Below the pieces are notes generated by a model. The model was given only the letters and a program-made list of their open reading frames with translations. It did no database searches and was not told the origin of the DNA. From assembly GCF_021462505.1 (NCBI RefSeq), contig NZ_JAKEDV010000008.1, positions 49,128-113,127 on the forward strand: a DNA stretch of 64,000 bases, given 5' to 3'. Within the stretch, counting starts at the first letter, position 1. Every line of letters begins with the position of its first letter. The position numbers and the translations under genes were made by a program. The DNA comes from Thermus brockianus (GTDB taxonomy: Bacteria > Deinococcota > Deinococci > Deinococcales > Thermaceae). Below, piece by piece: positions 1-64,000 of the stretch.

Positions 1-896
1 TGGCGGACAAGAGGGAGCTCCCAAGCGCGGGCGAAGGCGGGGTCCCAGCCCCCGGTGTAGGGGTTGAGGAGGGCTTCCCGGAGTAGGCCAAGGAGGCCAA
101 GGCCGAGGGCCAAGAGACTGTAGGAGGCGAAGAGTAGGCGGAAGCTCCCCCGTTTCTGCGCGGGTAGGGCTTGGCGAGCCTCTAGGATAGGTGGGCGGGA
201 AAGGAAGACCGCGGGAAGGGCTAAAAGCCCCAGCCAGAGCCCGAGGGCGGCGGCTTCGCCAATGGGGTCCTGGGCTAAAGGGCTTGTCAGGCGGGCGTAG
301 GCCAGGGTGGGGAGGGTGTAGACCCGCTCGGGCAAGCCTAGGACTGCCGGCACGCCGAAGTTTCCGAGAAGGGCCAGGTAGAGCGCACCCCCCGTCACGA
401 GGAGGGAGGGCAGGAGGGCGGGTAGGAAGGCGTAAAGGCGCCTCCAGCCCGTCACCCCGTGGACCCCGGCCGCTTGCAGCAGGGGTAGGGCTGCTTGGAC
501 CTGGGGCTTGAGGAGGAGGTAGGCCAAGGGCGTGTAGTGCAGGGTCCAGGCGAGCAGGATGCCCGGCACCCCATACGCCTTTAGTCCCAGCCCTTGGAGG
601 GTAAAGAGGAGGCCCATCCCGGTGACGAACGGAGGGACCAGGTAGGAGAGGAGAAACACACCCTCCCAGAAGCGGCTCACGCCACCCATTAGGGCCAGGT
701 AGGCCAGGGCGAGGCCCAAACCAAGCGCCAGGAGGGTTCCAGAGGCGGCGAGCCCCAAGCTAAGGATTAGCACGTCTAAGTCCTTTGGGGGAAGGAGATG
801 GGGCAGGCCTCTAGGGAGAAGGGCGATTAAGGGCGAGGCAACGAGGAGGGTGAGGGCGAAGGGGATGGGCGGATAGAGGTGCCGGAGTAGGGTCAT
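1..896 (-). CDS. ABC transporter permease, FbpB/ThiP-like (partial, C-terminus outside window)
   Basis: Inner-membrane permease that would pass a substrate from the two binding proteins encoded just upstream (893-1855 and 1858-2802). Reading the minus strand from the ATG at 896 gives an uninterrupted frame of about 298 residues running off the window edge. It is almost entirely hydrophobic helices with charged loops (start MTLLRHLYPPIPFALT), as in the permeases of Fe3+/thiamine/2-aminoethylphosphonate ABC transporters. These are often double-length, and the frame is still open. The start overlaps the stop of the binding-protein gene by 4 bases (ATGA), showing translational coupling. The Pho-type promoter at the head of the operon suggests a phosphorus compound as substrate; that is inference. 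Confidence 0.75.
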   Translation of the reverse strand, partial: MTLLRHLYPPIPFALTLLVASPLIALLPRGLPHLLPPKDLDVLILSLGLAASGTLLALGLGLALAYLALMGGVSRFWEGVFLLSYLVPPFVTGMGLLFTLQGLGLKAYGVPGILLAWTLHYTPLAYLLLKPQVQAALPLLQAAGVHGVTGWRRLYAFLPALLPSLLVTGGALYLALLGNFGVPAVLGLPERVYTLPTLAYARLTSPLAQDPIGEAAALGLWLGLLALPAVFLSRPPILEARQALPAQKRGSFRLLFASYSLLALGLGLLGLLREALLNPYTGGWDPAFARAWELPLVR

Positions 897-1855
897 CTCC
901 GCAGGCCAAAAAGGGCATTGAAGCGCTCTAGGACCTCCCGGCTAGCCTCCGACCCGCGCACGCTGGCCAGGCGTTGGGGGCTTCCTTTGGGCGGAGGAGA
1001 ACCGGGAATAACGGGGTAGTAACCCCTTTCGGAGAAGATTTGCTGGCCCCGTTCGGAGAGAAGGAAGCGAAGAAATTTTTCTGCCAGGTCTGGTTTGCGG
1101 CTCCACGTGGGTATGCCGACGGGGGTAGGGGCGTAGACCGCTCCATCTTTGGGATATACGAGGGTCAGGGGGGCCCCTTCCGCCAGGAGCTGTCGGACCC
1201 CGTAATCGTTGGTGATGGCAAGCCCGTATTCGCCTCGGGCTAGCTTCTGTTGAAGTACCGGATTTGAGGCTTCTATGGCTAAGCCGTTCTCCTTAAGCTT
1301 TTGCCAAAAGGAGAATCCATAGCGCTCCGTTAGATACCCTAGCTCTACGAGGGCAGGTCCGGAGAAATTGGGATCGGCCATGACCACAAGGTTCTTGTAG
1401 CCCGGCCTTGCTAAGTCTGCCCAGGCGGTAGGGGGTGTGGGGACCCTTTTGGGGTTCACAGCGATGATGTTGTGGAGGAGCCGTACCTCATAATAGTAGC
1501 CTCCCTCGTAGACGTATTGGGGGGGTAAAGAGGGAAAGGTCGGGGTGACGCGCCGCAGAAGGCCCTTTTGCCGGAGTTCATGGAAAAGCTCGGTGCCAAC
1601 GCTCCAGATGAGGTCCGGTTGGGGATTGCCCGCTTCCAGTTCGGCACGGATTTTGGCCGCCACTTCCCCTGCTCCCGAGCGAAATACCCGCACCTCCACT
1701 TGGGGATAGATTTGATTAAAACCTTTGACGATGGCCTGAACGTCGGGCAGTTGGGCTCCGGAGACATAGAGGGTTAGGGTTCCGGCATCCTGGCCCCAGG
1801 CTAGCGGTGAGGCGAGGAAGGCCAAAGACAAGCGAAAATAGCCTATTATCCTCAC
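893..1855 (-). CDS. Extracellular solute-binding protein, FbpA/PhnS-like, copy 2 of a tandem pair
   Basis: Periplasmic binding protein of 320 residues for an ABC importer. A signal peptide ends at SPLAWGQ near residue 22. The mature part has the pattern of the Fe3+/2-aminoethylphosphonate binding family: LTLYVSG at the start, GAGEVAAKIRAELEAGNPQPD around residues 61-81, and a C-terminal ERGYYPVIPG block. It is a clear paralogue of the gene immediately upstream (1858-2802): the same blocks (SNPVLQQKLARGEY, FSGPALVELG against FSGAALATVG, FNALFGLRR against FNTLFGLRR) occur in the same order. It lies 2 bases downstream of that gene and overlaps the permease start. The family binds iron, phosphonates or small organic anions; the substrate here is not known. 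Confidence 0.85.
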   Translation of the reverse strand: MRIIGYFRLSLAFLASPLAWGQDAGTLTLYVSGAQLPDVQAIVKGFNQIYPQVEVRVFRSGAGEVAAKIRAELEAGNPQPDLIWSVGTELFHELRQKGLLRRVTPTFPSLPPQYVYEGGYYYEVRLLHNIIAVNPKRVPTPPTAWADLARPGYKNLVVMADPNFSGPALVELGYLTERYGFSFWQKLKENGLAIEASNPVLQQKLARGEYGLAITNDYGVRQLLAEGAPLTLVYPKDGAVYAPTPVGIPTWSRKPDLAEKFLRFLLSERGQQIFSERGYYPVIPGSPPPKGSPQRLASVRGSEASREVLERFNALFGLRR

Positions 1856-1857
1856 TT

Positions 1858-2802
1858 TTACCTCCTGAGGCCGAAGAGGGTGTTGAACCTCTCTAAGGTT
1901 TCCTGGTCGGCAAATTGAGCCCGAATGGTCGCGACCCTTTCCGGGGCACCCTTAGGCTTGGGGGCTTGGGGCATGACCGGGTAGTAGCCCCTTTCGGCGA
2001 AGATGGCCTGAGCTTCGGGCGACAGGAGGAAGCGTAGGAAGCGCTCGGCGAGTTGTGGGTTGCGGCTCCAGATGGGGATGGCCAGGGGCGTGGGCACCAG
2101 GATGGCCCCATCCCGGGGGTAGATGGCCACCAGGGGAGCTCCCTTGGCCGCCTCTTGCCGTACCCCAAAGTCTGTGGTGATGGCCAGAGCGTACTCTCCC
2201 CGGGCAAGCTTTTGCTGGAGAACGGGGTTGGACTGTTCAATGCCCAGACCCTGCTCCCGCAGGTTCTCCCAGAAGCGTTGCCCGAACCGTGAGGTGAGGG
2301 TCCCCACCGTGGCTAGGGCAGCCCCTGAGAAATTAGGGTCGGGCATGGCGATAAGGCCCCGGTATGCGGGTTTTAGGAGGTCCCGCCAACTTTGGGGGAG
2401 AGTGGTCAGGCGTTGGGTGTTAACAGCGATGACGTTGTAGAGGAGGCGTACCTCGTGGTAGAGCCCACCTCCAGGAGCGTACTGCACCGGGTACCCCGGG
2501 ACCGAGGGAGGCACCCGGCGCAACAACCTCCGCTCGGCCAGCTCCTTGAGGAACGCCTCGTTGGCAAACCATAGGATGTCCGCTTGAGGGTTGCCCGTCT
2601 CTAACTCCGTTCGCACCTTGGCCACCACTTCGCCTGTTCCTGAGCGGAAGATGCGCACCTGGACCCCAGGGTTCCGGGCCCGGAAGGCTTCCACCAGGGC
2701 GTTGACGTCCGCCAGGACCTCCGAGGTGTAGAGGGTGAGGGTTTGCGCCCAAGCGCCTCCAAAGAGGAGGGCCGAGAGGGCAAGGAGTATGGTCCCCTTC
2801 AT
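1858..2802 (-). CDS. Extracellular solute-binding protein, FbpA/PhnS-like, copy 1 of a tandem pair
   Basis: First gene of the operon and the paralogue of the next one. It has 314 residues with a signal peptide (MKGTILLALSALLFGGAWAQ). Family blocks are LTLYTSEVLADVNAL at the mature N-terminus, FRSGTGEVVAKVRTELETG near residue 58, SNPVLQQKLARGEYALAI near 192 and FNTLFGLRR at the end. The ATG at 2802 is 9 bases from a TAGGGT -10 box that belongs to a Pho-type promoter (2812-2843), so the transcript is nearly leaderless. Two binding proteins with one permease suggest either two substrates or one recent duplication. A role in uptake of phosphonates or other phosphorus compounds is inferred from the promoter; iron(III) remains possible from family membership. 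Confidence 0.85.
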   Translation of the reverse strand: MKGTILLALSALLFGGAWAQTLTLYTSEVLADVNALVEAFRARNPGVQVRIFRSGTGEVVAKVRTELETGNPQADILWFANEAFLKELAERRLLRRVPPSVPGYPVQYAPGGGLYHEVRLLYNVIAVNTQRLTTLPQSWRDLLKPAYRGLIAMPDPNFSGAALATVGTLTSRFGQRFWENLREQGLGIEQSNPVLQQKLARGEYALAITTDFGVRQEAAKGAPLVAIYPRDGAILVPTPLAIPIWSRNPQLAERFLRFLLSPEAQAIFAERGYYPVMPQAPKPKGAPERVATIRAQFADQETLERFNTLFGLRR

Positions 2803-2811
2803 GGCCCCTAT

Positions 2812-2843
2812 ACCCTATGTTCTCCGTGTCAGGAATTGGTCAG
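2812..2843 (-). promoter_or_regulatory. Pho-type promoter of the tandem binding-protein operon
   Basis: Read on the minus strand: half-site CTGACCA (2843-2837), spacer ATTC, half-site CTGACAC (2832-2826), eight bases, TAGGGT (2817-2812), nine bases, then the ATG at 2802. The 7-4-7 layout with 11-bp periodicity is that of PhoB boxes. The same layout and the same eight-base gap to a TAnnnT hexamer recur before four other phosphate-linked units in this window. Binding by PhoB is inferred. Confidence 0.65.
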
Positions 2844-2860
2844 GGGGGCCTGGGCCCCCC
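2843..2860 (-). terminator. GC hairpin downstream of the first Ugp-type operon
   Basis: An 8-bp perfect inverted repeat (GGGGGGCC and GGCCCCCC) lies between the stop at 2879 and the next promoter and touches the first half-site of the Pho box. There is no T-run after it, so termination is possible but not certain. Confidence 0.45.
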
Positions 2861-2878
2861 CAACCTTTGTCCTAAAGA

Positions 2879-4159
2879 TCAGCGGCAGAAGGGCCTTAAG
2901 GCCTCCTCCACCCGCCTTTGGTCCTCCTTCGTGGCCTCCCGCACGTCCTTCCGGCCCAGGACCACCGCCTGTTCCGCCTCCGCGATGATGTCCTTGACCT
3001 GCTGGAGGTTGTAGACGGGAAGCTCAGCCCGGGCGTAGGCCAGTTGGTCGCGAGCTGTCTTGGCCTGGGGCCACTCCTGGAGGTACCTCTGCATGATGGG
3101 GAGGTTCCAACTGGAACGGCGGGCGGCCACATACCCCGAGTCCAAAGCCCACCGTGCTTGGAGTTCCGGGCTTGTCATGAATTTGATAAATCGGAGGGTG
3201 GCTTCCCGCTTCTTGGGATCGGAGCCCTTGAAGAGGTAGAAGTTGGCTCCGCCCGTGGGGGTCCCGTACCGCACCAGTTTGGGAAGGAAAGCGGTGCCGA
3301 AGGGGAAGCGGGCGTTGGTTCGGATAAAGCCCAAGGAGCCCGTGGAGTGGTAGATCATAGCCACCTTGCCGGCGGTGAAGTCTCCCGGGGTGGTCCCCCA
3401 GGCCACCACCCCCTCGGGGCTTACCCCGTGCTTCCGGGCGAGATCGGCTTTGAACTGCATCCCTTTACGCACCGGTTCCGTGTCCACCAGGACCTTGCAC
3501 CCCTTTCCTGCGGGGTCGTAAAGCAGACCCCCTGCTTGGATGGTGAGGGCTTCAAGGAGCCACGTGGAACGGTCCTCGGTGGGAATGGCTACTCCGTAGC
3601 GTACGATGCGCCCTTGGGCGTCCCGCTTGGTGAGGCGCTTGGCGTACTCCACCAGCTCGTCCCAGGTGGCGGGGGGTTTTTCCGGGTCTAGCCCTGCTTC
3701 TCGGAAAGCCTCTTTGTTGTAGTAGAGGATGGGCGTGGAGCGCTGGAAGGGGAGGCTATAGACCTTTCCATCCAGGGTGGAGTTCATCATGAAGGCGGGA
3801 AAGAAGTCGTTTACCGCCTGCTTTAGCTCGGGGTCCCTGGCGATGTAGGCGTCCAAGGGCTCTATGGCATCCAACGAGAGGAGGGTGTAGAGTTGTTGCG
3901 AAAGCAAGATGGCCGTATCCGGTGGGTTTCCCGCCTTTATGGCCGCCACCACCTTGGCCTGGTTTTCCTCATAGTTGCCCCCGAAAACCGTGTTTACCCT
4001 GATGTCCGGGTTCTTGGCCTCAAACTCGCGGACGTAGCCTTCAATAAAGCGGGCCAGAGGGCCCGCCACCCCCACCGGGTAGTAGAAGGTGATGGTGGTG
4101 CTCTGCGCTAGGCCAATCCCCAACAGAACCCAAAGGCCGGCTATCTTTCCTGTCCTCAT
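2879..4159 (-). CDS. UgpB-like ABC transporter substrate-binding protein
   Basis: Periplasmic binding protein of 426 residues in the glycerol-3-phosphate/sugar (CUT1) class. A signal peptide ends near IGLAQSTT (residue 19). Family features include YYPVGVAGPL after the signal, GNYEENQAKVVAAIKAGNPP near residues 62-81, LPFQRSTPILYYNKEAF near 134-150, and TGGANFYLF with EATLRFIKFMTSPELQARW in the C-terminal half. It is the last gene of a three-gene operon with two permeases (4172-5029 and 5019-5825), driven by a Pho-type promoter and divergent from alkaline phosphatase. This context favours uptake of glycerol-3-phosphate or glycerophosphodiesters. No ATPase is encoded with it. The second Ugp set at 23972-27777 has a related binding protein. 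Confidence 0.85.
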   Translation of the reverse strand: MRTGKIAGLWVLLGIGLAQSTTITFYYPVGVAGPLARFIEGYVREFEAKNPDIRVNTVFGGNYEENQAKVVAAIKAGNPPDTAILLSQQLYTLLSLDAIEPLDAYIARDPELKQAVNDFFPAFMMNSTLDGKVYSLPFQRSTPILYYNKEAFREAGLDPEKPPATWDELVEYAKRLTKRDAQGRIVRYGVAIPTEDRSTWLLEALTIQAGGLLYDPAGKGCKVLVDTEPVRKGMQFKADLARKHGVSPEGVVAWGTTPGDFTAGKVAMIYHSTGSLGFIRTNARFPFGTAFLPKLVRYGTPTGGANFYLFKGSDPKKREATLRFIKFMTSPELQARWALDSGYVAARRSSWNLPIMQRYLQEWPQAKTARDQLAYARAELPVYNLQQVKDIIAEAEQAVVLGRKDVREATKEDQRRVEEALRPFCR

Positions 4160-4171
4160 CCCTTCACCTCC

Positions 4172-5029
4172 CTAGCCTTTTAGCCCACTCCGGGCAAAGG
4201 CTTCCACGAAGCTTCGCTGGAAGAGCAGAAAGGCGGTGACCATGGGTAGGGCCACCAGTAAGGCTCCCGCAGCGATCAGGCCCCACTCCATCCCGCTCTC
4301 AGCGGAACGGGCGAAGCTGGCAAAGCCCAAAGAGAGCACGCGCTTTTCGGGGCTTTGGATGACCACAAGGGGCCACAGGAACTCGTTCCAGTGATAGACC
4401 AGGCTGACCAAGGCAAAGGCAGCGAGCTGGGGGCGAACTAGGGGCAGGAGAACCCGCCAGAGGACCTGCCAGGGCGTGGCCCCATCCACGTAAGCGGCCT
4501 CCACGAGTTCCTTGGGTATTTGCAGAAAGCCCTGGCGCAGCAGGAAGGCGCCCGTGGCCGAGGCGACATAGGGTAGGGCCAGGGCGGTTAGGGTATCGGC
4601 TAGGCCGAGCCTTTGAACGAGGATGAAGTTGGGCAGGATAAGCGCGGAGGCCGGGAGGAAAAGTTGGAGGAGGATCAGGTAGAAGAGGGTGTTATTCCCC
4701 CGTCCCTTTAGATGAGCAAGGGCAAAACCGGCGGTGGTCACGGTCAAGACTTGCACTAGAAGGAGGCCAAGGGTGAAGGCCAGGGTGTTGAGGTAAAGCC
4801 GAGGGAAGTCGGCGGAACTCCACGCAAGCTTGAGGTTTTCCAAGGTGAACCTGCCTAGCTCCCCGCGGTTGAGGTCTGCGGTAGGGGTGAAGGCGGCGAG
4901 GAGGGTATACCCTGCGATAAGGGCGTAGGGCAAGGCGAAGAGGAGGGCGGGTAGCTGGCGGGCACCCTCCCAAGAAATACGCCGCACGCGGCGGAGGAAG
5001 ACCTTAGGATGCACAGGGCTAAGCGTCAT
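4172..5029 (-). CDS. UgpE-like ABC transporter permease
   Basis: Inner-membrane permease (about 285 residues) of the CUT1 family, partner of the permease at 5019-5825. The start is the ATG at 5029 (MTLSPVHPKVFLRRVRR), overlapping the upstream stop by 11 bases; a longer frame to 5098 is only upstream read-through. Six hydrophobic helices can be followed. The cytoplasmic EAA loop is visible as VEAAYVDGATPWQVLWRVLL about 90 residues from the end, the site that contacts the ATPase. The product ends with FARSGLKG, typical of MalG/UgpE proteins. Twelve bases separate it from ugpB. Confidence 0.85.
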   Translation of the reverse strand: MTLSPVHPKVFLRRVRRISWEGARQLPALLFALPYALIAGYTLLAAFTPTADLNRGELGRFTLENLKLAWSSADFPRLYLNTLAFTLGLLLVQVLTVTTAGFALAHLKGRGNNTLFYLILLQLFLPASALILPNFILVQRLGLADTLTALALPYVASATGAFLLRQGFLQIPKELVEAAYVDGATPWQVLWRVLLPLVRPQLAAFALVSLVYHWNEFLWPLVVIQSPEKRVLSLGFASFARSAESGMEWGLIAAGALLVALPMVTAFLLFQRSFVEAFARSGLKG

Positions 5030-5825
5030 AGTGTACACCTCGCTCCAAGCGGGGTAGAGCGGTGAGGGCGAGGAGGGTGAGAGCAGTGAGCAGGACAAGG
5101 CTCAGGGCCCCCGCTTGGGAAAAGTCAAAGTACTCAAATCCTAGGGTGTAAATGCGGTAAAGAAGATGGTCCGTGGCGCCCATAGGGCCCCCTTTCGTGA
5201 GCACGAAGATGTGGTCCACGTTCCTCAGGGCCCCCAGCACGGCCATTACCCCCACGAAAAAGGTGGTGGGGGAGAGCAGGGGCAGGGAAATCCGCAAGAA
5301 GGTGGCGACCCGCCCGGCCCCGTCAACCCGGGCGGCCTCGAGGAGCTCCCTGGGAATTGCCTGGAGCCCAGCCAGGTAGTAGAGCATGTACAGGCCCGCA
5401 TCCTTCAGGATGCCCACCAGGGCCACGCTCAAGAAGGCGCTAAGGGGTTCCCCTAAGGGGTTTTGTAGCCCTAGTGCCTGGAGGAGGTTGCGAAGGGGAC
5501 CCAAGGGGTTGAGCAGGTAGAGGAAGACAGCGGCAAAGGCCACCGTGGGCAGGATGACGGGGTGAAAGATAAGAAGCCGGGCAAGCAGCCTTAGCCGGCC
5601 GTCCCCCTCCACCGCCACGGCGGCCAACAGGCCCAAGGCTACGGACAAGGGTACCGTGAGGAGCGTGTAAAGGGCGGTAACCCTGAGGGCGTTGAGGTTC
5701 TCCGGGGCAAGCAGCTTAGGGAGTGCGGGAATGCCCTCCTTAGCCGCCACCGCAAAGGGGAGGTAAGTAAAGGCTGCCAGAAAGATGAGGGTGGGGAGGA
5801 GGAGCAAAGCCCAGGGTCCCTTCAT
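5019..5825 (-). CDS. UgpA-like ABC transporter permease
   Basis: First gene of the operon; 268 residues, inner-membrane permease of the MalF/UgpA type. The EAA loop is ELLEAARVDGAGRVATFLRI in the second half, followed by DHIFVLTKGGPMGATDHLLY, a characteristic MalF/UgpA segment. The N-terminus (MKGPWALLLLPTLIFLAAFT) is the first transmembrane helix. The ATG at 5825 is 10 bases from the TAACGT -10 box of the Pho-type promoter at 5836-5867. The stop overlaps the start of the UgpE-like gene. Together with alkaline phosphatase on the other strand it forms a divergent phosphate-scavenging pair. Confidence 0.85.
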   Translation of the reverse strand: MKGPWALLLLPTLIFLAAFTYLPFAVAAKEGIPALPKLLAPENLNALRVTALYTLLTVPLSVALGLLAAVAVEGDGRLRLLARLLIFHPVILPTVAFAAVFLYLLNPLGPLRNLLQALGLQNPLGEPLSAFLSVALVGILKDAGLYMLYYLAGLQAIPRELLEAARVDGAGRVATFLRISLPLLSPTTFFVGVMAVLGALRNVDHIFVLTKGGPMGATDHLLYRIYTLGFEYFDFSQAGALSLVLLTALTLLALTALPRLERGVHYDA

Positions 5826-5835
5826 GCCTGAGAAG

Positions 5836-5867
5836 ACGTTACCTGCGTCCTGTCAGGACAGGGTCAG
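5836..5867 (-). promoter_or_regulatory. Pho-type promoter of the first Ugp operon
   Basis: On the minus strand: CTGACCC (5867-5861), TGTC, CTGACAG (5856-5850), eight bases, TAACGT (5841-5836), ten bases, ATG at 5825. The half-site region also contains the perfect dyad GTCCTG T CAGGAC at 5847-5859. Layout and spacing equal those at 2812, 23898 and 27785. Confidence 0.65.
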
Positions 5868-5942
5868 CTCGGGTTGGGCCTGGTGGGTACCTTGCGGCCT
5901 TCCGGCGGTAGCGGAGGGGAAAACCGGCGTTAGGGCCCGGCC

Positions 5943-5974
5943 ATGACACGCTCCTGAAAAGGCACCTATAGTTT
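5943..5974 (+). promoter_or_regulatory. phoA: Pho-type promoter of alkaline phosphatase
   Basis: On the plus strand: ATGACAC (5943-5949), GCTC, CTGAAAA (5954-5960), then eight bases to TAGTTT (5969-5974), or six bases to the better hexamer TATAGT (5967-5972). The half-sites ATGACAC and CTGAAnn are the same pair as before the second Ugp operon (27799-27816). ATGACA with 18 bases to TATAGT would also serve as an ordinary -35/-10 pair. Confidence 0.6.
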
Positions 5975-5995
5975 TGGTCCTGGAGGTGATATGCC

Positions 5996-7501
5996 GTGAA
6001 AAGGCGTGACCTTTTAAAAGGCGGCCTCATGGCGGGGGCCCTGGCCCTTATGCCCAGGGGAAGGGCCCAGGGGGCTCCCCAGAACGCTCCTTCCCTAGGG
6101 CGGCGGTACCGGAACCTCATCGTCTTCGTCTACGATGGCTTTTCCTGGGAGGACTACGCCGTGGCCCAGGCCTACGCCAGAAGGCGCCAGGGGCGGGTCC
6201 TCGCCCTGGAAAGGCTTCTTGCCCGCTACCCTAACGGCTTGGTGAACACCTATAGCCTCACCAGTTACGTCACCGAGTCCAGCGCCGCGGCCAACGCCAT
6301 GTCCTGCGGGGTGAAGACCGTAAACGGGGGCCTGGCCATCCATGCGGATGGCACGCCCCTCAAGCCCTTCTTCGCCGCCGCCAAGGAGGCGGGGAAGGCG
6401 GTGGGCCTGGTCACCACCACCACCGTCACCCACGCCACACCCGCAGGGTTTGTGGTGTCCAACCCCGACCGCAACGCCGAGGAGCGGATTGCCGAGCAGT
6501 ACTTGGCGTTTGGGGCCGAGGTTTACCTGGGCGGTGGGGACCGGTTCTTCAACCCGGAAAGGCGACAGGACAAAAAGGACCTCTACGCCGCCTTCGCCCA
6601 GGCGGGTTACGGGGTGGTGAAGACCCCGGAGGAGCTCGCCCGCACCAACGCCAGCAAGCTTCTTGGGGTCTTTTCCGATAGCCACGTCCCTTACGAGGTG
6701 GACCGGCGCTTCCAGGGGGTGCGGGTGCCGAGCCTAAAGGAGATGGTCCAGGCGGCCTTGCCCCGCTTGGCCTCCTATCGCAACGGCTTCGTCCTCCAGG
6801 TGGAGGCGGGCCGGATTGACCACGCCAACCATCTGAACGATGCCGCGGCTACCCTCTGGGATGTCCTTGCCGCCGATGAAACGCTAGAGCTTCTCACCGC
6901 CTTCGTGGACCGCAACCCCGACACCCTCCTCCTCTTGGTTTCCGACCACGCCACCGGGGTCGGGGCGCTTTACGGGGCGGGGCGGAGCTATTTGGAGAGC
7001 TCCACCGGGATTGACCTCCTCGAGGCACAAAAGGCGAGCTTTGAGCACATGCGTCGCCAGCTTGGCAACAACCCCGACGCCGCCCAGGTGAAGGAAGCCT
7101 ACCGGTCCATGAAGGGCGTGGCCCTCACGGACGAGGAGGCGGAACGGGTGGTGCGGGCCATCCGCGAACGGGTCTACTGGCCGGAGGGCGTGCGCCAAGG
7201 GGTGCAGCCGGACAACACCATGGCTTGGGCCATGGTTCAGCGCAACGCAGCTAAGCCTGACCGGCCCAACATCGGCTATAGCTCTGGGCAGCACACGGCA
7301 AGCCCCGTGGTTCTCGCCCTCTACGGGCAGGGCCTCCGCTTCTTGAACCTGGGGCTTGTGGACAACACCCACGTTTTCCGCCTCATGGGGGAGGCCCTGG
7401 GCATCCGCTACCAGAACCCGGTGATGAGCGAGGAAGAGGCCTTGGAGGCGCTTAAGGCGCGGCCCCAAAGCGTGCGTCACCCTGAGGACGTTTGGGCCTA
7501 G
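5996..7501 (+). CDS. phoA: Alkaline phosphatase, Tat-exported
   Basis: Hydrolyses phosphate monoesters outside the cytoplasm; 501 residues. The GTG start at 5996 follows a clear ribosome site (GGAGGTGAT, 5982-5990). The N-terminus carries a twin-arginine signal (RRDLLKGG, residues 3-10), indicating folded export. Active-site features of the PhoA family are present: the nucleophile serine block TESSAAANAMSCGVKT, the metal ligand block RIDHANHLNDAAATLWDV, LLLVSDHATG, and the late histidine block SSGQHTASPVVLALYG. It is monocistronic, with a terminator at 7522-7542, and divergent from the Ugp operon; both have Pho-type promoters. Induction by phosphate starvation is inferred from that promoter and from the family. 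Confidence 0.93.
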   Translation: MKRRDLLKGGLMAGALALMPRGRAQGAPQNAPSLGRRYRNLIVFVYDGFSWEDYAVAQAYARRRQGRVLALERLLARYPNGLVNTYSLTSYVTESSAAANAMSCGVKTVNGGLAIHADGTPLKPFFAAAKEAGKAVGLVTTTTVTHATPAGFVVSNPDRNAEERIAEQYLAFGAEVYLGGGDRFFNPERRQDKKDLYAAFAQAGYGVVKTPEELARTNASKLLGVFSDSHVPYEVDRRFQGVRVPSLKEMVQAALPRLASYRNGFVLQVEAGRIDHANHLNDAAATLWDVLAADETLELLTAFVDRNPDTLLLLVSDHATGVGALYGAGRSYLESSTGIDLLEAQKASFEHMRRQLGNNPDAAQVKEAYRSMKGVALTDEEAERVVRAIRERVYWPEGVRQGVQPDNTMAWAMVQRNAAKPDRPNIGYSSGQHTASPVVLALYGQGLRFLNLGLVDNTHVFRLMGEALGIRYQNPVMSEEEALEALKARPQSVRHPEDVWA

Positions 7502-7521
7502 GCGAGGGGCTCCTCCTTCCG

Positions 7522-7542
7522 CCCGCCCCCGCAGGGGGCGGG
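7522..7542 (+). terminator. Rho-independent-type terminator after alkaline phosphatase
   Basis: Nine-base perfect stem CCCGCCCCC and GGGGGCGGG with a 3-base loop, 20 bases after the stop codon, followed by the pyrimidine-rich TCCTTCTCT. Confidence 0.75.
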
Positions 7543-7556
7543 TCCTTCTCTGGGGC

Positions 7557-7591
7557 TTGACTTTTTGAGATTGCATTGTCAATATCAGTCA
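7557..7591 (+). promoter_or_regulatory. Promoter and candidate metal-regulator operator of the zinc cluster
   Basis: TTGACT (7557-7562) is a good -35; a weak -10 (CAATAT at 7580) lies 17 bases on. The region is AT-rich in a very GC-rich genome and carries an outer inverted repeat TGACT (7558-7562) and AGTCA (7587-7591), with an inner imperfect dyad GATTG...CAATATC. This resembles a Fur/Zur-family operator over a promoter; the regulator is not identified. Confidence 0.4.
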
Positions 7592-7607
7592 CTTGAGGAG
7601 GTGCGCC

Positions 7608-8786
7608 GTGCGCGAGTGGACCAAGATCTTCCTCGGGTTTACCCTCCTTTTCCTCTCCCAGGCCCTGGGCCACGCCGCCGTACCTGAGAGGCCGGAGGCC
7701 TTTGAGGCGGAGGCCCGGCTCTTCGTCCTGGACAACCGGCCGGGGTATAGCCGTCTCCTCGCCTTGGACCTGCCCGGGGGCCAGGCGGTGGCGGAGCTCT
7801 CCCTGCCTCCCCGGGGCATGAGCCTGGTGGCCACGCCCTCGGGCCGCTACCTTCTGGTGTCCCGGGGTCGGGATACGGACCGGCAGTGGCTCACCGTGGT
7901 CTGGACGGGGAAGGAGGAGGGGCGTTGGAGCCGGCCCGTGATCGCCAAGAGCTTCCTTCTGGGACGGGGGTGGAACATCGGCCACGGCTCGGAGGCCTAC
8001 ACCTTGGGGGGCAAGCTCCTCGCCTTCGCCGAGCGGGACGCCCTGGCCTTCCGTTTTGATGAGGAGGCTTTGGACCCGAAGGCGGCCTTCCAGGCGGAGA
8101 CCCTGAGGCTCCCCAACCCCGACCACTACCACGTGGTGGAGGCCCCGGAAGGTACGTACCTCACCCTCTTGGCCCGGGGGCAGGTGGTCCTCTTTGACCG
8201 GGAGCTTCGGGCGGAGCGGGGGCGCTTCGCCTGCCCTGTGGAGCACGGGGAGGCCTTCCACCCCGAGACGGGCCGGAGCTTTTTCGCCTGCGCGAAGGAC
8301 GTGCTGGTCCTGGAGGGGGGTAGGGAGCTTGCCCGCCTGGCCTACCCCGTGGGCGAGCGGGTTGGGGCTTTCCTGAAGGGGGATGGGGTTTTCTTCGGCT
8401 ACTCCGACAAGGTTACCCACCTGCAGCGCCTGGACCCTCGAGGCCCCCAGCTAACCCCCATCCCCCTCGGGGGCGCGCTGCTAAGGGCCAAGGCCGACGG
8501 GAAGCGGGTTTACGTCCTCCTCACCGACGGGAGGCTCCAGGTGCTGGAGGGGCGGGAAGGGAAGCTTCTTAGGGAGCTCCGCCTTGCCCGGCCTTTCCCG
8601 GAGATGGAGGAGGACACCGGGGGCGCCATCTACCCCGACCTGGCCCCCTGGCCCGAGCGGGGCCTCCTCTACGTGAGCCTGCCCCATCTGGGCCTCGTGG
8701 CCGAGGTGGACGGGGAGAGGGGCCGGGTGGTCCGGTACCTGCACACGGGGGGTAGCCCCACCCGCCTGGTTCTGGTGCGGCCATGA
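7608..8786 (+). CDS. Secreted beta-propeller protein, AztD-like metallochaperone candidate (copy 1)
   Basis: 392 residues. The start is the GTG at 7608, six bases after GAGGAGG; an upstream in-frame TTG would sit inside that ribosome site. A hydrophobic signal (KIFLGFTLLFLSQALGHA) is followed by repeated strand-turn units typical of a YVTN/WD-like propeller (LFVLDNRPGYSRLLALDL, SGRYLLVSRG, GKRVYVLLTDGRLQVLEG). Histidines cluster in loops (NIGHGSEAY, NPDHYHVVEA, CPVEHGEAFHPETGR), as in AztD, the periplasmic chaperone that hands zinc to AztC. It is paralogous in design to 10087-11238 and shares an operon with the AztC-like binding protein. Function as zinc chaperone is inferred. Confidence 0.65.
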   Translation: MREWTKIFLGFTLLFLSQALGHAAVPERPEAFEAEARLFVLDNRPGYSRLLALDLPGGQAVAELSLPPRGMSLVATPSGRYLLVSRGRDTDRQWLTVVWTGKEEGRWSRPVIAKSFLLGRGWNIGHGSEAYTLGGKLLAFAERDALAFRFDEEALDPKAAFQAETLRLPNPDHYHVVEAPEGTYLTLLARGQVVLFDRELRAERGRFACPVEHGEAFHPETGRSFFACAKDVLVLEGGRELARLAYPVGERVGAFLKGDGVFFGYSDKVTHLQRLDPRGPQLTPIPLGGALLRAKADGKRVYVLLTDGRLQVLEGREGKLLRELRLARPFPEMEEDTGGAIYPDLAPWPERGLLYVSLPHLGLVAEVDGERGRVVRYLHTGGSPTRLVLVRP

Positions 8787-9214
8787 ACCCCATGCCCGTC
8801 TTCATGTACCTCCTGGGGGTGGATGCGGCCCAGGGCCTCCTCGAGGCCCTGGGGTACCGGAAGGCTCCCCATCCCAAGGGGGTGGGCTCCAGCCTCTACC
8901 TGGGGGAGGAGGCGGTGCTCCACTCCACGGGGCTCTGGTACCGGGGCGTGCTCTACCTCAGGCCCAAGGAGCGGTTCTACCGGGCTTCCCTCCCGCCCTA
9001 TCCCCCGGAAGTGGCCCCCCAAGCCGAGCCCCTTCCCTTTGGGGAGGGCCTCGCCCACTACCTGCCCTTCATCCAGGCCCACGAGGAGAGGGTGCGGGCC
9101 CTCCGGGGGGAGGGACGGGAGCGGCTTTTGCGCCACCTCCCTCCCGTTGCCCGCCGCCACCTGAAGGAGTGGAAGTCCCTTTGGAGGAGCGATGAGGAGG
9201 CTGCTCGCCCTTAG
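8783..9214 (+). CDS. Hypothetical protein of the zinc cluster
   Basis: 143 residues of unknown family. The start overlaps the upstream stop (ATGA) and the end overlaps the binding-protein gene by 23 bases, so it is embedded in a translationally coupled operon. It has no signal peptide or membrane segment. The N-terminal stretch MPVFMYLLGVDAAQGLLEAL is amphipathic; the C-terminal third is highly basic and acidic (HEERVRALRGEGRERLLRHL). The rhythm of the first 60 residues suggests a small alpha/beta cytosolic protein. I do not recognise it. Confidence 0.7.
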   Translation: MNPMPVFMYLLGVDAAQGLLEALGYRKAPHPKGVGSSLYLGEEAVLHSTGLWYRGVLYLRPKERFYRASLPPYPPEVAPQAEPLPFGEGLAHYLPFIQAHEERVRALRGEGRERLLRHLPPVARRHLKEWKSLWRSDEEAARP

Positions 9215-10046
9215 CCTCTTCGCCGCCTCCGCCCTGGCCCAGCTCCAGGTGGCGGCCACCACCACCGTCTTGGCGGACCTGGTGCGCCAGGTGGGAGGGA
9301 ATAGGGTCCGGGTGGAGAGCGTAGTGCCCCCCGGGGCCGATCCCCACGCCTTTGACCTGCGGCCTTCCACCGCCTCCCAACTCTCCCGGGTCCGCCTCCT
9401 CTTCGCCAACGGCTTGGGCCTGGAGCCTTACCTGCCAAAGCTCAGGGCCCTTCTACCCCCGGGGGCCAGGGTGGTGGAGCTCGCCCCGGGGATGCCCGAC
9501 CCCATCTGCGGCCTCCTGGGCCTCCGGGAAAAGGGGGTCCACCTCCACGGGGACTGCGACCCCCACCTGTGGCTGGACCCCACCTACGCCCTGCGCTACG
9601 CCGAGCGCATTGCGGCGGCGCTCGCCCGCCTGGACCCGAGGGGGGAAGGGGCGTACCGCAAGAACCTCGAGGCCTTCCGCCAAGCGGTGGAGCGGGAGGA
9701 CCAGGCCCTTTCCGCCTGCCTCGAGGGGAGGCGGCTCTGGGTGGTGGTGAGCCACCTGTCCCTCTCCTACCTGGCGCGGCGCTACGGCCTGGAGATCGTG
9801 GGGGCTCTTAAGGACGCCCACGGCCAGGAGGGAAGCGTCCGGGAACGCCTGGCCCTCTTTAAGGAGGCGGAGGCCAAGGGGGTGGACCTGGTGGTGGCGG
9901 AGCCCCAACTGGATCCTGCTCCTTTGCGCCGGCTGGCGGAGGAGCTTGGGGCGAGGCTCGTGGTCCTCTACACCGACGCCTTGGACCGGAGGGTGCCCAC
10001 GTACCGGGACCTCCTCCGTTGGAACCGGAATGCCTTGTGCCCGTAG
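9192..10046 (+). CDS. Metal ABC transporter substrate-binding protein, ZnuA/AztC-like
   Basis: Periplasmic zinc (or manganese) binding protein, 284 residues, cluster A-I family. Signal peptide MRRLLALSLFAASALAQ. Metal-ligand histidines of the family are visible in GADPHAFDLRPS, in CDPHLWLDPTYA and in VVSHLSLSYLARRYGL; the C-terminal acidic ligand is probably in YTDALDRRVPTY. A short His/Cys loop (VHLHGDCDPH) precedes the second ligand, shorter than the long His-rich loop of ZnuA and more like AztC. The ATG at 9192 follows GGAGGAGC. No permease or ATPase lies in this operon. Flanked by two propeller proteins, it fits an Azt-type zinc system with its membrane parts elsewhere. Confidence 0.85.
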   Translation: MRRLLALSLFAASALAQLQVAATTTVLADLVRQVGGNRVRVESVVPPGADPHAFDLRPSTASQLSRVRLLFANGLGLEPYLPKLRALLPPGARVVELAPGMPDPICGLLGLREKGVHLHGDCDPHLWLDPTYALRYAERIAAALARLDPRGEGAYRKNLEAFRQAVEREDQALSACLEGRRLWVVVSHLSLSYLARRYGLEIVGALKDAHGQEGSVRERLALFKEAEAKGVDLVVAEPQLDPAPLRRLAEELGARLVVLYTDALDRRVPTYRDLLRWNRNALCP

Positions 10047-10086
10047 CCCTTTACGGGGCCTTTGGCCTCGAGGGAAAGGAGGAACG

Positions 10087-11238
10087 ATGCGAGGGAGAAA
10101 GGTTGCGTTTGCCGCGGTTTTGGCCTTAGGTCTTGCCCTGGCCCAAGGGGAACACGCTCACGGCGAAGGGCTTTTCCGCCGCCTGGCGGTGGCGGACGGG
10201 AAGGAGCCCCTGGTGCGGGTTATGAACGAGGATGGGAAGGAGCTTGGCCGCTTCACCGTGCCTTCCCCCGCCCGCCTCTATCCCCTTCCGGGCGGGCAGT
10301 ACGTCCTGGCGGTCCACCGGGATGCCGGGGCGGTGAGCTTTCTCTTCGGGGGTTTCCGCCTCGAGGACCACGGCGACCATCGGGATGTGAAGGAGGAGAA
10401 CCCCTACGTGGCCGCCACCCTGCGCACGGGGCCTAAACCCACCCACATCTTCGCCAACGAGGATACCCTGGCGGTCTTCCACGATGGGGACGGCACCTTG
10501 GCCCTCTTTGACCTGAGGCGCTTGGGCCTGGACTTCACTCCCGGGCTCATCGCCACCGGTAGGGCGGACCACGGCGCGGTGGCCCTCCTGGGCGAGGCGG
10601 TCCTGGTGGGGGGGTTGGAGAGCGGTAGGGTGGAGGTTTACACCCGGGAAGGGAGGCGGGTTCTCCCCCTGCCCCAGACCTGCCCCCGGCTCCACGGGGA
10701 GGCCGTGCTAGGGGAGGTGGCCGCCTTCGGGTGTCTGGATGGGGTGCTCCTGGTGGAGCGGCGAGGCCAGGGGTTTATGGGGCGCAAGGTGGCGAACCCT
10801 CCCGGAAGCCCCGAAGGGGCCCGGGTGGGTACCCTGGTGGCCCATCCCAGGGCGGGGGTCTTCGTGGGGAACTTCGGCCAGGGCCTCGCCTTCTTGAAGC
10901 CCGGGGAGGGGCGGATGGAGGTCCTGCCCTTGCCCGCCCGCCCCTTGCGCTTTGGCTTCGGACCGGAAGGGGAGGCCCTCTACGTCCTCACCGCCGACGG
11001 GCAGTTCCACAAGGTGGACCCGGTGGCGCGCCGGGTGGTGGGGAGCCTCGAGGCCACCTCCCCCCTGGACACCGCCCCGGGGCTTGCCCTGGGCCACGGG
11101 GTGGCCTACCTGGCCGACCCCGTTCGGGGCGAGGTGGTGCGGGTGGACCTGGAGGAGTGGAAGGTGGCGGCCCGCCTAAAGGTGGGGGGCATGCCTCTGG
11201 GCTTGGCCCTCTTTGAGGTGGAGGGGGTGAAGCACTAG
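10087..11238 (+). CDS. Secreted beta-propeller protein, AztD-like zinc metallochaperone (copy 2)
   Basis: 383 residues, starting at the ATG at 10087 after GGAGGAAC. A signal peptide (VAFAAVLALGLALAQG) is followed directly by a His-rich start (GEHAHGEG), and a second His/Asp loop (FRLEDHGDHRDVKEENPY) lies near residue 100. Both are hallmarks of AztD proteins. The rest is a regular propeller pattern (LYVLTADGQFHKVDPVARRV, VAYLADPVRGEVVRVDL). CPRLHGEAVLGEVAAFGC mirrors the CPVEHGEAF block of copy 1. It is the last gene before a strong terminator. AztD delivers zinc to AztC in known systems; here the pairing is by homology and position. Confidence 0.75.
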   Translation: MRGRKVAFAAVLALGLALAQGEHAHGEGLFRRLAVADGKEPLVRVMNEDGKELGRFTVPSPARLYPLPGGQYVLAVHRDAGAVSFLFGGFRLEDHGDHRDVKEENPYVAATLRTGPKPTHIFANEDTLAVFHDGDGTLALFDLRRLGLDFTPGLIATGRADHGAVALLGEAVLVGGLESGRVEVYTREGRRVLPLPQTCPRLHGEAVLGEVAAFGCLDGVLLVERRGQGFMGRKVANPPGSPEGARVGTLVAHPRAGVFVGNFGQGLAFLKPGEGRMEVLPLPARPLRFGFGPEGEALYVLTADGQFHKVDPVARRVVGSLEATSPLDTAPGLALGHGVAYLADPVRGEVVRVDLEEWKVAARLKVGGMPLGLALFEVEGVKH

Positions 11239-11254
11239 CGCCTGTTTCCCTTTC

Positions 11255-11281
11255 GGCCCCGGCCATGGGCCGGGGCCTTTT
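11255..11281 (+). terminator. Strong terminator of the zinc cluster
   Basis: Long GC inverted repeat (GGCCCCGGC... ...GCCGGGGCC) followed directly by TTTT, 17 bases after the stop codon of the last gene. Confidence 0.85.
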
Positions 11282-11288
11282 GTGCTCC

Positions 11289-11317
11289 TTGACAAACTAC
11301 TGAGAAGACATTATCAT
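11289..11317 (+). promoter_or_regulatory. Strong sigma-A-type promoter before the DsrE-fragment pseudogene
   Basis: TTGACA (11289-11294), 17 bases, TATCAT (11312-11317), nine bases before the ATG at 11327. It is close to consensus and now drives only gene remnants. Confidence 0.65.
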
Positions 11318-11326
11318 TAAGTCGCT

Positions 11327-11387
11327 ATGCGCCTGGCCTACGTTTTGGCGAGTCCTCGGGCGGCAAGCCACAAGCTCGGGCAGATGA
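11327..11387 (+). pseudogene. DsrE gene 5' fragment, near-copy of 30413-30473
   Basis: The 61 bases from this ATG match the first 61 bases of the intact DsrE-family gene at 30413, with three mismatches (MRLAYVLASPRAASHKLGQM against MRVAYVLASPRAASHKLGQM). Identity stops abruptly at 11387 and begins exactly at the start codon. The fragment runs in another frame into ferritin-like sequence. It is a recent recombination or gene-conversion scar, not a working gene. Confidence 0.8.
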
Positions 11388-11390
11388 CCT

Positions 11391-11735
11391 TCAAAGCCTC
11401 GGTGTCCGTCCCGTGGAAAGGCCGAACTTCGTCTATCCTGTGGAGTTTCTCCCTAGAAACCAGCTCGCCATTCTGCGCTTACTCAACGCTTTGGAGGACG
11501 CTTTTGTGGGGGCATACCTAGGGGCTTTGCCCCTCATCGCCAACAAGGACATCCTGAAGGCGGGGGGGCGATCCTCGGCAACGAGGCCGCTCACCGCGCC
11601 ACGGTGCGGGCTTCCCGCATCCTTTTAGGGGACCAGGAGCTCCCCGGTCCCCGCTCTCCGGCGGACCGGGCTTTTGAGGTGGCCATTACCCCCGAGGAAG
11701 CGCAGAAGGCGGTTTCGGGTTTTGTCCGTAGGTAA
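11391..11735 (+). pseudogene. Ferritin-like domain protein remnant, 5' truncated and frameshifted
   Basis: From 11392 the frame reads LQSLGVRPVERPNFVYPVEF and then LAILRLLNALEDAFVGAYLG, the start of a Ferritin_2-type four-helix protein. At the G-run 11564-11570 the frame shifts. The continuation in the next frame is ILGNEAAHRATVRASRILLG and then ITPEEAQKAVSGFVRR, with a stop at 11733-11735, which is the expected second half (the GNEAAHRA helix carries the usual metal-ligand pattern). The N-terminus and signal peptide are missing and the DsrE fragment is attached instead. One base change would restore the frame but not the missing start. Confidence 0.75.
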
Positions 11736-11751
11736 GGTCGGATTCTCCAGT

Positions 11752-11786
11752 CCGCGGGGGCTTTTCCCGCGGGCTGGGCCCTTTTG
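11752..11786 (+). terminator. Terminator-like hairpin before the haem operon
   Basis: CCGCGGG (11752-11758) and CCCGCGG (11766-11772) form a 7-bp stem, followed by GCTGGGCCCTTTT. Confidence 0.5.
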
Positions 11787-11803
11787 GAATAGGAGCCTGT
11801 TGC

Positions 11804-11876
11804 GAACGGTTATCGTTCCTAATACTCACAAAATCCGACCGGAATACTTGACATTCTTGGGGGTTTCCCCTAGCCT
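11804..11876 (+). promoter_or_regulatory. Promoter and candidate iron/haem operator of the haem operon
   Basis: TTGACA (11848-11853), 17 bases, TAGCCT (11871-11876) is a near-ideal promoter ahead of the GTG at 11897. Thirty bases upstream of the -35 lies a 15-bp perfect dyad, GAACG GTTAT CGTTC (11804-11818), in an AT-richer patch. An iron- or haem-responsive regulator could bind there; which one is not known. Confidence 0.5.
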
Positions 11877-11896
11877 CCCCTTAGGGAGGTGATGGT

Positions 11897-12217
11897 GTGT
11901 TTGTGGTCATGAACCGCATACCGGTAAAACCCGAGTATGCCGAGCGGTTTGAAGAGGTTTTCCGCACCCGGGCCCGCCTCGTGGACCGGATGCCGGGGTT
12001 TGTCCGCAACCTGGTTCTGCGGCCCAAGAGCCCAGGGGACCCCTATATCGTCCTCACCTTTTGGGAGAGCGAGGAGGCCTTTCGGGCTTGGACGGAAAGC
12101 CCCGAGTTCAGGGAGGGCCACGCGCGAAGCGGTACCTTGCCCAAGGAAGCTTTTGCGGGTCCGAATAAGCTAGAACTTTTCCAGATAATCTTGGACTCGG
12201 AGGTGGAAGGTGGTTGA
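11897..12217 (+). CDS. Antibiotic-biosynthesis-monooxygenase (ABM) domain protein, HmoA/IsdG-like
   Basis: 106 residues forming one ABM ferredoxin-like domain: MFVVMNRIPVKPEYAERFEE, then RLVDRMPGFVRNLVLRP near residues 31-47, and YIVLTFWESEEAFRAWTESP near 54-73. This is the signature of HmoA-type haem-degrading enzymes of Gram-positive bacteria, which open haem to release iron. It is the first gene of the haem-uptake operon, which supports a role in using iron from imported haem in the cytosol. The GTG start follows GGGAGGTGAT with ideal spacing; an in-frame ATG 12 bases later is the alternative. It overlaps the next gene by 8 bases. Confidence 0.8.
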   Translation: MFVVMNRIPVKPEYAERFEEVFRTRARLVDRMPGFVRNLVLRPKSPGDPYIVLTFWESEEAFRAWTESPEFREGHARSGTLPKEAFAGPNKLELFQIILDSEVEGG

Positions 12218-12827
12218 GAGCCTTCCCGTCTGGGCCCTCCTAAAACGGGCAAGGGAACGAATATACACCTTGCCCGAGACTTTCCCCGGCTTTTCCGCAA
12301 GCGTTGCTTTCTACTTCAAGGGCCTCTGGTACTTCGGGCGGGTGAAGGTGGAGGGCTTCCGCCCGGAAGTGGAACTGCCCGAGGGTATGGGCCCCCTTGC
12401 GGAGCGGGAACTGGCCTCCTTGTTGGGCCACCGTCGGCCTGTGCCCTTTGAGGAGGGGGAAGGGCGCTACGCCATGCGCTTGGTGGAAGAGGGCCCCTTG
12501 GGTACCGCCATCGCCTTGAATGACCCTTTCCGTTCTCGCATCTGGGTGCGCCATGGCCGCATAGAGGTCATTGAGCGCAGCCTGGCGGAGGGTTCCTTCC
12601 GCATTCACCTCGAGGCCTGGCAGGAGGTGGGGGAGAAGCTGTTGCCCAAACGCTTCTTTTTGGTCCACCGGGACCCCAAGGGGCGGCTGATCAAGGTGGA
12701 ACGCTTCCGGGATACCTATGCCTCTTTCCAAGGGTTGTGGCTTCCCGTGGAGCGGGAGGTGGTGGTGGAGGCGACGGATATGGAAACGATAGTCCTGCGC
12801 CTAGAGGACGTGGAGGTGTACGCATGA
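12210..12827 (+). CDS. DUF3386 family protein
   Basis: 205 residues. Blocks match the DUF3386 family known mainly from cyanobacteria: RERIYTLPETFPGFSASVAF near residues 14-33, LGHRRPVPFEEGEGRYAMRL near 71-90, and KVERFRDTYASFQGLWLPVE near 170-190. It has no signal peptide or membrane span. The family function is not established; here it sits between a haem-degrading-type monooxygenase and the haem-binding protein, with overlaps on both sides (8 bases upstream, ATGA downstream). A role in haem handling is inference. The start is GTG at 12210; no better start exists. Confidence 0.75.
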   Translation: MVESLPVWALLKRARERIYTLPETFPGFSASVAFYFKGLWYFGRVKVEGFRPEVELPEGMGPLAERELASLLGHRRPVPFEEGEGRYAMRLVEEGPLGTAIALNDPFRSRIWVRHGRIEVIERSLAEGSFRIHLEAWQEVGEKLLPKRFFLVHRDPKGRLIKVERFRDTYASFQGLWLPVEREVVVEATDMETIVLRLEDVEVYA

Positions 12828-13732
12828 GGGGGCGAAGCGGCGTGGCTTTCATGGCAGTGCTTTCCTTGCTAGCCTGGGCGCAACCCTACCGGGTGGTGGA
12901 CGCTAGTGGGAAAGCGGTGGAGGTGCGCTCCATTGAGCGCATCGTAAGCCTGGATGGCATTACCACGGAGATCCTCTTTGCCTTGGGTGTAGGGGACAAG
13001 GTGGTGGGGCGGGATGACTCCAGTTACTATCCGCCCCAGGTCCTTCGGCTTCCGAGCGTAGGGTACCAGTTCCGTCTCTCTGCCGAGGGCATTCTCTCCT
13101 TGAAGCCTACCCTCGTCATTGGCCGGGAGGATGTGCGCCCGCCCCAGGTGGTGGACCAACTCCGGCAAGCTGGGGTGGCGGTTGTCCTGGTGCCTGCCGA
13201 ACCCAGCGTGGAGGGGGCCAAGCGCAAGATCCGGGTGGTGGCGGAGGCTGTGGGCCAAGCCGCAAGGGGCGATGCTTTGGTGCGGGCTTTGGAGCGGGAC
13301 CTTTTGGCTTTGCGCGCTTTCCAAGCGCAACACGCTTCCCGAAAGCTACGGGCGCTCTTCCTTTACCTACGGGGACCGGGTACCACCTTCGTGTGCGGCG
13401 AGGGCAGTACCCCTGTGGGCGTCATGGAGCTAGCGGGGCTTGAGAACGCCGCCAAGGGCATACGGGAGTGCCAACCCATGACCGCGGAGAGCGTGGTAGC
13501 GGCCCGGCCGGATGTCCTTGTGGTCTTCAAAAGGGGCCTGGAGAGCGTGGGGGGCCTCGAGGGCCTTCTCAAACTCCCCGGCGTGGCGCAAACCCCCGCA
13601 GGGCAAAACCGCCGCGTGGTGGCCATGGACGACCTTTACTTGGGGAGCTTCGGGCCCCGGGCAGGCCGGGCTGCCCTAGACCTGTTCCGGGCGGCTTACC
13701 TGATGGACGGCTTCGTGGAGGTGGGACCGTGA
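12824..13732 (+). CDS. hmuT: Haemin ABC transporter substrate-binding protein
   Basis: Periplasmic haem-binding protein, 302 residues, helical-backbone (TroA/BtuF) fold. The ATG at 12824 overlaps the previous stop; a signal peptide (MRGRSGVAFMAVLSLLAWAQ) follows. HmuT blocks include IERIVSLDGITTEILFALGV, VGRDDSSYYPPQVLRLPSVG with Tyr residues able to ligate haem, and LSAEGILSLKPTLVIG. It is followed by the cognate permease and ATPase, with a 36-residue ORF wedged between. The longer open frame starting upstream is overlap with DUF3386 coding sequence. Confidence 0.88.
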   Translation: MRGRSGVAFMAVLSLLAWAQPYRVVDASGKAVEVRSIERIVSLDGITTEILFALGVGDKVVGRDDSSYYPPQVLRLPSVGYQFRLSAEGILSLKPTLVIGREDVRPPQVVDQLRQAGVAVVLVPAEPSVEGAKRKIRVVAEAVGQAARGDALVRALERDLLALRAFQAQHASRKLRALFLYLRGPGTTFVCGEGSTPVGVMELAGLENAAKGIRECQPMTAESVVAARPDVLVVFKRGLESVGGLEGLLKLPGVAQTPAGQNRRVVAMDDLYLGSFGPRAGRAALDLFRAAYLMDGFVEVGP

Positions 13733-13839
13733 GGTCGTACCTTATCTGGCGGGCCTTCCTGAAGGCAGCCTTGTTCCTCGCGCTGCTCGGCAAACCCCTA
13801 CCCCCTCGGTTGGACGCTTTCTGGGAGGAGCTGCCGTGA
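13729..13839 (+). CDS. Small ORF (36 aa) between hmuT and hmuU
   Basis: GTG start at 13729 overlapping the hmuT stop by 4 bases, and a TGA at 13837-13839 overlapping the hmuU start (GTGA) by 4 bases. Translation MRSYLIWRAFLKAALFLALL then GKPLPPRLDAFWEELP: a short hydrophobic helix followed by a proline-rich acidic tail. Being tiled exactly between two coupled genes is strong evidence that it is translated. It could be a single-pass helper peptide of the permease, or mainly a coupling ORF that carries ribosomes to hmuU. No family recognised. Confidence 0.65.
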   Translation: MRSYLIWRAFLKAALFLALLGKPLPPRLDAFWEELP

Positions 13840-14867
13840 CCCGTGGCCTGCCGCTTGGCCGCTTCCGTCGCTACCGGCTGGTACTGCTAGGGTTGGTGCT
13901 CCTCCTTGCCCTGGCCCTCTTGCTGGGGGCGGCCCTTGGGGCCTATCCCATTCCGCCCTTCTCCATTCCCGGCATCTTGCTCAAGGGCGAAGGGGTGGAG
14001 TACCAAGTCCTTACCGCCCTTCGCTTGCCCCGGGTCTTGGGGTCGGCTCTGGTGGGTGCCCTTCTTGCCCTGTCGGGGGCGGTGCTGCAAGGGCTTTTCC
14101 GTAACCCTCTAGTGGATCCGGGCCTCATCGGCGTGTCCTCCGGGGCCGCCTTGGGCGCTGCCATCTTCATCGTCGTGTTGCCCGGGGCGGGCGCCTTGGA
14201 GGTATACGCCCTACCCCTCTTTGCCTTCCTTGGGGGGCTTCTCGCCACCCACTTACTTTGGCGCTTAGCCCAAACGCCCTGGGGCGTCCAGGTATCGGTG
14301 CTTCTCCTTTCTGGGATTGCGCTAAACGCCCTGGTGGGGGCGGGCATCGGCCTTCTCACCTTTGTGGCCAGCGAGCAGGAGCTTCGTAGCCTCACCTTTT
14401 GGACCCTGGGGGGCTTTTCTGCCATTACCTGGCACCTCCTTCTGGCGGGGCTTCCCTTTGGCCTTCTCGCCTTCCTTCTCCTCCTGCACTTGGCCCGTCC
14501 TCTGAATGCTTTGGTTCTGGGGGAGCGGGAGGCGTTTCACCTTGGGGTGGACCTCGAGGCCCTCAAACGGCGGGCAGTGGCCGGGGCAGCTTTGGGGGTG
14601 GGGGTGGCCGTGGCCTTGGCCGGGGGCGTGGGGTTCTTGGGGCTCGTGGCGCCTCATCTTTTCCGCCTCCTGGCGGGGCCCGACCACCGCTACCTGCTCC
14701 CGGGGGCGGCCCTGTTGGGAGCGGTCTTGGCGGTAACCGCCGATCTCCTGGCCCGGACCTTGGCTGCCCCGGCGGAGATCCCCGTGGGCGTGGTCACGGC
14801 CTGTCTAGGAGGTCCCTTTTTCCTCTATCTGGTCCTGCGGTACAAGCGGGAGGTGTTCCGTGCTTGA
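13836..14867 (+). CDS. hmuU: Haem ABC transporter permease (FecCD family)
   Basis: Inner-membrane permease of 343 residues, FecCD family with about ten helices. Family blocks: LPRVLGSALVGALLALSGAV, LQGLFRNPLVDPGLIGVSSG (the conserved NPLADPxxLGxSxGA motif), GFLGLVAPHLFRLLAGPDHR and the final AEIPVGVVTACLGGPFFLYL. The start is GTG at 13836, in 4-base overlap with the small ORF. It pairs with HmuT and HmuV for haem or haemin import. Confidence 0.9.
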   Translation: MTRGLPLGRFRRYRLVLLGLVLLLALALLLGAALGAYPIPPFSIPGILLKGEGVEYQVLTALRLPRVLGSALVGALLALSGAVLQGLFRNPLVDPGLIGVSSGAALGAAIFIVVLPGAGALEVYALPLFAFLGGLLATHLLWRLAQTPWGVQVSVLLLSGIALNALVGAGIGLLTFVASEQELRSLTFWTLGGFSAITWHLLLAGLPFGLLAFLLLLHLARPLNALVLGEREAFHLGVDLEALKRRAVAGAALGVGVAVALAGGVGFLGLVAPHLFRLLAGPDHRYLLPGAALLGAVLAVTADLLARTLAAPAEIPVGVVTACLGGPFFLYLVLRYKREVFRA

Positions 14868-15642
14868 GGCGAGAAACCTGGGTTACCGAGTGGGCGAAAG
14901 GTGGCTTATCAAGGGCGTGGACCTTGCCGTGCGCCCAGGAGAATTCCTGGCCGTCTTGGGGCCTAATGGGAGCGGCAAGAGCACCCTCCTCCGCCTCCTT
15001 GCCGGTGAGCTTCGGCCCACCCAAGGAGAGGTGTGGCTTAGGGAGCGTCCCTTGGCCGCCCATACTCCGCAGGCCCTGGCCCGGGTGCGGTCCGTGCTTT
15101 CGCAGCACCGGGAAATAAACTTCCCCTACACCGCTTATGAGGTGGCTTTCCTGGGGCGGCTTCCCCACCTTGAGGGAAGGCGGGAGCGGGAGGAAGACCA
15201 TGCCAAGGTCAGGAGTGCGTTGGTGCGGGCCCAAGCGGGAGACCTGGCCGAAAGGCTTTACCCAAGCCTCTCCGGGGGTGAGGCCATGCGCGTGGAAGCG
15301 GCGCGGCTTTTGGCCCAGGAAGGGGATCTCTTCCTCTTGGACGAGCCCACCAACCACCTAGACCCGCGGTATGCCTTAGAACTCCTCTGCCTCTTTCGCG
15401 CCTTGGCCTACGAAGGGAAGGGGGTGGTGGCGGTCCTCCACGACCTAAACTTGGCGGGGCTTTTCGCCGACCGCATCCTCCTTTTGAAGGGGGGAAGGTC
15501 TGTGGCGTATGGAGCTCCTCAGGCCGTCTTGCACCCCGAGCTTTTGGAAGAGGTCTACGAGGTTCCCTTCCGCGCCTTAGGGCACCCGGGGGCTTTTTCC
15601 TTTCTCCTGCCCGTGCCCAAGGAGGTGGTCCGTGGAGCCTGA
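14860..15642 (+). CDS. hmuV: Haem ABC transporter ATP-binding protein
   Basis: ATPase of the haem importer, 260 residues. Walker A is [14 protein letters not shown] near residue 33, the signature is [16 protein letters not shown] (a variant of LSGGQ), Walker B is [15 protein letters not shown], and the switch histidine is in [12 protein letters not shown]. The GTG start overlaps hmuU by 8 bases. It ends 11 bases into the next small gene. Confidence 0.9.
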
Positions 15643-15943
15643 GCACGCCCAGGTGGTGGCCCGGATTTCCGAAAGCCGCTATCTTGCCCGATGCTCGTGC
15701 AACGGCGGCACCTACCACCTGCATTGGGATGCGGGTACCTTTCGCCTTACCCCGGAAGGCCTCCTTTTCCTGGCGCAGGTTCTAGAAGACCTCCTGTCCC
15801 GGGGCGGCGATGGGGTGGTGTGGTTGGGTGCAGTGGGTCTACGGTTCCGGGAGGGAGAAGGGCAGGAACTCCTCCGCCTTCTGCGGCGGGGGCTTGTGTG
15901 GCAAAAGGCAAGTCCTGTTGGGTATTTTCGCCATCTGAACTAG
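15632..15943 (+). CDS. Hypothetical protein of the haem operon with a CxC motif
   Basis: 103 residues, GTG start inside the end of hmuV (11-base overlap). It has no signal peptide. A conspicuous ARCSCNGGTYHLHWDAG segment near residues 19-35 holds two cysteines and two histidines, which could bind metal or haem. The middle, LTPEGLLFLAQVLEDLL, looks helical. The family is not recognised; position suggests a cytosolic partner in haem or iron handling. Confidence 0.7.
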   Translation: MEPEHAQVVARISESRYLARCSCNGGTYHLHWDAGTFRLTPEGLLFLAQVLEDLLSRGGDGVVWLGAVGLRFREGEGQELLRLLRRGLVWQKASPVGYFRHLN

Positions 15944-15946
15944 AAT

Positions 15947-16861
15947 ATGCGGAAGATAGCACGTTTGGCTTCGGTTTACCTGGCTTCCCTAGCTTTGGCG
16001 CAGGGCGGTTGCCCAGGTGGGGGGGTACCCCATGACCTGGGCGAGGTGTGCTTGGCCAAGACCCCGGAGCGGGTGGCGGTCTTGGATTGGCGCCCCCTCG
16101 AGGACCTCCTCCTCCTGGGGGTCCGGCCCGTGGCGGGAGCGGACCTGGCGGACTTTCCCAGGTGGGTGCGGATGGATCTTCCCCAGGGGATCCAGGATCT
16201 CGGGGGACGCATGAACCCGAGCCTTGAGCGCCTAGCGGCGCTTAAGCCAGACCTCATTCTGGGCTACACGGGTTTCCAGGCCAAGCTTTACCCCGAGCTT
16301 GCCCGCATTGCGCCCACGGCCCTTTACGACTACTTACCCTCAAGCGGGCAACTCGCCGCCATGCGCCGGCACTTCCTCCTGCACGCTCGCCTGGTGGGGA
16401 AGGAGCGCGAAGGGGAAAGGCGGTTGGCGGATTTGGACCGCTTCCTAAGCCAAACCGCCGACGCCCTGCGACAGGCGGGACTAGCGGGGAGGCCCTTCCT
16501 CTTGGTGCAGGCGTGGGCCCGGGAGAAGGTCTACAACGTCTTCACCCGCGACACCCTGGCTTCCGAGCTCCTAGAGGCCGTGGGCCTGGCCAACGCTTGG
16601 AGGGGAAAAGCGGAGGCCTATGGTCTTTCTCGGGTAGGTGCGGAAGGCCTCGTGCGCTTGGTACAGGACAACCCTGGGGTGCTCGTTTTCCTCATCGCCC
16701 AACCGGAAAACAACCCTCTGGCGGACCCAGCGGTGGGTCCCTTGCTCCGATTGGCAAAGGCTCGTGTGGTGGCCTTAGACCCCAGCACCTGGACGTATGG
16801 CGGGCCCCATTCTGCCCGCGTTTTGGTGGAAGGAGTACGGCGTTCTCTCTTGGGGAGGTAA
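15947..16861 (+). CDS. Iron-siderophore-type ABC substrate-binding protein (FecB/FhuD-like)
   Basis: 304 residues. The signal peptide ends in LALAQGGC, which may be a lipobox with Cys21 as lipidation site. The mature part follows the FecB/FhuD pattern: VCLAKTPERVAVLDWRPLED, LLLGVRPVAGADLADFPRW, SLERLAALKPDLILGYTGFQ and RVVALDPSTWTYGGPHSARV. It binds Fe3+-chelates in known members. It has no separate permease, so it may deliver to HmuUV or to a transporter elsewhere. Three bases separate the previous stop from its ATG. Confidence 0.82.
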   Translation: MRKIARLASVYLASLALAQGGCPGGGVPHDLGEVCLAKTPERVAVLDWRPLEDLLLLGVRPVAGADLADFPRWVRMDLPQGIQDLGGRMNPSLERLAALKPDLILGYTGFQAKLYPELARIAPTALYDYLPSSGQLAAMRRHFLLHARLVGKEREGERRLADLDRFLSQTADALRQAGLAGRPFLLVQAWAREKVYNVFTRDTLASELLEAVGLANAWRGKAEAYGLSRVGAEGLVRLVQDNPGVLVFLIAQPENNPLADPAVGPLLRLAKARVVALDPSTWTYGGPHSARVLVEGVRRSLLGR

Positions 16862-16864
16862 ACC

Positions 16865-17914
16865 GTGTGGCGTTCTCTCTGGATAGCCCTAGGTTTTTTG
16901 GGTCTTGCGTGGGCGCAAGGGTTTAGGGAGGGGTTAGCGGCCACGGTGTCGCCCTTGGTGGAGGGCCTTGCGGCGCAGAGTGGGCTTTTGGCGCAGGCAG
17001 CGCGGGCGTTTGCGGGAAACCCCACCCCAGACGGGCTCCATCGTCTACAGCTCCTTTGGCACGCCGCCCGGGATTACTGGGAAGAGTTGGAGGCTTTCGC
17101 CTTCGGTCCGGTAGGGGACTATGACCCGTACCTGGATACCTGGCCCATAAGCCCTGAAGAGCTCGCGCGCTCCCTAGGGACTTCCGTGGAAAACCTTCCC
17201 CCTGAGGTGCGGGGTTTTCATGCCCTGGAATACCTGCTCTTCCAAGCGCTCCCCAAGGAAGCCGAGGGTTTGCGCCACCTAGCCCTTTTGGCGGAGGACC
17301 TTGCCCGCCAGGCCGATGCGCTCCGGGAACGGTACGAGGCCTACCTGCAGGAGGCCTCGGAGGAAGAGCTCGCCTCGGAACTCTACGCTGCCAGCTTGGA
17401 GCTGGCCGAGGAGCTCTTCAGCGAAAAGCTTAGAAACCCGGAAAGCCCCTATGCGCGGCGCTCGGCTGAGGATTACCGGGCCAACGGCCGAGGGTTGGCC
17501 AAGGCCTTGGCCCTCCTAACCCTTCAAGGCAACTCCTGGGCATTGACCCTGGACCTTCAGGCAGCCCTTGCCAACCTACCAAGCCCCTTGGAGGAGGCTT
17601 GGGATGATCCCCGGGTGGAAACGGCCCGAACGAAGGCCATGGCCCTGTACCGCGCCCTCTCCCAAACCCCGGTGGGAGGCGCCAAGGAGCGGGCGCGCCT
17701 TTGGCTACGCACCTTCCGCGAAGAGTACCTGGGGGAAGGGGAAGTGGACGAGGGACTTGCCGCTTTAGAGGGCCTGGAGCAAGCGGTACAGGCACTTCCC
17801 GAGGCGCAAGAGGCGGTGCGCCTTTTGCAGGCTATCCGGGCTAAGGTGGAGGCCCACGCCCCCGCTGAGGAGGTGGAGCCTATTCTCAGCGCATTGGAGG
17901 AGCTTTTGCGCTAA
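16865..17914 (+). CDS. Imelysin family iron-regulated periplasmic protein
   Basis: 349 residues, GTG start and signal peptide (SLWIALGFLGLAWAQG). The imelysin signature GxHxxEYLLF is present as VRGFHALEYLLFQALP near residue 120. The rest is two helical bundles. Imelysins are iron-regulated, surface or periplasmic proteins, related to EfeO, and are often paired with a di-haem oxidoreductase, exactly as here (the downstream gene overlaps by one base). An iron-binding role is from the family. The earlier peptidase (M75) assignment of such proteins is doubtful. Confidence 0.87.
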   Translation: MWRSLWIALGFLGLAWAQGFREGLAATVSPLVEGLAAQSGLLAQAARAFAGNPTPDGLHRLQLLWHAARDYWEELEAFAFGPVGDYDPYLDTWPISPEELARSLGTSVENLPPEVRGFHALEYLLFQALPKEAEGLRHLALLAEDLARQADALRERYEAYLQEASEEELASELYAASLELAEELFSEKLRNPESPYARRSAEDYRANGRGLAKALALLTLQGNSWALTLDLQAALANLPSPLEEAWDDPRVETARTKAMALYRALSQTPVGGAKERARLWLRTFREEYLGEGEVDEGLAALEGLEQAVQALPEAQEAVRLLQAIRAKVEAHAPAEEVEPILSALEELLR

Positions 17915-19098
17915 TGCGGAAGGGGCTCTTTTTCCTCTTTGTCCTACTCCTCGGAGCCCTTCCTGCCCGGTACCTGGTGAACGACGCCTCGTCCCGGGCC
18001 TTCGGCCACCCCTTACCCGGGTTGACGCCCGAAGAATTGGAGGCGTTCCGCTTGGGGGACCAAGCCTTCAACCGGGTTTTCGTGAGGGAGGACGGCCTGG
18101 GCCCTCTTTTTGTTCACCAGTCCTGTGCCGGGTGCCATGTGCGGGATGGCCGGGGTCGGCTGGCCTTCGCCGAGCGGAGCGAGGCGCTCGTGCGCACCCG
18201 GGCTCCAAACGGCCTGGACCCCCATCCCCGTTTCGGGTGGCAACTCCAGGACCACGCGCTTTTGGGGTTGGAGCCTGAGGGGAGGGTGGCCCTCCGCTTT
18301 GAGGAGGTGGAGGGAAGGTATGTGGACGGTACCCCTTACCGCCTGCGCCGGCCCCATGTGGAGGTCTTGGACGCCAACGGGTTCCCCGTGCCTGGGCGGT
18401 ATAGCCTCCGCTTGGCTCCGCCCGTCTTTGGGCTTGGGCTTTTAGAGGCGGTCCCCCAAGCGGTACTGGCCGCCTTAGAGGACCCTGGGGACCGGGATGG
18501 GGACGGGGTGTCGGGACGGCTTGCCTACCTGGAGGGGGGACGCGTGGGACGGTTCGGGTGGAAGGCCAGCGTGGCCAGCCTGGAGGAGCAAAGCGCCATA
18601 GCCTACCGCGAGGACATGGGCCTTTCCACGCCCTTGTTCCCCGAAGAAGACGGAAAGGTGGAGGTTTCCCAGGAAGAGTTGGAACGGGTGGCCTTTTACC
18701 TGCGCCACCTGGCGGTGCCGGCACCGCGGCACCGCCCCGAGGACCTTAAGGGGAAGCGCCTCTTTCGGGAAATCGGGTGTGCCGCCTGCCACCGGGAGAA
18801 CTTGGCCGGACTTCCCGCCTACACGGACCTTCTCCTGCACGATATGGGCCCCGGTCTGGACGACGGGGTTGCGGAAGGGGCGGCCCAGTCCCGGGAGTGG
18901 CGTACCCCGCCCCTTTGGGGCATCGGGCTTACCCGGCAGGTGCTTGGGGAGGAGGCGTATCTCCACGACGGCCGGGCCCGGAGCTTGGAGGAAGCCGTTT
19001 TATGGCATGGAGGGGAGGCGGAAGCGGCCAAGAAGCGTTTTCTCGCCCTGCCCCGAGAGGACCGGGAGGCTCTGTTGCAGTTTCTCAAAGAGCTTTAG
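17914..19098 (+). CDS. Di-haem oxidoreductase / thiol-oxidoreductase-like c-type cytochrome (DUF1111)
   Basis: 394 residues with signal peptide (GLFFLFVLLLGALPARYL). It has two CxxCH haem c sites: SCAGCHVRDGRGR near residue 70 and GCAACHRENLAGL near residue 290. Other DUF1111 blocks are LDPHPRFGWQLQDHALLG, GRFGWKASVASLEEQSAIAY and EAYLHDGRARSLEEAVLWHG. It is the known partner of imelysin in iron-regulated pairs. The ATG lies on the stop of the imelysin gene (TAATG). It probably acts as a periplasmic redox enzyme in iron or haem metabolism; the reaction is not established. Confidence 0.87.
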   Translation: MRKGLFFLFVLLLGALPARYLVNDASSRAFGHPLPGLTPEELEAFRLGDQAFNRVFVREDGLGPLFVHQSCAGCHVRDGRGRLAFAERSEALVRTRAPNGLDPHPRFGWQLQDHALLGLEPEGRVALRFEEVEGRYVDGTPYRLRRPHVEVLDANGFPVPGRYSLRLAPPVFGLGLLEAVPQAVLAALEDPGDRDGDGVSGRLAYLEGGRVGRFGWKASVASLEEQSAIAYREDMGLSTPLFPEEDGKVEVSQEELERVAFYLRHLAVPAPRHRPEDLKGKRLFREIGCAACHRENLAGLPAYTDLLLHDMGPGLDDGVAEGAAQSREWRTPPLWGIGLTRQVLGEEAYLHDGRARSLEEAVLWHGGEAEAAKKRFLALPREDREALLQFLKEL

Positions 19099-19107
19099 CC
19101 GAGGGCC

Positions 19108-19136
19108 TTGACCAGGGGCCCAACCCATGGTAGTCT
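19108..19136 (+). promoter_or_regulatory. Promoter of the riboswitch-nrd transcript
   Basis: TTGACC (19108-19113), 17 bases, TAGTCT (19131-19136), lying just after the previous stop and before the riboswitch. Confidence 0.55.
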
Positions 19137-19159
19137 CCCCGCAGGGGTACCCAATACCT

Positions 19160-19320
19160 AGGGTGCCCTGGCCGCGATGCCAGGCCGACAGGCCTGGACG
19201 CCTTTGGGCGGTGGGGGAAGTCCGGTGAAAGTCCGGCGCTGTCCCGCAACGGTAACCGGCCCCACCTGGCCGGAAGCCCGAGTACCCGCTTCGCGGCCCT
19301 GCCCCGTAGCCCTCGAGGCA
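19160..19320 (+). promoter_or_regulatory. Cobalamin riboswitch
   Basis: The conserved aptamer core is plain: GGGGAAGTCCGGTGAAAGTC (19214-19233), then CGGCGCTGTCCCGCAACGGT (19234-19253), and the 3' element AAGCCCGAGTACCCGC (19274-19289), separated by a CCGG...CCGG arm. A perfect hairpin CCAGGCC/GGCCTGG (19180-19197) forms an upstream arm. Edges are approximate. Downstream, AGGGT (19321-19325) and ACCCT (19358-19362) with nearby AGGT/ACCT repeats could form the switching stem. It lies before a thioesterase and the B12-independent ribonucleotide reductase, so B12 would be expected to turn them off. Confidence 0.9.
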
Positions 19321-19452
19321 AGGGTGAAGGTGGTGATGCGCATGGGACCTTGACCTGACCCTTTCCCCCAAAACGCGTAAGGACCAGTGTACGGCTGGCC
19401 CAAAGAGGAAGCGGCTTTCGCCTACTTTTTGCCCGGTTTGGAGGAGGTGCTC

Positions 19453-19821
19453 GTGCGGGAAACCCGCATGGTGTATCCCGTGTTCCCGGGAGAGACCAAC
19501 CACTACGGAACCCTTTTCGGTGGCACGGTCATGGCCTGGATGGATCAAGCGGCTTTTGTGGCCGCTACCCGGCATGCCCGGTGCAAGGTGGTCACCGTGC
19601 ATGCGGACGCCGTGGACTTTAAGCATCCTGTGCCCTTGGGCTCCATTGTGGAGCTGGTGGCCCGGGTGGTGGAGGTGGGGCGTACGTCCATGCGCGTGGC
19701 GGTGGAGCTTTGGGTGGAGTCTTTGCAAGGGGAGCGGTACCTTGCCGCTCAAGGGGGTTTTGTGTTGGTGGCGCTGGATGCGTCGGGCCGACCCACGCCG
19801 GTGCCTCCTTTGGAGGGATGA
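19453..19821 (+). CDS. Acyl-CoA thioesterase (hotdog fold)
   Basis: 122 residues, single hotdog domain of the YciA/BFIT type: TRMVYPVFPGETNHYGTLFG with GGTVMAWMDQAAFVAATRHA carrying the catalytic Asn and Asp positions, and VDFKHPVPLGSIVELVARVV. The start is taken as GTG at 19453, five bases after GGAGGAGG and just before the family's usual TRMV start. The longer frame from 19387 lacks a good ribosome site and would reach into the riboswitch leader. It hydrolyses acyl-CoA. Why it heads a ribonucleotide reductase operon is unclear; the stop overlaps the nrdB start. Confidence 0.78.
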   Translation: MRETRMVYPVFPGETNHYGTLFGGTVMAWMDQAAFVAATRHARCKVVTVHADAVDFKHPVPLGSIVELVARVVEVGRTSMRVAVELWVESLQGERYLAAQGGFVLVALDASGRPTPVPPLEG

Positions 19822-20792
19822 TGCTCACTGAGCCGAGGTTCCATTACCGCCCTTACGAGTATCCCGAACTTCTGCGTTTCCGGGATGCCATCCGGCATAG
19901 CTACTGGGTGCACACGGAGTTCAGTTACACCGCCGACGTTCAAGACTACGCCCTAGTAGATGAGAAGGAACGCGCCTTGGTGCGGCGGTCCCTTTTGGCC
20001 ATCGCCCAGGTGGAACTTGCCGTCAAGCTCTTCTGGGCCCGGATCTACGACCGCTTTCCCAAGCCGGAGGTGGCGGAGGTGGGGATGACCTTCGCCGAAA
20101 GCGAGGTGCGCCACGCCAACGCTTACGCCCACCTCCTGGACCTCCTGGGGCTCAACGAACACTTTCAGAAAGCCCTGGAGGAGGAGACCGCCCTGAAGGA
20201 GCGCCAACGGCTTCTTCAGGACGTCCTGCGCCGGGCCCGGGAAGAAAACCTAAAGACGTATGCCCATAGCCTTCTCCTCTTTGCCGCTTTTACGGAGCAC
20301 ATCTCTCTTTTCTCCCAGTTCTATGTCCTCATGGCTCTAAACCGCCGTGCGGGGCGTTTCAAGGGCATTTCTAACGCCATAGAGGCCACCAGCAAGGAGG
20401 AGAATATCCACGGCCTCTTTGGCGTGGAGCTCCTGCGCCTCCTCCGCAAGGAGCTCCCCGAGCACTTCGGGGACGGCTTTGCTGAGGAGGCCTTGGCCTG
20501 GGCCGAGCGCTTTTTCCGCGGGGAGGAGGCTTTGGTGGACTGGATCTTTGCCCAGGGAGACGTGGAAGTAGTTTCCCAGGAGGAGGTCTTGGAGTTTCTT
20601 AAGCACCGCTACAACGAGGTGCTTTCCCTCCATGGCCTTCCTGCCCCCTTTACGCCCAGGGCCGAGCTCCTTCGGGATACGGAATGGTTCGCCCTCGAGC
20701 TCCTTGCCGACAAGGAAGTGGACTTCTTCAACAAGCGCAGCGTGGCTTACGCGCGGCGCGTGCAGAGCTACGATCCGGATAGCCTTTTCTAA
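19821..20792 (+). CDS. nrdB: Class I ribonucleotide reductase, beta (radical) subunit
   Basis: 323 residues, ferritin-like diiron protein that generates the radical for the alpha subunit. The first ligand set is EFSYTADVQDYALVD plus ESEVRHANAYAHLL, where E-x-x-H-x-x-x-Y reproduces E. coli Glu115, His118 and the radical Tyr122; the second set is SKEENIHGLFGVEL. The Tyr is present, so this is a tyrosyl-radical enzyme and not the Phe-bearing class Ic. Start ATG at 19821 (ATGATG; 19818 is the alternative) after GGAGG, overlapping the thioesterase stop. Oxygen-dependent and B12-independent, consistent with riboswitch control. Confidence 0.92.
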   Translation: MLTEPRFHYRPYEYPELLRFRDAIRHSYWVHTEFSYTADVQDYALVDEKERALVRRSLLAIAQVELAVKLFWARIYDRFPKPEVAEVGMTFAESEVRHANAYAHLLDLLGLNEHFQKALEEETALKERQRLLQDVLRRAREENLKTYAHSLLLFAAFTEHISLFSQFYVLMALNRRAGRFKGISNAIEATSKEENIHGLFGVELLRLLRKELPEHFGDGFAEEALAWAERFFRGEEALVDWIFAQGDVEVVSQEEVLEFLKHRYNEVLSLHGLPAPFTPRAELLRDTEWFALELLADKEVDFFNKRSVAYARRVQSYDPDSLF

Positions 20793-20801
20793 GGAGGCGC
20801 C

Positions 20802-22472
20802 ATGGTAACGGTAAAGCGGGAGTACAAGCCCTGGTACTGGGTCAACGAGTGGACGCGGCTTTACATGAGCCGCGGTTACCTCCTTCCCGGGGTGAGCGTG
20901 GAGGAGCGGGTGCGTCAGATCGCCCTCCGGGCCGAGGCGCTTACGGGGATCCCGGGTTTTGCGGAGAAGTTTGCGCGCTACGTGGCCTACGGCTGGTATT
21001 CGCTGGCCACTCCCGTCTGGGCCAACTATGGCCTCAAGCGGGGGCTTCCCATCTCCTGCTACGGCACCTACGTGGAGGACGATACCGCCTCCATCCTTCG
21101 GGCGGTGGCGGAGATCGGCATGATGAGCAAACAGGGGGGCGGAACCTCGGTCTACCTTGGGGAGCTTCGGCCTCGAGGGGCCCCCATCCGCGATAACGGG
21201 GAGAGCAACGGCTCCTATGCCTTCGCCAGCCTTTTTGACCGGGTGATTGAGGTCTTCAACCAAGGTTCTACCCGTCGCGGCCAGTGCGCTGCCTACCTGC
21301 CCATAGAGCACCCTGACTTCTGGGAGTGGACCCGTATCCAACGGGAAAACTCCGAGATCCAGTCCCTTTTCTGGGGCGTTTCTGTGGGGGATGCTTGGTT
21401 GGAGTCCATGATTGCCGGGGATCGGGAAAAGCGGGAGCGCTGGGCCGCCGTCCTCAAAAGCCGTGCGGAGGTGGGTATCCCGTACATCTTTTTCCGGGAC
21501 AACGCCAACCGGCAGGCTCCCGAGGTTTTCCGCAAGCTGGGTAAGACGATTTACGCCAGCAACCTCTGCACGGAGATCATGCTCCCCTCCAGTCCGGAGG
21601 AGAGCTTCGTGTGTTGCCTCTCCTCTCTAAACTTACTCCACTTTGATGAGTGGAAGGACACGGATGCTGTGGAGACCTTGGTCATCTTCTTGGACTCCGT
21701 TTTGGACGACTTCATAGAGAAGGCGGAGGGCATCCCCTACATGGAGCGGGCCGTGCGGTTTGCCAAGCGGTACCGCGCTATTGGGATAGGGGTCCTGGGG
21801 TGGCACAGCTACCTACAGTCCAAGGGCATTCCCCTGGAGAGCGCCGATGCCCTTTTCCTCAATAACCTTATTTTTAAAACCATTCGGGAGCGGGCAGAAG
21901 AGGCTTCCCGGTGGCTGCGTGCCCGCCATCCGGAAGATGAGTTGGCCGAGGTCATGGAACGGCGCAACGCCACCCTTCTCGCCATCGCTCCCACCAAGTC
22001 CAGTTCCTTCATCCTCGGCCAGGTATCCCCTTCCATTGAGCCCTATACCAGCAACTACTACCTCAAGGACCTGCAAAAGGCACGGGTTCCCTTCAAAAAC
22101 CCCTTTCTGGAGGAGCTCCTCCGGGAGAAGGGCAAGGACGAGGAAAGGGTGTGGCGGAGCATCCTGGAGCACAACGGTTCGGTGCAGCACCTGGACTTCC
22201 TGAGCGAGGAGGAAAAGGCTGTCTTCAAAACCTTCGCCGAGGTTTCGCAGAAGACCCTGGTGAACCTGGCTGCGGCCCGGCAACGGCACATTGACCAGGG
22301 GCAGTCCCTGAACCTGGTGATCCACCCCGAAGCTCCGCCCAAGGATGTAAACGAGCTTGTCCTCCACGCCTGGCGCTCTGGCCTCAAGAGCCTTTACTAC
22401 CAGTTCAGCGCCAGCGCTGCCCAGGCCTATAGCCGTGACCTTCTCCTCTCCTGCCGGGCTTGCGAGGGCTAG
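20802..22472 (+). CDS. nrdA: Class I ribonucleotide reductase, alpha (catalytic) subunit
   Basis: 556 residues, short because there is no N-terminal ATP-cone, so no overall-activity regulation by ATP/dATP is expected at that site. Catalytic elements: PISCYGTYVEDD (substrate-reducing Cys), SKQGGGTSVYLG, ASNLCTEIMLPS (radical Cys), SFVCCLSSLNLL (partner Cys), LKSLYYQFSASA (Tyr pair of the radical path) and a C-terminal CRACEG swinging thiol pair. Ten bases after nrdB with AAGGAGG. Makes dNDPs from NDPs. Its stop overlaps the stop of the convergent glycosyltransferase gene. Confidence 0.92.
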   Translation: MVTVKREYKPWYWVNEWTRLYMSRGYLLPGVSVEERVRQIALRAEALTGIPGFAEKFARYVAYGWYSLATPVWANYGLKRGLPISCYGTYVEDDTASILRAVAEIGMMSKQGGGTSVYLGELRPRGAPIRDNGESNGSYAFASLFDRVIEVFNQGSTRRGQCAAYLPIEHPDFWEWTRIQRENSEIQSLFWGVSVGDAWLESMIAGDREKRERWAAVLKSRAEVGIPYIFFRDNANRQAPEVFRKLGKTIYASNLCTEIMLPSSPEESFVCCLSSLNLLHFDEWKDTDAVETLVIFLDSVLDDFIEKAEGIPYMERAVRFAKRYRAIGIGVLGWHSYLQSKGIPLESADALFLNNLIFKTIRERAEEASRWLRARHPEDELAEVMERRNATLLAIAPTKSSSFILGQVSPSIEPYTSNYYLKDLQKARVPFKNPFLEELLREKGKDEERVWRSILEHNGSVQHLDFLSEEEKAVFKTFAEVSQKTLVNLAAARQRHIDQGQSLNLVIHPEAPPKDVNELVLHAWRSGLKSLYYQFSASAAQAYSRDLLLSCRACEG

Positions 22473-23164
22473 CGGAGCCGCAGGTGGTCCTTGAGGGGGG
22501 TAGGGGGTAGGCCGTGTTTGGCCCGGAGGCGCGCCAGGTAGAAGGCCCTTTCCTCTATACGTTTCCCGTAGCTTTGGTTCTGCCCGTGGACCCGAACGCC
22601 GATATTGGGGCCCCGCAGGTAGTGGAAGGGGAGGCCCGCCTGGTGGGCGCGGAGCCAAAGGTCCCAATCCCAGTAGTCCCCCATGCTGGGGTCAAGGCTG
22701 CCCAAGGCGAGGAGTGTGGCCCGGGGTAGGGCTGTGCCGGAGGCCAGGATGCGGTTGTCCTGGAGAAGCCACTCCCCCGCCTCCCCCGGGGCAAAGGGGA
22801 GGACCTCGAGGCCTACGAGGAGGACCCCTTCCCCGTAGGCTACCCCCTCCCCTCTTCCGAGGGCCCGCCAGACCCGGTGCAGGTAGGTGGGGGTGAGGAG
22901 GAGGTCATCGTCGTCCAGGAAGAGGACGATTTCCCCTTGGACTTCCTCCAGTCCCGTGAGGCGGGCCTCCACCTGCCCCCGGCCCCGGTTCCAAAGAGCC
23001 CGGATCCTGGGATCTTGGAGGGAGGAGGCCGCCTCGAGGCCCTCCCCCTCCCCGTCCTCCACCACCAGGGCCTCAAAGGCCGTGAAGGTCTGCCGAAGGA
23101 GGGAGCCCAGGGCCTCTAGCAAAAGGCCAGGGCGGCCCTTGGTGGGGATGAGGACGCTAATCAT
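22469..23164 (-). CDS. Glycosyltransferase family 2
   Basis: 231 residues, GT-A fold. Starts [20 protein letters not shown] with the nucleotide-binding N-terminus; the metal/donor motif is the acidic run in [14 protein letters not shown] near residues 79-92; [20 protein letters not shown] and [16 protein letters not shown] are acceptor-side blocks. It would add a sugar to a polysaccharide or lipid; the product is unknown. It is transcribed with or after surE (8-base overlap at 23157-23164) and convergent with nrdA. Confidence 0.85.
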
Positions 23165-23891
23165 GGGCTAGGCTTGGCTGCAGGCGTTTTTCGTCCGTGA
23201 GGTCCAGCCGCAAGGGGGTGGCGGCGATAAAACCCTGCTCCACCGCCCAGCGGTCCGTCCCCTCCTCCGCCTCTTGGAGGGGCTTGGCGGCGAACCAGTA
23301 GAGGGGCCTGCCCATGGGGTCCTCCCCCGGCACCACCACCCCCTCGTAGGCCCGCACCGACTGCCGCGTCCAGAGGAAGCCCTTGGGCTCGAGGGGAAGG
23401 TTCACGTTCACCAAGAAAGGAGCGTTGAGCCGGAGGAGGGTTTCCAAGGTACGCACGATCCATGGCTTCAGGCGCTCAAAGTCTGGGGTTCTGCCGTTTA
23501 GGGGCACGCTAAAGGCGGCGGCGGAGAGGCCAAAGAGCCGCCCCTGTTTGGCGGCGGCCACCGTGCCGGAGTGCCAGATCTCGTGCCCCAGATTGGTCCC
23601 CAGGTTTACCCCCGATAGCACGAGGTCTATGGGGCCAAAGAGGTGTAGCCCCAAGGCCACGCAGTCGGCGGGGGTTCCCCGGACCCGGTAGGCGGGGAAA
23701 TCGGGCCCCGGCAAGGGGGCGGGATGGGGATAGGCCCTCACGGGATGGGCGATGGTGATGGCGTGCCCCGTGGCGCTTTGCTCCGTTTCCGGGGCCACCA
23801 CGAAGACTTCCCCCAGGCGGGTTGCCGCCTCGGCCAAGGCCCACAGTCCCGGGCTAAAGATGCCGTCGTCGTTGGTCACCAGAATCCTCAT
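23157..23891 (-). CDS. surE: 5'/3'-nucleotidase SurE
   Basis: 244 residues; hydrolyses nucleoside monophosphates, releasing phosphate. The N-terminal metal site [15 protein letters not shown] is the SurE hallmark; [37 protein letters not shown] and [20 protein letters not shown] complete the active site. The ATG at 23891 is 6 bases from the TACCCT -10 box of a Pho-type promoter (23898-23929). That would place this cytosolic phosphatase in the phosphate-starvation response, which is inference. SurE of Thermus thermophilus is a known structure. Confidence 0.93.
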
Positions 23892-23897
23892 GCCCTA

Positions 23898-23929
23898 AGG
23901 GTAGGGGCCGGGTGTCAGGAGGCCATCAG
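23898..23929 (-). promoter_or_regulatory. Pho-type promoter of surE
   Basis: On the minus strand: CTGATGG (23929-23923), CCTC, CTGACAC (23918-23912), eight bases, TACCCT (23903-23898), six bases, ATG at 23891. The second half-site is identical to that before the tandem binding-protein operon. The box directly follows the terminator of the upstream operon. Confidence 0.62.
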
Positions 23930-23934
23930 AAAAG

Positions 23935-23960
23935 GCCCCGGGCTTAGCCCGGGGCGGCTT
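23935..23960 (-). terminator. Terminator of the second Ugp-type operon
   Basis: Stem GCCCCGGGC / GCCCGGGGC (23935-23943 and 23947-23955), followed on the minus strand by CCTTTTCT. There is also a T-run on the plus strand side, so it could stop transcripts from either direction. Confidence 0.75.
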
Positions 23961-23971
23961 TTTGCGGCTTG

Positions 23972-25291
23972 TTAGCGGCTTGCCACGCTCCGGTTATAGC
24001 GTTCCAGCGCGGCATCCGCCCGGGCCTTGGCCTCCTTCAAGGCATCCCGGGCGGGTTTGCCCCGGAGGACTTCCTCCCAAGCGGCCTGCACGTACTGGCG
24101 GATCTCGGGGAAAGCGCCCATCAAGCACCCTGCGCTGGCGCTATTGACCTTACTGGTACCCAGTTGTTGGATCGCCGTGGTGTAGTTGGGCTGGCGCACG
24201 TGGGCTTGGCGCACCTCGGGAAGTTCGGTCACCCCCTTCACCACGGGGAAGTAGCCGGTGTCCAGGTGCCACTGGGCTTGGGTTTTGGGCTCCAAGAGGA
24301 AGCGCACGAAGCGCCAGGCGGCCTGGGTTTCCCCTTCGGAGAAGCCCCTTAGGACGTAAAGGGCTGCGCCGCCAATGGCCACCCCGTTCCGTTCCCGCAG
24401 GTAAGGGTAGTAGGCGGTGCGCAGGGGGAAGCGCCCCCCCACCTGGCGAAGAACCCCCGTGAGGCTCGCCGTGGAGTAGGCGGCGATGGCCGCCTGGCCC
24501 TGGGCGAAGAGGCTTTGGGAGTCAGCCCAGTTCCGGCCCGTGTTGGCCGCCACGCCTTCCCGCACCAGGCGGGCGTAAGTGTCCAGGAAGGCCACAGCGG
24601 CCTCGTTGTCAAAGGTCACCGCCGTGGCCCTGGCCTTGCGGCCGTTTTCGTTGTTGCAGAAGTACTCGCCGGAGTTGTAGGAGATCTGCTCCACGAACCA
24701 GGAGTCAATGGGGATGGAGAGGCCGTAGCGCACCGTGCGCCCCTGGGCGTCCTTTTTGGTGAGCTTGCGGGCAGCCTCCTCCAGGTCCTTTAGGGACCAG
24801 GTCGGCCTGTAGGGGATTCCGGCTTCCTGGAAAGCGGCCATGTTGAAGTAGAGGATGGGGTTGGAAGAGTTAAAGGGGAGGCCGTAGAGTTTACCCTCGA
24901 GGGTGTAGTAGCTCCTGGGTTGGGGCAGGAAGCGGTCCAGGTCAAACCCGTCCCTTCGGGCCAGATCCTCCAGCGGCACCACAGCCCCGGAGTCCGCCAT
25001 GATCCGGGCCCCGATATCGTAAACCTGGATCACGTGGGGGTAGCCCCGGCCTGCCCGCAGGGCGGCGAGGAGCTTGTTGATGCCGTCGTCGTAGCTCCCC
25101 ACGTATTGGCTTTTCACCTGGACAGCGTTTTGGCTCCGGTTGAACTCCTGCACGAGCTTTTCCGTGGCCTCTCCTAACACCCCGCCCATGGAGTGCCAGA
25201 ACTCCACGGTCACCCGTTGCGCCTGGACGGGGGCTAGGAGGAGCCATCCCAAGGCGCTAACCTTGGTCAATCCCAAGAACCATGTCCGCAT
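23972..25291 (-). CDS. UgpB-like ABC transporter substrate-binding protein (second system)
   Basis: 439 residues, CUT1 binding protein. Signal peptide ends near APVQAQRV. Blocks shared with UgpB: VTVEFWHSMGGVLGEATEKL, LVQEFNRSQNAVQVKSQYVG, SYDDGINKLLAALRAG, LPFNSSNPILYFNMAAFQEA and AIGGAALYVLRGFSEGETQA. E. coli UgpB has the same FWHSMGG and FNxSNPxLYYN-like features, closer than the first system at 2879. It is the last gene of a four-gene operon behind a Pho-type promoter. Probable ligands are glycerol-3-phosphate or glycerophosphodiesters. Confidence 0.86.
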   Translation of the reverse strand: MRTWFLGLTKVSALGWLLLAPVQAQRVTVEFWHSMGGVLGEATEKLVQEFNRSQNAVQVKSQYVGSYDDGINKLLAALRAGRGYPHVIQVYDIGARIMADSGAVVPLEDLARRDGFDLDRFLPQPRSYYTLEGKLYGLPFNSSNPILYFNMAAFQEAGIPYRPTWSLKDLEEAARKLTKKDAQGRTVRYGLSIPIDSWFVEQISYNSGEYFCNNENGRKARATAVTFDNEAAVAFLDTYARLVREGVAANTGRNWADSQSLFAQGQAAIAAYSTASLTGVLRQVGGRFPLRTAYYPYLRERNGVAIGGAALYVLRGFSEGETQAAWRFVRFLLEPKTQAQWHLDTGYFPVVKGVTELPEVRQAHVRQPNYTTAIQQLGTSKVNSASAGCLMGAFPEIRQYVQAAWEEVLRGKPARDALKEAKARADAALERYNRSVASR

Positions 25292-25303
25292 ACGCCACCT
25301 CCT

Positions 25304-26119
25304 TTATCCCTTCAGCCCGCCCAGGGCGATGCCCCGGATGAAGGCCCTTTGGGCGAGCAGGAAGGCGAACAGGGTAGGGAGAAGAACGAGGACAGCTCCC
25401 GCGGCCACCACGTTCCAACGGGCCACCTCTTCGTTCAGGAGGAAGTTCAGGGCGATCTGAGCCGTCTGCATCTCCCGGCTTTTGGTGACCACCAGAGGCC
25501 AGAGGTACATGTTCCAGGTACCGATAAAGGTGAGGGCGGCCAGGGCGCCAAGGGCGGGGGCGGTGAGGGGCAGGGCCACGTGGCGCAGGACCTGCCCGTG
25601 GGTGGCCCCGTCTATGCGGGCGGCGTCAAAGTAGTCCTCCGGAATGGTCCTCAGGGTTTGGCGGAGGAGAAAGACGCCCAAGGGGCTTGCCAGGAAGGGG
25701 ACGGTGAGGGCCCAGTAGGTGTCCAGCCACCCAAGGCGGTCCACCAGGAGGTAAAGGGGCAAGAAGGTTACCTCCCCGGGAACCAGGAGGAGGGCCACCG
25801 CTAGGCCAAAGAGGGCTTCCCGGCCCCGGAAGCGTAGCCGCGTGAGGGCGTAGGCGGCGAGGAGGCTCATGGCCAGGACCCCCAGGGTCACGGCGGTGGA
25901 AACGAGGAAGCTATTGAGGAGGAAGCGGGCCAGGGGAAACTTGGCCAGGGCCTCGGCGTAGGGGGCGAGGGTGGGGTTTGGGGGTAGAAGGGTGGGGGTG
26001 TAGAGGTCCCCCTCGCTCCGGAGGCTTGCGGAAAGTAGGGTGAGGAGGGGAAGGGTGAGGAGGAAGGCGTAGGCGGTGGCGAGGAGGTAGGTGGGGAGAA
26101 GTCTCAAGCGCTTACGCAT
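25304..26119 (-). CDS. UgpE-like ABC transporter permease (second system)
   Basis: 271 residues from the ATG at 26119 (MRKRLRLLPTYLLATAYAFL), which overlaps the upstream permease stop by 8 bases; the longer open frame to 26161 is read-through of that gene. EAA loop: YFDAARIDGATHGQVLRHVA. Ends RAFIRGIALGGLKG, the usual UgpE/MalG tail. Twelve bases to ugpB-like. Confidence 0.86.
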   Translation of the reverse strand: MRKRLRLLPTYLLATAYAFLLTLPLLTLLSASLRSEGDLYTPTLLPPNPTLAPYAEALAKFPLARFLLNSFLVSTAVTLGVLAMSLLAAYALTRLRFRGREALFGLAVALLLVPGEVTFLPLYLLVDRLGWLDTYWALTVPFLASPLGVFLLRQTLRTIPEDYFDAARIDGATHGQVLRHVALPLTAPALGALAALTFIGTWNMYLWPLVVTKSREMQTAQIALNFLLNEEVARWNVVAAGAVLVLLPTLFAFLLAQRAFIRGIALGGLKG

Positions 26120-27023
26120 AGTGCACCCTCCGGCCCAAAAGCCAGAACTGGAGCGCCGCAAGCGCCAGGAGGAGGAGGAAGAGGAGGAAGGCTTCGGAAG
26201 CCGCCAAGGGTACTTGGAAGTTGAAGAAGGCGTCCTGGTAAACTCGGTAAATCCAGACCATGGTGCTCTCGGCGGGTCCTCCCCGGGTGAGGAGGTGGAT
26301 CTGCCCGAAGGCGGTGAGGCTTTTGAGCACCACCAGGAGCCCCACCAGGAAGAGGGTGGGGGAGAGGAGGGGGAGGGTGATGCGGAAGAAGCGGGTCCAG
26401 GGGCCCGCCCCGTCCACGGTGGCCGCCTCGAGGACCTCCTCGGGAATGTTCTGGAGCCCCGCCGTGAGGAGGATGGCGGTGAAGCCCACCCCGGCCCAGG
26501 CGGTGACCACCGCCAAGGTGGGCAGGGCCAGCTCGGGGGAGGTGAGCCAGGGAAGGGGAGGGAGGCCGAGGGCGGCTAGGGTCCGGTTGGCCCACCCCCC
26601 CACGGGGTGGAGAAACCATCCCCAGGCCACCGCGGCCACGGCGGTGGGGACGGCGGTGGTGAGGAAGAAGAGGGTGCGGAAGAGGGTCACGCCGGGGTAA
26701 GGGCGGTAAACCAAGAGGGCGGCGAGGAGCCCCAGGAGGAGCTCCAGGGGCGCGGTGATGAGGGCGAAGACCAGGGTGGTTTGGACGCTTTTCCAGAACT
26801 CGGGGCGGGAGAGGGCCTCGAGGTAGTTGGCTAGCCCCACCCATTCCCGGCCCTTCCCGAAAAGGTTTTCCTGGTGGAGGGAAAGCCAAAGGGCCTCCCC
26901 CACGGGCAGGATGAGGAAGAGGAGGAAGAGGCCGTAGGCGGGGAGGAGGAAGGGCAAGGGCTCCAGGGCATACCGCCTCGCCCCGCCCTTTTCCTGGGTG
27001 AGAACCCGTTCCACGGGGGCCAC
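26112..27023 (-). CDS. UgpA-like ABC transporter permease (second system)
   Basis: 303 residues, GTG start. MalF/UgpA type with an initial charged segment and six helices. EAA loop VLEAATVDGAGPWTRFFRIT, followed by FGQIHLLTRGGPAESTMVWI, the region that in UgpA/MalF follows the EAA helix. It starts one base after the isomerase-like gene stop. No ATPase in the operon. Confidence 0.86.
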   Translation of the reverse strand: MAPVERVLTQEKGGARRYALEPLPFLLPAYGLFLLFLILPVGEALWLSLHQENLFGKGREWVGLANYLEALSRPEFWKSVQTTLVFALITAPLELLLGLLAALLVYRPYPGVTLFRTLFFLTTAVPTAVAAVAWGWFLHPVGGWANRTLAALGLPPLPWLTSPELALPTLAVVTAWAGVGFTAILLTAGLQNIPEEVLEAATVDGAGPWTRFFRITLPLLSPTLFLVGLLVVLKSLTAFGQIHLLTRGGPAESTMVWIYRVYQDAFFNFQVPLAASEAFLLFLLLLALAALQFWLLGRRVHYA

Positions 27024-27024
27024 C

Positions 27025-27777
27025 CTACCGGTCCTCCGTCAGGGAAACGTCAAGCCCTTGGCGTAAGCGCGCCAGGTAGGCCAGGGAAGCCCGGGGATCC
27101 CCCCGCACCTCCAGAACCAGGGGAAGGCTAAGGTAGGGAGGGAGCCAGCGGGCATGGTCCAAAACCCCCTGCCCGAGGTTCCAGTGGCGGTCGTAGACCC
27201 CGTCGGTGTCGTTGAGGTGCAGGTGCTCTGGTCCGAGGGCAAGCCAGGGCTCGGGCTTTGGGGTGGCGCTGAACACCCGGGCATGGGCGGCGTCAAAGCA
27301 GAAGCCCAGGGCTTCTGGGTAGGCGGCGAGAAGGGGTTGCAAGGCCTCGGGGCTGGGCTCGTGGGTGTTTTCCAGGAGAAGGCGGATGCCCAAGGCTTGC
27401 GCCCTCCGTACCACCGCCCTGAGCTTTTCCGCCAGGCGCTCCGCCCGGGCCTGGGCCTCCTCGGGGGTCCGGCCATGGGGAATGCCCGAGTGGAAGACCG
27501 TCCGGTCTGCGCCCAGTTCTGCCGCTCGTTCCAGGCCGAAGAGGAGGCGCCTTAGGGTGAGGGCCCGCACCTCGGGGTCGGGGGAGAGGAGGTCCAGGTT
27601 CCAGAAGGGAAGGTGGGCGGAAACGGGTTCCTTTAGCTCCTGGGCCAGGCGGTGGAAAAGGGCGTCGTCTTCCAGGTGCTCTGGGTCCAGGTAGACCTCG
27701 AGGCCCACCCCGAGCGCCTCCAGTTGGTTGCGTTGGGGTAGGACCTGGTCCAGGGGAAGGGCTAGGCGGAGGTCCAT
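27025..27777 (-). CDS. TIM-barrel sugar phosphate isomerase/epimerase-type protein (AP endonuclease 2 family)
   Basis: 250 residues, start ATG at 27777 (MDLRLALPLDQVLPQRNQLE). An in-frame GTG at 27786 is rejected because it overlaps the TAGGGT -10 box. Xylose-isomerase-like TIM-barrel blocks: PVSAHLPFWNLDL, GADRTVFHSGIPHG, IRLLLENTHEPSPEAL, GFCFDAAHARVFS, LHLNDTDGVYDRHWNLGQG. The His, Glu and Asp at strand ends would bind a divalent metal. It heads the second Ugp-type operon, where other bacteria have a phosphodiesterase (UgpQ). It may process the imported phosphorylated compound; the true reaction is unknown. Confidence 0.72.
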   Translation of the reverse strand: MDLRLALPLDQVLPQRNQLEALGVGLEVYLDPEHLEDDALFHRLAQELKEPVSAHLPFWNLDLLSPDPEVRALTLRRLLFGLERAAELGADRTVFHSGIPHGRTPEEAQARAERLAEKLRAVVRRAQALGIRLLLENTHEPSPEALQPLLAAYPEALGFCFDAAHARVFSATPKPEPWLALGPEHLHLNDTDGVYDRHWNLGQGVLDHARWLPPYLSLPLVLEVRGDPRASLAYLARLRQGLDVSLTEDR

Positions 27778-27784
27778 GGACCCC

Positions 27785-27827
27785 ACCCTATGCGTTTCCC
27801 TTCAGGGGTGTGTCATCAAGCCTTCTG
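27785..27827 (-). promoter_or_regulatory. Pho-type promoter of the second Ugp operon
   Basis: On the minus strand: CAGAAGG (27827-27821), CTTG, ATGACAC (27816-27810), ACCC, CTGAAGG (27805-27799), eight bases, TAGGGT (27790-27785), seven bases, ATG at 27777. The last two half-sites match those before alkaline phosphatase. Three consecutive 11-bp steps are visible, though the outermost is weak. Confidence 0.65.
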
Positions 27828-27924
27828 CATTCCCTCGGGGCTGGGTGGCTTCTCTGCTAACCCTTCCTTTGGCCCCAAGGGGCGGGCTTTCCTTTGGATG
27901 GGCGTGCTTTATACCCTTGACAAG

Positions 27925-28947
27925 ATGAAGCTCAGGCACCACCCTATGGGTATGGACTGCTGCGTGGACCGCAGGAAGGTAGTCCAGGGGTTGTCGGGGC
28001 TTGCGCTCGGGGGTTTGAGCCTAGCGCAACGGGGAAAGAAGCGGATAAAGCTTGCCTTTTGCTCCCAGCTCCTCTGCATCATTCCCTATGAGGTAGCCCA
28101 ACGTCGGGGCTATTTCGCCGAGGAAGGCCTCGAGGTGGAGCTCGTCTATGCCCGGGGGGGAGCGCAAGCGCTCCAGTTTTTGGTGGGCAAGGCAGTGGAC
28201 TACGCCGCCACCAGCCTGGACGCCGCCCTGCAGGCTTACCGGCAAGGGGCGCCCATCGTCCGCGTCCTTTCCACGGGGAGGCTTCCCCTTTTTGCCCTGG
28301 CCGCCGGGCCTAAGAGCACGGTCCGGAGCGTCCCTGACCTTCAGGGCAAGACCGTGGGCATCTCCGCCCTGGGCAACGCGGACCACGTGCTCTTGGTTTA
28401 CCTCCTGAAGAAGGCTGGGGTGGATCCCAGGCGGGTGCAGTACGCCACCTTGGGCCCCAACCTGTACGAGGCGCTTCGGGCGGGGCACGTGGAGGTGGGG
28501 ATGGTTCAGGAACCAGCCCTCACCCTTCTCAAGGAGGCGGGAGGAAGGGAGATCGTGAACCTCATGGACCTCAAGCAGGCCCAGGCCTACCTGGGCGGGG
28601 CTTACGAGTTCATGGGGGTGGCGGTGCGGCGGGAGGAGCGGGAGGCGCGCCTTGGGGAAATAAAGGCTATGGCGCGCGCCCTGGAAAAGGCTCTCCGCTT
28701 TGTCCACGCGGCGGACGCCCGCCTCATCGCCGACACCCTTCCCAAGGCCTTGATTGCGGGCGGGGACGAGGAGCGGCTTAAGGCCGTTATCCAGCGGTAT
28801 CGCAAGGACCTTTACCCCACGAGCGTGCGCATTGACCTCGAGGCCGCCAGGAGGGTAGCGGAAAGCCAGGTGGAGGCGGGGCTCCTACCCCCTTCCTTCA
28901 AGGTGGAGAGCCTATTGGACCTAGAGGTGGTCGGTGCTACGGGTTAA
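27925..28947 (+). CDS. ABC substrate-binding protein, nitrate/sulfonate/taurine (SsuA/ThiY) type, Tat signal
   Basis: About 340 residues. The start is uncertain (ATG at 27925, 27946 or 27952; none has a ribosome site). TATACC at 27910-27915 could be a -10 for a nearly leaderless transcript from 27925. A twin-arginine-like signal (CVDRRKVVQGLSGLALGG) follows. The mature part is NMT1/SsuA-like: EVAQRRGYFAEEGLEVELVY, GAQALQFLVGKAVDYAATSL, SVPDLQGKTVGISALG, EVGMVQEPALTLLKEAG. Two cysteines (AFCSQLLCIIP) lie at the first binding loop, where related proteins bind the ligand. The ATPase, permease and DsrE genes follow with overlaps. The substrate may be an organic sulfur compound. Confidence 0.82.
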   Translation: MKLRHHPMGMDCCVDRRKVVQGLSGLALGGLSLAQRGKKRIKLAFCSQLLCIIPYEVAQRRGYFAEEGLEVELVYARGGAQALQFLVGKAVDYAATSLDAALQAYRQGAPIVRVLSTGRLPLFALAAGPKSTVRSVPDLQGKTVGISALGNADHVLLVYLLKKAGVDPRRVQYATLGPNLYEALRAGHVEVGMVQEPALTLLKEAGGREIVNLMDLKQAQAYLGGAYEFMGVAVRREEREARLGEIKAMARALEKALRFVHAADARLIADTLPKALIAGGDEERLKAVIQRYRKDLYPTSVRIDLEAARRVAESQVEAGLLPPSFKVESLLDLEVVGATG

Positions 28948-29680
28948 AGGCCTTCGCCTGGGCTATGGCCCCGTCCCCGTCCTGGAGGGGGTGGACCTCG
29001 AGGTGGGAAAGGGGGAGTTCGTCAGCCTGGTGGGCCCCTCGGGGAGCGGTAAGAGCACCCTTCTGCGGGCCATCGCCGGCCTGCTTCGGCCGGAGGCCGG
29101 GGAGGTGGAGCGGGACTTTGGCGCGGAGGAACTTGGCTTCCTCTTCCAGGAGGACGCCCTCTTGCCCTGGCGCACCGCCCGGGAGAACGTGGCCCTGGGG
29201 CTGAGGATCCGGGGGCTGGCGAAAGGGAAAGCGTTGGCCGAGGCGGATGCGTGGCTTTCCCGCCTGGGCCTTGCGGGCCTTGGGGACCGCTTTCCCCACG
29301 AGCTTTCTGGAGGGCAGCGGAAACGGGTGGCCCTGGCCCAGGTCCTGGCCATCAAACCCCGCCTCCTCCTCATGGACGAGCCCTTGGCCAGCTTGGACGC
29401 CATTCTCCGGACCCAGGTGACCCGGGACCTCCTCGGCCTGGTGGAAGCCGAAGGCATCGCCGTGCTCCTGGTCACGCACGATCTGGAGGAGGCCATCGCC
29501 CTTTCGGACCGCATCTACCTTCTTTCCAAGGGGCCAAGGGCACGGATGGTGCGGGAGTACCGCATTCCCTTCCCCCGGCCCCGAGACCCTGTGGGGGTAA
29601 GGGCGGAACCCCTGTTCGGCTCCCTTCTGCAGAGGCTTTGGCGGGATCTGGAGGAGGTTTCCCCATGCGTCGCCTACTAG
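28934..29680 (+). CDS. ABC transporter ATP-binding protein, SsuB/TauB type
   Basis: 248 residues, GTG start inside the end of the binding-protein gene (14-base overlap). Walker [17 protein letters not shown] near residue 33, Q-loop LGFLFQEDALLPWRT, signature LSGGQRKRVALAQVLA, Walker B RLLLMDEPLASLD, switch VTHDLEEAIALSDRIY. Typical nitrate/sulfonate/taurine-type ATPase, with the C-terminal FPRPRDP seen in SsuB/TauB proteins. Confidence 0.88.
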   Translation: MLRVKGLRLGYGPVPVLEGVDLEVGKGEFVSLVGPSGSGKSTLLRAIAGLLRPEAGEVERDFGAEELGFLFQEDALLPWRTARENVALGLRIRGLAKGKALAEADAWLSRLGLAGLGDRFPHELSGGQRKRVALAQVLAIKPRLLLMDEPLASLDAILRTQVTRDLLGLVEAEGIAVLLVTHDLEEAIALSDRIYLLSKGPRARMVREYRIPFPRPRDPVGVRAEPLFGSLLQRLWRDLEEVSPCVAY

Positions 29681-30413
29681 TGCTCATAGGGCTCCTTCTC
29701 TTCTGGGAAGTCCTGGCAGGCCTCGGTTGGGTGAACCCCCTTTACGCTCCCCCGCCCCACCAGGTGGTCCTCACCCTCCTGGAGCTCTTCCAAACGGGGG
29801 AGATCCTCCCCCACCTCCAGGCCACCTTCACCGCCGCCCTTCTGGGCCTAGGGGGCGGTATCCTCCTCGGGGGCGTCTTGGGCCTGATGGCCGCCTTCAG
29901 CCCGTTCTTCTCGGACCTCTTGGAGCCCTTGATGCTCCTGCTGAACGCCATCCCGCGGGTCATCCTGGCGCCCCTTTTCGTCATTTGGCTGGGGATCGGC
30001 CTGGCTTCCAAGGTGGCCCTAAGCCTCATCCTGGTTGCGGTGCTCATCTTCTTCGCCGTCTATAGCGGCGTGAAGCAGGTGGATCCCCGGCTTTTGGAGC
30101 GGGTGCGCACTTTAGTGGGGGAAGGGGTTGGTTGCTGCGGGAGGTCTACCTGCCCTCCCTTTCGGCCTGGGTCCTGTCTTCCCTGAAGGTGGCGGTGGGC
30201 TTTGCCTTCACGGGGGCGGTGGTGGGCGAGTTCGTGGCCTCGAGCCGGGGTCTTGGCTATCTCCTTTCCTTCGCCCAAAGCACCTACAACGCCCGGCTTT
30301 CCCTGGCCCTCATTACCCTCATCGTCCTGTTTGTCCTTTTTCTCTTTTTCCTTTTCGGCAAGTTGGAGGACAGGCTTCTTCGCTGGAGGCCTAGGAACCA
30401 AGGAGGTTTCTAA
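29665..30413 (+). pseudogene. ABC transporter permease, SsuC/TauC type, interrupted by a one-base frameshift
   Basis: The ATG at 29665 (MRRLLVLIGLLLFWEVLAGL) opens a good permease up to VDPRLLERVRTL near 30112. The first frame then goes off family, while the next frame resumes LLREVYLPSLSAWVLSSLKV to a stop at 30411-30413 (ending WRPRNQGGF). Adding one G to the run at 30117-30121 would give a continuous 249-residue protein with the expected EAA-like loop (RVRTL...RGWLLREVYLP). The rest is intact, including the TAATG overlap with the DsrE gene. It is a sequencing error, a slippery G-run or a very recent mutation. Confidence 0.8.
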
Positions 30414-30814
30414 TGCGCGTAGCCTACGTTTTGGCGAGTCCTCGGGCGGCGAGCCACAAGCTCGGGCAGATGATCCTGCCCCAACTGGAGGCGGGGGTGC
30501 ACGGGGCGGAGGTGGTGGGGATCTTCTTCTTTGACGACAACACCTTGGTCCTGCAACGGGGGAACCCCATTGGGGAGCGCCTGGCGAAGGTGGCCAAGGA
30601 GAAGGGGATCCTCCTCATGATGTGCGACCTTTGCGCCCTGGAGAGGGGGCTTGCGGAGGGGGAGGCCCGTTGGTGCACGCCCACGGGGGAGGGGCGGAAG
30701 GTGCCTGGGGAATGCCGGGTGGCGGCCCACGTGGTGGAGGGGGTGGAGGTGGGGTGTTTCCCGGACCTCTACCGGGCCCTGGCTGGCCGGGTGGACCAGG
30801 TGATCACCCTCTAG
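30413..30814 (+). CDS. DsrE family protein
   Basis: 133 residues, cytosolic alpha/beta sulfur-relay-type fold: VAYVLASPRAASHKLGQMIL, AEVVGIFFFDDNTLVLQRGN, GILLMMCDLCALERGLAEGE, GVEVGCFPDLYRALAGRVDQ. Cysteines in MMCDLCALERG and EVGCFPDLY are placed like the sulfur-carrying Cys of DsrE/TusD proteins. It is the last gene of the ABC cassette, by TAATG overlap with the permease. The combination of a Cys-bearing binding protein, ATPase, permease and a DsrE protein recalls the Sao-type cassettes named in annotation databases; this match is from memory and tentative. Its first 61 bases are duplicated at 11327. Confidence 0.82.
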   Translation: MRVAYVLASPRAASHKLGQMILPQLEAGVHGAEVVGIFFFDDNTLVLQRGNPIGERLAKVAKEKGILLMMCDLCALERGLAEGEARWCTPTGEGRKVPGECRVAAHVVEGVEVGCFPDLYRALAGRVDQVITL

Positions 30815-30917
30815 GGGGTTGCGCCGCGAAGGTTACCCTTCACACGCACATCCCCGGAGGCGATTTTGCTTTGCTAGTCAGGCCCGAAAGGGCGGGGTAG
30901 AGCGGTAGACTGGTGCC

Positions 30918-31469
30918 ATGGAGCAAGCCAAGCCACCCCCTTTCCAGGCCATCCTTTTGCTCCAGCGAGTGGCCTCCCCGCCCAAGGGGCCTGGCCACTT
31001 TCCCTCGGTGCAGGTTCTGGACCGCACGTACCGGGTGCCCGGGAATGGCCTGGCCCCCAAGGCCAGGGCCGGCTTACCCGGGGTACTTCAGGCTTTCCTG
31101 CGGCGAAACCCGGGAGGGGGTCCTGTGCCCGTCCTCCTCTATCCCCGCACGGAGGGGTGTTCCTTGGACCTGGGGAAGACGCTCCTTGCCAAGATCTACA
31201 CCACGGAGCCTCCCCCCCTAGCGCCAGGACGCTTCAGGGTGGTGGGGCTCCTCGTGGACCGGGAGGGGCAACGCCTGCGGGTGGAGGTACGGCCCAACCC
31301 GGAGAAGGGCACGCTAGGAGAGGCCTTCACCCTCTGCCTGCGGCTAGCCCCAGGGCTTGCCGATGCCCCTTTGCCTTTAGGGCGGGTCCTGGACCTGCGG
31401 GGCCGCCTCGAGGAGGACCTGAGCCTCTTGGTGGAGGAAGCGCAAGAGGTCCCCGGCGGTTTGCGCTAG
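30918..31469 (+). CDS. Hypothetical protein
   Basis: 183 residues, no signal peptide or membrane span, family unknown. The ATG at 30918 is six bases after TAGACT (30906-30911), the spacing of leaderless Thermus promoters. Composition is normal for the genome. Segments FRVVGLLVDREGQRLRVEVR and LPLGRVLDLRGRLEEDLSLL suggest an alpha/beta domain. The gap before it (30815-30917) holds only a GCCC GAAA GGGC hairpin (30882-30893) and no T-run. Confidence 0.6.
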   Translation: MEQAKPPPFQAILLLQRVASPPKGPGHFPSVQVLDRTYRVPGNGLAPKARAGLPGVLQAFLRRNPGGGPVPVLLYPRTEGCSLDLGKTLLAKIYTTEPPPLAPGRFRVVGLLVDREGQRLRVEVRPNPEKGTLGEAFTLCLRLAPGLADAPLPLGRVLDLRGRLEEDLSLLVEEAQEVPGGLR

Positions 31470-31563
31470 GGGCCCCACCGGTGCCCTTGGGAGCTGGCCA
31501 GGGGACATTGCATTAGCCTCAAAGGTGCGCCGTGATCCCAAGCTCCCACCGCCTAAGCCGAGG

Positions 31564-31580
31564 TCGTTCCTCTAGAACGA
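31564..31580. promoter_or_regulatory. Inverted repeat upstream of the TAXI gene promoter
   Basis: TCGTTC CTCTA GAACGA, a perfect 6-bp dyad 30 bases upstream of the -35 at 31610; it may be an operator. The rest of the gap 31470-31609 has only a loose 8-bp inverted repeat (TGGGAGCT at 31488 and AGCTCCCA at 31541) and no gene I can support. Confidence 0.35.
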
Positions 31581-31609
31581 GGTTTGACCAGTAGCCCAAA
31601 GTGCCCTCC

Positions 31610-31637
31610 TTGACGCCTTCAAGTGTAAGCATAAGGT
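31610..31637 (+). promoter_or_regulatory. Promoter of the TAXI binding-protein gene
   Basis: TTGACG (31610-31615), 16 bases, TAAGGT (31632-31637), about 85 bases before the ATG at 31722. Confidence 0.5.
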
Positions 31638-31721
31638 GGCCCAATGGAACGCTTTTGGACAAGGAGGGGCTTGTGGTGCGGCTCCTTTCTCAGTAAACTC
31701 CCCTCCAACCGGAGGGGTGCC

Positions 31722-32705
31722 ATGAAGCGGTGGCTTTGGGTTTTGGCCCTTTGGGGAGTAGCCCTTGCGCAAAAGCCCCAGATCGTCATCGGGACGGGCG
31801 GTGTGGGCGGGGTCTACTTCTACTACGGGACGGCAGTGGCGGAGATCCTCAACAAGGCCGGCGTGGTCCAAGCCCAGGCCATGCAGTCCGGCGGGTCCAT
31901 GGAGAACCTCATGCTCCTCCGGGACCGTACGGACCCTGCCCGGGGCCTCTACTACTGCGGCACCGTGCTGCCCGATGCGGCTCTCCTGGCCTTCCAAGGG
32001 GAGGAGCGTTTCCAAGGAAAGCCCGCGCCCGTACGCATCCTTTTCACCATGTACCCCAATTTTTTCCACGTGGTCACCACGGAGGATAGCGGCATCCGCG
32101 TCCTGCAAGACCTAAAGGGAAAGCGCGTTTCCACCGAGGTGGCCGGGGGCATCATTGAATACGAGGCCCGCCTCCTTATGTCTGCGGCCATTTCTGGCTT
32201 TGACCCCAAGCTCCACTTTGGCAAGTGGGAGCGGGTACGGGTGGCGGAGGCGGCCCCGATGCTCTCCGAGGGGAACCTGGACGCCTTCTTCTGGTCTGGT
32301 GGCTTGCCCACGGGGAGCATTCTGGAGCTTGCGGGTAGCCTCGCCCGGAAGGGGAAGCGCCTCTTCCTCGTTCCCCTGCCCCCGCAGAGCACCCCGGTGC
32401 AAGTGCTCAAGCGACGCTTTCCCGGTGTGGTAGACACGGGGATTATTCCAAAAAGTGTCTACAACACGCGGTACGATACCCCTACCCTTACCTTCTGGAA
32501 TCTCTTCGTCTGCCCAGCGAGCCTTCCCGAAGAGGTGGCCTACGCGATGGTGAGGGCCGTTTTTGAGAACCTCCCTGCCCTGTACGCTGCCGTGGCCCCT
32601 GCCCGGGACACCACCCTGGATAACGCTGTCCGCTCCCGGAATGGCAAGGTGCCCTACCACGAGGGGGCTGTGCGCTACTTCCGGGAAAGGGGGGTGTGGC
32701 GCTAG
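31722..32705 (+). CDS. TAXI family TRAP-type solute-binding protein
   Basis: 327 residues, start ATG at 31722 after GGAGGGG. Signal peptide MKRWLWVLALWGVALAQ. TAXI family blocks: VIGTGGVGGVYFYYGTAVAE, GGSMENLMLLRDRT, VLQDLKGKRVSTEVAGGIIE and AMVRAVFENLPALYAAVAPA. The glycine-rich start is where TAXI proteins bind a carboxylate; the Thermus thermophilus member TTHA1157 was crystallised with a bound amino acid. No TRAP membrane component (DctQM) lies nearby, so it must use one encoded elsewhere. It converges on the phosphatase gene with a 4-base overlap. Confidence 0.87.
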   Translation: MKRWLWVLALWGVALAQKPQIVIGTGGVGGVYFYYGTAVAEILNKAGVVQAQAMQSGGSMENLMLLRDRTDPARGLYYCGTVLPDAALLAFQGEERFQGKPAPVRILFTMYPNFFHVVTTEDSGIRVLQDLKGKRVSTEVAGGIIEYEARLLMSAAISGFDPKLHFGKWERVRVAEAAPMLSEGNLDAFFWSGGLPTGSILELAGSLARKGKRLFLVPLPPQSTPVQVLKRRFPGVVDTGIIPKSVYNTRYDTPTLTFWNLFVCPASLPEEVAYAMVRAVFENLPALYAAVAPARDTTLDNAVRSRNGKVPYHEGAVRYFRERGVWR

Positions 32706-33343
32706 GGCGTCCGGTAGGCCAGCCATAGGGCTTCCATGGTGGAGAGGCGGGTTTTGGGGAGGAGTTCGTACGGGGTGAGGTTGTGGAGGCGCAGAAGAGG
32801 CTTTTCCCCCAGGTCCAGGATGGAGAGCCCGCAGGGGTGCACTTCCAGGGGGAGGAGGCCTCTTTGCCCGGTGAGGGCAAAGCTGAGGAGGGCCCGGATC
32901 ACCCCTCCGTGCGTCACCAGGAGGGCGGTGTCCCAGTGTCTCTCTAGGAGGCGCTCGTAGGCGGGGAGGACCCGGTTCAAGAAGTCGGAGTACCGTTCCC
33001 CGCCCAGGAAGCGCTCGGAGAGGTCCTTGGGATGGAACGCTTCCCGGAAGGCCCGCTCTGCGTCTTTTAGGTCTCTAAGCCTACCTGGGCGGATCTCTTG
33101 GAAGTCTGGCCAGGCCTCCACGGGGACCGTGCGCCCCTTAAGGACGAGGGCAAGGGTTTCCTCGGTGCGGGGCAGGCCTGTGTGGACGGCGAGGTCCAAG
33201 GGCACCTTCCGAAGGAGTTTCCCTACCGCCTCCGCCTGCTTTCTCCCCCTCTCGGTCAGCCTCACCCCTTGCGGGGGCACGGGCTTCCCTTGGGGAAAGT
33301 AATCCACCTCGCCGTGGCGCAGAAGGAGAAGCCGCCTCCTCAT
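32702..33343 (-). CDS. Histidine phosphatase family protein
   Basis: 213 residues, phosphoglycerate-mutase/acid-phosphatase fold. The phosphorylated His is in LLLLRHGEVDY near residue 10; RLTERGRKQAEAVGKLL, VHTGLPRTEETLAL and LLVTHGGVIRALLSF (second His) complete the pocket. It is the last gene of the operon 36238-32702, whose other members handle acyl-CoA and a phosphotransferase reaction; it may remove phosphate from an intermediate. Start ATG overlaps the upstream stop (ATGA). Confidence 0.83.
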   Translation of the reverse strand: MRRRLLLLRHGEVDYFPQGKPVPPQGVRLTERGRKQAEAVGKLLRKVPLDLAVHTGLPRTEETLALVLKGRTVPVEAWPDFQEIRPGRLRDLKDAERAFREAFHPKDLSERFLGGERYSDFLNRVLPAYERLLERHWDTALLVTHGGVIRALLSFALTGQRGLLPLEVHPCGLSILDLGEKPLLRLHNLTPYELLPKTRLSTMEALWLAYRTP

Positions 33344-33690
33344 GGGTAACGCTCCAGGTATTTGGGGTTGGCTACTTTGAGCTTGCGGACCACGTGGGCC
33401 TTGAGGTAGGCGAACGTGCCAGGCGGGGCGTGGCCCTGGCGGATGCGCAGGGCCAGGGAAGTCAGGAGCGCGTCCACCTCCCCTTCCTCGCCCAACAGCT
33501 CCGTCAAGGCCCTGCGCTCCTCTGCTTCAAGGTCCTCCCCTAAGGCCACCTGCCTCCGCGCAATACCCAAGGCGTTTAGGGCCACAAGGGTTTGGAAGCG
33601 AAGCCGGGGGTCTGTGAGTGCGGGGAGGACTTCCCGCTCCAGAAACTCCGCCACCGCCTCCAGCAACTCGTCCAGTGTGGGCCTATCCAT
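33340..33690 (-). CDS. DUF6285 protein, LvaB-like partner of the APH-type kinase
   Basis: 116 residues from the ATG at 33690 (MDRPTLDELLEAVAEFLERE), which overlaps the kinase stop by 8 bases. Blocks typical of DUF6285: VLPALTDPRLRFQTLVALNA, LGIARRQVALGEDLEAEERR and the basic C-terminus AHVVRKLKVANPKYLERYP. In Pseudomonas putida the small LvaB protein, next to the kinase LvaA, is needed for LvaA activity; size and position are the same here. Equivalence is inferred from context and recognised sequence. Confidence 0.72.
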   Translation of the reverse strand: MDRPTLDELLEAVAEFLEREVLPALTDPRLRFQTLVALNALGIARRQVALGEDLEAEERRALTELLGEEGEVDALLTSLALRIRQGHAPPGTFAYLKAHVVRKLKVANPKYLERYP

Positions 33691-34660
33691 AGCTTTCCAG
33701 AAGGTAAAGGACCTCGTACTCCATCTCCGCCGCAAGTCTGCCTAGGACGGCGAGCTCCACGCTCCGCTCTTCCCCGTTGAGGTGCCTCCGGGCCTGCTTC
33801 AGCGCCCCGAGGCCCCAGCGCACGTTGCCTAGGACCTCCCACCAGAAGAGCTCTTTTTCCCCAAAGTCCTGGCCGGTGAGGGCGTTGTAGCGTTCCAGGA
33901 AGGGCCCCACCTCGCCCACTCCCCCAAGGCGCTTGGCGTCCTCCCCAAAGCGCCAGGCCCGCACCAGGGGCCAGGCCAGGTCCTCCCGGGGGTCGCCAAG
34001 GTGGGCGAACTCCCAGTCCAGGACCGCCACCAGCCCCTCCTCGTCCACCAGTAGGTTGCCGACGCGGAAGTCCCCGTGAACGAGGACCAAGGGGCGTTCC
34101 CGAGGAGGGTGGTCCTGAAGCCAACGTAGGCCCCACTCCAGGGCGGGGTGGGGCTCCTCGAGGGCGTCCAGGTCCTCGTAGGCCGTTTCCAAGGCGGTGC
34201 GCCAAGGGTGGGCTTCGGGGGCCGGGAGGAAGGAGACCTTCTCCAAGGGTATGGTGTGGATCTTCGCAAGCTCCTCCGCCATGGCCAAGGGAAGCTGCTC
34301 CCGGGCTTTGGCGTACTCCGGCCGCCGCACCACCCGGGTGCCGATGGACTCCCCCTCCAGGCGGCGCATCAGGAACGCCTCTCGGCCCTCCATGTCGGGA
34401 AGATAGGCCAGGGGTTCTGGTACCCGCACCGCGTGCGCTTGGGCCAGTTTGAGGATGCGGAACTCCGTGGCCAGGCTGAGGGTGCCCCGGTAGATTACTC
34501 CCCCCGCTGCCCGCCGCAGGAAGAGGGGGTGGAGCGCATCGCCCGTACGGTAGTCTACCGCCCACGCTTCCTTGGAGGCCCCTCCCGGCAGGCGTTGGAG
34601 CCGGACCACCTCCCCTGGACCTAGGAGATCCCTTAGCGTGGCCTCTAGTACTTCCTTCAT
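33683..34660 (-). CDS. APH-family phosphotransferase, LvaA/ACAD11-kinase-like
   Basis: 325 residues from the ATG at 34660 (MKEVLEATLRDLLGPGEVVR); the longer frame to 34915 is a shadow of the dehydrogenase. Kinase motifs: LVHGDFRVGNLLVDEEG (catalytic Asp and Asn) and AVLDWEFAHLGDPREDLAW (metal-binding Asp). Not an antibiotic-resistance type: together with the acyl-CoA dehydrogenase next door it matches the ACAD10/11 and LvaA-LvaC pairs, in which a 4-hydroxyacyl-CoA is phosphorylated before elimination. Start and stop overlap neighbours (ATGA and 8 bases). Confidence 0.8.
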   Translation of the reverse strand: MKEVLEATLRDLLGPGEVVRLQRLPGGASKEAWAVDYRTGDALHPLFLRRAAGGVIYRGTLSLATEFRILKLAQAHAVRVPEPLAYLPDMEGREAFLMRRLEGESIGTRVVRRPEYAKAREQLPLAMAEELAKIHTIPLEKVSFLPAPEAHPWRTALETAYEDLDALEEPHPALEWGLRWLQDHPPRERPLVLVHGDFRVGNLLVDEEGLVAVLDWEFAHLGDPREDLAWPLVRAWRFGEDAKRLGGVGEVGPFLERYNALTGQDFGEKELFWWEVLGNVRWGLGALKQARRHLNGEERSVELAVLGRLAAEMEYEVLYLLESYG

Positions 34661-35811
34661 GGCCGAAGCCCCTTGTAGAGGGCCCGCTTCCCCACGGAGG
34701 CCCGGTGGACCTCGCTGGGGCCATCGTAGATGCGGAAAGGACGCACCTCCCGGTAGAAGATGGATAGGGGGATGTCCTCGCTGATCCCTAGGGCCCCGGT
34801 GATCTGCACCGCGCGATCCACGGCCCGGCCAACCGCTTCGGAAACGAAGACCTTGGCCATGGAGGCTTCGTGGCGGATCCTCTCCCCGCGGTCCAGCTTC
34901 CAGGCGGCGTGCCATACCATGAGCCGGGCGGCGTGGAGCTCTATGTGGCTGTCAGCAATCATGAACTGGACGCCCTGGTGTTCGGCCAGCTTCTTACCGA
35001 AGGAGTCCCGCCGCAACGCATAGTCTTGGGCGATCTCCGTGGCCCGGACCCCCACGCCCAGCCAGCGCATGCAGTGGGTGAGCCGGGCGGGGTCTAGGCG
35101 TAGCTCAGCGTAGGCGAAACCCTTGCCCACTTCGCCCAGGATGGCGTCTTCGCCCACCTCGCATGCCTCCAGGACGAGCTCCCCGTGCCCCCCCACGGAC
35201 CAGTGGTCCATGGTGGGGATGGTGCGCACCAGCTTGAGGCCCGGGTTTTCCCGGTCCACCAGGAAGAGGGTGGGACCCTCCTCGGTGCGGGCCAGGACCA
35301 GGAAGAAGGCCGCCCCCTCGGCCCCTGTGGTGAACCATTTCCGGCCGTTCAGGATGTACTTTCGGCCTTGGCGTTGGGCTGTGGCCTTGAGGAGGGTAGG
35401 ATCAGCCCCAGCGCCCATGGGCTCGGTCATGGCGAAGCCGGAGCGAACCTCACCGGCCACCAAAGGCTCCAGGTAGCGCCTTTTCTGCTCGGGGCTCGCC
35501 ACCTTGTGGAGGAGGTGCATGTTGCCCTCGTCGGGAGCGGCGGCGTTGAGCGCCCTGGGGCCTAAGAGGCTCCTTCCCGCCTCCTCCAAGACCACCGCCA
35601 GTTGGGTCCAGGAGAGGCCCAGGCCGCCCATCTCCTTCGGCATGTGGGGCAGAAAAACCCCCCACTCCCTTGCCTCCAGCTGTAGCGTTTTGGTAAGGGT
35701 CTCAAGGTTCGCCGGCGTCGCCTCCCGCTCCCGGGGTATGACCCGTTCTTCCAGAAAGGCCCGTACCCTCTCCCTTAACGCCTCGGTCTCCCGGTCCAAC
35801 GAGAAGTCCAT
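34657..35811 (-). CDS. Acyl-CoA dehydrogenase family protein, ACAD11/LvaC-like
   Basis: 384 residues, FAD-dependent. ATG at 35811 after AAGGAGGTG with ideal spacing. Blocks: helical N-domain (MDFSLDRETEALRERVRAFL), MGGLGLSWTQLAVVLEEAGR, GFAMTEPMGAGADPTLLKAT, ILNGRKWFTTGAEGAAFFLV, RDSFGKKLAEHQGVQFMIAD, RAVQITGALGISEDIPLSIF and DGPSEVHRASVGKR. Next to an APH kinase and DUF6285, it probably acts on 4-phospho- or 4-hydroxyacyl-CoA. Its coding start overlaps the end of the MerR gene by 110 bases in another frame. Confidence 0.86.
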   Translation of the reverse strand: MDFSLDRETEALRERVRAFLEERVIPREREATPANLETLTKTLQLEAREWGVFLPHMPKEMGGLGLSWTQLAVVLEEAGRSLLGPRALNAAAPDEGNMHLLHKVASPEQKRRYLEPLVAGEVRSGFAMTEPMGAGADPTLLKATAQRQGRKYILNGRKWFTTGAEGAAFFLVLARTEEGPTLFLVDRENPGLKLVRTIPTMDHWSVGGHGELVLEACEVGEDAILGEVGKGFAYAELRLDPARLTHCMRWLGVGVRATEIAQDYALRRDSFGKKLAEHQGVQFMIADSHIELHAARLMVWHAAWKLDRGERIRHEASMAKVFVSEAVGRAVDRAVQITGALGISEDIPLSIFYREVRPFRIYDGPSEVHRASVGKRALYKGLRP

Positions 35812-36238
35812 CCCGCACCTCCTTCGGGGCGAAGTGCTTGGTGAGGAAGCGGTAGAAGCGGCGGATCATCCGTTCCTGCCGCTCTATGCTGGCGAGCACT
35901 TCCCCCGTTTTCCGCCACATGGCCCAAAGCTCTTCGTCCGAGAGGGGAATTTCCTCCCGACGCCAGTCCTGCCGGTAGGTTCCATCGGGGTGGAAGATGG
36001 CCTTCTTAAGGGCCATTATCTGGCGAATCTCGTCCAGGGTAAACCCTAGTTGGTTGAGGTCTTGGATGTCCTGAACCAGGTAGAGGGCGAATTCCGTGTA
36101 GAGCTTCCGCCCCCCTTGGGTGAGGGCACCGGGCTCCAAAAGGCCGAGCTGGGCATAGTGCTGTAGGATGCGCCGCGAAACGCCGCTCGCCCGGGCGAGG
36201 TCGCTCAGGGTGTAGAGGGAGGGAAGCGTTGGGGGCAT
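35702..36238 (-). CDS. MerR family transcriptional regulator
   Basis: 178 residues. N-terminal winged helix: YTLSDLARASGVSRRILQHY, AQLGLLEPGALTQGGRKLYT, DLNQLGFTLDEIRQIMALKK. The ligand region is short, with IERQERMIRRFYRFL. The last 35 residues overlap the dehydrogenase gene and are glycine-rich, so the true end may have been extended by loss of an earlier stop. The ATG at 36238 is six bases after TAAACT (-10 on the minus strand). Probably controls both directions of the catabolic block through the dyad at 36272-36281. Confidence 0.78.
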   Translation of the reverse strand: MPPTLPSLYTLSDLARASGVSRRILQHYAQLGLLEPGALTQGGRKLYTEFALYLVQDIQDLNQLGFTLDEIRQIMALKKAIFHPDGTYRQDWRREEIPLSDEELWAMWRKTGEVLASIERQERMIRRFYRFLTKHFAPKEVRDGLLVGPGDRGVKGEGTGLSGRTGHTPGAGGDAGEP

Positions 36239-36244
36239 GGACCC

Positions 36245-36316
36245 AGTTTAGCACAAGGTGCCCATAAACGTACATAAATGTTCACTCTTGACATAGGTTG
36301 TCCAAAACCCTATAGT
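36245..36316. promoter_or_regulatory. Divergent promoters with candidate MerR operator
   Basis: Plus strand: TTGACA (36288-36293), 17 bases, TATAGT (36311-36316), a near-consensus promoter for the ligase gene. Minus strand: TAAACT (36250-36245) six bases before the MerR ATG. Between them is ACAT AA ATGT (36272-36281), a dyad in an AT-rich patch, placed to serve both promoters. Confidence 0.6.
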
Positions 36317-36339
36317 GGGCGCAAAGCGCGGAGGGCAAA

Positions 36340-37635
36340 ATGGCGGCCTACTGGGAGCCGGAAGTGGAAACCATGCCTCGGCGGGAGCTGGAGGCCTTGC
36401 AGCTGGAGCGCCTTCGCTTCCAGGTGGAGCGCCTCTACCGGGAAAGCCCCTTCTTCCGCGAAAAGTGGGCTGGCCTTTCCCTGGAGATCCGGCACCTGGA
36501 AGACATTGCCCGCTTTCCCCTGGTCACCAAGGGTGAGCTGAGGGAGGAGCAGCGCCTCCACCCGCCCCTAGGGCGCTACACGGTGGCTCCCCAGTCGGAG
36601 TGGAGGGAGTACCACCCCAGTAGCGGCACCACCGGCTTCCCAGTGGGAACGGTATGGAGCGAAAGGGACGTGGAGAACATTACCCAGGTAACCGCCAGGA
36701 CGCTCTTCGCCTATGGGCTACGGCCGGGGGACACGCTCCTCAACGGGTTTAGCTACGGCCTCTGGGTTGCGGGGATGGCGGTGCACTACGCTGCCCGGGC
36801 GCTCGGCCTCTTCGTCTTGCCGGTGGGTGCCGGTCAGACGGAACGCCACCTGGAGCTCCTCTCCCGCTTTCGGCCCAAGGCCCTCACCGCTACCCCCTCC
36901 TTTGGGCTTTACCTGGCCGAGGTGCTGAAGGAGAGGGGGCTAGAGAGCCCTTTAAGGATAGGGGCCTTCGGGGGAGAAGCGGGGACGGAAAACCCTGCCA
37001 CGCGGAGCCGGTTGCAGGAGGGTTTGGTGTTGCGCGCTTACGACTACTACGGTTTGGCGGAGATGGGACCCACCTTTGCCGGGGAGTGCGCCTTCCAACA
37101 GGGGCTTCACTTTGCCGAGGACCACTACCTGGTGGAGGTGGTGGATCCTGAGAGTAAGGAGCCTCTTCCGGAGGGGGAAGTGGGCGTCCTGGTGCTCACC
37201 CACCTCACCCGGGAGGCCACCCCTTTGGTGCGCTACTACACGGGGGATCTGGCGCGTATCACCAAAGAGCCTTGTCCGTGCGGCCGCACGCACCTCCGAG
37301 CGTTGGGGGGTATTCTGGGCCGTGCGGACGATCTTGTGGTCTACCGCGGGGCCAAGTTCTATCCCGGCCAGGTGGAGGAGGTGGTGCGGGGTTTTCCCGA
37401 ATTGTCCAGCGAGTACCGGATAGAGGTCCTCGAGGTGGATGGGGTGGCCAGGGAGGTCACGGTGGTGGTGGAGCTGGCCCGTCCTCAGGACCTCGGCGAA
37501 GGGTTTGCGGATAGGATCCGGCAGCGCCTCAAGGAGGCCCTGGGGGTGACCCCAGGGGTCCGCCTCGAGGCCCCCGGTACCCTGGAACGCACGGCCTTTA
37601 AGGCCAAGCGGGTGGTGCGGCATGCCGGGGCTTGA
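36340..37635 (+). CDS. PaaK-type (phenylacetate-CoA ligase family) acid-CoA ligase
   Basis: 431 residues, adenylate-forming enzyme that activates a carboxylic acid to its CoA ester. Motifs: YHPSSGTTGFPVGTVW (ATP loop), IGAFGGEAGTENPATRSRLQ, LRAYDYYGLAEMGPTFAGEC, LVRYYTGDLARI and LGRADDLVVYRGAKFYPGQV. CPCG in KEPCPCGRTH matches the Cys pair of PaaK proteins. First gene after the strong promoter at 36288, with GGAGGG before the ATG. It is followed by an SDR gene (14-base overlap) and the Liv-type transporter. The substrate may be an aromatic or a hydroxy/keto acid. Confidence 0.86.
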   Translation: MAAYWEPEVETMPRRELEALQLERLRFQVERLYRESPFFREKWAGLSLEIRHLEDIARFPLVTKGELREEQRLHPPLGRYTVAPQSEWREYHPSSGTTGFPVGTVWSERDVENITQVTARTLFAYGLRPGDTLLNGFSYGLWVAGMAVHYAARALGLFVLPVGAGQTERHLELLSRFRPKALTATPSFGLYLAEVLKERGLESPLRIGAFGGEAGTENPATRSRLQEGLVLRAYDYYGLAEMGPTFAGECAFQQGLHFAEDHYLVEVVDPESKEPLPEGEVGVLVLTHLTREATPLVRYYTGDLARITKEPCPCGRTHLRALGGILGRADDLVVYRGAKFYPGQVEEVVRGFPELSSEYRIEVLEVDGVAREVTVVVELARPQDLGEGFADRIRQRLKEALGVTPGVRLEAPGTLERTAFKAKRVVRHAGA

Positions 37636-38353
37636 GGGGCTTCCGGTGTTGGTGGTGGGGGCCACGCGGGGGATTGGCCTGGCGGTGGCCCAGGAGCTCG
37701 TTCGCCAGGGAGCGAGGGTGGGCATCACGGGGCGGGACCCTGACCGGGTGCAGGGCGTGGCTGAGCGGCTTGGCGCCTGGGGCATGGCCGTGGACGTACG
37801 GGAACGGGAACGCTTGGCCGAGGCGGTGGCCCGCTTTGCCCACGAGGAAGGGCTTTACGGCTTGGTGTACAACGCCGGTACCAGCCCTGCCTTCACCCGG
37901 GCTGAGCGCTTGCCCTTGGAGGTGTGGGACGAGGTGCTTGCCGTAAACCTTACCGGGGCTTTTGTGGCGGCCCGGGCTTTCGCCCAAGAGCTTAAGGGCC
38001 CTGGGAGCCTGGTCCTGATAGGGTCCGTCCTGGGCTTCCGGGGTGGGGCCCGGCTGGCTGCGTATACGGCGTCCAAGGCGGGTCTTTGGGGACTCGCGCG
38101 TTCCTTGGCCTTGGACTGGGCGGACAGGGGTATCCGGGTGAACCTTGTGGCCCCTGGTTGGACGGAAACGGAGATGACGGAGGGCTTGCGGAACCACCCG
38201 AGGCTTGGCCCTGCCATCCTGCAGGAGATCCCCTTGGGGCGCTTGGCTCGCCCTGAAGAGGTGGCGAGAGTGGTAGCCTTCCTCTTGGAGCCGGAAAACG
38301 CATACCTGACGGGAGGCGTCTACGCCGTGGACGGCGGCGTGGGAGCGAGATAG
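37622..38353 (+). CDS. Short-chain dehydrogenase/reductase (SDR)
   Basis: 243 residues, NAD(P)-dependent Rossmann enzyme: LVVGATRGIGLAVAQELVRQ (cofactor loop), LVYNAGTSPAF, LVLIGSVLGF (catalytic Ser), YTASKAGLWGLARSLALDW (Tyr-x-x-x-Lys) and VNLVAPGWTETEMTEGL. Overlaps the ligase gene by 14 bases, so it is co-transcribed. In an LvaA-C type pathway a reductase makes the 4-hydroxyacyl-CoA from a 4-keto substrate; this gene could play that part. That is inference. Confidence 0.87.
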   Translation: MPGLEGLPVLVVGATRGIGLAVAQELVRQGARVGITGRDPDRVQGVAERLGAWGMAVDVRERERLAEAVARFAHEEGLYGLVYNAGTSPAFTRAERLPLEVWDEVLAVNLTGAFVAARAFAQELKGPGSLVLIGSVLGFRGGARLAAYTASKAGLWGLARSLALDWADRGIRVNLVAPGWTETEMTEGLRNHPRLGPAILQEIPLGRLARPEEVARVVAFLLEPENAYLTGGVYAVDGGVGAR

Positions 38354-38363
38354 GAGGTGGTCT

Positions 38364-39560
38364 ATGAAGGTCCTAAGGTGGGTCGGGGTTTTGGCTTTGG
38401 TGGTCGGTTTGGCGTGGGCGCAGGGACAGCAGCCCATCAAGATCGGGGCGCTTTTCATCCTGAGCGGCAACTTTGCGGGCTACGGAAAGTCGGGTTCGCA
38501 AGGGGCGCAACTGGCGGTGGACGAGATCAACGCCCGGGGGGGTGTGCTGGGCCGTCCCTTGCAGCTCATCGTGGTGGACGACCAAGGGAACCCGGAGGTG
38601 GGTGTCAGGGAGGCCCGCAGGCTCATCCTGCAGGAGAAGGTGGATTTTCTCTTTGGCGTTGACTCCAGCTCGGTGTCCCTGGCGGTGGCGCCCCTCACAG
38701 ACGAGTACAAAATCCCCCTGGTGGTCACCCATGCGGCCACCCCAACCCTGACGGAGCAGTGCCGGCCCTACGTGTTCCGTACCTCCAACAACGCCCGCAT
38801 GGACGCGTGGGCGGCGGCGGCCCTGGCCGCCACCTTACCGGTGAAACGCTGGGCCAACATCGGCCCTGACTACGAGTTCGGCCGCGTTTCCTGGCAGGAC
38901 TTCATCACCCGCTTGAAGCAGTTGCGTCCCGATGTGGAGGTGGTGAGCGAGCAGTGGCCCCGCTTCGGCTCCACGGACTACGCCAGCTTCATCACCGCCC
39001 TGATGCGGGCGCGGCCGGAAGGGGTCTTCTCCACCCTGTGGGCGGGGGACATGGTCATCTTCGCCCGCCAGGCGAAGGCCTTTGGGTTTTTCAACCAGGT
39101 GCGCTATTTCGTCAACCCTGTAGGGGCTGCCCTAGAGGTCCTCGGACCCTTGGGCAAGGAGGCCCCGGAGGGGCTTCTCGTTTCGGCCCGCTACTGGTTC
39201 CTCTACCCCAACACCGAGCGGAACCGAGCCTTTGTAGAGGCATACCGCAAGCGCTACAACGAGTACCCCAGCTACAACGCCCAGGAGGCCTACGCCGGAA
39301 TGCACATGCTCGCCCTGGCGATCCAGAAGGCCCGTTCTACCCAGGCGGAGGCGGTGCGCCGGGCCTTTGAGGCCGATGGCGGGCTCACCTACGACGCCCC
39401 CGAGGGGCGCAAGCGCCTGCGCCCTGAGGACCATCAGGTGTTTGAGGGGCTCGTTTGGGGCTACACCAAGCATACCCCCGAGTATCCCTTCGCCATCCTG
39501 GACCGCATGCGCATCATCCCGGCCACGGACACGGTTTACCCCACGCAGTGCAAGCGGTAG
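38364..39560 (+). CDS. livK: Branched-chain-amino-acid-type ABC substrate-binding protein
   Basis: 398 residues, periplasmic type I binding protein. ATG after TAGGAGG; signal peptide VLRWVGVLALVVGLAWAQG. Family blocks: IKIGALFILSGNFAGYGKSG, QGAQLAVDEINARGGVLGRP, LQLIVVDDQGNPEVGVREAR, VTHAATPTLTEQ and NIGPDYEFGRVSWQDF. Members bind branched-chain amino acids but also urea, aromatic acids and other carboxylates; the operon partners (acid-CoA ligase, SDR) favour an organic acid. First of five transporter genes. Confidence 0.87.
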   Translation: MKVLRWVGVLALVVGLAWAQGQQPIKIGALFILSGNFAGYGKSGSQGAQLAVDEINARGGVLGRPLQLIVVDDQGNPEVGVREARRLILQEKVDFLFGVDSSSVSLAVAPLTDEYKIPLVVTHAATPTLTEQCRPYVFRTSNNARMDAWAAAALAATLPVKRWANIGPDYEFGRVSWQDFITRLKQLRPDVEVVSEQWPRFGSTDYASFITALMRARPEGVFSTLWAGDMVIFARQAKAFGFFNQVRYFVNPVGAALEVLGPLGKEAPEGLLVSARYWFLYPNTERNRAFVEAYRKRYNEYPSYNAQEAYAGMHMLALAIQKARSTQAEAVRRAFEADGGLTYDAPEGRKRLRPEDHQVFEGLVWGYTKHTPEYPFAILDRMRIIPATDTVYPTQCKR

Positions 39561-39563
39561 GCC

Positions 39564-40445
39564 ATGGAACTGGGCTTCTACCTCCTGCAGCTCCTTACCG
39601 GCTTGGCCTACGCCAGCACCCTCTTCCTCCTTGCCGTGGGGCTTTCCCTCATCTTCGGGGCCATGGGCATCGTGAACTTCGCCCATGGCTCCTTCTACAT
39701 GCTGGGAGCCTACCTGCTTTACGCCTTCGCCCAGGGCCAGGCACAAGGCTTCTGGCAGGGGCTTTTGCTGGTGGGGGCGGCGGGGGTGGTGATCGGGGCA
39801 TTGGTGGAGCGCCTCTTCATCCGGCCCATCTACCGAAGGCCGGAGGAGTACCAGATCCTCCTCACCTACGCCCTCCTTCTTATCCTCGAGGACCTCGTGC
39901 GCTTTGCTTTTGGTGCCGCCTACCGCTCCTTCCCCATGCCCCCCGCCTTTGCCAATCCCCTTTTCGTCCTGGGGACCCCTTTCCCTAGTTATTACCTCTT
40001 CTTGGTGGGCTTGGCTGCCTTGGTGGCCTTCCTCCTTTGGGCCTTTCTCCAGCGCACGCGCCTCGGCGTGTGGGTGCGGGCGGCCACCCAGGACCGGGAG
40101 ATGCTAGAGGCATTGGGCGTCAACGTCCCCCTGCTTTACACCACCGTCTTCGCTGGGGGGATAGCCCTGGCTGCCCTGGGTGGGGCGGCCCTCCTTCCTC
40201 TCCAAGCGGCCACCCCAGGTATGGCGGTGGACGCGGTGATCCAGGCCTTCATCGTGGTGGTGATTGGGGGCTTGGGTAGCGTCTGGGGCGCCCTTTTGGG
40301 GGCTGTGCTTATAGGGCTTCTCCAGGCCTTTGGCATACTCCTGCTTCCGGAGATGGCCATGGTCTTCCCCTTCGCCCTCATGGCCCTGGTCCTGCTCCTC
40401 CGTCCCTGGGGCCTCCTCGGGCGTCCACCGGCGGTGCGGACATGA
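39564..40445 (+). CDS. livH: Branched-chain-type ABC transporter permease
   Basis: 293 residues, LivH family with about eight helices. MELGFYLLQLLTGLAYASTL at the start, GLSLIFGAMGIVNFAHGSFY (family signature near residue 27), TQDREMLEALGVNV and VVVIGGLGSVWGALLGAVLI. Three bases after livK; 4-base overlap with livM. Confidence 0.88.
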   Translation: MELGFYLLQLLTGLAYASTLFLLAVGLSLIFGAMGIVNFAHGSFYMLGAYLLYAFAQGQAQGFWQGLLLVGAAGVVIGALVERLFIRPIYRRPEEYQILLTYALLLILEDLVRFAFGAAYRSFPMPPAFANPLFVLGTPFPSYYLFLVGLAALVAFLLWAFLQRTRLGVWVRAATQDREMLEALGVNVPLLYTTVFAGGIALAALGGAALLPLQAATPGMAVDAVIQAFIVVVIGGLGSVWGALLGAVLIGLLQAFGILLLPEMAMVFPFALMALVLLLRPWGLLGRPPAVRT

Positions 40446-41371
40446 GGCTTCTCCTCCTCTTCCTCTTTCTGGCGGTGCTGGGTCCGGCCCTTTCCGAGTA
40501 TGGACTCAAGCTCCTCAGCGAGGCCTTAATTCTAGGGCTTTACGCCATGGCCTTTAACCTCCTTTTCCACCAGGCAGGCCTCCTCTCCTTCGGCCAGGCG
40601 GCCTTTTTCGGCATCGGCGCTTACACCATGGCCCTTCTGGTGAGCCGGGCAGGATGGCCCTTTCTCCTCACCCTACCCCTCGCCCTTTTGGCCTCAGGCC
40701 TGGCGGCGGTCCTTATCGGGTTCTTGAGCCTGCGCCTAACCCGCATCTACTTCACCATGCTGACCTTGGCCTTCGCCCAGCTCCTTTACGCCGTGGCCCA
40801 CAAGTGGTACGCCTTCACCGGGGGGGACAACGGGATCACGGACTTGCGACCCCATGGGGTGTTAGGGGAGAGCCTGCCCTTTTACTACCTGGTCCTCGCT
40901 TCCTTCGCCCTGGGGGTGGGGTTCCTCGCCCTGCTGGAGCGGTCGCCCTTTGGCTATGCCCTTCGGGGGCTTCGGGACAACCGGGCCCGTGCTGAGGCCG
41001 TGGGGATCGGGGGATTTCGCCACCTTCTCCTGGCCTTCGTGCTTTCCGGCCTCCTCTCTGGCTTGGCAGGGGCCCTTCAGGGGGCGTTGCAGCGTTCCGT
41101 TTTCCCCGAGTACCTCTTCTGGACCCGTTCGGCGGAGGCCATCCTGGCCACGATCCTGGGAGGGAGTGGGGTCTTCCTGGGGCCTGCGGTAGGGGCTGCG
41201 GCCTTTCTCTTCCTCCGGGTTTTGGTCCAATCGCAAACGGAGTACTGGCCCTTTTTCCTGGGGGTGGTCCTTCTCCTCACCGTGCTCTTCTTCCCCAAGG
41301 GGCTAGCCGGGGTGGGGGAGGAAGTGGTGCGGAGGCTTAAGGGGGTGCGCGGTGGCGTCCCTCAAAGTTGA
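40442..41371 (+). CDS. livM: Branched-chain-type ABC transporter permease
   Basis: 309 residues, LivM family. NLLFHQAGLLSFGQAAFFGI is the family signature; FTGGDNGITDLRPHGVLGE and ILATILGGSGVFLGPAVGAA follow. ATG overlaps livH stop; its end overlaps the ATPase gene by 20 bases. Confidence 0.88.
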   Translation: MRLLLLFLFLAVLGPALSEYGLKLLSEALILGLYAMAFNLLFHQAGLLSFGQAAFFGIGAYTMALLVSRAGWPFLLTLPLALLASGLAAVLIGFLSLRLTRIYFTMLTLAFAQLLYAVAHKWYAFTGGDNGITDLRPHGVLGESLPFYYLVLASFALGVGFLALLERSPFGYALRGLRDNRARAEAVGIGGFRHLLLAFVLSGLLSGLAGALQGALQRSVFPEYLFWTRSAEAILATILGGSGVFLGPAVGAAAFLFLRVLVQSQTEYWPFFLGVVLLLTVLFFPKGLAGVGEEVVRRLKGVRGGVPQS

Positions 41372-42101
41372 CAAGGTCTACAAGTCCTTCCAGGGCTTTT
41401 TGGCCCTGGGTGGGGTTTCCCTGGAGGTGCAGGAAAAATCCTTCCATGCGCTCGTGGGGCCTAACGGGGCCGGGAAGACCACCCTTTTCAACGTGATCAC
41501 CGGGCGCCTGGTCCCGGACCAAGGGAAGGTGTACTTCCGGGGCCACGACATTACGGGTTGGCCCACGCCCAAGGTGGCGCGCATGGGCATTGCCATCGCT
41601 TTCCAAAGGGCCCAGCCCTTCGCCTCCATGACGGTTCTGGAGGCGGTGGTCTTGGCCCGGCTTGGCTACACCGGACACACCTTTCACCTGCTTATGCCCC
41701 TGGGGCGCTTTGCCGAGGCCAGGGCTAAAGCGGAGGAGGCCTTGGGCAAGGTGGGCCTCGAGGCGCATGCGGGCCGCCGGGTGGCCGAGTTGCCCCTGGG
41801 AGACCTCAAGCGCCTGGACGTGGCCATGGCCCTAGTGGCTGAGCCCGAGCTCCTCCTTTTAGACGAACCCTTAGCTGGGCTCTCCCGGGCGGAGCGACGG
41901 CGCATGGTGGACTTTATCGGCGACCTGTTGCGGCGAGAAGGTGTGACCCTTCTTTTTACCGAGCACGACACGGAGGCGGTGCTGGCCCTGGCGGACCGGG
42001 TCACCGTGCTTCACCAAGGCCAGGTGCTGGCGGAGGGCACGCCTGAGGCGATCCGGGGCGACCCGGCGGTGCGGGCGGCATTCCTCGGAGGGAGCCCATG
42101 A
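41352..42101 (+). CDS. livG: Branched-chain-type ABC transporter ATP-binding protein
   Basis: 249 residues, GTG start within livM. Walker A GPNGAGKTTLFNVITG, Walker B ELLLLDEPLAGLSRAE, switch LLFTEHDTEAVLALADRVTV. The usual LSGGQ signature is replaced by ELPLGDLKRLDVAMALV (LPLGDLKR), a variant seen in some LivG proteins. Pairs with LivF as a heterodimer. Overlaps livF by 4 bases. Confidence 0.87.
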   Translation: MASLKVDKVYKSFQGFLALGGVSLEVQEKSFHALVGPNGAGKTTLFNVITGRLVPDQGKVYFRGHDITGWPTPKVARMGIAIAFQRAQPFASMTVLEAVVLARLGYTGHTFHLLMPLGRFAEARAKAEEALGKVGLEAHAGRRVAELPLGDLKRLDVAMALVAEPELLLLDEPLAGLSRAERRRMVDFIGDLLRREGVTLLFTEHDTEAVLALADRVTVLHQGQVLAEGTPEAIRGDPAVRAAFLGGSP

Positions 42102-42784
42102 GCCTGGTGGTGGAGGACTTGCGGGCGGGCTACGGGGAGATTTCCGTCCTTCACGGGGTGAGCCTGCGGGTGGAAGAGGGGGAGGTGGTGGCCCTTCTTG
42201 GGCGGAACGGGGCCGGAAAGACCACCCTGATCAAGGCAGTCATGGGCCTCGTGCGCCGCTTTTCCGGGCGCTTGCGCTACCATGGCCAGGATTTTAGCGA
42301 CTGGCCCCCCTACCGGCGGGCACGGCTGGGTTTGGGCTATGTTCCTGACGACCGCCGCATCTTCCCCGAGCTCACCGTGAGGGAAAACCTCCTCGTGGCC
42401 GCACGGCCTGGCCCCTGGAACCTGGAGCGAGTCTTCCAAATCCTGCCGCGGTTGGCGGAGATTCAGGACCGCCGGGGTGGGCTCCTTTCCGGCGGCGAGC
42501 AGCAGATGCTCACCATCGCCCGCACCCTCCTGACTAACCCCAGGCTCCTCCTTCTGGATGAACCTACGGAGGGCCTCGCCCCGCTTATCGTGGAGGAGAT
42601 CGCCCGCCTCGTCCTGGCCCTTAAGGCGGAGGGCATGCCCGTCCTCCTTGCGGAGCAGAACCTCCGGTTTACGGGGAGGGTGGCGGACAGGGCGTATGTC
42701 TTGGAAACAGGCGAGGTGCGCATGGAGGGCCGCATGGCGGACCTGGTCCGAAGCGAGGAGGTTATGGCCCTCCTGTCCTTATAG
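42098..42784 (+). CDS. livF: Branched-chain-type ABC transporter ATP-binding protein
   Basis: 228 residues. Walker A GRNGAGKTTLIKAVMG, YVPDDRRIFPELTVRENLLV (typical LivF stretch), signature LLSGGEQQMLTIARTLL, Walker B LLLLDEPTEGLAPLIVEEI, switch LLAEQNLRFTGRVADRAYVL. Last gene of the five-gene transporter. Fourteen bases separate it from the convergent AbrB-type gene; a short GC hairpin there lacks a T-run. Confidence 0.88.
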   Translation: MSLVVEDLRAGYGEISVLHGVSLRVEEGEVVALLGRNGAGKTTLIKAVMGLVRRFSGRLRYHGQDFSDWPPYRRARLGLGYVPDDRRIFPELTVRENLLVAARPGPWNLERVFQILPRLAEIQDRRGGLLSGGEQQMLTIARTLLTNPRLLLLDEPTEGLAPLIVEEIARLVLALKAEGMPVLLAEQNLRFTGRVADRAYVLETGEVRMEGRMADLVRSEEVMALLSL

Positions 42785-42798
42785 GCCGGTTAGCCCGC

Positions 42799-43287
42799 TC
42801 ACCGGGCACCTAGGCCCAGGAGGCGGGCCAGGAGGGGAACGAGGAGGAAGACGAGGAAGACCCGCACCGTGTGGAAAAGACCCACGAGCCCAGCGTCCCC
42901 CCCTTCGGCCCGGCTCAAGGGGCCCATGCCGGTGATGCCGCCGGGGGAGAGGGCGAAGAAGAGGGTAAGGGGGCTAAGCCCCAGAAGGCGGGCGTAAAGG
43001 AAGGCCAAGAGCAGGGCCAGGGCCAGAAAGCCCAGGGCGGCAAGGGTTGCCCAGGGCAGGAGCCATCCCTGGAGGAGGTCCCGGCGGAAGGCCATGCCCA
43101 CGACAACCCCGGCTAGGAGTTGGGCCAAAAGGTCCAACCCTGCTGGTGCGGGCGATGGGGTAGGAGAGAGCACCTGGGAGAGACCCGCCCCGAGCATGGC
43201 CCCCACCACCGCCCCTCCGGGGAGGCCCAGGCGGTGGAAGGCTAGCCCCAAGACGAGCCCTAGGACGAGAGGGCGGAGAAGTTCCAT
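42799..43287 (-). CDS. AbrB-family membrane protein, single-repeat (half-size)
   Basis: 162 residues from the ATG at 43287 (MELLRPLVLGLVLGLAFHRL), preceded by AAGGA. Full-length AbrB/ammonia-monooxygenase-like membrane proteins have about 350 residues as two repeats; this is one repeat: LPGGAVVGAMLGAGLSQVLS, LLAQLLAGVVVGMAFRRDLL, FFALSPGGITGMGPLSRAEG, FHTVRVFLVFLLVPLLARLL. The LxPGGxxGM motif is intact. It could work as a dimer. The longer frame to 43590 is upstream noise. Not the DNA-binding AbrB despite the shared name. Function unknown. Confidence 0.72.
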   Translation of the reverse strand: MELLRPLVLGLVLGLAFHRLGLPGGAVVGAMLGAGLSQVLSPTPSPAPAGLDLLAQLLAGVVVGMAFRRDLLQGWLLPWATLAALGFLALALLLAFLYARLLGLSPLTLFFALSPGGITGMGPLSRAEGGDAGLVGLFHTVRVFLVFLLVPLLARLLGLGAR

Positions 43288-43408
43288 GTCCTTCGGTATA
43301 TCCCCGAGCGTCCCCGCCCGACAAGGGCCAGGGCGCGCCCCTTGGCGGAAACGGGCGTCCCTAGGGGTTTGCGCCGAAGCGAACGAGCGGGAAAAAAAAG
43401 AAACGACC

Positions 43409-43437
43409 TTGTCCTGAAGGGGGCGGTGGCGTATAGT
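43409..43437 (+). promoter_or_regulatory. Promoter of the FbpA-like transporter operon
   Basis: TTGTCC (43409-43414), 17 bases, TATAGT (43432-43437), 34 bases before the ATG at 43472. An A-run (43392-43399) upstream may act as an UP-like element. Confidence 0.6.
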
Positions 43438-43471
43438 CCCCCTTGTAGGCCTAAGTTGGGAGGTGATGGCC

Positions 43472-44545
43472 ATGAAACGAACGGTGTGGCTTTTGGCTTT
43501 GCTCGGTGTATGGGCCTTGGGGCAGCAGTCCCGCCCCGCTTCCGATCCCCAGGTGGTGGAGGCGGCCCGCAAGGAGGGCCGTCTCATCATCTACTCCTCC
43601 ACGGACCAGGCGAGCGCCCAAGCGCTTTTGGACGATTTCCGCCGCCTCTACCCATTTATCCAGATTGAATACAATGACCTTGGCACCCAGGCCATTTACG
43701 ACCGTTTTGTGAGCGAAACCGCAGCGGGAGCGAGGAGCGCCGATCTCCTCTGGTCCAGCGCCATGGAGCTCCAGGTGAAGCTGGCGAGCGAGGGCTATGC
43801 CCTGCCCTACGACTCCCCGGAGGCCAAGAACTGGCCCGCCAACGCCCGCTTGCAGAACCTGGCCTATGGGACCACCCTCGAGCCGGGGGTGGTGGTCTAC
43901 AACCGCCGCTTCCTCAAACCCGAGGAAGTGCCCACCACCCGCGAGGGCTTGGTTCGCCTCCTGCAGGAGCCCAGGATGCGGGGGCGCGTGGCCACCTGGG
44001 ACCCCGAGCGGAGCGCCGTGGGCTTCACCATCCTCAAGGCGGATTACGACCGTTACCCCGCCTTCCAGGACCTGGTGCGGGCCTTCGGCCGGGCCCAGGC
44101 TTCCCTCTACTCCTCCACCGGGGCGGCCTTTGAAAAGGTCATCTCCGGCGAGCACTACCTGGCCTATGGCTTCTTCGGCTCCTACGCCCTCCTGCGCCAG
44201 CGCACGGTGAAGGATTTGGGCATCGTCTACCTCACGGACGGGACGGTGGCCATCCAGCGGGTGGCCTTCATCAACCGGCGGGCGGCGAACCCCAACGCCG
44301 CCAAGCTCTTCCTGGACTACCTCCTTTCCCTCCGGGGCCAGAACCTCATGGCCTACACCGCCCTGATCTTCGCCAGGCGGGAGACGGTGGTGGGCGAGGC
44401 CACGCCCCAGGCCCTGTACAAGGCCGTGGGCGGCAAGGACAAGGTCTACGCCATCCCCGTTTCCCAGGAGATCCTCAAGAACCTGGACCCGCAGGAGCGC
44501 TTGCGCTTCCTCACCTTCTGGCGGCAGGCCATCCGGGGCCAGTAG
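43472..44545 (+). CDS. Extracellular solute-binding protein, FbpA-like
   Basis: 357 residues, start ATG at 43472 after GGGAGGTGAT (upstream in-frame GTG and ATG lie inside that site). Signal peptide RTVWLLALLGVWALGQQ. Mature blocks: EGRLIIYSSTDQASAQALLD, IQIEYNDLGTQAIYDRF, ARSADLLWSSAMELQVKLAS, FINRRAANPNAAKLFLDYLL. This is the Fe3+/2-aminoethylphosphonate/organic-anion binding family, but distant from the pair at 893-2802. It heads an operon with a double permease, an ATPase and a CitA/CitB-type two-component system, which suggests a carboxylate or its iron complex as substrate; this is inference. Confidence 0.84.
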   Translation: MKRTVWLLALLGVWALGQQSRPASDPQVVEAARKEGRLIIYSSTDQASAQALLDDFRRLYPFIQIEYNDLGTQAIYDRFVSETAAGARSADLLWSSAMELQVKLASEGYALPYDSPEAKNWPANARLQNLAYGTTLEPGVVVYNRRFLKPEEVPTTREGLVRLLQEPRMRGRVATWDPERSAVGFTILKADYDRYPAFQDLVRAFGRAQASLYSSTGAAFEKVISGEHYLAYGFFGSYALLRQRTVKDLGIVYLTDGTVAIQRVAFINRRAANPNAAKLFLDYLLSLRGQNLMAYTALIFARRETVVGEATPQALYKAVGGKDKVYAIPVSQEILKNLDPQERLRFLTFWRQAIRGQ

Positions 44546-44548
44546 GGG

Positions 44549-46246
44549 GTGGGCGTGCTGGGCCGGAGCCTCTTTTCGCCCAACCTGGCCCTTCCCCTCC
44601 TGGCGGGGTTGGTGGCGGTCTTGGTCTTGGCCCCCTTGGGCATCCTCCTCTACCAAAGCCTCCTCACCGCCCCCTTCTTCGCCCCGGTTAAGCGGCTTGC
44701 CCTCGAGGCCTACCGCTACCTCCTCCACGACCCCTACTTCTTTGAGGCCCTGAAGAACTCCTTCGCCATCGGCCTCGGCATGGTGGGGGTGGCCGTCCCC
44801 CTGGGAAGCCTCTTCGCCTTCCTGGTGACGAAGACGGACCTCCCCTTCGCCCGATTCTTTGAGCTCCTCCTCCTCGCTCCCATCTTCATCTCCCCCATCA
44901 TCCTGGGCATCGGGTTCATCGTGGTCTTCGGTCCCTCGGGCCTGGTGTCTGGCCTGGTGGAGGCGGTCTTTGGCCGGGTACCCTGGACCATATACACCCT
45001 CCCCGCCATCGCCGTCATCGCCGGCCTTACCCACGTGCCCTATGTCTACCTCTACGTGGCGAGCACCATCCAGAACGTGGACGCTTCCCTGGAGGAGGCA
45101 GCCCGGGTGGCCGGGGCCAGGCCCTTCTGGGTGGCCCTAAGCGTCACCCTCCCCTTGGTCCGGCCCGCTTTGGTTTACAGCGCCGCCCTCATGCTCCTCT
45201 TGGGGTTTGAGCTTTTCGGCCTACCCCTCGTCCTCGGGGACGCCAAGGGCATCATGGTCATCACCACCTACCTCTACCGCCTCACCGCCATCACCGGCAC
45301 CTCCGCTTACCACCTCATGGCGGCGGTGAGCGTGGCCATCGTGGCCATCGCCATGGCCCTGGTCCTTTTGCAACGCTACCTGGTGGGGCGGATGGAGGGG
45401 CGGTACGTGGCCATCGGGGCCCGGGGTTACCGCACGGAGCGGCTTCCCCTGGGCAGGCTCCGCTACGTCTGGGCCCTCCTTCTCGCCCTCTACCTCCTGG
45501 TGGCGGTGGTCCTCCCCGTGCTGGGCGTGGTCTTCCGGAGCCTGGTCACCAGCTGGGGGCCTGGGGTGGACCTCCGCGAGGTCCTCACCCTGGGCCACTA
45601 CCTGGAGGTCTTCAAGCTTCCAAACCTCAGCCGGGCGGTGACCAACACCCTGGTGGTGGCCGCCCTAGGGGGGGTCCTGGCCCTGGGCTTTTACCTTCTC
45701 ATCGCCTTGGGGATCCAGCGGGGCGGGGGGTATGGCCGGGTATTGGACTACCTGGCGGGCCTGCCTCGGGCGGTGCCGGGTATCGTGATGGGGCTCGCCT
45801 TCCTCTGGCTTTTCCTCTTCTTCAAGCCCATTGCTCCCCTGCGGAACACCCTCCTCGCCCTCATCCTGGCCTACACCGTGGTCTGGATGCCCTACGGGGT
45901 GCGCCTCCTCACCGCCGCCCTCCTCCAGGTGGGGCGGGAGGTGGAGGAGGCGGCGCGCATCGCCGGGGCCTCGCCGGTGAGGGCCTTCTTGCACGGCACC
46001 CTTCCCCTCCTCAAAGGGGGTATCCTCACCGCCTGGTTCCTCCTCTTCATCCAGTTCGTGCGGGAGTACTCCACGGGGGTCTACCTGCTCACGGCGGGCA
46101 CGGAGGTGCTGGGGGCCCAGATCGTGGCCCTTTGGGGCACGGGGGCGGTGGACGTGATCGCCGCCCTGGCCACCCTCCAGGTGCTCATCGTGAGCGCGGT
46201 GTTTTTGCTGGCGAACCGCCTTGGGGTGCGGCCCCAGGGGCTTTGA
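44549..46246 (+). CDS. ABC transporter permease, FbpB-like double-length
   Basis: 565 residues, two fused permease domains of about six helices each, as in FbpB. EAA loops: SLEEAARVAGARPFWVALSV near residues 180-200 and EVEEAARIAGASPVRAFLHG near 470-490. GTG start at 44549, or the GTG at 44555. Three bases after the binding-protein stop. It would form the whole channel alone. Confidence 0.86.
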   Translation: MGVLGRSLFSPNLALPLLAGLVAVLVLAPLGILLYQSLLTAPFFAPVKRLALEAYRYLLHDPYFFEALKNSFAIGLGMVGVAVPLGSLFAFLVTKTDLPFARFFELLLLAPIFISPIILGIGFIVVFGPSGLVSGLVEAVFGRVPWTIYTLPAIAVIAGLTHVPYVYLYVASTIQNVDASLEEAARVAGARPFWVALSVTLPLVRPALVYSAALMLLLGFELFGLPLVLGDAKGIMVITTYLYRLTAITGTSAYHLMAAVSVAIVAIAMALVLLQRYLVGRMEGRYVAIGARGYRTERLPLGRLRYVWALLLALYLLVAVVLPVLGVVFRSLVTSWGPGVDLREVLTLGHYLEVFKLPNLSRAVTNTLVVAALGGVLALGFYLLIALGIQRGGGYGRVLDYLAGLPRAVPGIVMGLAFLWLFLFFKPIAPLRNTLLALILAYTVVWMPYGVRLLTAALLQVGREVEEAARIAGASPVRAFLHGTLPLLKGGILTAWFLLFIQFVREYSTGVYLLTAGTEVLGAQIVALWGTGAVDVIAALATLQVLIVSAVFLLANRLGVRPQGL

Positions 46247-46255
46247 GGTGCGGCC

Positions 46256-47374
46256 ATGACGGAGAAGCGCACGACGAGCTTGCTCTCAGGGGTTAAGGGG
46301 GATGAGGCCCCCTTGGTGGTGGAGGCCCTGGAGGTGCGGCTTGGGGAGAACCCTGTCCTCAAGGGGGTGGACCTCACCGTGGCCCCCGGGGAGGTGGTGG
46401 CCCTTTTGGGTCCCTCGGGCTCCGGCAAGACCACCCTCCTCCGGGCGGTGGCGGGCCTGGTGCGCCCGAGCGGGGGCCGGATCGCCCTGGGGGACACGGT
46501 TTTCTTTGACGGAGGAAGGGGGGTCTTCCTGCCCCCAGAGCGGCGGGACCTGGGCCTCGTCTTTCAGTCCTACGCCCTTTGGCCCCACCGCACGGTCTTT
46601 GAGAACGTGGCCTATGGGCTCCGGCTTCGGAGGGTGCCGGAGAAGGAGGTGCGGGAGCGGGTGCTCCACCTCCTGGACCGCCTGGGGCTGACGGGTCTGG
46701 AGGGGCGCTACCCCGGGGCGCTTTCCGGAGGACAACAACAACGGGTTTCCCTGGCCCGGGCTCTGGCCTACAACCCCAGGCTCCTCCTTCTGGACGAGCC
46801 CCTCTCCAACCTGGACGCCAAGCTCAGGGACCAGGCCCGGGTCTGGCTCCGGGAAACCCTAAAGGCCACGGGCAAGGCCGCCCTCTTCGTTACCCATGAC
46901 CAGGCGGAGGCCATGGCCATTGCCGACCGCATCGCCCTCCTGAACGAGGGCCGGGTGGAGCAGGTGGGGACGCCCGAGGAGCTTTACCGCAACCCCCGAA
47001 CCCTTTTCGTGGCGGACTTCCTGGGCAACCCCAACGTGGTGGAGGCTCTGGTGGTGGTCGTGGAAGAGCCTTGGGTGCGGCTAGAGCTTTCCGGCTTCCC
47101 CGTGCGGGCACGCGCCATGGGGCCCCTGGTCCCGGGGAGGCTTGCCAAGCTGGTCCTCCGCCCCGAGGCCTTGCGCCTGGCGGGGCCTGGGGAGGCGAAC
47201 GCCCTGGAGGGGGAGCTTGCCCATTCCCTCTACCTCGGGATGCACCACGAGCACTGGGTCAGGGTGGGGGAGGCCCTTCTTAGACTCCTTAGCCCCACGC
47301 CCCTTCCCGGGCCCAGGGTGCGCCTGGCCTTTGACCCCGAGGCAGCCTTGGCCTACCCCGCCCAGGGGGGATAA
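46256..47374 (+). CDS. ABC transporter ATP-binding protein, FbpC/PotA-like
   Basis: 372 residues. Walker A GPSGSGKTTLLRAVAG near residue 45, signature LSGGQQQRVSLARAL, Walker B LLLLDEPLSNLDAKLRDQ, switch FVTHDQAEAMAIADRIALLN. A C-terminal TOBE-like domain of about 110 residues (LVLRPEALRLAGPGEANALE, HSLYLGMHHEHWVRVGEALL) matches the FbpC/PotA class. Nine bases after the permease. The kinase gene follows by 7 bases. Confidence 0.87.
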   Translation: MTEKRTTSLLSGVKGDEAPLVVEALEVRLGENPVLKGVDLTVAPGEVVALLGPSGSGKTTLLRAVAGLVRPSGGRIALGDTVFFDGGRGVFLPPERRDLGLVFQSYALWPHRTVFENVAYGLRLRRVPEKEVRERVLHLLDRLGLTGLEGRYPGALSGGQQQRVSLARALAYNPRLLLLDEPLSNLDAKLRDQARVWLRETLKATGKAALFVTHDQAEAMAIADRIALLNEGRVEQVGTPEELYRNPRTLFVADFLGNPNVVEALVVVVEEPWVRLELSGFPVRARAMGPLVPGRLAKLVLRPEALRLAGPGEANALEGELAHSLYLGMHHEHWVRVGEALLRLLSPTPLPGPRVRLAFDPEAALAYPAQGG

Positions 47375-47381
47375 TGGCCTC

Positions 47382-48710
47382 GTGGTGCGCGCCTTGGCGG
47401 TGCCGCTCCTGGCCCTGTGCTTGGGCTTAGGGGTCTTGGAGGCCTTTCGGGCAAATGGGCTCCTGTCCGAAGCCCTCCTGGCGGAAGCCCGCCGGGTGGC
47501 CGAGGCGGGAGCTTTGGGGGTGGCGCTGGAGCGCTTGGGTGGCCGGCTTACCGCTAGCCCCCCTAGCCCCTTGCCCCTCTTGGGGGAAGGGGTGGAAGGG
47601 GTAGAGGTGGGGCCCACGGGCCTTAGGGTTTGGGTCGCCCGGCCTTCGGGTCCCGTGGCCCTTGTGGTGGAGCGGGCCTACCCCCTCTACCTTCCCGCCC
47701 TGGGGCCTTACCTGGTCCTTTTCCTCCTCGCTTTCCTCTGGGCCAGGGCCCGGGTGCTGGGGGAGGTGCAGGGCCTACTGGGACTTTCCCTAGGGGCGGC
47801 CAAGGAGCGGCTTGCGGCTTTGGAGGCGGCCCTTGCCTCCTTGGAAGAAGGGGTGGCCATCGTCCGGGGTGGGCGCGTGGTCTACCTCAACCGGCGCGCC
47901 CTGGCCCTCCTGGGGTTGCCCGAGGGGGCCATGACCCCCTTGGCCCTGGAACGGGTGTGGCCGGCCTTGGCGGCGGCAAGGGGTGCGGAGGTCCTGCCCC
48001 TTCCCGGGGGCCGGCCTGCGAGGGTGCGGGAAAGCGCCTCCGCCGGGTACCAGGTGATCGTCTTCCAGGACCATGCGGAACTGAGACGCCTTGCGGAAAG
48101 CCTCACGCAAAGCCGCCGCCACCTGGACCTTTTGCGGGCCCAGACCCACGAGTTCCAGAACTTTTTGCACCTCCTGGGGGGTCTTTTGGAGCTCGGGCGG
48201 GTGGAGGAAGCCCTGCGGCTTTTGCGGAGCGAGGGCGAGGTGGAGGCACGGCTGGAGGAGGTGCTCGCCCGGGTGGAGCTTCCCCTTTTGGCGGCCCTCC
48301 TTTTGGGCAAGTGGCGCCGGGCCCAGGAGCTGGGCGTGGAGATGGCCTTGGAGGGGCATCTCCCTGCCCGCTACGCCCCTTTTGGGGACCTATTGGCCTC
48401 GGTTCTGGGCCAGCTTTTGGAAAACGCCCTCGAGGCGGCAGCCCAAAGGCCCGGGGGCCAGGTGCGGCTCCGCTTCCGGGCAGAGGAGGAGGGCCTCTAT
48501 GTGGAGGTGCGGGACAACGGCCCGGGGCCTAAGGGAGAGGTCCTCTTCCAGCCGGAAGCCAGCGGCCGAGGGACGGGCAGGGGCTACGGCCTGGCCCTGG
48601 CCCGTACCCTGGTGCGGGCGGCAGGGGGGGAGCTGGGGTACCGGCGGGAGGAGGGTTGGACCGCTTTCTGGGTAGCCTTCGGTAGGCTATGGACCGAGCG
48701 CTCATCGTAG
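47382..48710 (+). CDS. Sensor histidine kinase, CitA/DcuS family
   Basis: About 442 residues from the GTG at 47382 (or 47385). Two membrane helices (ALAVPLLALCLGLGVLEAF and LGPYLVLFLLAFLWARARVL) enclose an extracytoplasmic part of only about 75 residues, too short for a full PAS/CACHE sensor. Then a PAS-like domain (LEEGVAIVRGGRVVYLNRRA), the phospho-acceptor RAQTHEFQNFLHLLGGLLEL typical of CitA/DcuS, and a HATPase with LLENALEAAAQRPGG, VEVRDNGPGP and GRGYGLALARTLVRAAGGEL. It follows the ABC transporter, so the binding protein may take part in sensing. Confidence 0.85.
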   Translation: MVRALAVPLLALCLGLGVLEAFRANGLLSEALLAEARRVAEAGALGVALERLGGRLTASPPSPLPLLGEGVEGVEVGPTGLRVWVARPSGPVALVVERAYPLYLPALGPYLVLFLLAFLWARARVLGEVQGLLGLSLGAAKERLAALEAALASLEEGVAIVRGGRVVYLNRRALALLGLPEGAMTPLALERVWPALAAARGAEVLPLPGGRPARVRESASAGYQVIVFQDHAELRRLAESLTQSRRHLDLLRAQTHEFQNFLHLLGGLLELGRVEEALRLLRSEGEVEARLEEVLARVELPLLAALLLGKWRRAQELGVEMALEGHLPARYAPFGDLLASVLGQLLENALEAAAQRPGGQVRLRFRAEEEGLYVEVRDNGPGPKGEVLFQPEASGRGTGRGYGLALARTLVRAAGGELGYRREEGWTAFWVAFGRLWTERSS

Positions 48711-49321
48711 AGGACGATCCTCGGGTGGCCTCTTTGCACCGGGCCTTTCTGGAGGCGGAGGGGGTCCAGGTGGTGGGGGTTGCAGGTAGCCTCGAGGGGG
48801 CCCTCTCCGCCCTGGCGCTGGAGCCCGATCTGGTCCTTCTGGACCTCTACCTCCCGGACGGCCACGGGCTGGACCTCTTGCCCGCCCTGGTGGGCACCTA
48901 CGTCATCGTCATCACCGCTGCCAAGGACGTGCCCACCGTGGAGCGGGCCCTTCTGGGCGGGGCCATGGACTACCTGGTGAAGCCCTTCGGGCAAAGCCGT
49001 CTGAAGGAGGCGCTAAGCCGCTACCGCGCCTTCCGCGCCCTCAAGAAGAAGGACGAGGTTTCCCAAGCGGACCTGGACCGCCTCCTCGCCCGCAGGCGGA
49101 CGCCCAAGGGTCTGGACCCCCTTACCCTGGAACGGGTGCTCGCCCTCTTTCAGGGCCGGGAGACCCTCACCGTGGAGGAGGTGGCCCTGGCCCTGGGCCT
49201 CTCCCGGGTCACCGCCTGGCGCTACCTGGAGGGGATGCGGCGGGAAGGGCTCTTGGAGGGAGAGGTGGACCCTCGGGGCCAGGGGCGCCCCCTGAGGCGC
49301 TACCGCTTGGCGGGGGGTTGA
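48689..49321 (+). CDS. Response regulator, CitB/DcuR family
   Basis: 210 residues. Receiver: RALIVEDDPRVASLHRAFLE (acidic pocket), LVLLDLYLPDGHGLDLLPAL (phospho-Asp), YVIVITAAKDVPTVERALLG, and LVKPFGQSRLKEAL (Lys). C-terminal HTH: RETLTVEEVALALGLSRVTA and WRYLEGMRREGLLEGEVDPR, as in CitB/DctR proteins. Overlaps the kinase by 22 bases and the convergent GH1 gene by 22 bases. Expected to control the adjacent transporter operon. Confidence 0.87.
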   Translation: MDRALIVEDDPRVASLHRAFLEAEGVQVVGVAGSLEGALSALALEPDLVLLDLYLPDGHGLDLLPALVGTYVIVITAAKDVPTVERALLGGAMDYLVKPFGQSRLKEALSRYRAFRALKKKDEVSQADLDRLLARRRTPKGLDPLTLERVLALFQGRETLTVEEVALALGLSRVTAWRYLEGMRREGLLEGEVDPRGQGRPLRRYRLAGG

Positions 49322-50607
49322 GCCGCCTCCCCCCCGGTCCTTTCCCGGTACCAAAAGGCGCTCCGCTTGGGGATGCGCCTGCCCGAGGCGAAGTCCACGT
49401 AGAGGAGCCCGAAGCGCTTCGTGTAGCCGTGGGCCCACTCAAAGTTGTCCAGGAGGCTCCAGACGAAGTAGCCCTTAAGGGGCACTCCTTCGGCCTTGGC
49501 CTTCAGGGCCGCCTCCAGGTGCGCCTCCAGGTAGGCCACCCGCTCGGGGTCTTCCACCACCTCCTCCCCCCGCCAGAGGTCCGGGTAGGCGGCCCCGTTT
49601 TCCGTGATGAAGAGGGGCCAGGGGGTTTCCTGGGCGAGGCGCTTTAGGAGACGGTAAAGCCCCTCGGGGTAGACCTCCCAGCCCATGGCCGTGGTGGGCC
49701 GCTCCGGGGGGAGGTAGCGCACGGGATAGGGGCCCTCCCCCCGGGCCACGCGGGCCCGGGTGTAGTAGTTCACCCCCAGGAAGTCCAGGGGCCTTGCCAT
49801 GCGCTCCAGGTCCTTGGGGTGGATGGGCACGCTGGGTGGGTTGGCGAAGGGGCTTTCCGGGTAGCCCCGGCCCAGGAGGGGGTCCAGGAAGAAACGGTTG
49901 TGGTAGCGGTCCGCTCGGTCCACGGCCTCCTCGTCCTCTCCCTCCACCCAGGTGAAGTTGAGGACGATGCCCACCTGTTTGGCCCCGGTTGCCCGTAGGG
50001 CCTCCACCGCCAGGCCGTGGCCCAGGAGGAGGTGGTGGGCGGCGCGGAGGGCGGCCTCGAGGTTCCTGAGGCCCGGGGCGTGCTCCCCCGTGAAGTGGCC
50101 TAGGAAAGCGCTACACCAGGGCTCGTTGAGGGTAGCGAAGTAGGGCACGCGGTCGGAAAGGGCCCGGGCTACCAGGGCGGCGTACTCGGCGAAGGCGTAG
50201 GCGGTCTCCCGGCTCCGCCACCCGCCCCGCTCCTCCAAGGCCCAGGGGAGGTCCCAGTGGTAGAGGGTGAGGAAGGGGGTGATCCCCTCCGCCAATAGGG
50301 CGTCCACCAGGCGGTCGTAAAAGGCGAGGCCCTTGGGGTTAATGCGCCCCTTGCCCTCGGGGAGGATCCGGGGCCAGGCCACGGAGAACCGGTAGGCCTT
50401 TAGGCCCAGCCAGCGCATCCAGGCTATGTCCTCCCGAAAGCGGCGGTAATGGTCGCAAGCGGGTTCGCCTGAGCTCCCGTCGCGGATGGCTCCTGGGCGT
50501 TGGCTAAAGACATCCCAAATGGAGGGGCCCCGCCCGTCCTCCCTCGTGGCCCCTTCCACTTGGTAAGCGCTGGTGGCCGCTCCAAAGAGAAAGCTTTCCT
50601 TTTCCAC
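49300..50607 (-). CDS. Family GH1 beta-glycosidase
   Basis: 435 residues, (beta/alpha)8 enzyme splitting beta-glucosides, galactosides or fucosides. The acid/base Glu162 is in FATLNEPWC and the nucleophile Glu336 in LFITENGAAYPD. Other GH1 features: FGAATSAYQVEGA at the start, LYHWDLPWALEERGGW, FLGVNYYTRA and WSLLDNFEWAHGYTKRFGL. No signal peptide, so it acts on imported beta-glucosides in the cytosol. Last gene of the transporter operon (10 bases after the permease). A GAAAGCTTTC palindrome in its first codons resembles the LacI operators of the cluster, without the central CG. Thermus beta-glycosidases are well known. Confidence 0.93.
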   Translation of the reverse strand: MEKESFLFGAATSAYQVEGATREDGRGPSIWDVFSQRPGAIRDGSSGEPACDHYRRFREDIAWMRWLGLKAYRFSVAWPRILPEGKGRINPKGLAFYDRLVDALLAEGITPFLTLYHWDLPWALEERGGWRSRETAYAFAEYAALVARALSDRVPYFATLNEPWCSAFLGHFTGEHAPGLRNLEAALRAAHHLLLGHGLAVEALRATGAKQVGIVLNFTWVEGEDEEAVDRADRYHNRFFLDPLLGRGYPESPFANPPSVPIHPKDLERMARPLDFLGVNYYTRARVARGEGPYPVRYLPPERPTTAMGWEVYPEGLYRLLKRLAQETPWPLFITENGAAYPDLWRGEEVVEDPERVAYLEAHLEAALKAKAEGVPLKGYFVWSLLDNFEWAHGYTKRFGLLYVDFASGRRIPKRSAFWYRERTGGEAAQPPAKR

Positions 50608-50617
50608 AAGATACCTC

Positions 50618-51475
50618 CTATCCCTTGACCGCCCCCGCCGTGAGGCCCTGGATGAGCCAGCGCTGCACCAGGAAGAAGAGGAAGAGAACGGGCAGCGTGG
50701 CCACGGTGGCGGCGGCCATCACCAGGTCGTAGCGGTTTTGGAAGTTACCCACAAAGTTGCGGATGCCCACGGGAATGGTGGCGGTGGCCTCGGTGGTGAG
50801 GATTTGGGCGAAGAGGAGCTCGTCCCAGGCGGTGAGGAAGATGTAGACGGCGGTGGCGGCGATGCCCGGCAGGGCCAGGGGCAGGATTACCCGGTGGAAG
50901 GCTTGGAAAGGGGTGGCCCCATCCACCAGGGCTGCTTCCTCCAGCTCCTTGGGTATGGAGGCGAAGAAGCCCCGGAGAATCCAGATACTCATGGGCACAA
51001 AGAAAGCGGTGTAGGTGAGGACCAGGCCCGAGTAGCTCCCCACGAGCCGCACCTCGAGGCCCCACGCCTCCCTGGCCCAGTTCTGGAAGGCGATGTACAT
51101 GATGTAGATGGGGATGAGGAAGAGGATCCCCGGGATTACCTGGGTGAGGAGCACGCTTCCCCCGAAGAGCTCGGCTCCAGGGAAACGGAACCGCGCCAGG
51201 GCGTAGCCCGCCAGGGTGGCCACCCCCAAGGCGAAGAGGGTGGTGAGGCCGCAGACCAAGAGGGAGTTCTTGAGGTACTGGAAAAAGGGCAGGGCCCGCC
51301 AGATCTCCAGGTAGTTGCCCCACTGGGGCACCTTGGGGAAGAGGCTCCCCGTGGCCGCCTCCAGCTGGGTCATCAAGGAGGTGTTCACCATCCAGAGGAT
51401 GGGGAAGAGTTGCCCTGCTAGGCCTAGGACCAGGACGCCCCAGGCGCCCCACGCAAGCCAACGTTCCTCGCGCAC
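50618..51475 (-). CDS. Sugar ABC transporter permease, MalG type
   Basis: 285 residues, CUT1 family. EAA loop LEEAALVDGATPFQAFHRVI near residue 195; FLTAWDELLFAQILTTEATA and the tail RWLIQGLTAGAVKG are typical of sugar permeases. Start ATG at 51475 (MREERWLAWGAWGVLVLGLA), three bases after the other permease gene. Partner of 51479-52405. Confidence 0.88.
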   Translation of the reverse strand: MREERWLAWGAWGVLVLGLAGQLFPILWMVNTSLMTQLEAATGSLFPKVPQWGNYLEIWRALPFFQYLKNSLLVCGLTTLFALGVATLAGYALARFRFPGAELFGGSVLLTQVIPGILFLIPIYIMYIAFQNWAREAWGLEVRLVGSYSGLVLTYTAFFVPMSIWILRGFFASIPKELEEAALVDGATPFQAFHRVILPLALPGIAATAVYIFLTAWDELLFAQILTTEATATIPVGIRNFVGNFQNRYDLVMAAATVATLPVLFLFFLVQRWLIQGLTAGAVKG

Positions 51476-51478
51476 CGT

Positions 51479-52405
51479 TCACCTCGCTTTCAGGTCTTCC
51501 CGGAAGACCCGGTACCAGAAGAGGATGAGGAGGAGGGTCAAGAGCATGTACAGGGTGCTGGCGGCAGCCCCCAGGCCGAAGTTCCACATGCCGAAGGTGT
51601 TCCGGAAGAGGTTGGTCATGAGGAGGTCCCCCCATTCCCCGGGATAGCCGGCCCCGTGGCCGAACATCATGTAGACGATGTTGAAGCTGTAAAGCGTGCC
51701 GAGGAGGCCGTAGAGGAGCAGGATGGCCGTCACGGGCCGGAGGAGGGGCCAGGTGATGTGCCGGAAGCGTTGCCAAGGCGTGGCCCCATCCACCTTGGCC
51801 GCCTCGTAGAGCTCCTGAGGGATGGTTTGGAGGGCCGCCAGGTACGTGACCATGACGAAGGGCCAGCTCCGCCACACCGTGGGGAGGACGATGGCGAAGA
51901 AGGTGAGGGGGCCGATGAGCCAGTGGGGCTTCTCGGGCAGGAGGTGGAGCACGTCCACGAGGAGGGTGTTGATCACCCCGTTTTTGAGCCACATGAACCC
52001 CCACAGGAGTCCCACCACGTAGCTCGGCACCACCCAGGGGAGGAGAAAAAGGGTTCGCCAAAGCCCTCTAAGGAGCAGGGGTCGGTTGAGCACGTGGGCG
52101 AAGAGGAGCCCCAGGGAGAGGGTGAGGGCGTTGACCACCAGGGCGTAGAGCAGGGTGGTGCGCACGGCGTAGAGGAAGCCCGTGCGGAAGGTGGACTGGG
52201 GGTCAAAGAGGATTTCCCGGTAGTTCGCCAGGCCCACGAAGGGGGCGCTGAGGTAGAGCCTTAGGGTGCTTAGCTTCAGATCCAGGAACCCCATGTAGAT
52301 ACCCTGGAGCATGGGGCCGTAGTGGACGAGCACCATGCCCAGGAGGGCGGGAGCCACGAAGAGGTAGGCGAGGCCGTGGCGTTGCCAGAATTTTGCTAGA
52401 CCCAT
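51479..52405 (-). CDS. Sugar ABC transporter permease, MalF type
   Basis: 308 residues, CUT1 family. HGLAYLFVAPALLGMVLVHY at the first helix, EAA loop LYEAAKVDGATPWQRFRHIT, then LYSFNIVYMMFGHGAGYPGE as in MalF-type proteins. The ATG at 52405 follows a hairpin (52419-52436) that separates it from the binding-protein gene. No ATPase in the cluster. Confidence 0.88.
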   Translation of the reverse strand: MGLAKFWQRHGLAYLFVAPALLGMVLVHYGPMLQGIYMGFLDLKLSTLRLYLSAPFVGLANYREILFDPQSTFRTGFLYAVRTTLLYALVVNALTLSLGLLFAHVLNRPLLLRGLWRTLFLLPWVVPSYVVGLLWGFMWLKNGVINTLLVDVLHLLPEKPHWLIGPLTFFAIVLPTVWRSWPFVMVTYLAALQTIPQELYEAAKVDGATPWQRFRHITWPLLRPVTAILLLYGLLGTLYSFNIVYMMFGHGAGYPGEWGDLLMTNLFRNTFGMWNFGLGAAASTLYMLLTLLLILFWYRVFREDLKAR

Positions 52406-52418
52406 GATGTTTAAGGAA

Positions 52419-52436
52419 GGGGGGCATACGCCCCCC
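52419..52436 (-). terminator. Intergenic hairpin between sugar binding protein and permeases
   Basis: GGGGGGC ATAC GCCCCCC, a perfect 7-bp stem followed on the transcript by TTCCTT. Probably a partial terminator or 3' stabiliser that gives more binding protein than permease. Confidence 0.65.
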
Positions 52437-52442
52437 TTTCTG

Positions 52443-53747
52443 CTACCTCAAGGCGCTATTGATGGCGGCGGAGGCCTTGTCCATGAGGTCCTTCAGGCCT
52501 TCCTGGGTAAGCCGCTTCTGCGCCACCAGGTCCCAGGCCATGCCCAGGTGTTGCACCGCCAGGTTCTCCACCCCGCCCCAGCCTGCCAAGGTGGGGTAGG
52601 TGCGGCCGAACTGGGCCGCCTGGACGAAGACCCGCATGAGGGGGTTCCCCTGGACCTCGGGGGCGTTCCAGGCGGCGCGTAGGGCGGGGAGCATGCCGCT
52701 CATGCGGGCGTAGGTGACCTGGGCCTCGGGGCTTCCCAGGTACTTCAGGAGCTCCTTGGCCAAATCCTTGTTCTTGGAGAAGTTGAAAAGGGCCAGGTTG
52801 GAGCCCCCGAAGAAGGTGTACCGCCCCCTGGGGCCTGCGGGGTAGGGGGCTACCCCCAGGTTCTTGGCGGCTACCCGCTCGGCGAACCCCCCCTTGGCCT
52901 CGGGCACCTGGGCCCGCTGGATCATCCAGGGGCCGCTGGCGAAGACGGCGCACTTCCCCGCCTGGAAGTCGGCCTCAATCTGCGCCGTGTTCTTCTCCAG
53001 GCTTTCGGCGGGGACGTAGCCCTTTTGCGCCAGGGAGAGGAAGAAGTAGAGGCCCTGGAGGCTTTCGGGGGTGTTCAGGGCGCTTTGCCACCTTCCCTGC
53101 GCCTGGCGCACCACATCGCCCCCTGCGCCCCAGATCCAAGGGGCGGCGTTGTGGAGGACGTCCCAGGAGTTCTTGCCCGGGGTGCACAAGGGGGCGAGGC
53201 GCCCCTTGGTTTCTGGGTCGGTGAAGGAGGAGGCGGCGAGCCGGGCAAGCCCCGCCTCAAAGTTTTGCCAGTTGGCGAACATCTGGGAGGGGTTCACCCC
53301 CGCTGCCTGGAGGGCGTCCGTCCGGTAGTAGAAGGCCCTGAGCTCGGAGAACCAGGGCAGGGCGGTGGCCCTGGTGCTTCCCGCCAAGCGGGTGGTGTTC
53401 CACACGGCGGGCAGGTAGGCGTTTTGCCCGCCGAGGGCCTGGAGCACGTCGTCCAAGGGCTCCAACACTCCCATGGCGCTGATGGCCCCCACCCAGGTGG
53501 TGCCGAGCTGGGTGATGTCGGGCCCCACGCCGCTCGTGGCGGCGGCGGTGATGCGGGTCCAGGCCACGCCCCAGTCCAGGACCGTGACCTTTACCTGCAC
53601 GTTGTTGGCCCGTTCAAAGGGAGCCACCAGGGCCTTGAAGTCCTCTGCCGGTTGGGCGCTGTTGGGCATGATCCAGACCTCGAGGGTCCGTTGCGCAAGA
53701 CCGAGGGAAAGGGCGAAGAAGAGTGTTGAAAGCGCTTTCTTCCACAT
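52443..53747 (-). CDS. Sugar ABC transporter substrate-binding protein
   Basis: 434 residues, CUT1 binding protein. Signal peptide ALSTLFFALSLGLAQ. Blocks: LEVWIMPNSAQPAEDFKALV, VTVLDWGVAWTRITAAATSG, GPDITQLGTTWVGAISAMGV, ALPWFSELRAFYYRTDALQA and FFGGSNLALFNFSKNKDLAK. The operon with GH1 and a LacI regulator points to a beta-glucoside or cello-oligosaccharide ligand. A perfect GAAAGCGCTTTC operator lies in its codons 3-7, and GAAGGAGG precedes the ATG. Confidence 0.88.
   Translation of the reverse strand: MWKKALSTLFFALSLGLAQRTLEVWIMPNSAQPAEDFKALVAPFERANNVQVKVTVLDWGVAWTRITAAATSGVGPDITQLGTTWVGAISAMGVLEPLDDVLQALGGQNAYLPAVWNTTRLAGSTRATALPWFSELRAFYYRTDALQAAGVNPSQMFANWQNFEAGLARLAASSFTDPETKGRLAPLCTPGKNSWDVLHNAAPWIWGAGGDVVRQAQGRWQSALNTPESLQGLYFFLSLAQKGYVPAESLEKNTAQIEADFQAGKCAVFASGPWMIQRAQVPEAKGGFAERVAAKNLGVAPYPAGPRGRYTFFGGSNLALFNFSKNKDLAKELLKYLGSPEAQVTYARMSGMLPALRAAWNAPEVQGNPLMRVFVQAAQFGRTYPTLAGWGGVENLAVQHLGMAWDLVAQKRLTQEGLKDLMDKASAAINSALR
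53728..53739. promoter_or_regulatory. LacI-family operator inside the sugar binding-protein gene start
   Basis: GAAAGCGCTTTC, a perfect 12-bp palindrome with the central CG of LacI/CcpA-type operators, 8 bases after the start codon. A near-copy overlaps the regulator's own promoter (54839-54854). Confidence 0.65.
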
Positions 53748-53769
53748 AGAAACCTCCTTCTAGGCAAAC

Positions 53770-53785
53770 CCGTCCCTTGGGACGG
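53770..53785 (-). terminator. Hairpin between regulator and sugar operon
   Basis: CCGTCCC TT GGGACGG, a perfect 7-bp stem with a 2-base centre, in the 73-base gap between the regulator stop and the binding-protein start. A terminator or attenuator for read-through from the regulator gene; the downstream T content is low. I find no convincing separate promoter in the gap. Confidence 0.5.
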
Positions 53786-53820
53786 TCCGAAGGCCTAAAG
53801 CCGAAGGGCCTGCGTTTCCT

Positions 53821-54813
53821 TCAGGCTCCCACCTCCTTCACCGAACTCCTTTCCACCAGCTGGAGGGGGATGGGGAAGAGGGTGGGCACTTCCCCTTCCA
53901 GCAGGGCTTTCAGAGCTTGGGCCAGGGCGCGGCCTATTTCCCGTGCCGGCTGGCGCACCGTGGTCAGGGGAGGGATCTGGTAGGCGGCCAGGGGAATATC
54001 GTCAAAACCCACCAAGGAAACGTCTTCCGGAACCTTGATCCCACGCTCATAGAGGTAGAGCCGGGCCCCTATGGCCGTCTGATCGTTGGCGGCGAAGACG
54101 GCGGTGGTATCGGGAAAGCGGGCGAAAAGCTCCTTGGTCGCCTCGTAACCCCCATCCTCTTGGAGGTTGCCGTAGACCACCCGGGGTGCAAGCCCCGCCT
54201 CCCGCATGGCCTTGCGGTAGCCTTGGAGGCGCTCGCGCACGTCGGCGCCGCCGCGGTGGCTGGAGATGTGGGCAATGTGGCGGTGCCCCTTCTCCAGGAG
54301 GTACCGGGTGGCCCGGTAGGCGGCTTCCCGGTTGTCCAGGACCAAGGACCAGGTCTGGGGCCCCGTGAGGGCCTGGCCGAAGGCCAGGACGGGGACGCCT
54401 AGGGGCTTGAGGGCGGACTCCTCCAAGGAGGTGCCGAGGAGGACCACCGCCTCCACCCGGTGGCCCCGGAGGAAGTCCAGGGCTTCCAGCTCCCGCACCA
54501 GGCTCCAGTGCCCGGGTACGGCGATGGGGCGGAAGGGGGTGGCCTCCAGCTCCAGGGTGATGGCCTCGAGGATGGGCCCATAGAAAGGGCTCCCGAAATC
54601 GGGCAAGAGGATGCCCACGGCGTACGAACGCCCCTTGGCCAAGCTTTGCGCCAGGGGGCTTGGCGTGTAGCCCAGTTCCTCTATGGCCTGGAGCACCGCC
54701 CGAACCTTTTCCCGGGACACCCGGGCGGTGCCGTTGAGGACGCGGGAAACGGTGGCAGGCGAAACCCCGGCGCGGCGGGCCACCTCGGCGATGGTGGGGT
54801 GCGTGCGGGTCAT
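53821..54813 (-). CDS. LacI family transcriptional regulator
   Basis: 330 residues from the ATG at 54813 (MTRTHPTIAEVARRAGVSPA); upstream in-frame ATGs fall across the promoter. HTH: IAEVARRAGVSPATVSRVLN plus SREKVRAVLQAIEELGYTPS hinge. The effector domain follows (SYAVGILLPDFGSPFYGPIL, AVFAANDQTAIGARLYLYER, VSLVGFDDIPLAAYQIPPLT). Its own promoter is overlapped by TTGCAAGCGCTTTCAA, so it probably represses itself as well as the sugar operon, with release by a beta-glucoside-derived sugar. Confidence 0.9.
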   Translation of the reverse strand: MTRTHPTIAEVARRAGVSPATVSRVLNGTARVSREKVRAVLQAIEELGYTPSPLAQSLAKGRSYAVGILLPDFGSPFYGPILEAITLELEATPFRPIAVPGHWSLVRELEALDFLRGHRVEAVVLLGTSLEESALKPLGVPVLAFGQALTGPQTWSLVLDNREAAYRATRYLLEKGHRHIAHISSHRGGADVRERLQGYRKAMREAGLAPRVVYGNLQEDGGYEATKELFARFPDTTAVFAANDQTAIGARLYLYERGIKVPEDVSLVGFDDIPLAAYQIPPLTTVRQPAREIGRALAQALKALLEGEVPTLFPIPLQLVERSSVKEVGA

Positions 54814-54825
54814 GGTTTGGAACCT

Positions 54826-54854
54826 AGGGTAGCACGGCTTGAAAGCGCTTGCAA
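54826..54854 (-). promoter_or_regulatory. Promoter of the LacI regulator with overlapping operator
   Basis: On the minus strand: TTGCAA (54854-54849), 17 bases, TACCCT (54831-54826), 12 bases to the ATG. The operator TTGCAAGCGCTTTCAA (54854-54839) covers the -35 and shares AAGCGCTT with the site at 53728. Confidence 0.65.
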
Positions 54855-54866
54855 GAGGGGTCAAGG

Positions 54867-55705
54867 CTGAGCTCTAATCACTTTGTTCCGTAGGGGCTTG
54901 ACAAGGGAAAACAAAGAGGGGGTTGTGTAAGGTATGCGAACCCACAACCCCCTCCTCCAGGCTACCACCACCTGGGTCCACACGGTCTTCCATCCCCTCA
55001 GAAAACCCGCGCGCACCAACTTGGCCCTCTTCCTCTCCGCTCCCCTTGACCCGACCCTCTCCAACCTCGCCCGCAGAACCCCCCTGCCCACCCTCGCCCA
55101 AAGCCGCCTCAACCGCCTCTGGCGCTTCCTCCACCACCCCACCCGGCAAAACCCCTGGACCCTCACGGCCCACCTCCTCCTCCTCGCCCCCCGCCTCGCC
55201 TAAGGAAGCCTGCTTCCCATCCTCGTGGACTGGACCCCAGGGGAGGATGGGAAGCATCAGGTCCTGGTGGCCGCCCTCCCCAAGGGAGGGAGGGCCCTGG
55301 GGGTGGCCTTCGCCCTCCATCCCCTCTCCCCCTTCCCCAGCCAGAGCCGGGTGGAGGAAGCCTTCCTCCTCCGCTTGGGCCGCCAGGTCCAGGCCCTAGG
55401 GTATGTCCCCCTCTTCCTCCCCGACCGGGGCTTTGACCGGGTCTCCCGGATAGGCAGGAGGAACGAGCATGGGTTTCCTCCTGGGGCTACGGGGCCACCG
55501 GGAGGGGGAGATGGAGAAGGGGGAACGCTTCCTCTCGGGACCTAAAGGGGCAGGGGGTGGTGCGATCTGAGGGGCATAGCCTTTTCCGCCTGGCTTGCCT
55601 CCTTCTGGCGGAGGGTCCTCCTTCCCTGCAGGGCGTGGTGGTGCGGGTGCTTGGGGGTCTTTCCCGGCAACTGGCACGGGGGCGGGGAAAGTGATGAGAG
55701 CTCAG
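54867..55705. mobile_element. Insertion sequence relic with 18-bp terminal inverted repeats
   Basis: The left end CTGAGCTCTAATCACTTT (54867-54884) and the right end, read inward as CTGAGCTCTCATCACTTT (55705-55688), match at 17 of 18 bases. The 839-bp interior holds a broken transposase and is shorter than a complete element would need, so it has lost internal sequence. No clear target duplication: left flank TCAAGG, right flank AGGCCG. It lies exactly between the beta-glucoside regulator and the xylose operon promoter. Confidence 0.75.
54934..55690 (+). pseudogene. Transposase remnant (DDE, IS4-like), frameshifted and internally deleted
   Basis: The frame from 54934 (MRTHNPLLQATTTWVHTVFH) is the N-terminal domain and ends at a stop at 55203. 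The expected continuation LLPILVDWTPGEDGKHQVLV appears in another frame from about 55212, with the first catalytic Asp in LVDWT, and then FLPDRGFDRVS with a second Asp. Frame is lost again near 55450. The final stretch to 55690 retains only scraps (a leucine- and arginine-rich tail). The product cannot be functional. Confidence 0.75.
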
Positions 55706-55717
55706 AGGCCGGGGGGG

Positions 55718-55746
55718 TTGACATTTGGGATGTTCCGCGATACATT
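55718..55746 (+). promoter_or_regulatory. Promoter of the xylose operon
   Basis: TTGACA (55718-55723), 17 bases, TACATT (55741-55746), 76 bases before xylF. It starts 12 bases after the insertion-sequence end. The leader contains an A-rich patch (55760-55770) and no obvious long dyad for the ROK regulator. Confidence 0.65.
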
Positions 55747-55822
55747 TACTTTGAGTCGGGAAAAAAAGAAAGGCTTCTCAAACTCCTGGTCAACCCCTTC
55801 CCGGCTCGGTAGGAGGTTGCGT

Positions 55823-56869
55823 ATGCGGAATGGGTGGCTTGGTGTTCTGGTGCTGCTGGTGTTTGCAGGTGGGGTTTGGGCCCAACAACGCCCCTTGGTA
55901 GTAGGTGTAAGTTGGGCCAACTTCCAGGAGGAGCGTTGGCGGCGGGATGAAGCGGCCATCAAGGAGCAGCTGGCTCGCATGGGCGCTCAGTATGTGAGCA
56001 CCGATGCGCAAAGTTCTGCAGAAAAGCAGCTTAACGATGTGGACAGCCTTATTTCCCGAGGGGTAAACGCCCTCATCATCCTCGCTTGGGACAAGGACGC
56101 TATTCTTCCTGCGGTCCAAAAGGCTCGCGCAGCTGGCATCCCCGTGGTGGCTTATGACCGCCTAATTGCCGATCCATACGCCTTCTATATTTCGTTTGAC
56201 AACGTGGAGGTGGGGAGGCAACAAGCCCGTGCTGTGTACCAGGTGCGGCCTCGAGGGAACTATGTCTTCATCCTAGGTGCGCCCACGGATCCTAATGCAG
56301 ATCTGTTGCACCAAGGACATCTTGAAGTCTTACAACCTGCCATTGACCGGGGTGAGATTCGCGTAGTGGGCAAACAGTATACGGAGGGTTGGCGTCCGGA
56401 AGTTGCCCAGCGCAACATGGAACAGATTCTGGCAGCCAACCGAAATCAAGTGGATGCAGTGGTAGCCTCCAATGACGGTACCGCAGGGGGTGTGATTGCG
56501 GCCCTGGCTTCGGTGGGGTTGGCCGGGCGTGTACCCGTTTCCGGCCAGGACGGCGATTGGCCTGCTTTGAACCGGGTGGCTCGAGGATTGCAGACCGTAA
56601 GCGTCTGGAAGGATGCCCGAGAGCTTGGACGTCGGGCTGCAGAGATCGCAGTGCTCCTAGCTCGGGGGACTCGTCCGGACCAAATCCCGGGTGCTCAGAG
56701 GTTCCGCGTTCCGGGGGATCCTAGAGGTACCGTGGTGAACGCAGTGCTGTTGCGGCCTATTCCTATTACACGCGACAACTTGCATATCGTCCTCGAGGCC
56801 GGTTGGATCACGAAAGAAGCGCTTTGCCAGGGTGTAAGCGGGCCGCAGGCGCCCGCAGTTTGCCGCTAG
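55823..56869 (+). CDS. xylF: D-xylose ABC transporter substrate-binding protein
   Basis: 348 residues, start ATG at 55823 after AGGAGG. Signal peptide [18 protein letters not shown]. Type I periplasmic fold: [100 protein letters not shown]. The Trp and Asp/Arg positions match XylF sugar contacts. Codon choice is visibly less GC-biased than in neighbours. First gene of a complete xylose operon. Confidence 0.92.
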
Positions 56870-56876
56870 GCCTAAG

Positions 56877-56908
56877 GGGGCTCAGGGGAAGTCCCCTGAG
56901 CCCCTTTT
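56877..56908 (+). terminator. Hairpin between xylF and xylH
   Basis: A perfect 13-bp stem (GGGGCTCAGGGGA and TCCCCTGAGCCCC, 2-base centre) followed by TTTT and then the xylH ribosome site. Looks like an intrinsic terminator that lets only part of the transcription through, raising xylF over xylHG. Confidence 0.75.
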
Positions 56909-56917
56909 GGAGGAGCC

Positions 56918-58141
56918 ATGAACGCCATGTACCCTTCAGATAAGGTAGGGAAAAGTCCCCGTGCCGACATGGGCACATACTCGCAAAATGCCTTCCTTCT
57001 TTTCGTTCTAGGACTTCTCTGGATTGTCTTTCATCTAATGACCTTGGGCCAACCGGGCAAGTTTCTATCCCCCCAAAACCTTTGGAACCTTTCCGTACAA
57101 ACCGCCGTGGTAGCCATCTTGGTAGGGGGAATGGTCCTGGTCATTGTGGCCCGGCAGATTGACCTTAGCGTGGGATCGCTTTTGGGTTTCACCGGGATGG
57201 CCATGGCTCTTTTGCAAGCGGTCCCGCCCATTGGCCAAGGATGGCCCTGGCCCCTAGCCCTTTTGGTGGGCCTGCTCCTGGGGGCTGGGGCGGGCCTTTT
57301 ACAAGGGTATCTGATCGCCTATCTTGGGGCTCCTTCCTTTATCGTTACCATGGCTGGGCTCCTTGTTTTCCGTAATGCTGCCTACTTGATTGCCGAAGGT
57401 CGGACCGTAGGCCCTCTTCAGGACGAGTTTCTGATTCTGGGCGGGGGACTCCAAGGTTCGATCGGGCCTTTTTGGTCTACGGTGGTTACCCTTCTGGCCT
57501 TGGCCTACACCCTCTGGGCTGTATGGCGTGGCCGGTGGCTTCGGCAACGCCATGGTCTTTCCGTGCGCCCCCTTTGGGTGGACCTCGCTGTAACCCTCTT
57601 CCTGGGTTTGGTTTTTGGGAGCTTTCTCTGGGTCATGAACAGTTTTCCTCACCCTGTTACGGGCCAAGGCCGGGGGATCCCTGTGCCCGTACTCATTGCC
57701 CTTGGTGTCCTCGTGCTTCTCCATTGGGTATCCCAGCGCACGCGTTTTGGCAGGTATGTGTACGCTATCGGCGGCAATCCTGAGGCGGCCCTGTTAGCGG
57801 GCATTCCTGTTCGCCGTGTCCAAGTTCTGGTGTTTGGTCTAATGGGCTTCCTCGCCGCCCTGGCTGGGGCAGTGCAAGCGGCACGACTTGCCTTTGTGCC
57901 CACGGGCATGGGCACGCTGCTGGAGCTGTACGTGATAGCTGCTGCTGTGGTGGGAGGTACTTCGTTGGCTGGGGGAAGCGGAACCATTCTTGGGGCGGCG
58001 CTGGGGGCCTTGATCATGTCTAGTCTGCAAAACGGTTTGGTGTTAATGGGCGTCCCTACAGAGTGGCAGAACCTAATCCTAGGTGTGGTCTTGGTGGTGG
58101 CTGCCGTGTGGAACGCTAGGTTTCACCGGAGGCGGACATGA
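56918..58141 (+). CDS. xylH: D-xylose ABC transporter permease
   Basis: 407 residues, CUT2 (RbsC/XylH) family with about ten or more helices. ATG after GGAGGAGCC. Blocks: [40 protein letters not shown] (family signature), [60 protein letters not shown]. Overlaps xylG by 4 bases. Confidence 0.92.
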
Positions 58142-58887
58142 GCCTACCGCTGTTGCGCGCGGAAAACGTATCCCTACGTTTTGGTGGGCTGCAAGCTTTG
58201 GACAGGGTATCCTTTGATCTCCACGAGGGCGAGGTTCATAGCTTGGTGGGGCACAATGGGGCGGGAAAGACCACCTTCATCCGGGTCTTAGCGGGGGTTT
58301 ACACCCCACAGGAAGGGAGGATCCTCCTGCGGACTGGGGGCGGGCTCGAGGAGGTGCGCTTTACCTCCCCAAGAGATGCGCAGCGTTTTGGCATTGAAAC
58401 CATTCATCAGAACCTGGCCTTGGCTGATAATTTGGATGCAGTAGCCAACGTTTTTTTGGGTCGGGAACGCGTTCGGCATCTTTCTCTGGATGAGGAATTC
58501 ATGGAGACGGAGGCGAGAAGGGTATTGGAGCGGGTAGGAGCGAGGCTACCTTCCCTCAGGGTCCCGGTGCACCGCCTCTCGGGGGGCCAGCGCCAAGCGG
58601 TGGCCATTGCCCGGGCCCTACTCTTCCGGGCAAAGGTCCTGATCATGGATGAGCCCACCGCCGCCCTTGGCCCGGGGGAAACGGCTCGGGTCAAAGCGCT
58701 CATCCGCGCTCTCCGCGAGGAGGGTCTGGGTATTGTCCTCATTAGTCACGATCTCCACGACGTCTTTGACCTAAGCGACCGGATTACGGTGATGAAGGGA
58801 GGCAGGGTGGTGGGAACGGTGCGGGCCTGCGAGAGCACCCAGGAGGAGGTGTTGGGGATGATTTTGGCTGGAGAGCCCAAGAGGTAG
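58138..58887 (+). CDS. xylG: D-xylose ABC transporter ATP-binding protein, single-domain
   Basis: 249 residues with one ABC domain, half the length of E. coli XylG (two fused domains, about 510). Walker [17 protein letters not shown] near residue 39, [20 protein letters not shown], signature [17 protein letters not shown], Walker [17 protein letters not shown], switch [20 protein letters not shown]. It must act as a homodimer. Single-domain CUT2 ATPases are known in several bacteria. ATGA overlap with xylH. Confidence 0.9.
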
Positions 58888-58903
58888 GCAGGGATTTGGG
58901 AAA

Positions 58904-60037
58904 ATGCGGACCAGTATGCCTAACGCTTCCGAAATCCCCAAAGGCGGTACCCGGCAGCTTCGTCGTTGGCACAAGGCTAGGATTCTGGACCTGTTGCGTA
59001 AGCAACCCGGGCTTTCTCGGAGCGACCTAGCCAGACACCTAGAGCTCTCTCCCTCAGCCGTTACGGAGGCCGTGGCCGAGCTTCTAGAAGAGGGCCTCCT
59101 CTTGGAACGGCCCCTCCCTCCCCAGGGCCAGGGCCGGCCTTCCATCGCCCTCGAGGTAGAGGGCGAAAGGAACGTGGTCCTTGCCTGGGAAATAGATGTG
59201 GACCGGATGGCGGTGGCCCTTATGAGCCTAGCGGGGGACGTGCGGGTAAAGACGGTCCTGCCCCCGGCGCCGAGGGACCCTCAAGAGGCGCTAGCCCTTT
59301 TGGCGGCAACCACGTACCCCTTGCTTTCGGGCAGGCGGGTTCTCGGCGTAGGCGTCGCTGTGCCGGGCCTTGTGGAACCCGAAGAAGGTCACTTGACCCT
59401 AGCACCCAACCTGGGCTGGCAAGACCTGGCCTTGGGGGAGATGGCACAGAAGGCTCTGGCAAGCTTGGGGCTTGCAGAAGTTCCTCTCATAGTGGAAAAC
59501 GAGGCGAATGCCGCAGCGTACGGCCTTTATGCCTTGGGGGGGTGGGAGGTAGGCCACTGCGTGTACCTGAACCTGGGCGTAGGCGTGGGAGGCGGCGTCG
59601 TGGTAGACCGGAAGGTTTACCACGGGGCCCGTTTTCACGCAGGTGAGGTGGGCCATATTCCCCTGAACCCCGATGGGCCTTCCTGTGGTTGTGGCAAACA
59701 AGGATGCGCCGAAGTCTATTTGAGCTTTCGCCGGTGGAACGCGAACGCCTCCAAGGAACTTCTGGCGGAGATAGGGGACAAGCTGGCGCACCTTTGCGCC
59801 ATCGTGTTGAGCACGCTAGATCCGAACCTCATCGTGCTAGGAGGACCTTTGGTGGGGGCCACAGGGGAGGAGCTTCTTCGCGAGGTTCGTCAAAGGCTCC
59901 CTAAATACGCCTTGCGGGTTCACTCTCCTGAGCAAGTTGTTCTTTCCCCTTTTGGGCGGGAAGCCGCTCTTCTGGGGGCAGGCGCTTTGGCTGCTGCCCA
60001 GTTCATAGATCAAATGGCTTTTGTGGAGGTGGTTTAG
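58904..60037 (+). CDS. xylR: ROK family xylose regulator
   Basis: 377 residues (start ATG 58904, or 58916). Winged helix [20 protein letters not shown] and [20 protein letters not shown], then the ROK fold: [60 protein letters not shown] and the zinc motif [21 protein letters not shown]. It would repress xyl genes in the absence of xylose, as in Bacillus XylR. Located in the middle of the operon; its stop abuts the xylA start. Confidence 0.88.
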
Positions 60038-61201
60038 ATGTACGAGCCTAAACCGGAGCACAAGTTCACATTTGGACTTTGGACGGTGGGTAATGTGGGC
60101 CGGGATCCCTTTGGGGATGCGGTTCGGGAAAAGCTTGATCCAGTTTACGTCGTGCAGAAGTTGGCGGAGCTTGGGGCTTATGGGGTGAACCTGCACGACG
60201 AGGACCTCGTCCCCAGGGATACGCCGCCTCGGGAGCGGGACCAAATCCTTCGTCGGTTTAGGAAAGCCCTTGAGGAAACCGGTCTCCGGGTCCCCATGGT
60301 TACCGCAAACCTCTTTTCCGACCCTGCCTTCAAGGACGGTGCCTTTACGAGCCCAGACCCATGGGTCCGGGCCTATGCGCTTCGCAAGAGCTTGGAAACG
60401 ATGGACTTAGGCGCGGAGTTAGGAGCGGAGATCTACGTGGTTTGGCCCGGGAGGGAGGGAGCGGAGGTAGAAGCTACGGGCAAAAGCCGTCATGTGTGGG
60501 AGTGGATGCGGGAGGCGCTCAACTACATGGCTGCTTACGCCAAGGACCAAGGTTATGGGTACCGCTTCGCTTTGGAACCAAAGCCCAACGAACCTAGGGG
60601 CGACATCTATTTCGCCACGGTGGGAAGCCTTCTGGCCTTTATCTACACCCTCGAGGACCCTGACCGCTTTGGCCTCAACCCCGAGTTTGCGCACGAAACC
60701 ATGGCAGGGCTAAACTTCGTCCACGCAGTGGCTCAGGTCCTGGAGGTGGGTAAGCTTTTCCATATAGACCTTAACGATCAGAGGATGAGCCGGTTTGACC
60801 AGGACCTCCGCTTCGGCGCAGAAAACCTGAAAGCTGCCTTCTTCTTGGTAGACCTCCTGGAGCACTCCGGCTACCAGGGTCCCCGCCATTTTGACGCCCA
60901 TGCCCTGAGGACAGAGGATGAAGAAGGGGTTTGGGAATTTGCCCGGGGATGCATGCGTACGTATTTGATCCTAAAGGAGAAGGCCCAGGCCTTCCGGCAG
61001 GACCCCGAGGTTCAAGCCTTGCTTGCGGAGTATTACCGGGCGGACAAGGAAGCCTTGGCCCTTCTTGGCTCCTATAGCCGGGAAAAGGCGGAGGCCTTGA
61101 AGCGTGCGGATATTCCCTTGGAAGGGGTGCGGCGAAGGGGATACGCGTTGGAGCGGTTGGACCAACTTGCGGTGGAACACCTTCTCGGGGTACGCGGATG
61201 A
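60038..61201 (+). CDS. xylA: Xylose isomerase
   Basis: 387 residues, class I (short, Streptomyces-like) enzyme converting D-xylose to D-xylulose. Metal and substrate residues in [17 protein letters not shown] (catalytic His), [56 protein letters not shown] and [16 protein letters not shown]. Starts one base after the xylR stop (TAGATG) and overlaps xylB by 4 bases. Thermus xylose isomerase is a well-known thermostable enzyme. Confidence 0.95.
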
Positions 61202-62664
61202 AGGCGGTTGTGGGGCTGGACTTGGGTACCAGCGGGCTGAAGGGGGTGATTCTGGACGAGAGGGGCCAAAAGCTGGCCGATGCCCGGGCCAGCTATCCCC
61301 TGCATGTTCCCCAACCGGGTTGGACCGAGCAGGATCCCCGCGATTGGGCGAAGGCCTTGAGGGAGGTCCTCGAGGCCCTCACGTCCAGGCTCCCCCAAGT
61401 AGAGGTGGTGGCTATCGGTCTTTCTGGGCAGATGCATGGGGCCGTGTTCCTTGACCGGGAGGGGGAGCCAATACTTCCGGCTCCTCTTTGGAATGACCAG
61501 CGCACGGCGGAGGAGGCCAAGTGGATAGAGGAGGTGATCCCTCGTCCCGAGCTGATCCGGCGCACGGGCAATCCGGCTATCACCGGTTTCCAACTCCCCA
61601 AGATTGTTTGGCTTAAGCGTAAGCGTCCCGACTTGTTTCGGCGGGTCTATAAGGTGTTATTGCCCAAAGACTACCTGGGTTTCCTCCTTACCGGGAACTG
61701 GGCCACGGAATACTCCGACGCTTCCGGCACCGGGGCCATGGCGATCCGGGAACGGGTTTGGGACGAAGAGCTGCTTAGGGCGCTTGGGCTAGCCGTTTCC
61801 CTTCTCCCCGACCTTGGGGAAAGCCACCGCGTGGTGGGAGGGCTCCGGCCGGAGTGGGCTCGAGCGGTTGGTCTCAGGACAGGTACCCCCGTGGTGGCGG
61901 GAGCCGGGGACAACGCCGCCGCTGCCATTGGGCTAGGGGTTTCCCGCTATCGGCCGGGCACCGGTAGCGTTTCCTTGGGCACGAGTGGGGTCATCTTCCT
62001 TCCCATTGAAGCGCCTTTGCCCGATCCTGAGGGACGGATCCACCTTTTTTGCCACGCTGACGGTGCCTACCACCTTCTAGGGGTAACCCTGAGCGCCGCG
62101 GGGAGCTTGGAATGGCTTCGCCGACTTTTCCCCGAGGTTTCGCTAAAGGAGCTCCTTGCGGAGGCGGAGAAGGTTCCTTTGGGAGCGCAGGGGCTTTACT
62201 TTCTCCCGTTCTTGGCGGGAGAGCGGAGCCCCTATTTGGAGCCGGCGTTGCGGGGCGCTTTCTTGGGTCTTTCCTTGGTGCATGAACGCGGCCATTTGGT
62301 GCGGGCGGTCCTGGAAGGGGTGGCCCTAAGCTTAGGGGTTGTTTATGAGGTAATGCGTTCCTTGTCGCAAGCCGAAGCGTTTCTGGTCACCGGCGGAGGT
62401 TCGGCCTCTAGCCTTTGGCTAAGCCTCTTGGGAGGAGCTCTACAGGTTCCCCTTTACCAGGTTGTGGGCGAGGAAGGAGCTGCCCGGGGAGCGGCCATCC
62501 TGGCTATGGTAGGGGGAGGGGTGTACCCGGACCTCGAGGCCGCCCTTCAGGCAACCCGGTTGCCGGAGGTAGCGGTAACCGAGGTAGATCCAGGCGTTCG
62601 CCAGCTTCTTCCAGAATACGAGGCCTGGGTGTCCATGCTTCTGGAACGTTATCGGAGGTCCTAA
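61198..62664 (+). CDS. xylB: Xylulokinase
   Basis: 488 residues, FGGY kinase giving xylulose 5-phosphate. Blocks: [20 protein letters not shown] (ATP loop), [60 protein letters not shown] (catalytic Asp), [33 protein letters not shown] and [23 protein letters not shown] overlap with xylA; the next gene follows with no gap. Confidence 0.94.
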
Positions 62665-63666
62665 GTGCTTGGCGAAAATCTAAATAGGCTCCGGCTTTGG
62701 ATGCGAACCCAGGGGTTCTCCCGCTTCTACGTCGCCCGCCCTGAGAACTTCGCCTGGCTCACCGGGGGTAGCAACACCCTGGGGTTCGGGGAGGGGGTGG
62801 CGTACTTGGAAATCGGGGAAGAGCTTCTCCTTCACACGAGCCGCATAGAACACCCCCGGATGGCGGAGGAGGAGGTCCCCGGGCTTCCCGTGCGAGTGCA
62901 CCCGTGGTACGCCTTCCCGCCCCCGGGTAGCCCGAACGACCTCGAGCACGACCTCACGTTCCTCCGGCTCACCCTCTCCAAGAAGGCGCAGGAGGCCTTT
63001 CACCGCCTGGGAAAGGAGGCGGCGGAGGCGGTGGGGGAGGTGGTCCGGGGGGCAAAGCCCACTTGGAGAGAGCGGGAGCTAGCGGGGGCCTTAGCCGAGG
63101 CCCTCTGGGGACGAGGAATCCGCCCGCAACTCCTCCTGGTGGCGGGGGAGGAGCGGCTTTTTCGGCACCGCCACCCCCTGCCTAAGGACCGGCCCCTGGG
63201 GCGGAGCTTCATGGCGGTGGTTTGCGCCGAGCGGGGAGGTCTCGTTGCCAACCTCACGCGGATGGTCAACCTGGGGGACGGGGAGGTGGAGGCCCGCTAC
63301 CGCAAGGTTTTGGAGGTGGAAGAGGCGGCCTTGGACGCTTCCCGGCCGGGGGCCAAGCTGGGGGAGGTTTTCGCTGCCCTCCAAGCGGCCTACGAGCGGG
63401 TGGGCTTTCCTGGGGCCTGGGAGGAGCACCACCAAGGGGGCGTGGGCGGGTACCGGTCCCGGGAGGCCATCGCCGTGCCGGGCCACCCTTTGACCCTGGA
63501 GGAGGGGATGGCCTTGGCCTGGAACCCGAGCCTTGCTGGGGCCAAGGTGGAGGACACCTTTCTCCTGACTGGGGAGGGGCTTCTCAACCTGACGGAGGAT
63601 CCCCGTTGGCCCACGGTGCGGGTGGGGGGCAGGGCCAGGCCTGACCTTTGGCGGGGAGATGGGTGA
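62665..63666 (+). CDS. M24-family (Xaa-Pro peptidase-like) protein, metal site degenerate
   Basis: 333 residues, GTG start directly after the xylB stop. N-domain GENLNRLRLWMRTQGFSRFY, then a pita-bread fold: KKAQEAFHRLGKEAAEAVGE, RHRHPLPKDRPLG, GGLVANLTRMVNLGDGEVEA, HHQGGVGGYRSREAIAVPGH, GAKVEDTFLLTGEGLLNL. Active M24 enzymes use Asp, Asp, His, Glu, Glu. Here the second Asp (DxTR) is Asn in ANLTRM, and I see no Asp where the first belongs (FMAVVCAERGG), so a normal dinuclear site is unlikely. It may be a non-peptidase relative; role with the xyl operon unknown. Confidence 0.75.
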   Translation: MLGENLNRLRLWMRTQGFSRFYVARPENFAWLTGGSNTLGFGEGVAYLEIGEELLLHTSRIEHPRMAEEEVPGLPVRVHPWYAFPPPGSPNDLEHDLTFLRLTLSKKAQEAFHRLGKEAAEAVGEVVRGAKPTWRERELAGALAEALWGRGIRPQLLLVAGEERLFRHRHPLPKDRPLGRSFMAVVCAERGGLVANLTRMVNLGDGEVEARYRKVLEVEEAALDASRPGAKLGEVFAALQAAYERVGFPGAWEEHHQGGVGGYRSREAIAVPGHPLTLEEGMALAWNPSLAGAKVEDTFLLTGEGLLNLTEDPRWPTVRVGGRARPDLWRGDG

Positions 63667-63723
63667 GGCCCGAGAGGGGCATCGGGTGTTCTCAGCGCAA
63701 CCCGTGGACCACGCCCCCAGTAG

Positions 63724-63963
63724 GTAGGGGCCAAAGTTCCCGGCTCGGAGGTGGTCACCCTCTCCCGCACCCAGATCCTCACCGCCCTCAACAAGCGGGA
63801 AAACTGGTACCTGGTGGTGGTGGAAACGGATGGGCAGAGGGCCTTGCGCATCCACTACGTCCCTCCCTTCATGGGTGAGCCCGACTTCGCCGCCACCAGC
63901 GTCTCCTACGACCTCAAGCAGGTCCTGGATCGGGCGGTGCGGGTGGTGGAGGTGGCGAAATGA
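63724..63963 (+). pseudogene. DUF3883-type C-terminal fragment
   Basis: The frame opens after a stop at 63721-63723 and reads SEVVTLSRTQILTALNKREN, WYLVVVETDGQRALRIHYVP and SVSYDLKQVLDRAVRVVEVA, ending at TGA 63961-63963. This resembles the C-terminal DUF3883 domain found on helicases and restriction-type proteins. About 80 residues remain with no proper start or ribosome site, so it is a remnant of a larger defence-type gene. The stretch 63667-63723 before it, and 63964-64000 after it, hold nothing I can identify. Confidence 0.55.
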
Positions 63964-64000
63964 TACGCCCGTATAGCAGGCTCCGAGCTTGTTATACAAA

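Follow-up and report, generated by a model that had tools for sequence, protein, structure and literature searches.

In Escherichia coli, PHO boxes precede phoA, phoB, pst, and ugp. The box consists of two 7-nt direct repeats set 4 nt apart, an 11-bp period, and adjoins the -10 element (PMC4415409). The PHO box of Streptomyces PhoP (GTTCACC) is built of 11-nt direct repeat units serving a phosphate regulon, in operators both simple and complex (PMC4415409). In Deinococcus-Thermus, a TANNNT '-10-motif' near the ORF is a common leaderless promoter, for which a -35 spacing of 17 bp was enhancing and one of 22 bp was not, and T1C was the sole change among positions 1, 2, and 6 without a significant drop in interaction (PMC12340547). 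The main text of that source lacks the term PhoB, the accessible portion of PMC4229858 mentions phosphate starvation for PhoH only, and PhoB or a Pho regulon was looked for and not found in the accessible portion of PMC1274311. No Pho-box definition for the Thermus group was found in the literature searched, RegPrecise and subscription papers lying outside that search.

Sequence comparison indicates that an 11-bp direct repeat (CTGACCnnnnnCTGAC, half-site consensus CTGAC(C/A)) ahead of a TAnnnT -10 hexamer is very probably a tandem PhoB site, both at six promoters of a 64-kb window of Thermus brockianus (the whole 64,000-nt stretch analyzed) and at the phosphorus promoters of 27 Thermus genomes. 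The repeat adjoins the -10, where a -35 element would sit, and shares the E. coli geometry. Further likenesses are its position before phoA, phoB, pst, and ugp-type genes, a PhoB-like regulator whose gene accompanies those of a kinase and PhoU, and, at E. coli phoB, a second half-site that itself reads CTGACGC. It differs from E. coli in its half-site, observed as CTGAC(C/A) rather than CTGTCAT, in a gap to the -10 of mostly 8-9 bp where E. coli phoA has 10 bp, in the Q/L/Q of Thermus PhoB at the positions of E. coli V197/R200/R201, in its leaderless layout, and in its arsC-like and TIM-barrel members. The half-site mismatch bars the label 'E. coli-type' but not 'PHO box', because the consensus varies by species (PMC4415409). 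The Streptomyces box likewise differs in half-site sequence, and Thermus sites mostly comprise one pair, although one pair is also what the search pattern specified.

Repeats and promoters in the window

A matrix trained on 161 sites, with those of this genome excluded, placed six window sites on top (19.7-29.2), while the next scored 14.1 and the best of 10 block-shuffled windows 12.8. The 14.1 site, at 1725, was rejected, being intragenic and without a -10. The six putative Pho boxes with their matrix scores, hexamers, and genes are:

893..2802, minus: two genes for extracellular binding proteins (1858-2802 and 893-1855), weakly PhnS2-like, at the head of unit 1
2812..2817, minus: -10 hexamer of box 1, TAGGGT; ATG 2802 lies 9 nt downstream
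2826..2843, minus: box 1, CTGACCA-attc-CTGACAC, before the binding-protein operon; score 28.0
2879..5825, minus: ugpA-like (5019-5825), ugpE-like (4172-5098), and ugpB-like (2879-4159) genes; top NCBIfam models UgpA, UgpE, and UgpB, all below equivalog cutoffs
5836..5841, minus: -10 hexamer of box 2, TAACGT; ATG 5825 lies 10 nt downstream
5850..5867, minus: box 2, CTGACCC-tgtc-CTGACAG, before ugpA1-ugpE1-ugpB1; score 27.6
5943..5960, plus: box 3, ATGACAC-gctc-CTGAAAA, before phoA; score 19.9
5967..5974, plus: -10 of phoA, TATAGT (5967-5972, 6-bp gap) or TAGTTT (5969-5974, 8-bp gap)
5996..7501, plus: phoA, alkaline phosphatase (PF00245, 8.7e-63); GTG start at 5996
23157..23891, minus: surE nucleotidase (TIGR00087, above cutoff), then a glycosyltransferase gene (22469-23164)
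23898..23903, minus: -10 hexamer of box 4, TACCCT; ATG 23891 lies 6 nt downstream
23912..23929, minus: box 4, CTGATGG-cctc-CTGACAC, before surE; score 22.0
23972..27023, minus: ugpA2-like (26112-27023), ugpE2-like (25304-26161), and ugpB2-like (23972-25291) genes
27022..27027, minus: -10 hexamer of box 6, TAGGGT; GTG 27014 lies 7 nt downstream
27025..27786, minus: TIM-barrel gene (PF01261), probably starting at ATG 27777
27036..27053, minus: box 6, TTGACGT-ttcc-CTGACGG, within the end of the PF01261 gene and before ugpA2; score 29.2
27785..27790, minus: -10 hexamer of box 5, TAGGGT; ATG 27777 lies 7 nt downstream
27799..27816, minus: box 5, ATGACAC-accc-CTGAAGG, ahead of the PF01261 gene that opens the second Ugp unit; score 19.7

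The sequence-only reading had placed boxes at the five sites numbered 1 to 5, and each reads as it described: a pair of 7-mers with 4 bp between them, and TAnnnT after a further 8 bp. Its ATG 6-10 nt behind the hexamer in four of five units was found at 9, 10, 6, and 7 nt; phoA, without a nearby ATG, has a GTG preceded by a Shine-Dalgarno-like GGAGGTGA (5982-5989). Box 6 was absent from that reading. With its 8-bp gap and TAGGGT it spans 27053 down to 27022 on the minus strand, it scores highest in the window under a matrix free of this genome's own sites, and GTG 27014 is likely the corrected start of ugpA2. ugpA2 groups in one cluster with ugpA1, and ugpA relatives in other species are also boxed. 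Boxes 1, 2, and 3 have syntenic counterparts on T. brockianus pTB1.

Two descriptions of gene content needed amendment. The second Ugp unit does contain Ugp genes (UgpB is the top model for ugpB2, below cutoff; the ugpE2 and ugpA2 permeases were assigned by BPD_transp_1 and position) but begins with the PF01261 gene, whose product is a close homologue of TTHB071 (PDB 3ayt/3ayv) with distant similarity to the CbiR phosphodiesterase. A phosphate-related member had been proposed for all five units; in unit 1, where PhnS2 was the top, sub-cutoff match of the binding proteins in a profile search, the link rests mainly on the box. Chance had been called unlikely, which stands for the full pattern [CA]TGA N7 CTGA N11 TANNNT (5 matches in the window, 0 in 40 dinucleotide shuffles) and not for the repeat without the hexamer, whose 5 window matches against a shuffle mean of 2.1 and maximum of 6 were not significant; the repeat alone was dropped as proof in the window. 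Across the 2.35-Mb genome, the full pattern matched 7 times (reversed control 0). A loose scan gave 14 matches (control 5), from which C1:47417, C12:253384, and C18:322300 were set aside as likely chance.

Distribution across the genus

In the 27 Thermus genomes, the strict pattern matched 86 times (control 0) and a relaxed 11-bp-repeat motif 174 times (reversed control 1); a 10-bp repeat gave 7 matches (control 1) and a 12-bp repeat 2 (control 0). Strict and relaxed matches overlap, and merging identical 80-bp stretches yielded 172 unique sites, with a few sites lost to merging or contig ends and those of this genome fused with those of a second genome of the species. In a pre-set test, phosphorus-linked or arsC-like families lay downstream of 158 of the 172, a class into which binding proteins, the TIM barrel, and arsC were counted by chemistry or context. 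Common ancestry within the genus links the sites, many of them orthologous, and the counts are not independent. Nine sites precede genes without a clear phosphorus link (a 63-aa ORF at 5, PK barrel at 2, MIP at 2), and 5 are unassigned. Matches are thus concentrated before phosphorus genes, not before random upstream regions, as the sequence-only reading had anticipated. Draft frames are broken at s019, s020, s084, and s148.

The repeat-to-hexamer gap, searched over 7-9 bp, was 8 bp at 108 of the 172 sites, 9 bp at 55, and 7 bp at 9. The 'exactly 8 bp' of the earlier reading therefore describes its five window sites, with the alternative 6-bp TATAGT at phoA, and not the genus. At 127 of the 172 sites, the script-chosen start codon falls 5-11 nt after the -10, like the TAnnnT promoters within a few bp of the ORF in PMC12340547, implying that most transcripts from boxed promoters would lack a leader. 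A short leader could be accommodated at phoA, pst, and many ushA-type genes. What sets the Thermus promoters apart from those of PMC12340547 is a regulator repeat at fixed distance 5' of the -10. Some script-chosen starts are wrong, as for arsC-like genes at 0 or 24 nt.

Upstream of pstS, TGAC-N6-CTGAC was present in 27/27 genomes, at loci fetched by protein and not by motif: 26 such loci, plus a separately fetched stretch of the 27th genome (G020), whose first flank had ended short of the promoter and whose box stands before a pstS with a frame broken in the draft. With its CAGAGT-like -10, pst escapes the TAnnnT patterns, and its box was found only via PstC-fetched loci; the T1C tolerance (PMC12340547) would fit this hexamer. 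A box also precedes phoB in 27/27 genomes. The phoB genes themselves were read in 26, and in the same-species genome an identical box lies 1.66 kb ahead of phoU. The same holds for the genome studied here, where phoB-phoR-phoU form an operon with the box at C19:210713. Among the matches listed, arsC-like genes of named Thermus loci were boxed in 7/7 cases versus 1/73 non-Thermus homologues. The expected enrichment before pst and pho genes is therefore present and, with the overall site distribution, supports a phosphate-starvation regulon behind a Pho box. The shared architecture proposed for a local regulon of five promoters stands; the window holds six boxes, and sequence evidence supports a regulon that is genome- and genus-wide.

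The regulator and competing explanations

PhoB was the best NCBIfam model for the regulator (199 bits; next MtrA, 172), below the PhoB equivalog cutoff (296 bits). The PhoU of the operon exceeds its model cutoff, and the kinase is weakly PhoR-like, with no strongly hydrophobic stretch seen in the sequence examined; the genome thus encodes PhoB, a kinase, and PhoU, with PhoB sub-cutoff and PhoR weak. By alignment, the DNA-binding domain equals E. coli PhoB at R193, T194, H198, R203, T217, and R219, residues of the kind that contacts DNA. E. coli V197, R200, and R201 are replaced by Q, L, and Q, and an alignment of 41 Thermaceae PhoB shows both Q in 40, the exception being a truncated fragment. 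Residue contacts were looked for in the accessible portion of PMC3348028, which gives none.

By analogy with E. coli, phosphate shortage would cause a PhoR-type kinase to phosphorylate PhoB, two molecules of which would bind the repeat head-to-tail in the place of the -35 and bring sigma-A polymerase to the -10. Since the box precedes phoB throughout the genus, PhoB would control its own gene and the system would be autoregulated. Predicted targets are pst, phoBRU, phoA, Ugp-type transporters, 5'-nucleotidases, SurE, the TTHB071-like TIM barrel, and the arsenate-reductase-like gene.

Eight Trans_reg_C proteins score above cutoff in this genome, and the PhoB candidate falls below its equivalog cutoff, so another OmpR-family response regulator might read the repeat and happen to control the same genes. 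We regard this as unlikely, given that PhoB leads the next model by 27 bits and that phoB has the box ahead of it in 27/27 genus genomes and in 15 of the 22 Thermaceae genomes examined outside the genus, as does a phoB-like gene at six loci of a neighbouring family. It is barely credible that these are ordinary sigma-A promoters with CTGAC/TTGAC as the -35 element and the repeat as a by-product: TTGAC does resemble the -35 TTGACA, and TAnnnT by the ORF is a widespread promoter type in the phylum (PMC12340547), but the spacings of the half-site hexamers from the -10, about 20-21 and 9-10 bp, are neither a classical 17 +/- 1 bp nor close to the enhancing 17 bp (PMC12340547), the 11-bp phase is required (174 matches vs 7 and 2), and matches concentrate on phosphorus genes.

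The relatedness of sites within one genus, many of them orthologous, would also suit boxes inherited by descent with their gene families and no longer used. Such an account is very improbable: nearly all columns 5' of the box in the 8-bp class fall below 0.35 bit beside an invariant core (partly fixed by the search pattern), all three syntenic boxes of the window and pTB1 persist in diverged intergenic DNA, and unrelated gene families have the box in common. A tandem PhoB site remains our preferred explanation.

Beyond Thermus, and implications

In the other Thermaceae, we considered 86 of the 87 sites listed across 22 genomes, with six matches of one genome (G049) left out. Relatives (59-77% identity) of Thermus targets followed 29 sites and a microprotein 16, while 10 gave weak matches (27-42%) and 31 nothing linked, a noisier pattern than in Thermus. 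Elsewhere in the phylum, 171 matches in 61 genomes stood against 35 in the control, and a phylum-wide claim from the pattern alone was rejected as too noisy. Among 21 loci outside Thermaceae, from families f2, f3, and f4, a phosphorus gene was present at 11 of 13 from f4 and at 0 of 8 from f2 and f3. Together with the phoB boxes, these sites suggest that the regulon reaches other Thermaceae and part of one neighbouring family. arsC, the TTHB071-like TIM barrel, and, outside Thermus, the membrane microprotein are candidate new members.

We tentatively propose, as a possibility somewhat short of even, that the Pho regulon of Thermaceae and the neighbouring family is re-specified and mostly leaderless, with a Q/Q-helix PhoB reading CTGAC repeats as the -35. 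Such a regulon may arm the cell against arsenate via arsC when high-affinity phosphate uptake opens, and may include two components not recognised before: a TTHB071/CbiR-like phosphodiesterase linked to import of the Ugp type, and a mostly leaderless, non-Thermus membrane microprotein of 32-39 aa. The analysis offers a Pho-box definition for a model thermophile group, along with a set of Thermus promoters as candidates for control by phosphate. Two protein families without an assigned role, the TIM barrel and the microprotein, become candidates for the phosphate-starvation response. Arsenate reductase is predicted to be induced when phosphate runs short, at the very time when the cell would be making more importers of phosphate, and hence of arsenate.

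Probable Pho boxes in the window

On re-reading the window, the five boxes that the sequence-only reading had placed before the binding-protein operon, the Ugp operon, phoA, surE, and the second Ugp operon had exactly the sequences and positions described. The complete pattern (11-bp direct repeat, 8 bp, TAnnnT) matched only these five sites in 64 kb and none in 40 dinucleotide shuffles; the repeat without the hexamer was not significant within the window (5 matches vs. a shuffle mean of 2.1, maximum 6). A matrix trained on 161 sites, with the own genome left out, gave the highest scores to six window sites (19.7 to 29.2), followed by 14.1 for the next site and 12.8 for the best in 10 block-shuffled background windows. 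All five proposed sites are real, and they are joined by a sixth:

27053-27022, minus strand: sixth box and -10, within the 3' end of the PF01261 (TIM-barrel) gene

A GTG at 27014 sits 7 nt downstream of it. Boxes precede ugpA at 16 sites in the genus set, 15 besides the window's, some of them orthologous to the sixth box; together with that box, they indicate a likely internal Pho promoter in the second Ugp unit. The longest ugpA2 ORF (26112-27023) begins within the -10 hexamer, and GTG 27014, which agrees with relatives, is the likelier start.

The window occupies G000:C23:49128-113127 of the 2.35-Mb genome. Its segment 2600-8000 was 97% covered by T. brockianus plasmid pTB1 at 84.7% identity and matched 37 plasmid records, all from Thermus. 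Between the two Pho clusters, 9192-16861 carries genes for a zinc transporter (ZnuA) and for transport of the FecCD/Peripla_BP_2 kind (B12 or iron chelates), without boxes in the matrix scan of the window.

Genus-wide distribution and predicted target genes

The strict pattern matched seven times in the own genome (reversed control, 0). Both matches outside the window precede candidate members. One is an SBP_bac_8 binding-protein gene that shares a BLAST cluster with UgpB and has a TIM-barrel gene behind it; the other is arsC-like and scores above the LMWPc cutoff and below those of the NCBIfam arsenate-reductase models. A looser scan (14 matches vs. 5 in the control) also picked up the sixth window box and boxes at phoB, at a gene for a 5'-nucleotidase, and at a further UgpB-like gene; three more matches were put down as likely chance. 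Across 27 genus genomes, with per-genome counts added up, strict and relaxed patterns gave 86 (control, 0) and 174 matches (control, 1). Since 10-bp and 12-bp repeats gave only 7 (control, 1) and 2 (control, 0), the 11-bp phase is the signal. The common box before phosphorus genes held, and the putative regulon, first described as local, extends across the genus.

Rather than being scattered before random genes, 158 of 172 unique genus sites precede, after hand checks, phosphorus-linked or arsC-like families, with clusters named by family models on one or few members and extended by BLAST clustering, and with binding proteins, the TIM barrel, and arsC counted by chemistry or context, not proof.

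Genes behind the 172 genus sites (number of sites)
ugpB-like or PF01261: 33
phoB: 26
arsC-like: 20
5'-nucleotidase: 19
ugpA: 16
surE: 16
phoA: 11
PhnS/AfuA-like binding protein: 11
phytase-like: 5
PhnC-like ATPase: 1
63-aa ORF: 5 (outside the 158)
pyruvate-kinase-barrel protein: 2 (outside the 158)
MIP channel: 2 (outside the 158)

The remaining five sites had no family, two adjoining insertion-sequence genes by eye. The small ORF (63 to 73 aa, no family assigned) starts 6 nt past the -10 in five Thermus genomes (fetched loci L030:1276-1494, L046, L142, L156, and L177). The pyruvate-kinase-barrel protein occurs in two (L160:1-1221 and L056; PF00224 in the one scanned).

Pst operons were collected by a PstC model, independently of the motif. 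TGAC-N6-CTGAC was found upstream of pstS in 26 loci, starting 16 to 76 nt ahead of a long ORF in 25 (in L226 the script picked an overlapping frame), once per ~3.8-kb locus on the operon strand and twice in L249. The 27th genome (G020) carried the same repeat in a further stretch, its first locus having ended short of the promoter. Most loci had a CAGAGT-like -10 and a ribosome site resembling GGGAGGT. Some promoters (L224, L238-L242, L246, L247, L249, L440) bear an additional, looser repeat 26 bp farther upstream, an arrangement like that of complex PHO operators. Among the matches listed, the box preceded arsC-like genes in 7/7 named Thermus loci, some from genomes of the genus scan, and in 1/73 non-Thermus homologs. 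It also preceded the response-regulator gene in 27/27 genus genomes, 26 read directly and the 27th, of the same species, assigned by identical box and position.

Phosphate transporters let arsenate in (PMC5658604, in passages that deal with arsenic control only), hence the predicted arsC co-induction makes sense. The window's TIM barrel (27025-27786) has TTHB071 as its nearest solved sequence and weakly matches the cobamide-remodeling phosphodiesterase CbiR (40 bits; cutoff, 105). In two units of the own genome, such a gene sits next to genes of the binding-protein or Ugp type, and our guess is that the TIM barrel may be a phosphodiesterase. By eye, a similar gene lies downstream of a boxed binding-protein gene at C20:84135.

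Candidate regulator and box anatomy

The candidate regulator, encoded first in a phoB-phoR-phoU operon, has 223 aa with Response_reg and Trans_reg_C domains and is one of eight Trans_reg_C matches in the own genome. Its top NCBIfam model was PhoB, with a score of 199 bits where the cutoff is 296; PhoU from the same operon exceeded its model cutoff. Aligned with E. coli PhoB, 94/222 residues were identical. Among residues assigned to DNA contact in PhoB, R193, T194, H198, R203, T217, and R219 are retained, and V197, R200, and R201 are replaced by Q, L, and Q. In an alignment of 41 Thermaceae PhoB, 40 have both Q and the remaining one is truncated. The E. coli phoA box reads CTGTCAT-N4-TTGTCAC and lies 10 bp from TATAGT; at E. 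coli phoB, the second half-site reads CTGACGC, so the Thermus half-site resembles one that E. coli PhoB already recognizes. The adjacent kinase (L223:1920-2810, G000:C19) is weakly PnpS/PhoR-like; it has HisKA and HATPase domains, and its PAS match stays under the cutoff. No stretch of it is strongly hydrophobic (the highest mean over 19 residues is 0.63 vs. 2.46 in part of E. coli PhoR), so that, in contrast to E. coli PhoR, it would be a cytosolic protein.

The strongest positions of the 8-bp class are C-CTGACC-N4-C-CTGAC-(A/C). The supposedly constant 8-bp gap is the commonest (108/172), with 9 bp at 55 and 7 bp at 9 sites. Bases and gaps fixed by the pattern are by themselves no evidence of conservation. 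Script-chosen start codons lay 5 to 11 nt past the hexamer at 127/172 sites and 12 to 25 nt past it at another 34, the other 11 sites falling outside both ranges; the distance was 6 nt at 25/26 phoB and 15/16 surE sites. A TAnnnT adjoining an ORF is reported to drive leaderless mRNA in this phylum (PMC12340547), from which we infer leaderless mRNAs behind the boxes, leaderlessness as such being already known.

Reach beyond Thermus

Other Thermaceae genera yielded 93 matches in 23 genomes (control, 11). In 22 of these genomes 86 sites were read, of which 29 lie ahead of relatives of the Thermus targets:

phoB: 15
arsC-like: 5
5'-nucleotidase: 2
phoA: 2
phytase-like: 2
surE: 1
PhnC-like: 1
binding protein: 1

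Another 16 precede a membrane microprotein, and the remainder had a weak link or none. This hydrophobic protein of 32 to 39 aa follows the same box and -10 in 16/22 non-Thermus genomes (L272:1538-1645, L266, L255, L300, L316, L306, and others), starting 6 to 7 nt past the -10 except in two genomes, where the distance is 17 nt. A stop codon ends one of the frames at 28 aa, recognition of two sites depended on an alternative frame, and the one copy scanned had no Pfam or NCBIfam match. The neighboring family f4 gave 19 matches in 14 genomes (control, 0); 11/13 loci read precede phoB (6), pstS (4), or pstC (1), with one PhoB-like protein, one PstS, and the PstC named by family model, other phoB by BLAST, and other pstS by eye. 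In families f2 and f3, 0/8 loci read had a phosphorus gene.

With its 7-4-7 layout the repeat corresponds to the classic PHO box, which differs in sequence between species (PMC4415409); the sequence-only reading had noted that an 11-bp repeat layout is known from other bacteria. Our literature search found no published Pho regulon in Thermus or Deinococcus among the matches listed. By all sequence evidence, the boxes would define a Pho regulon, a new lineage version of the known PHO-box system, in which the new element is the placement of the regulator repeat ahead of a leaderless-type TAnnnT.
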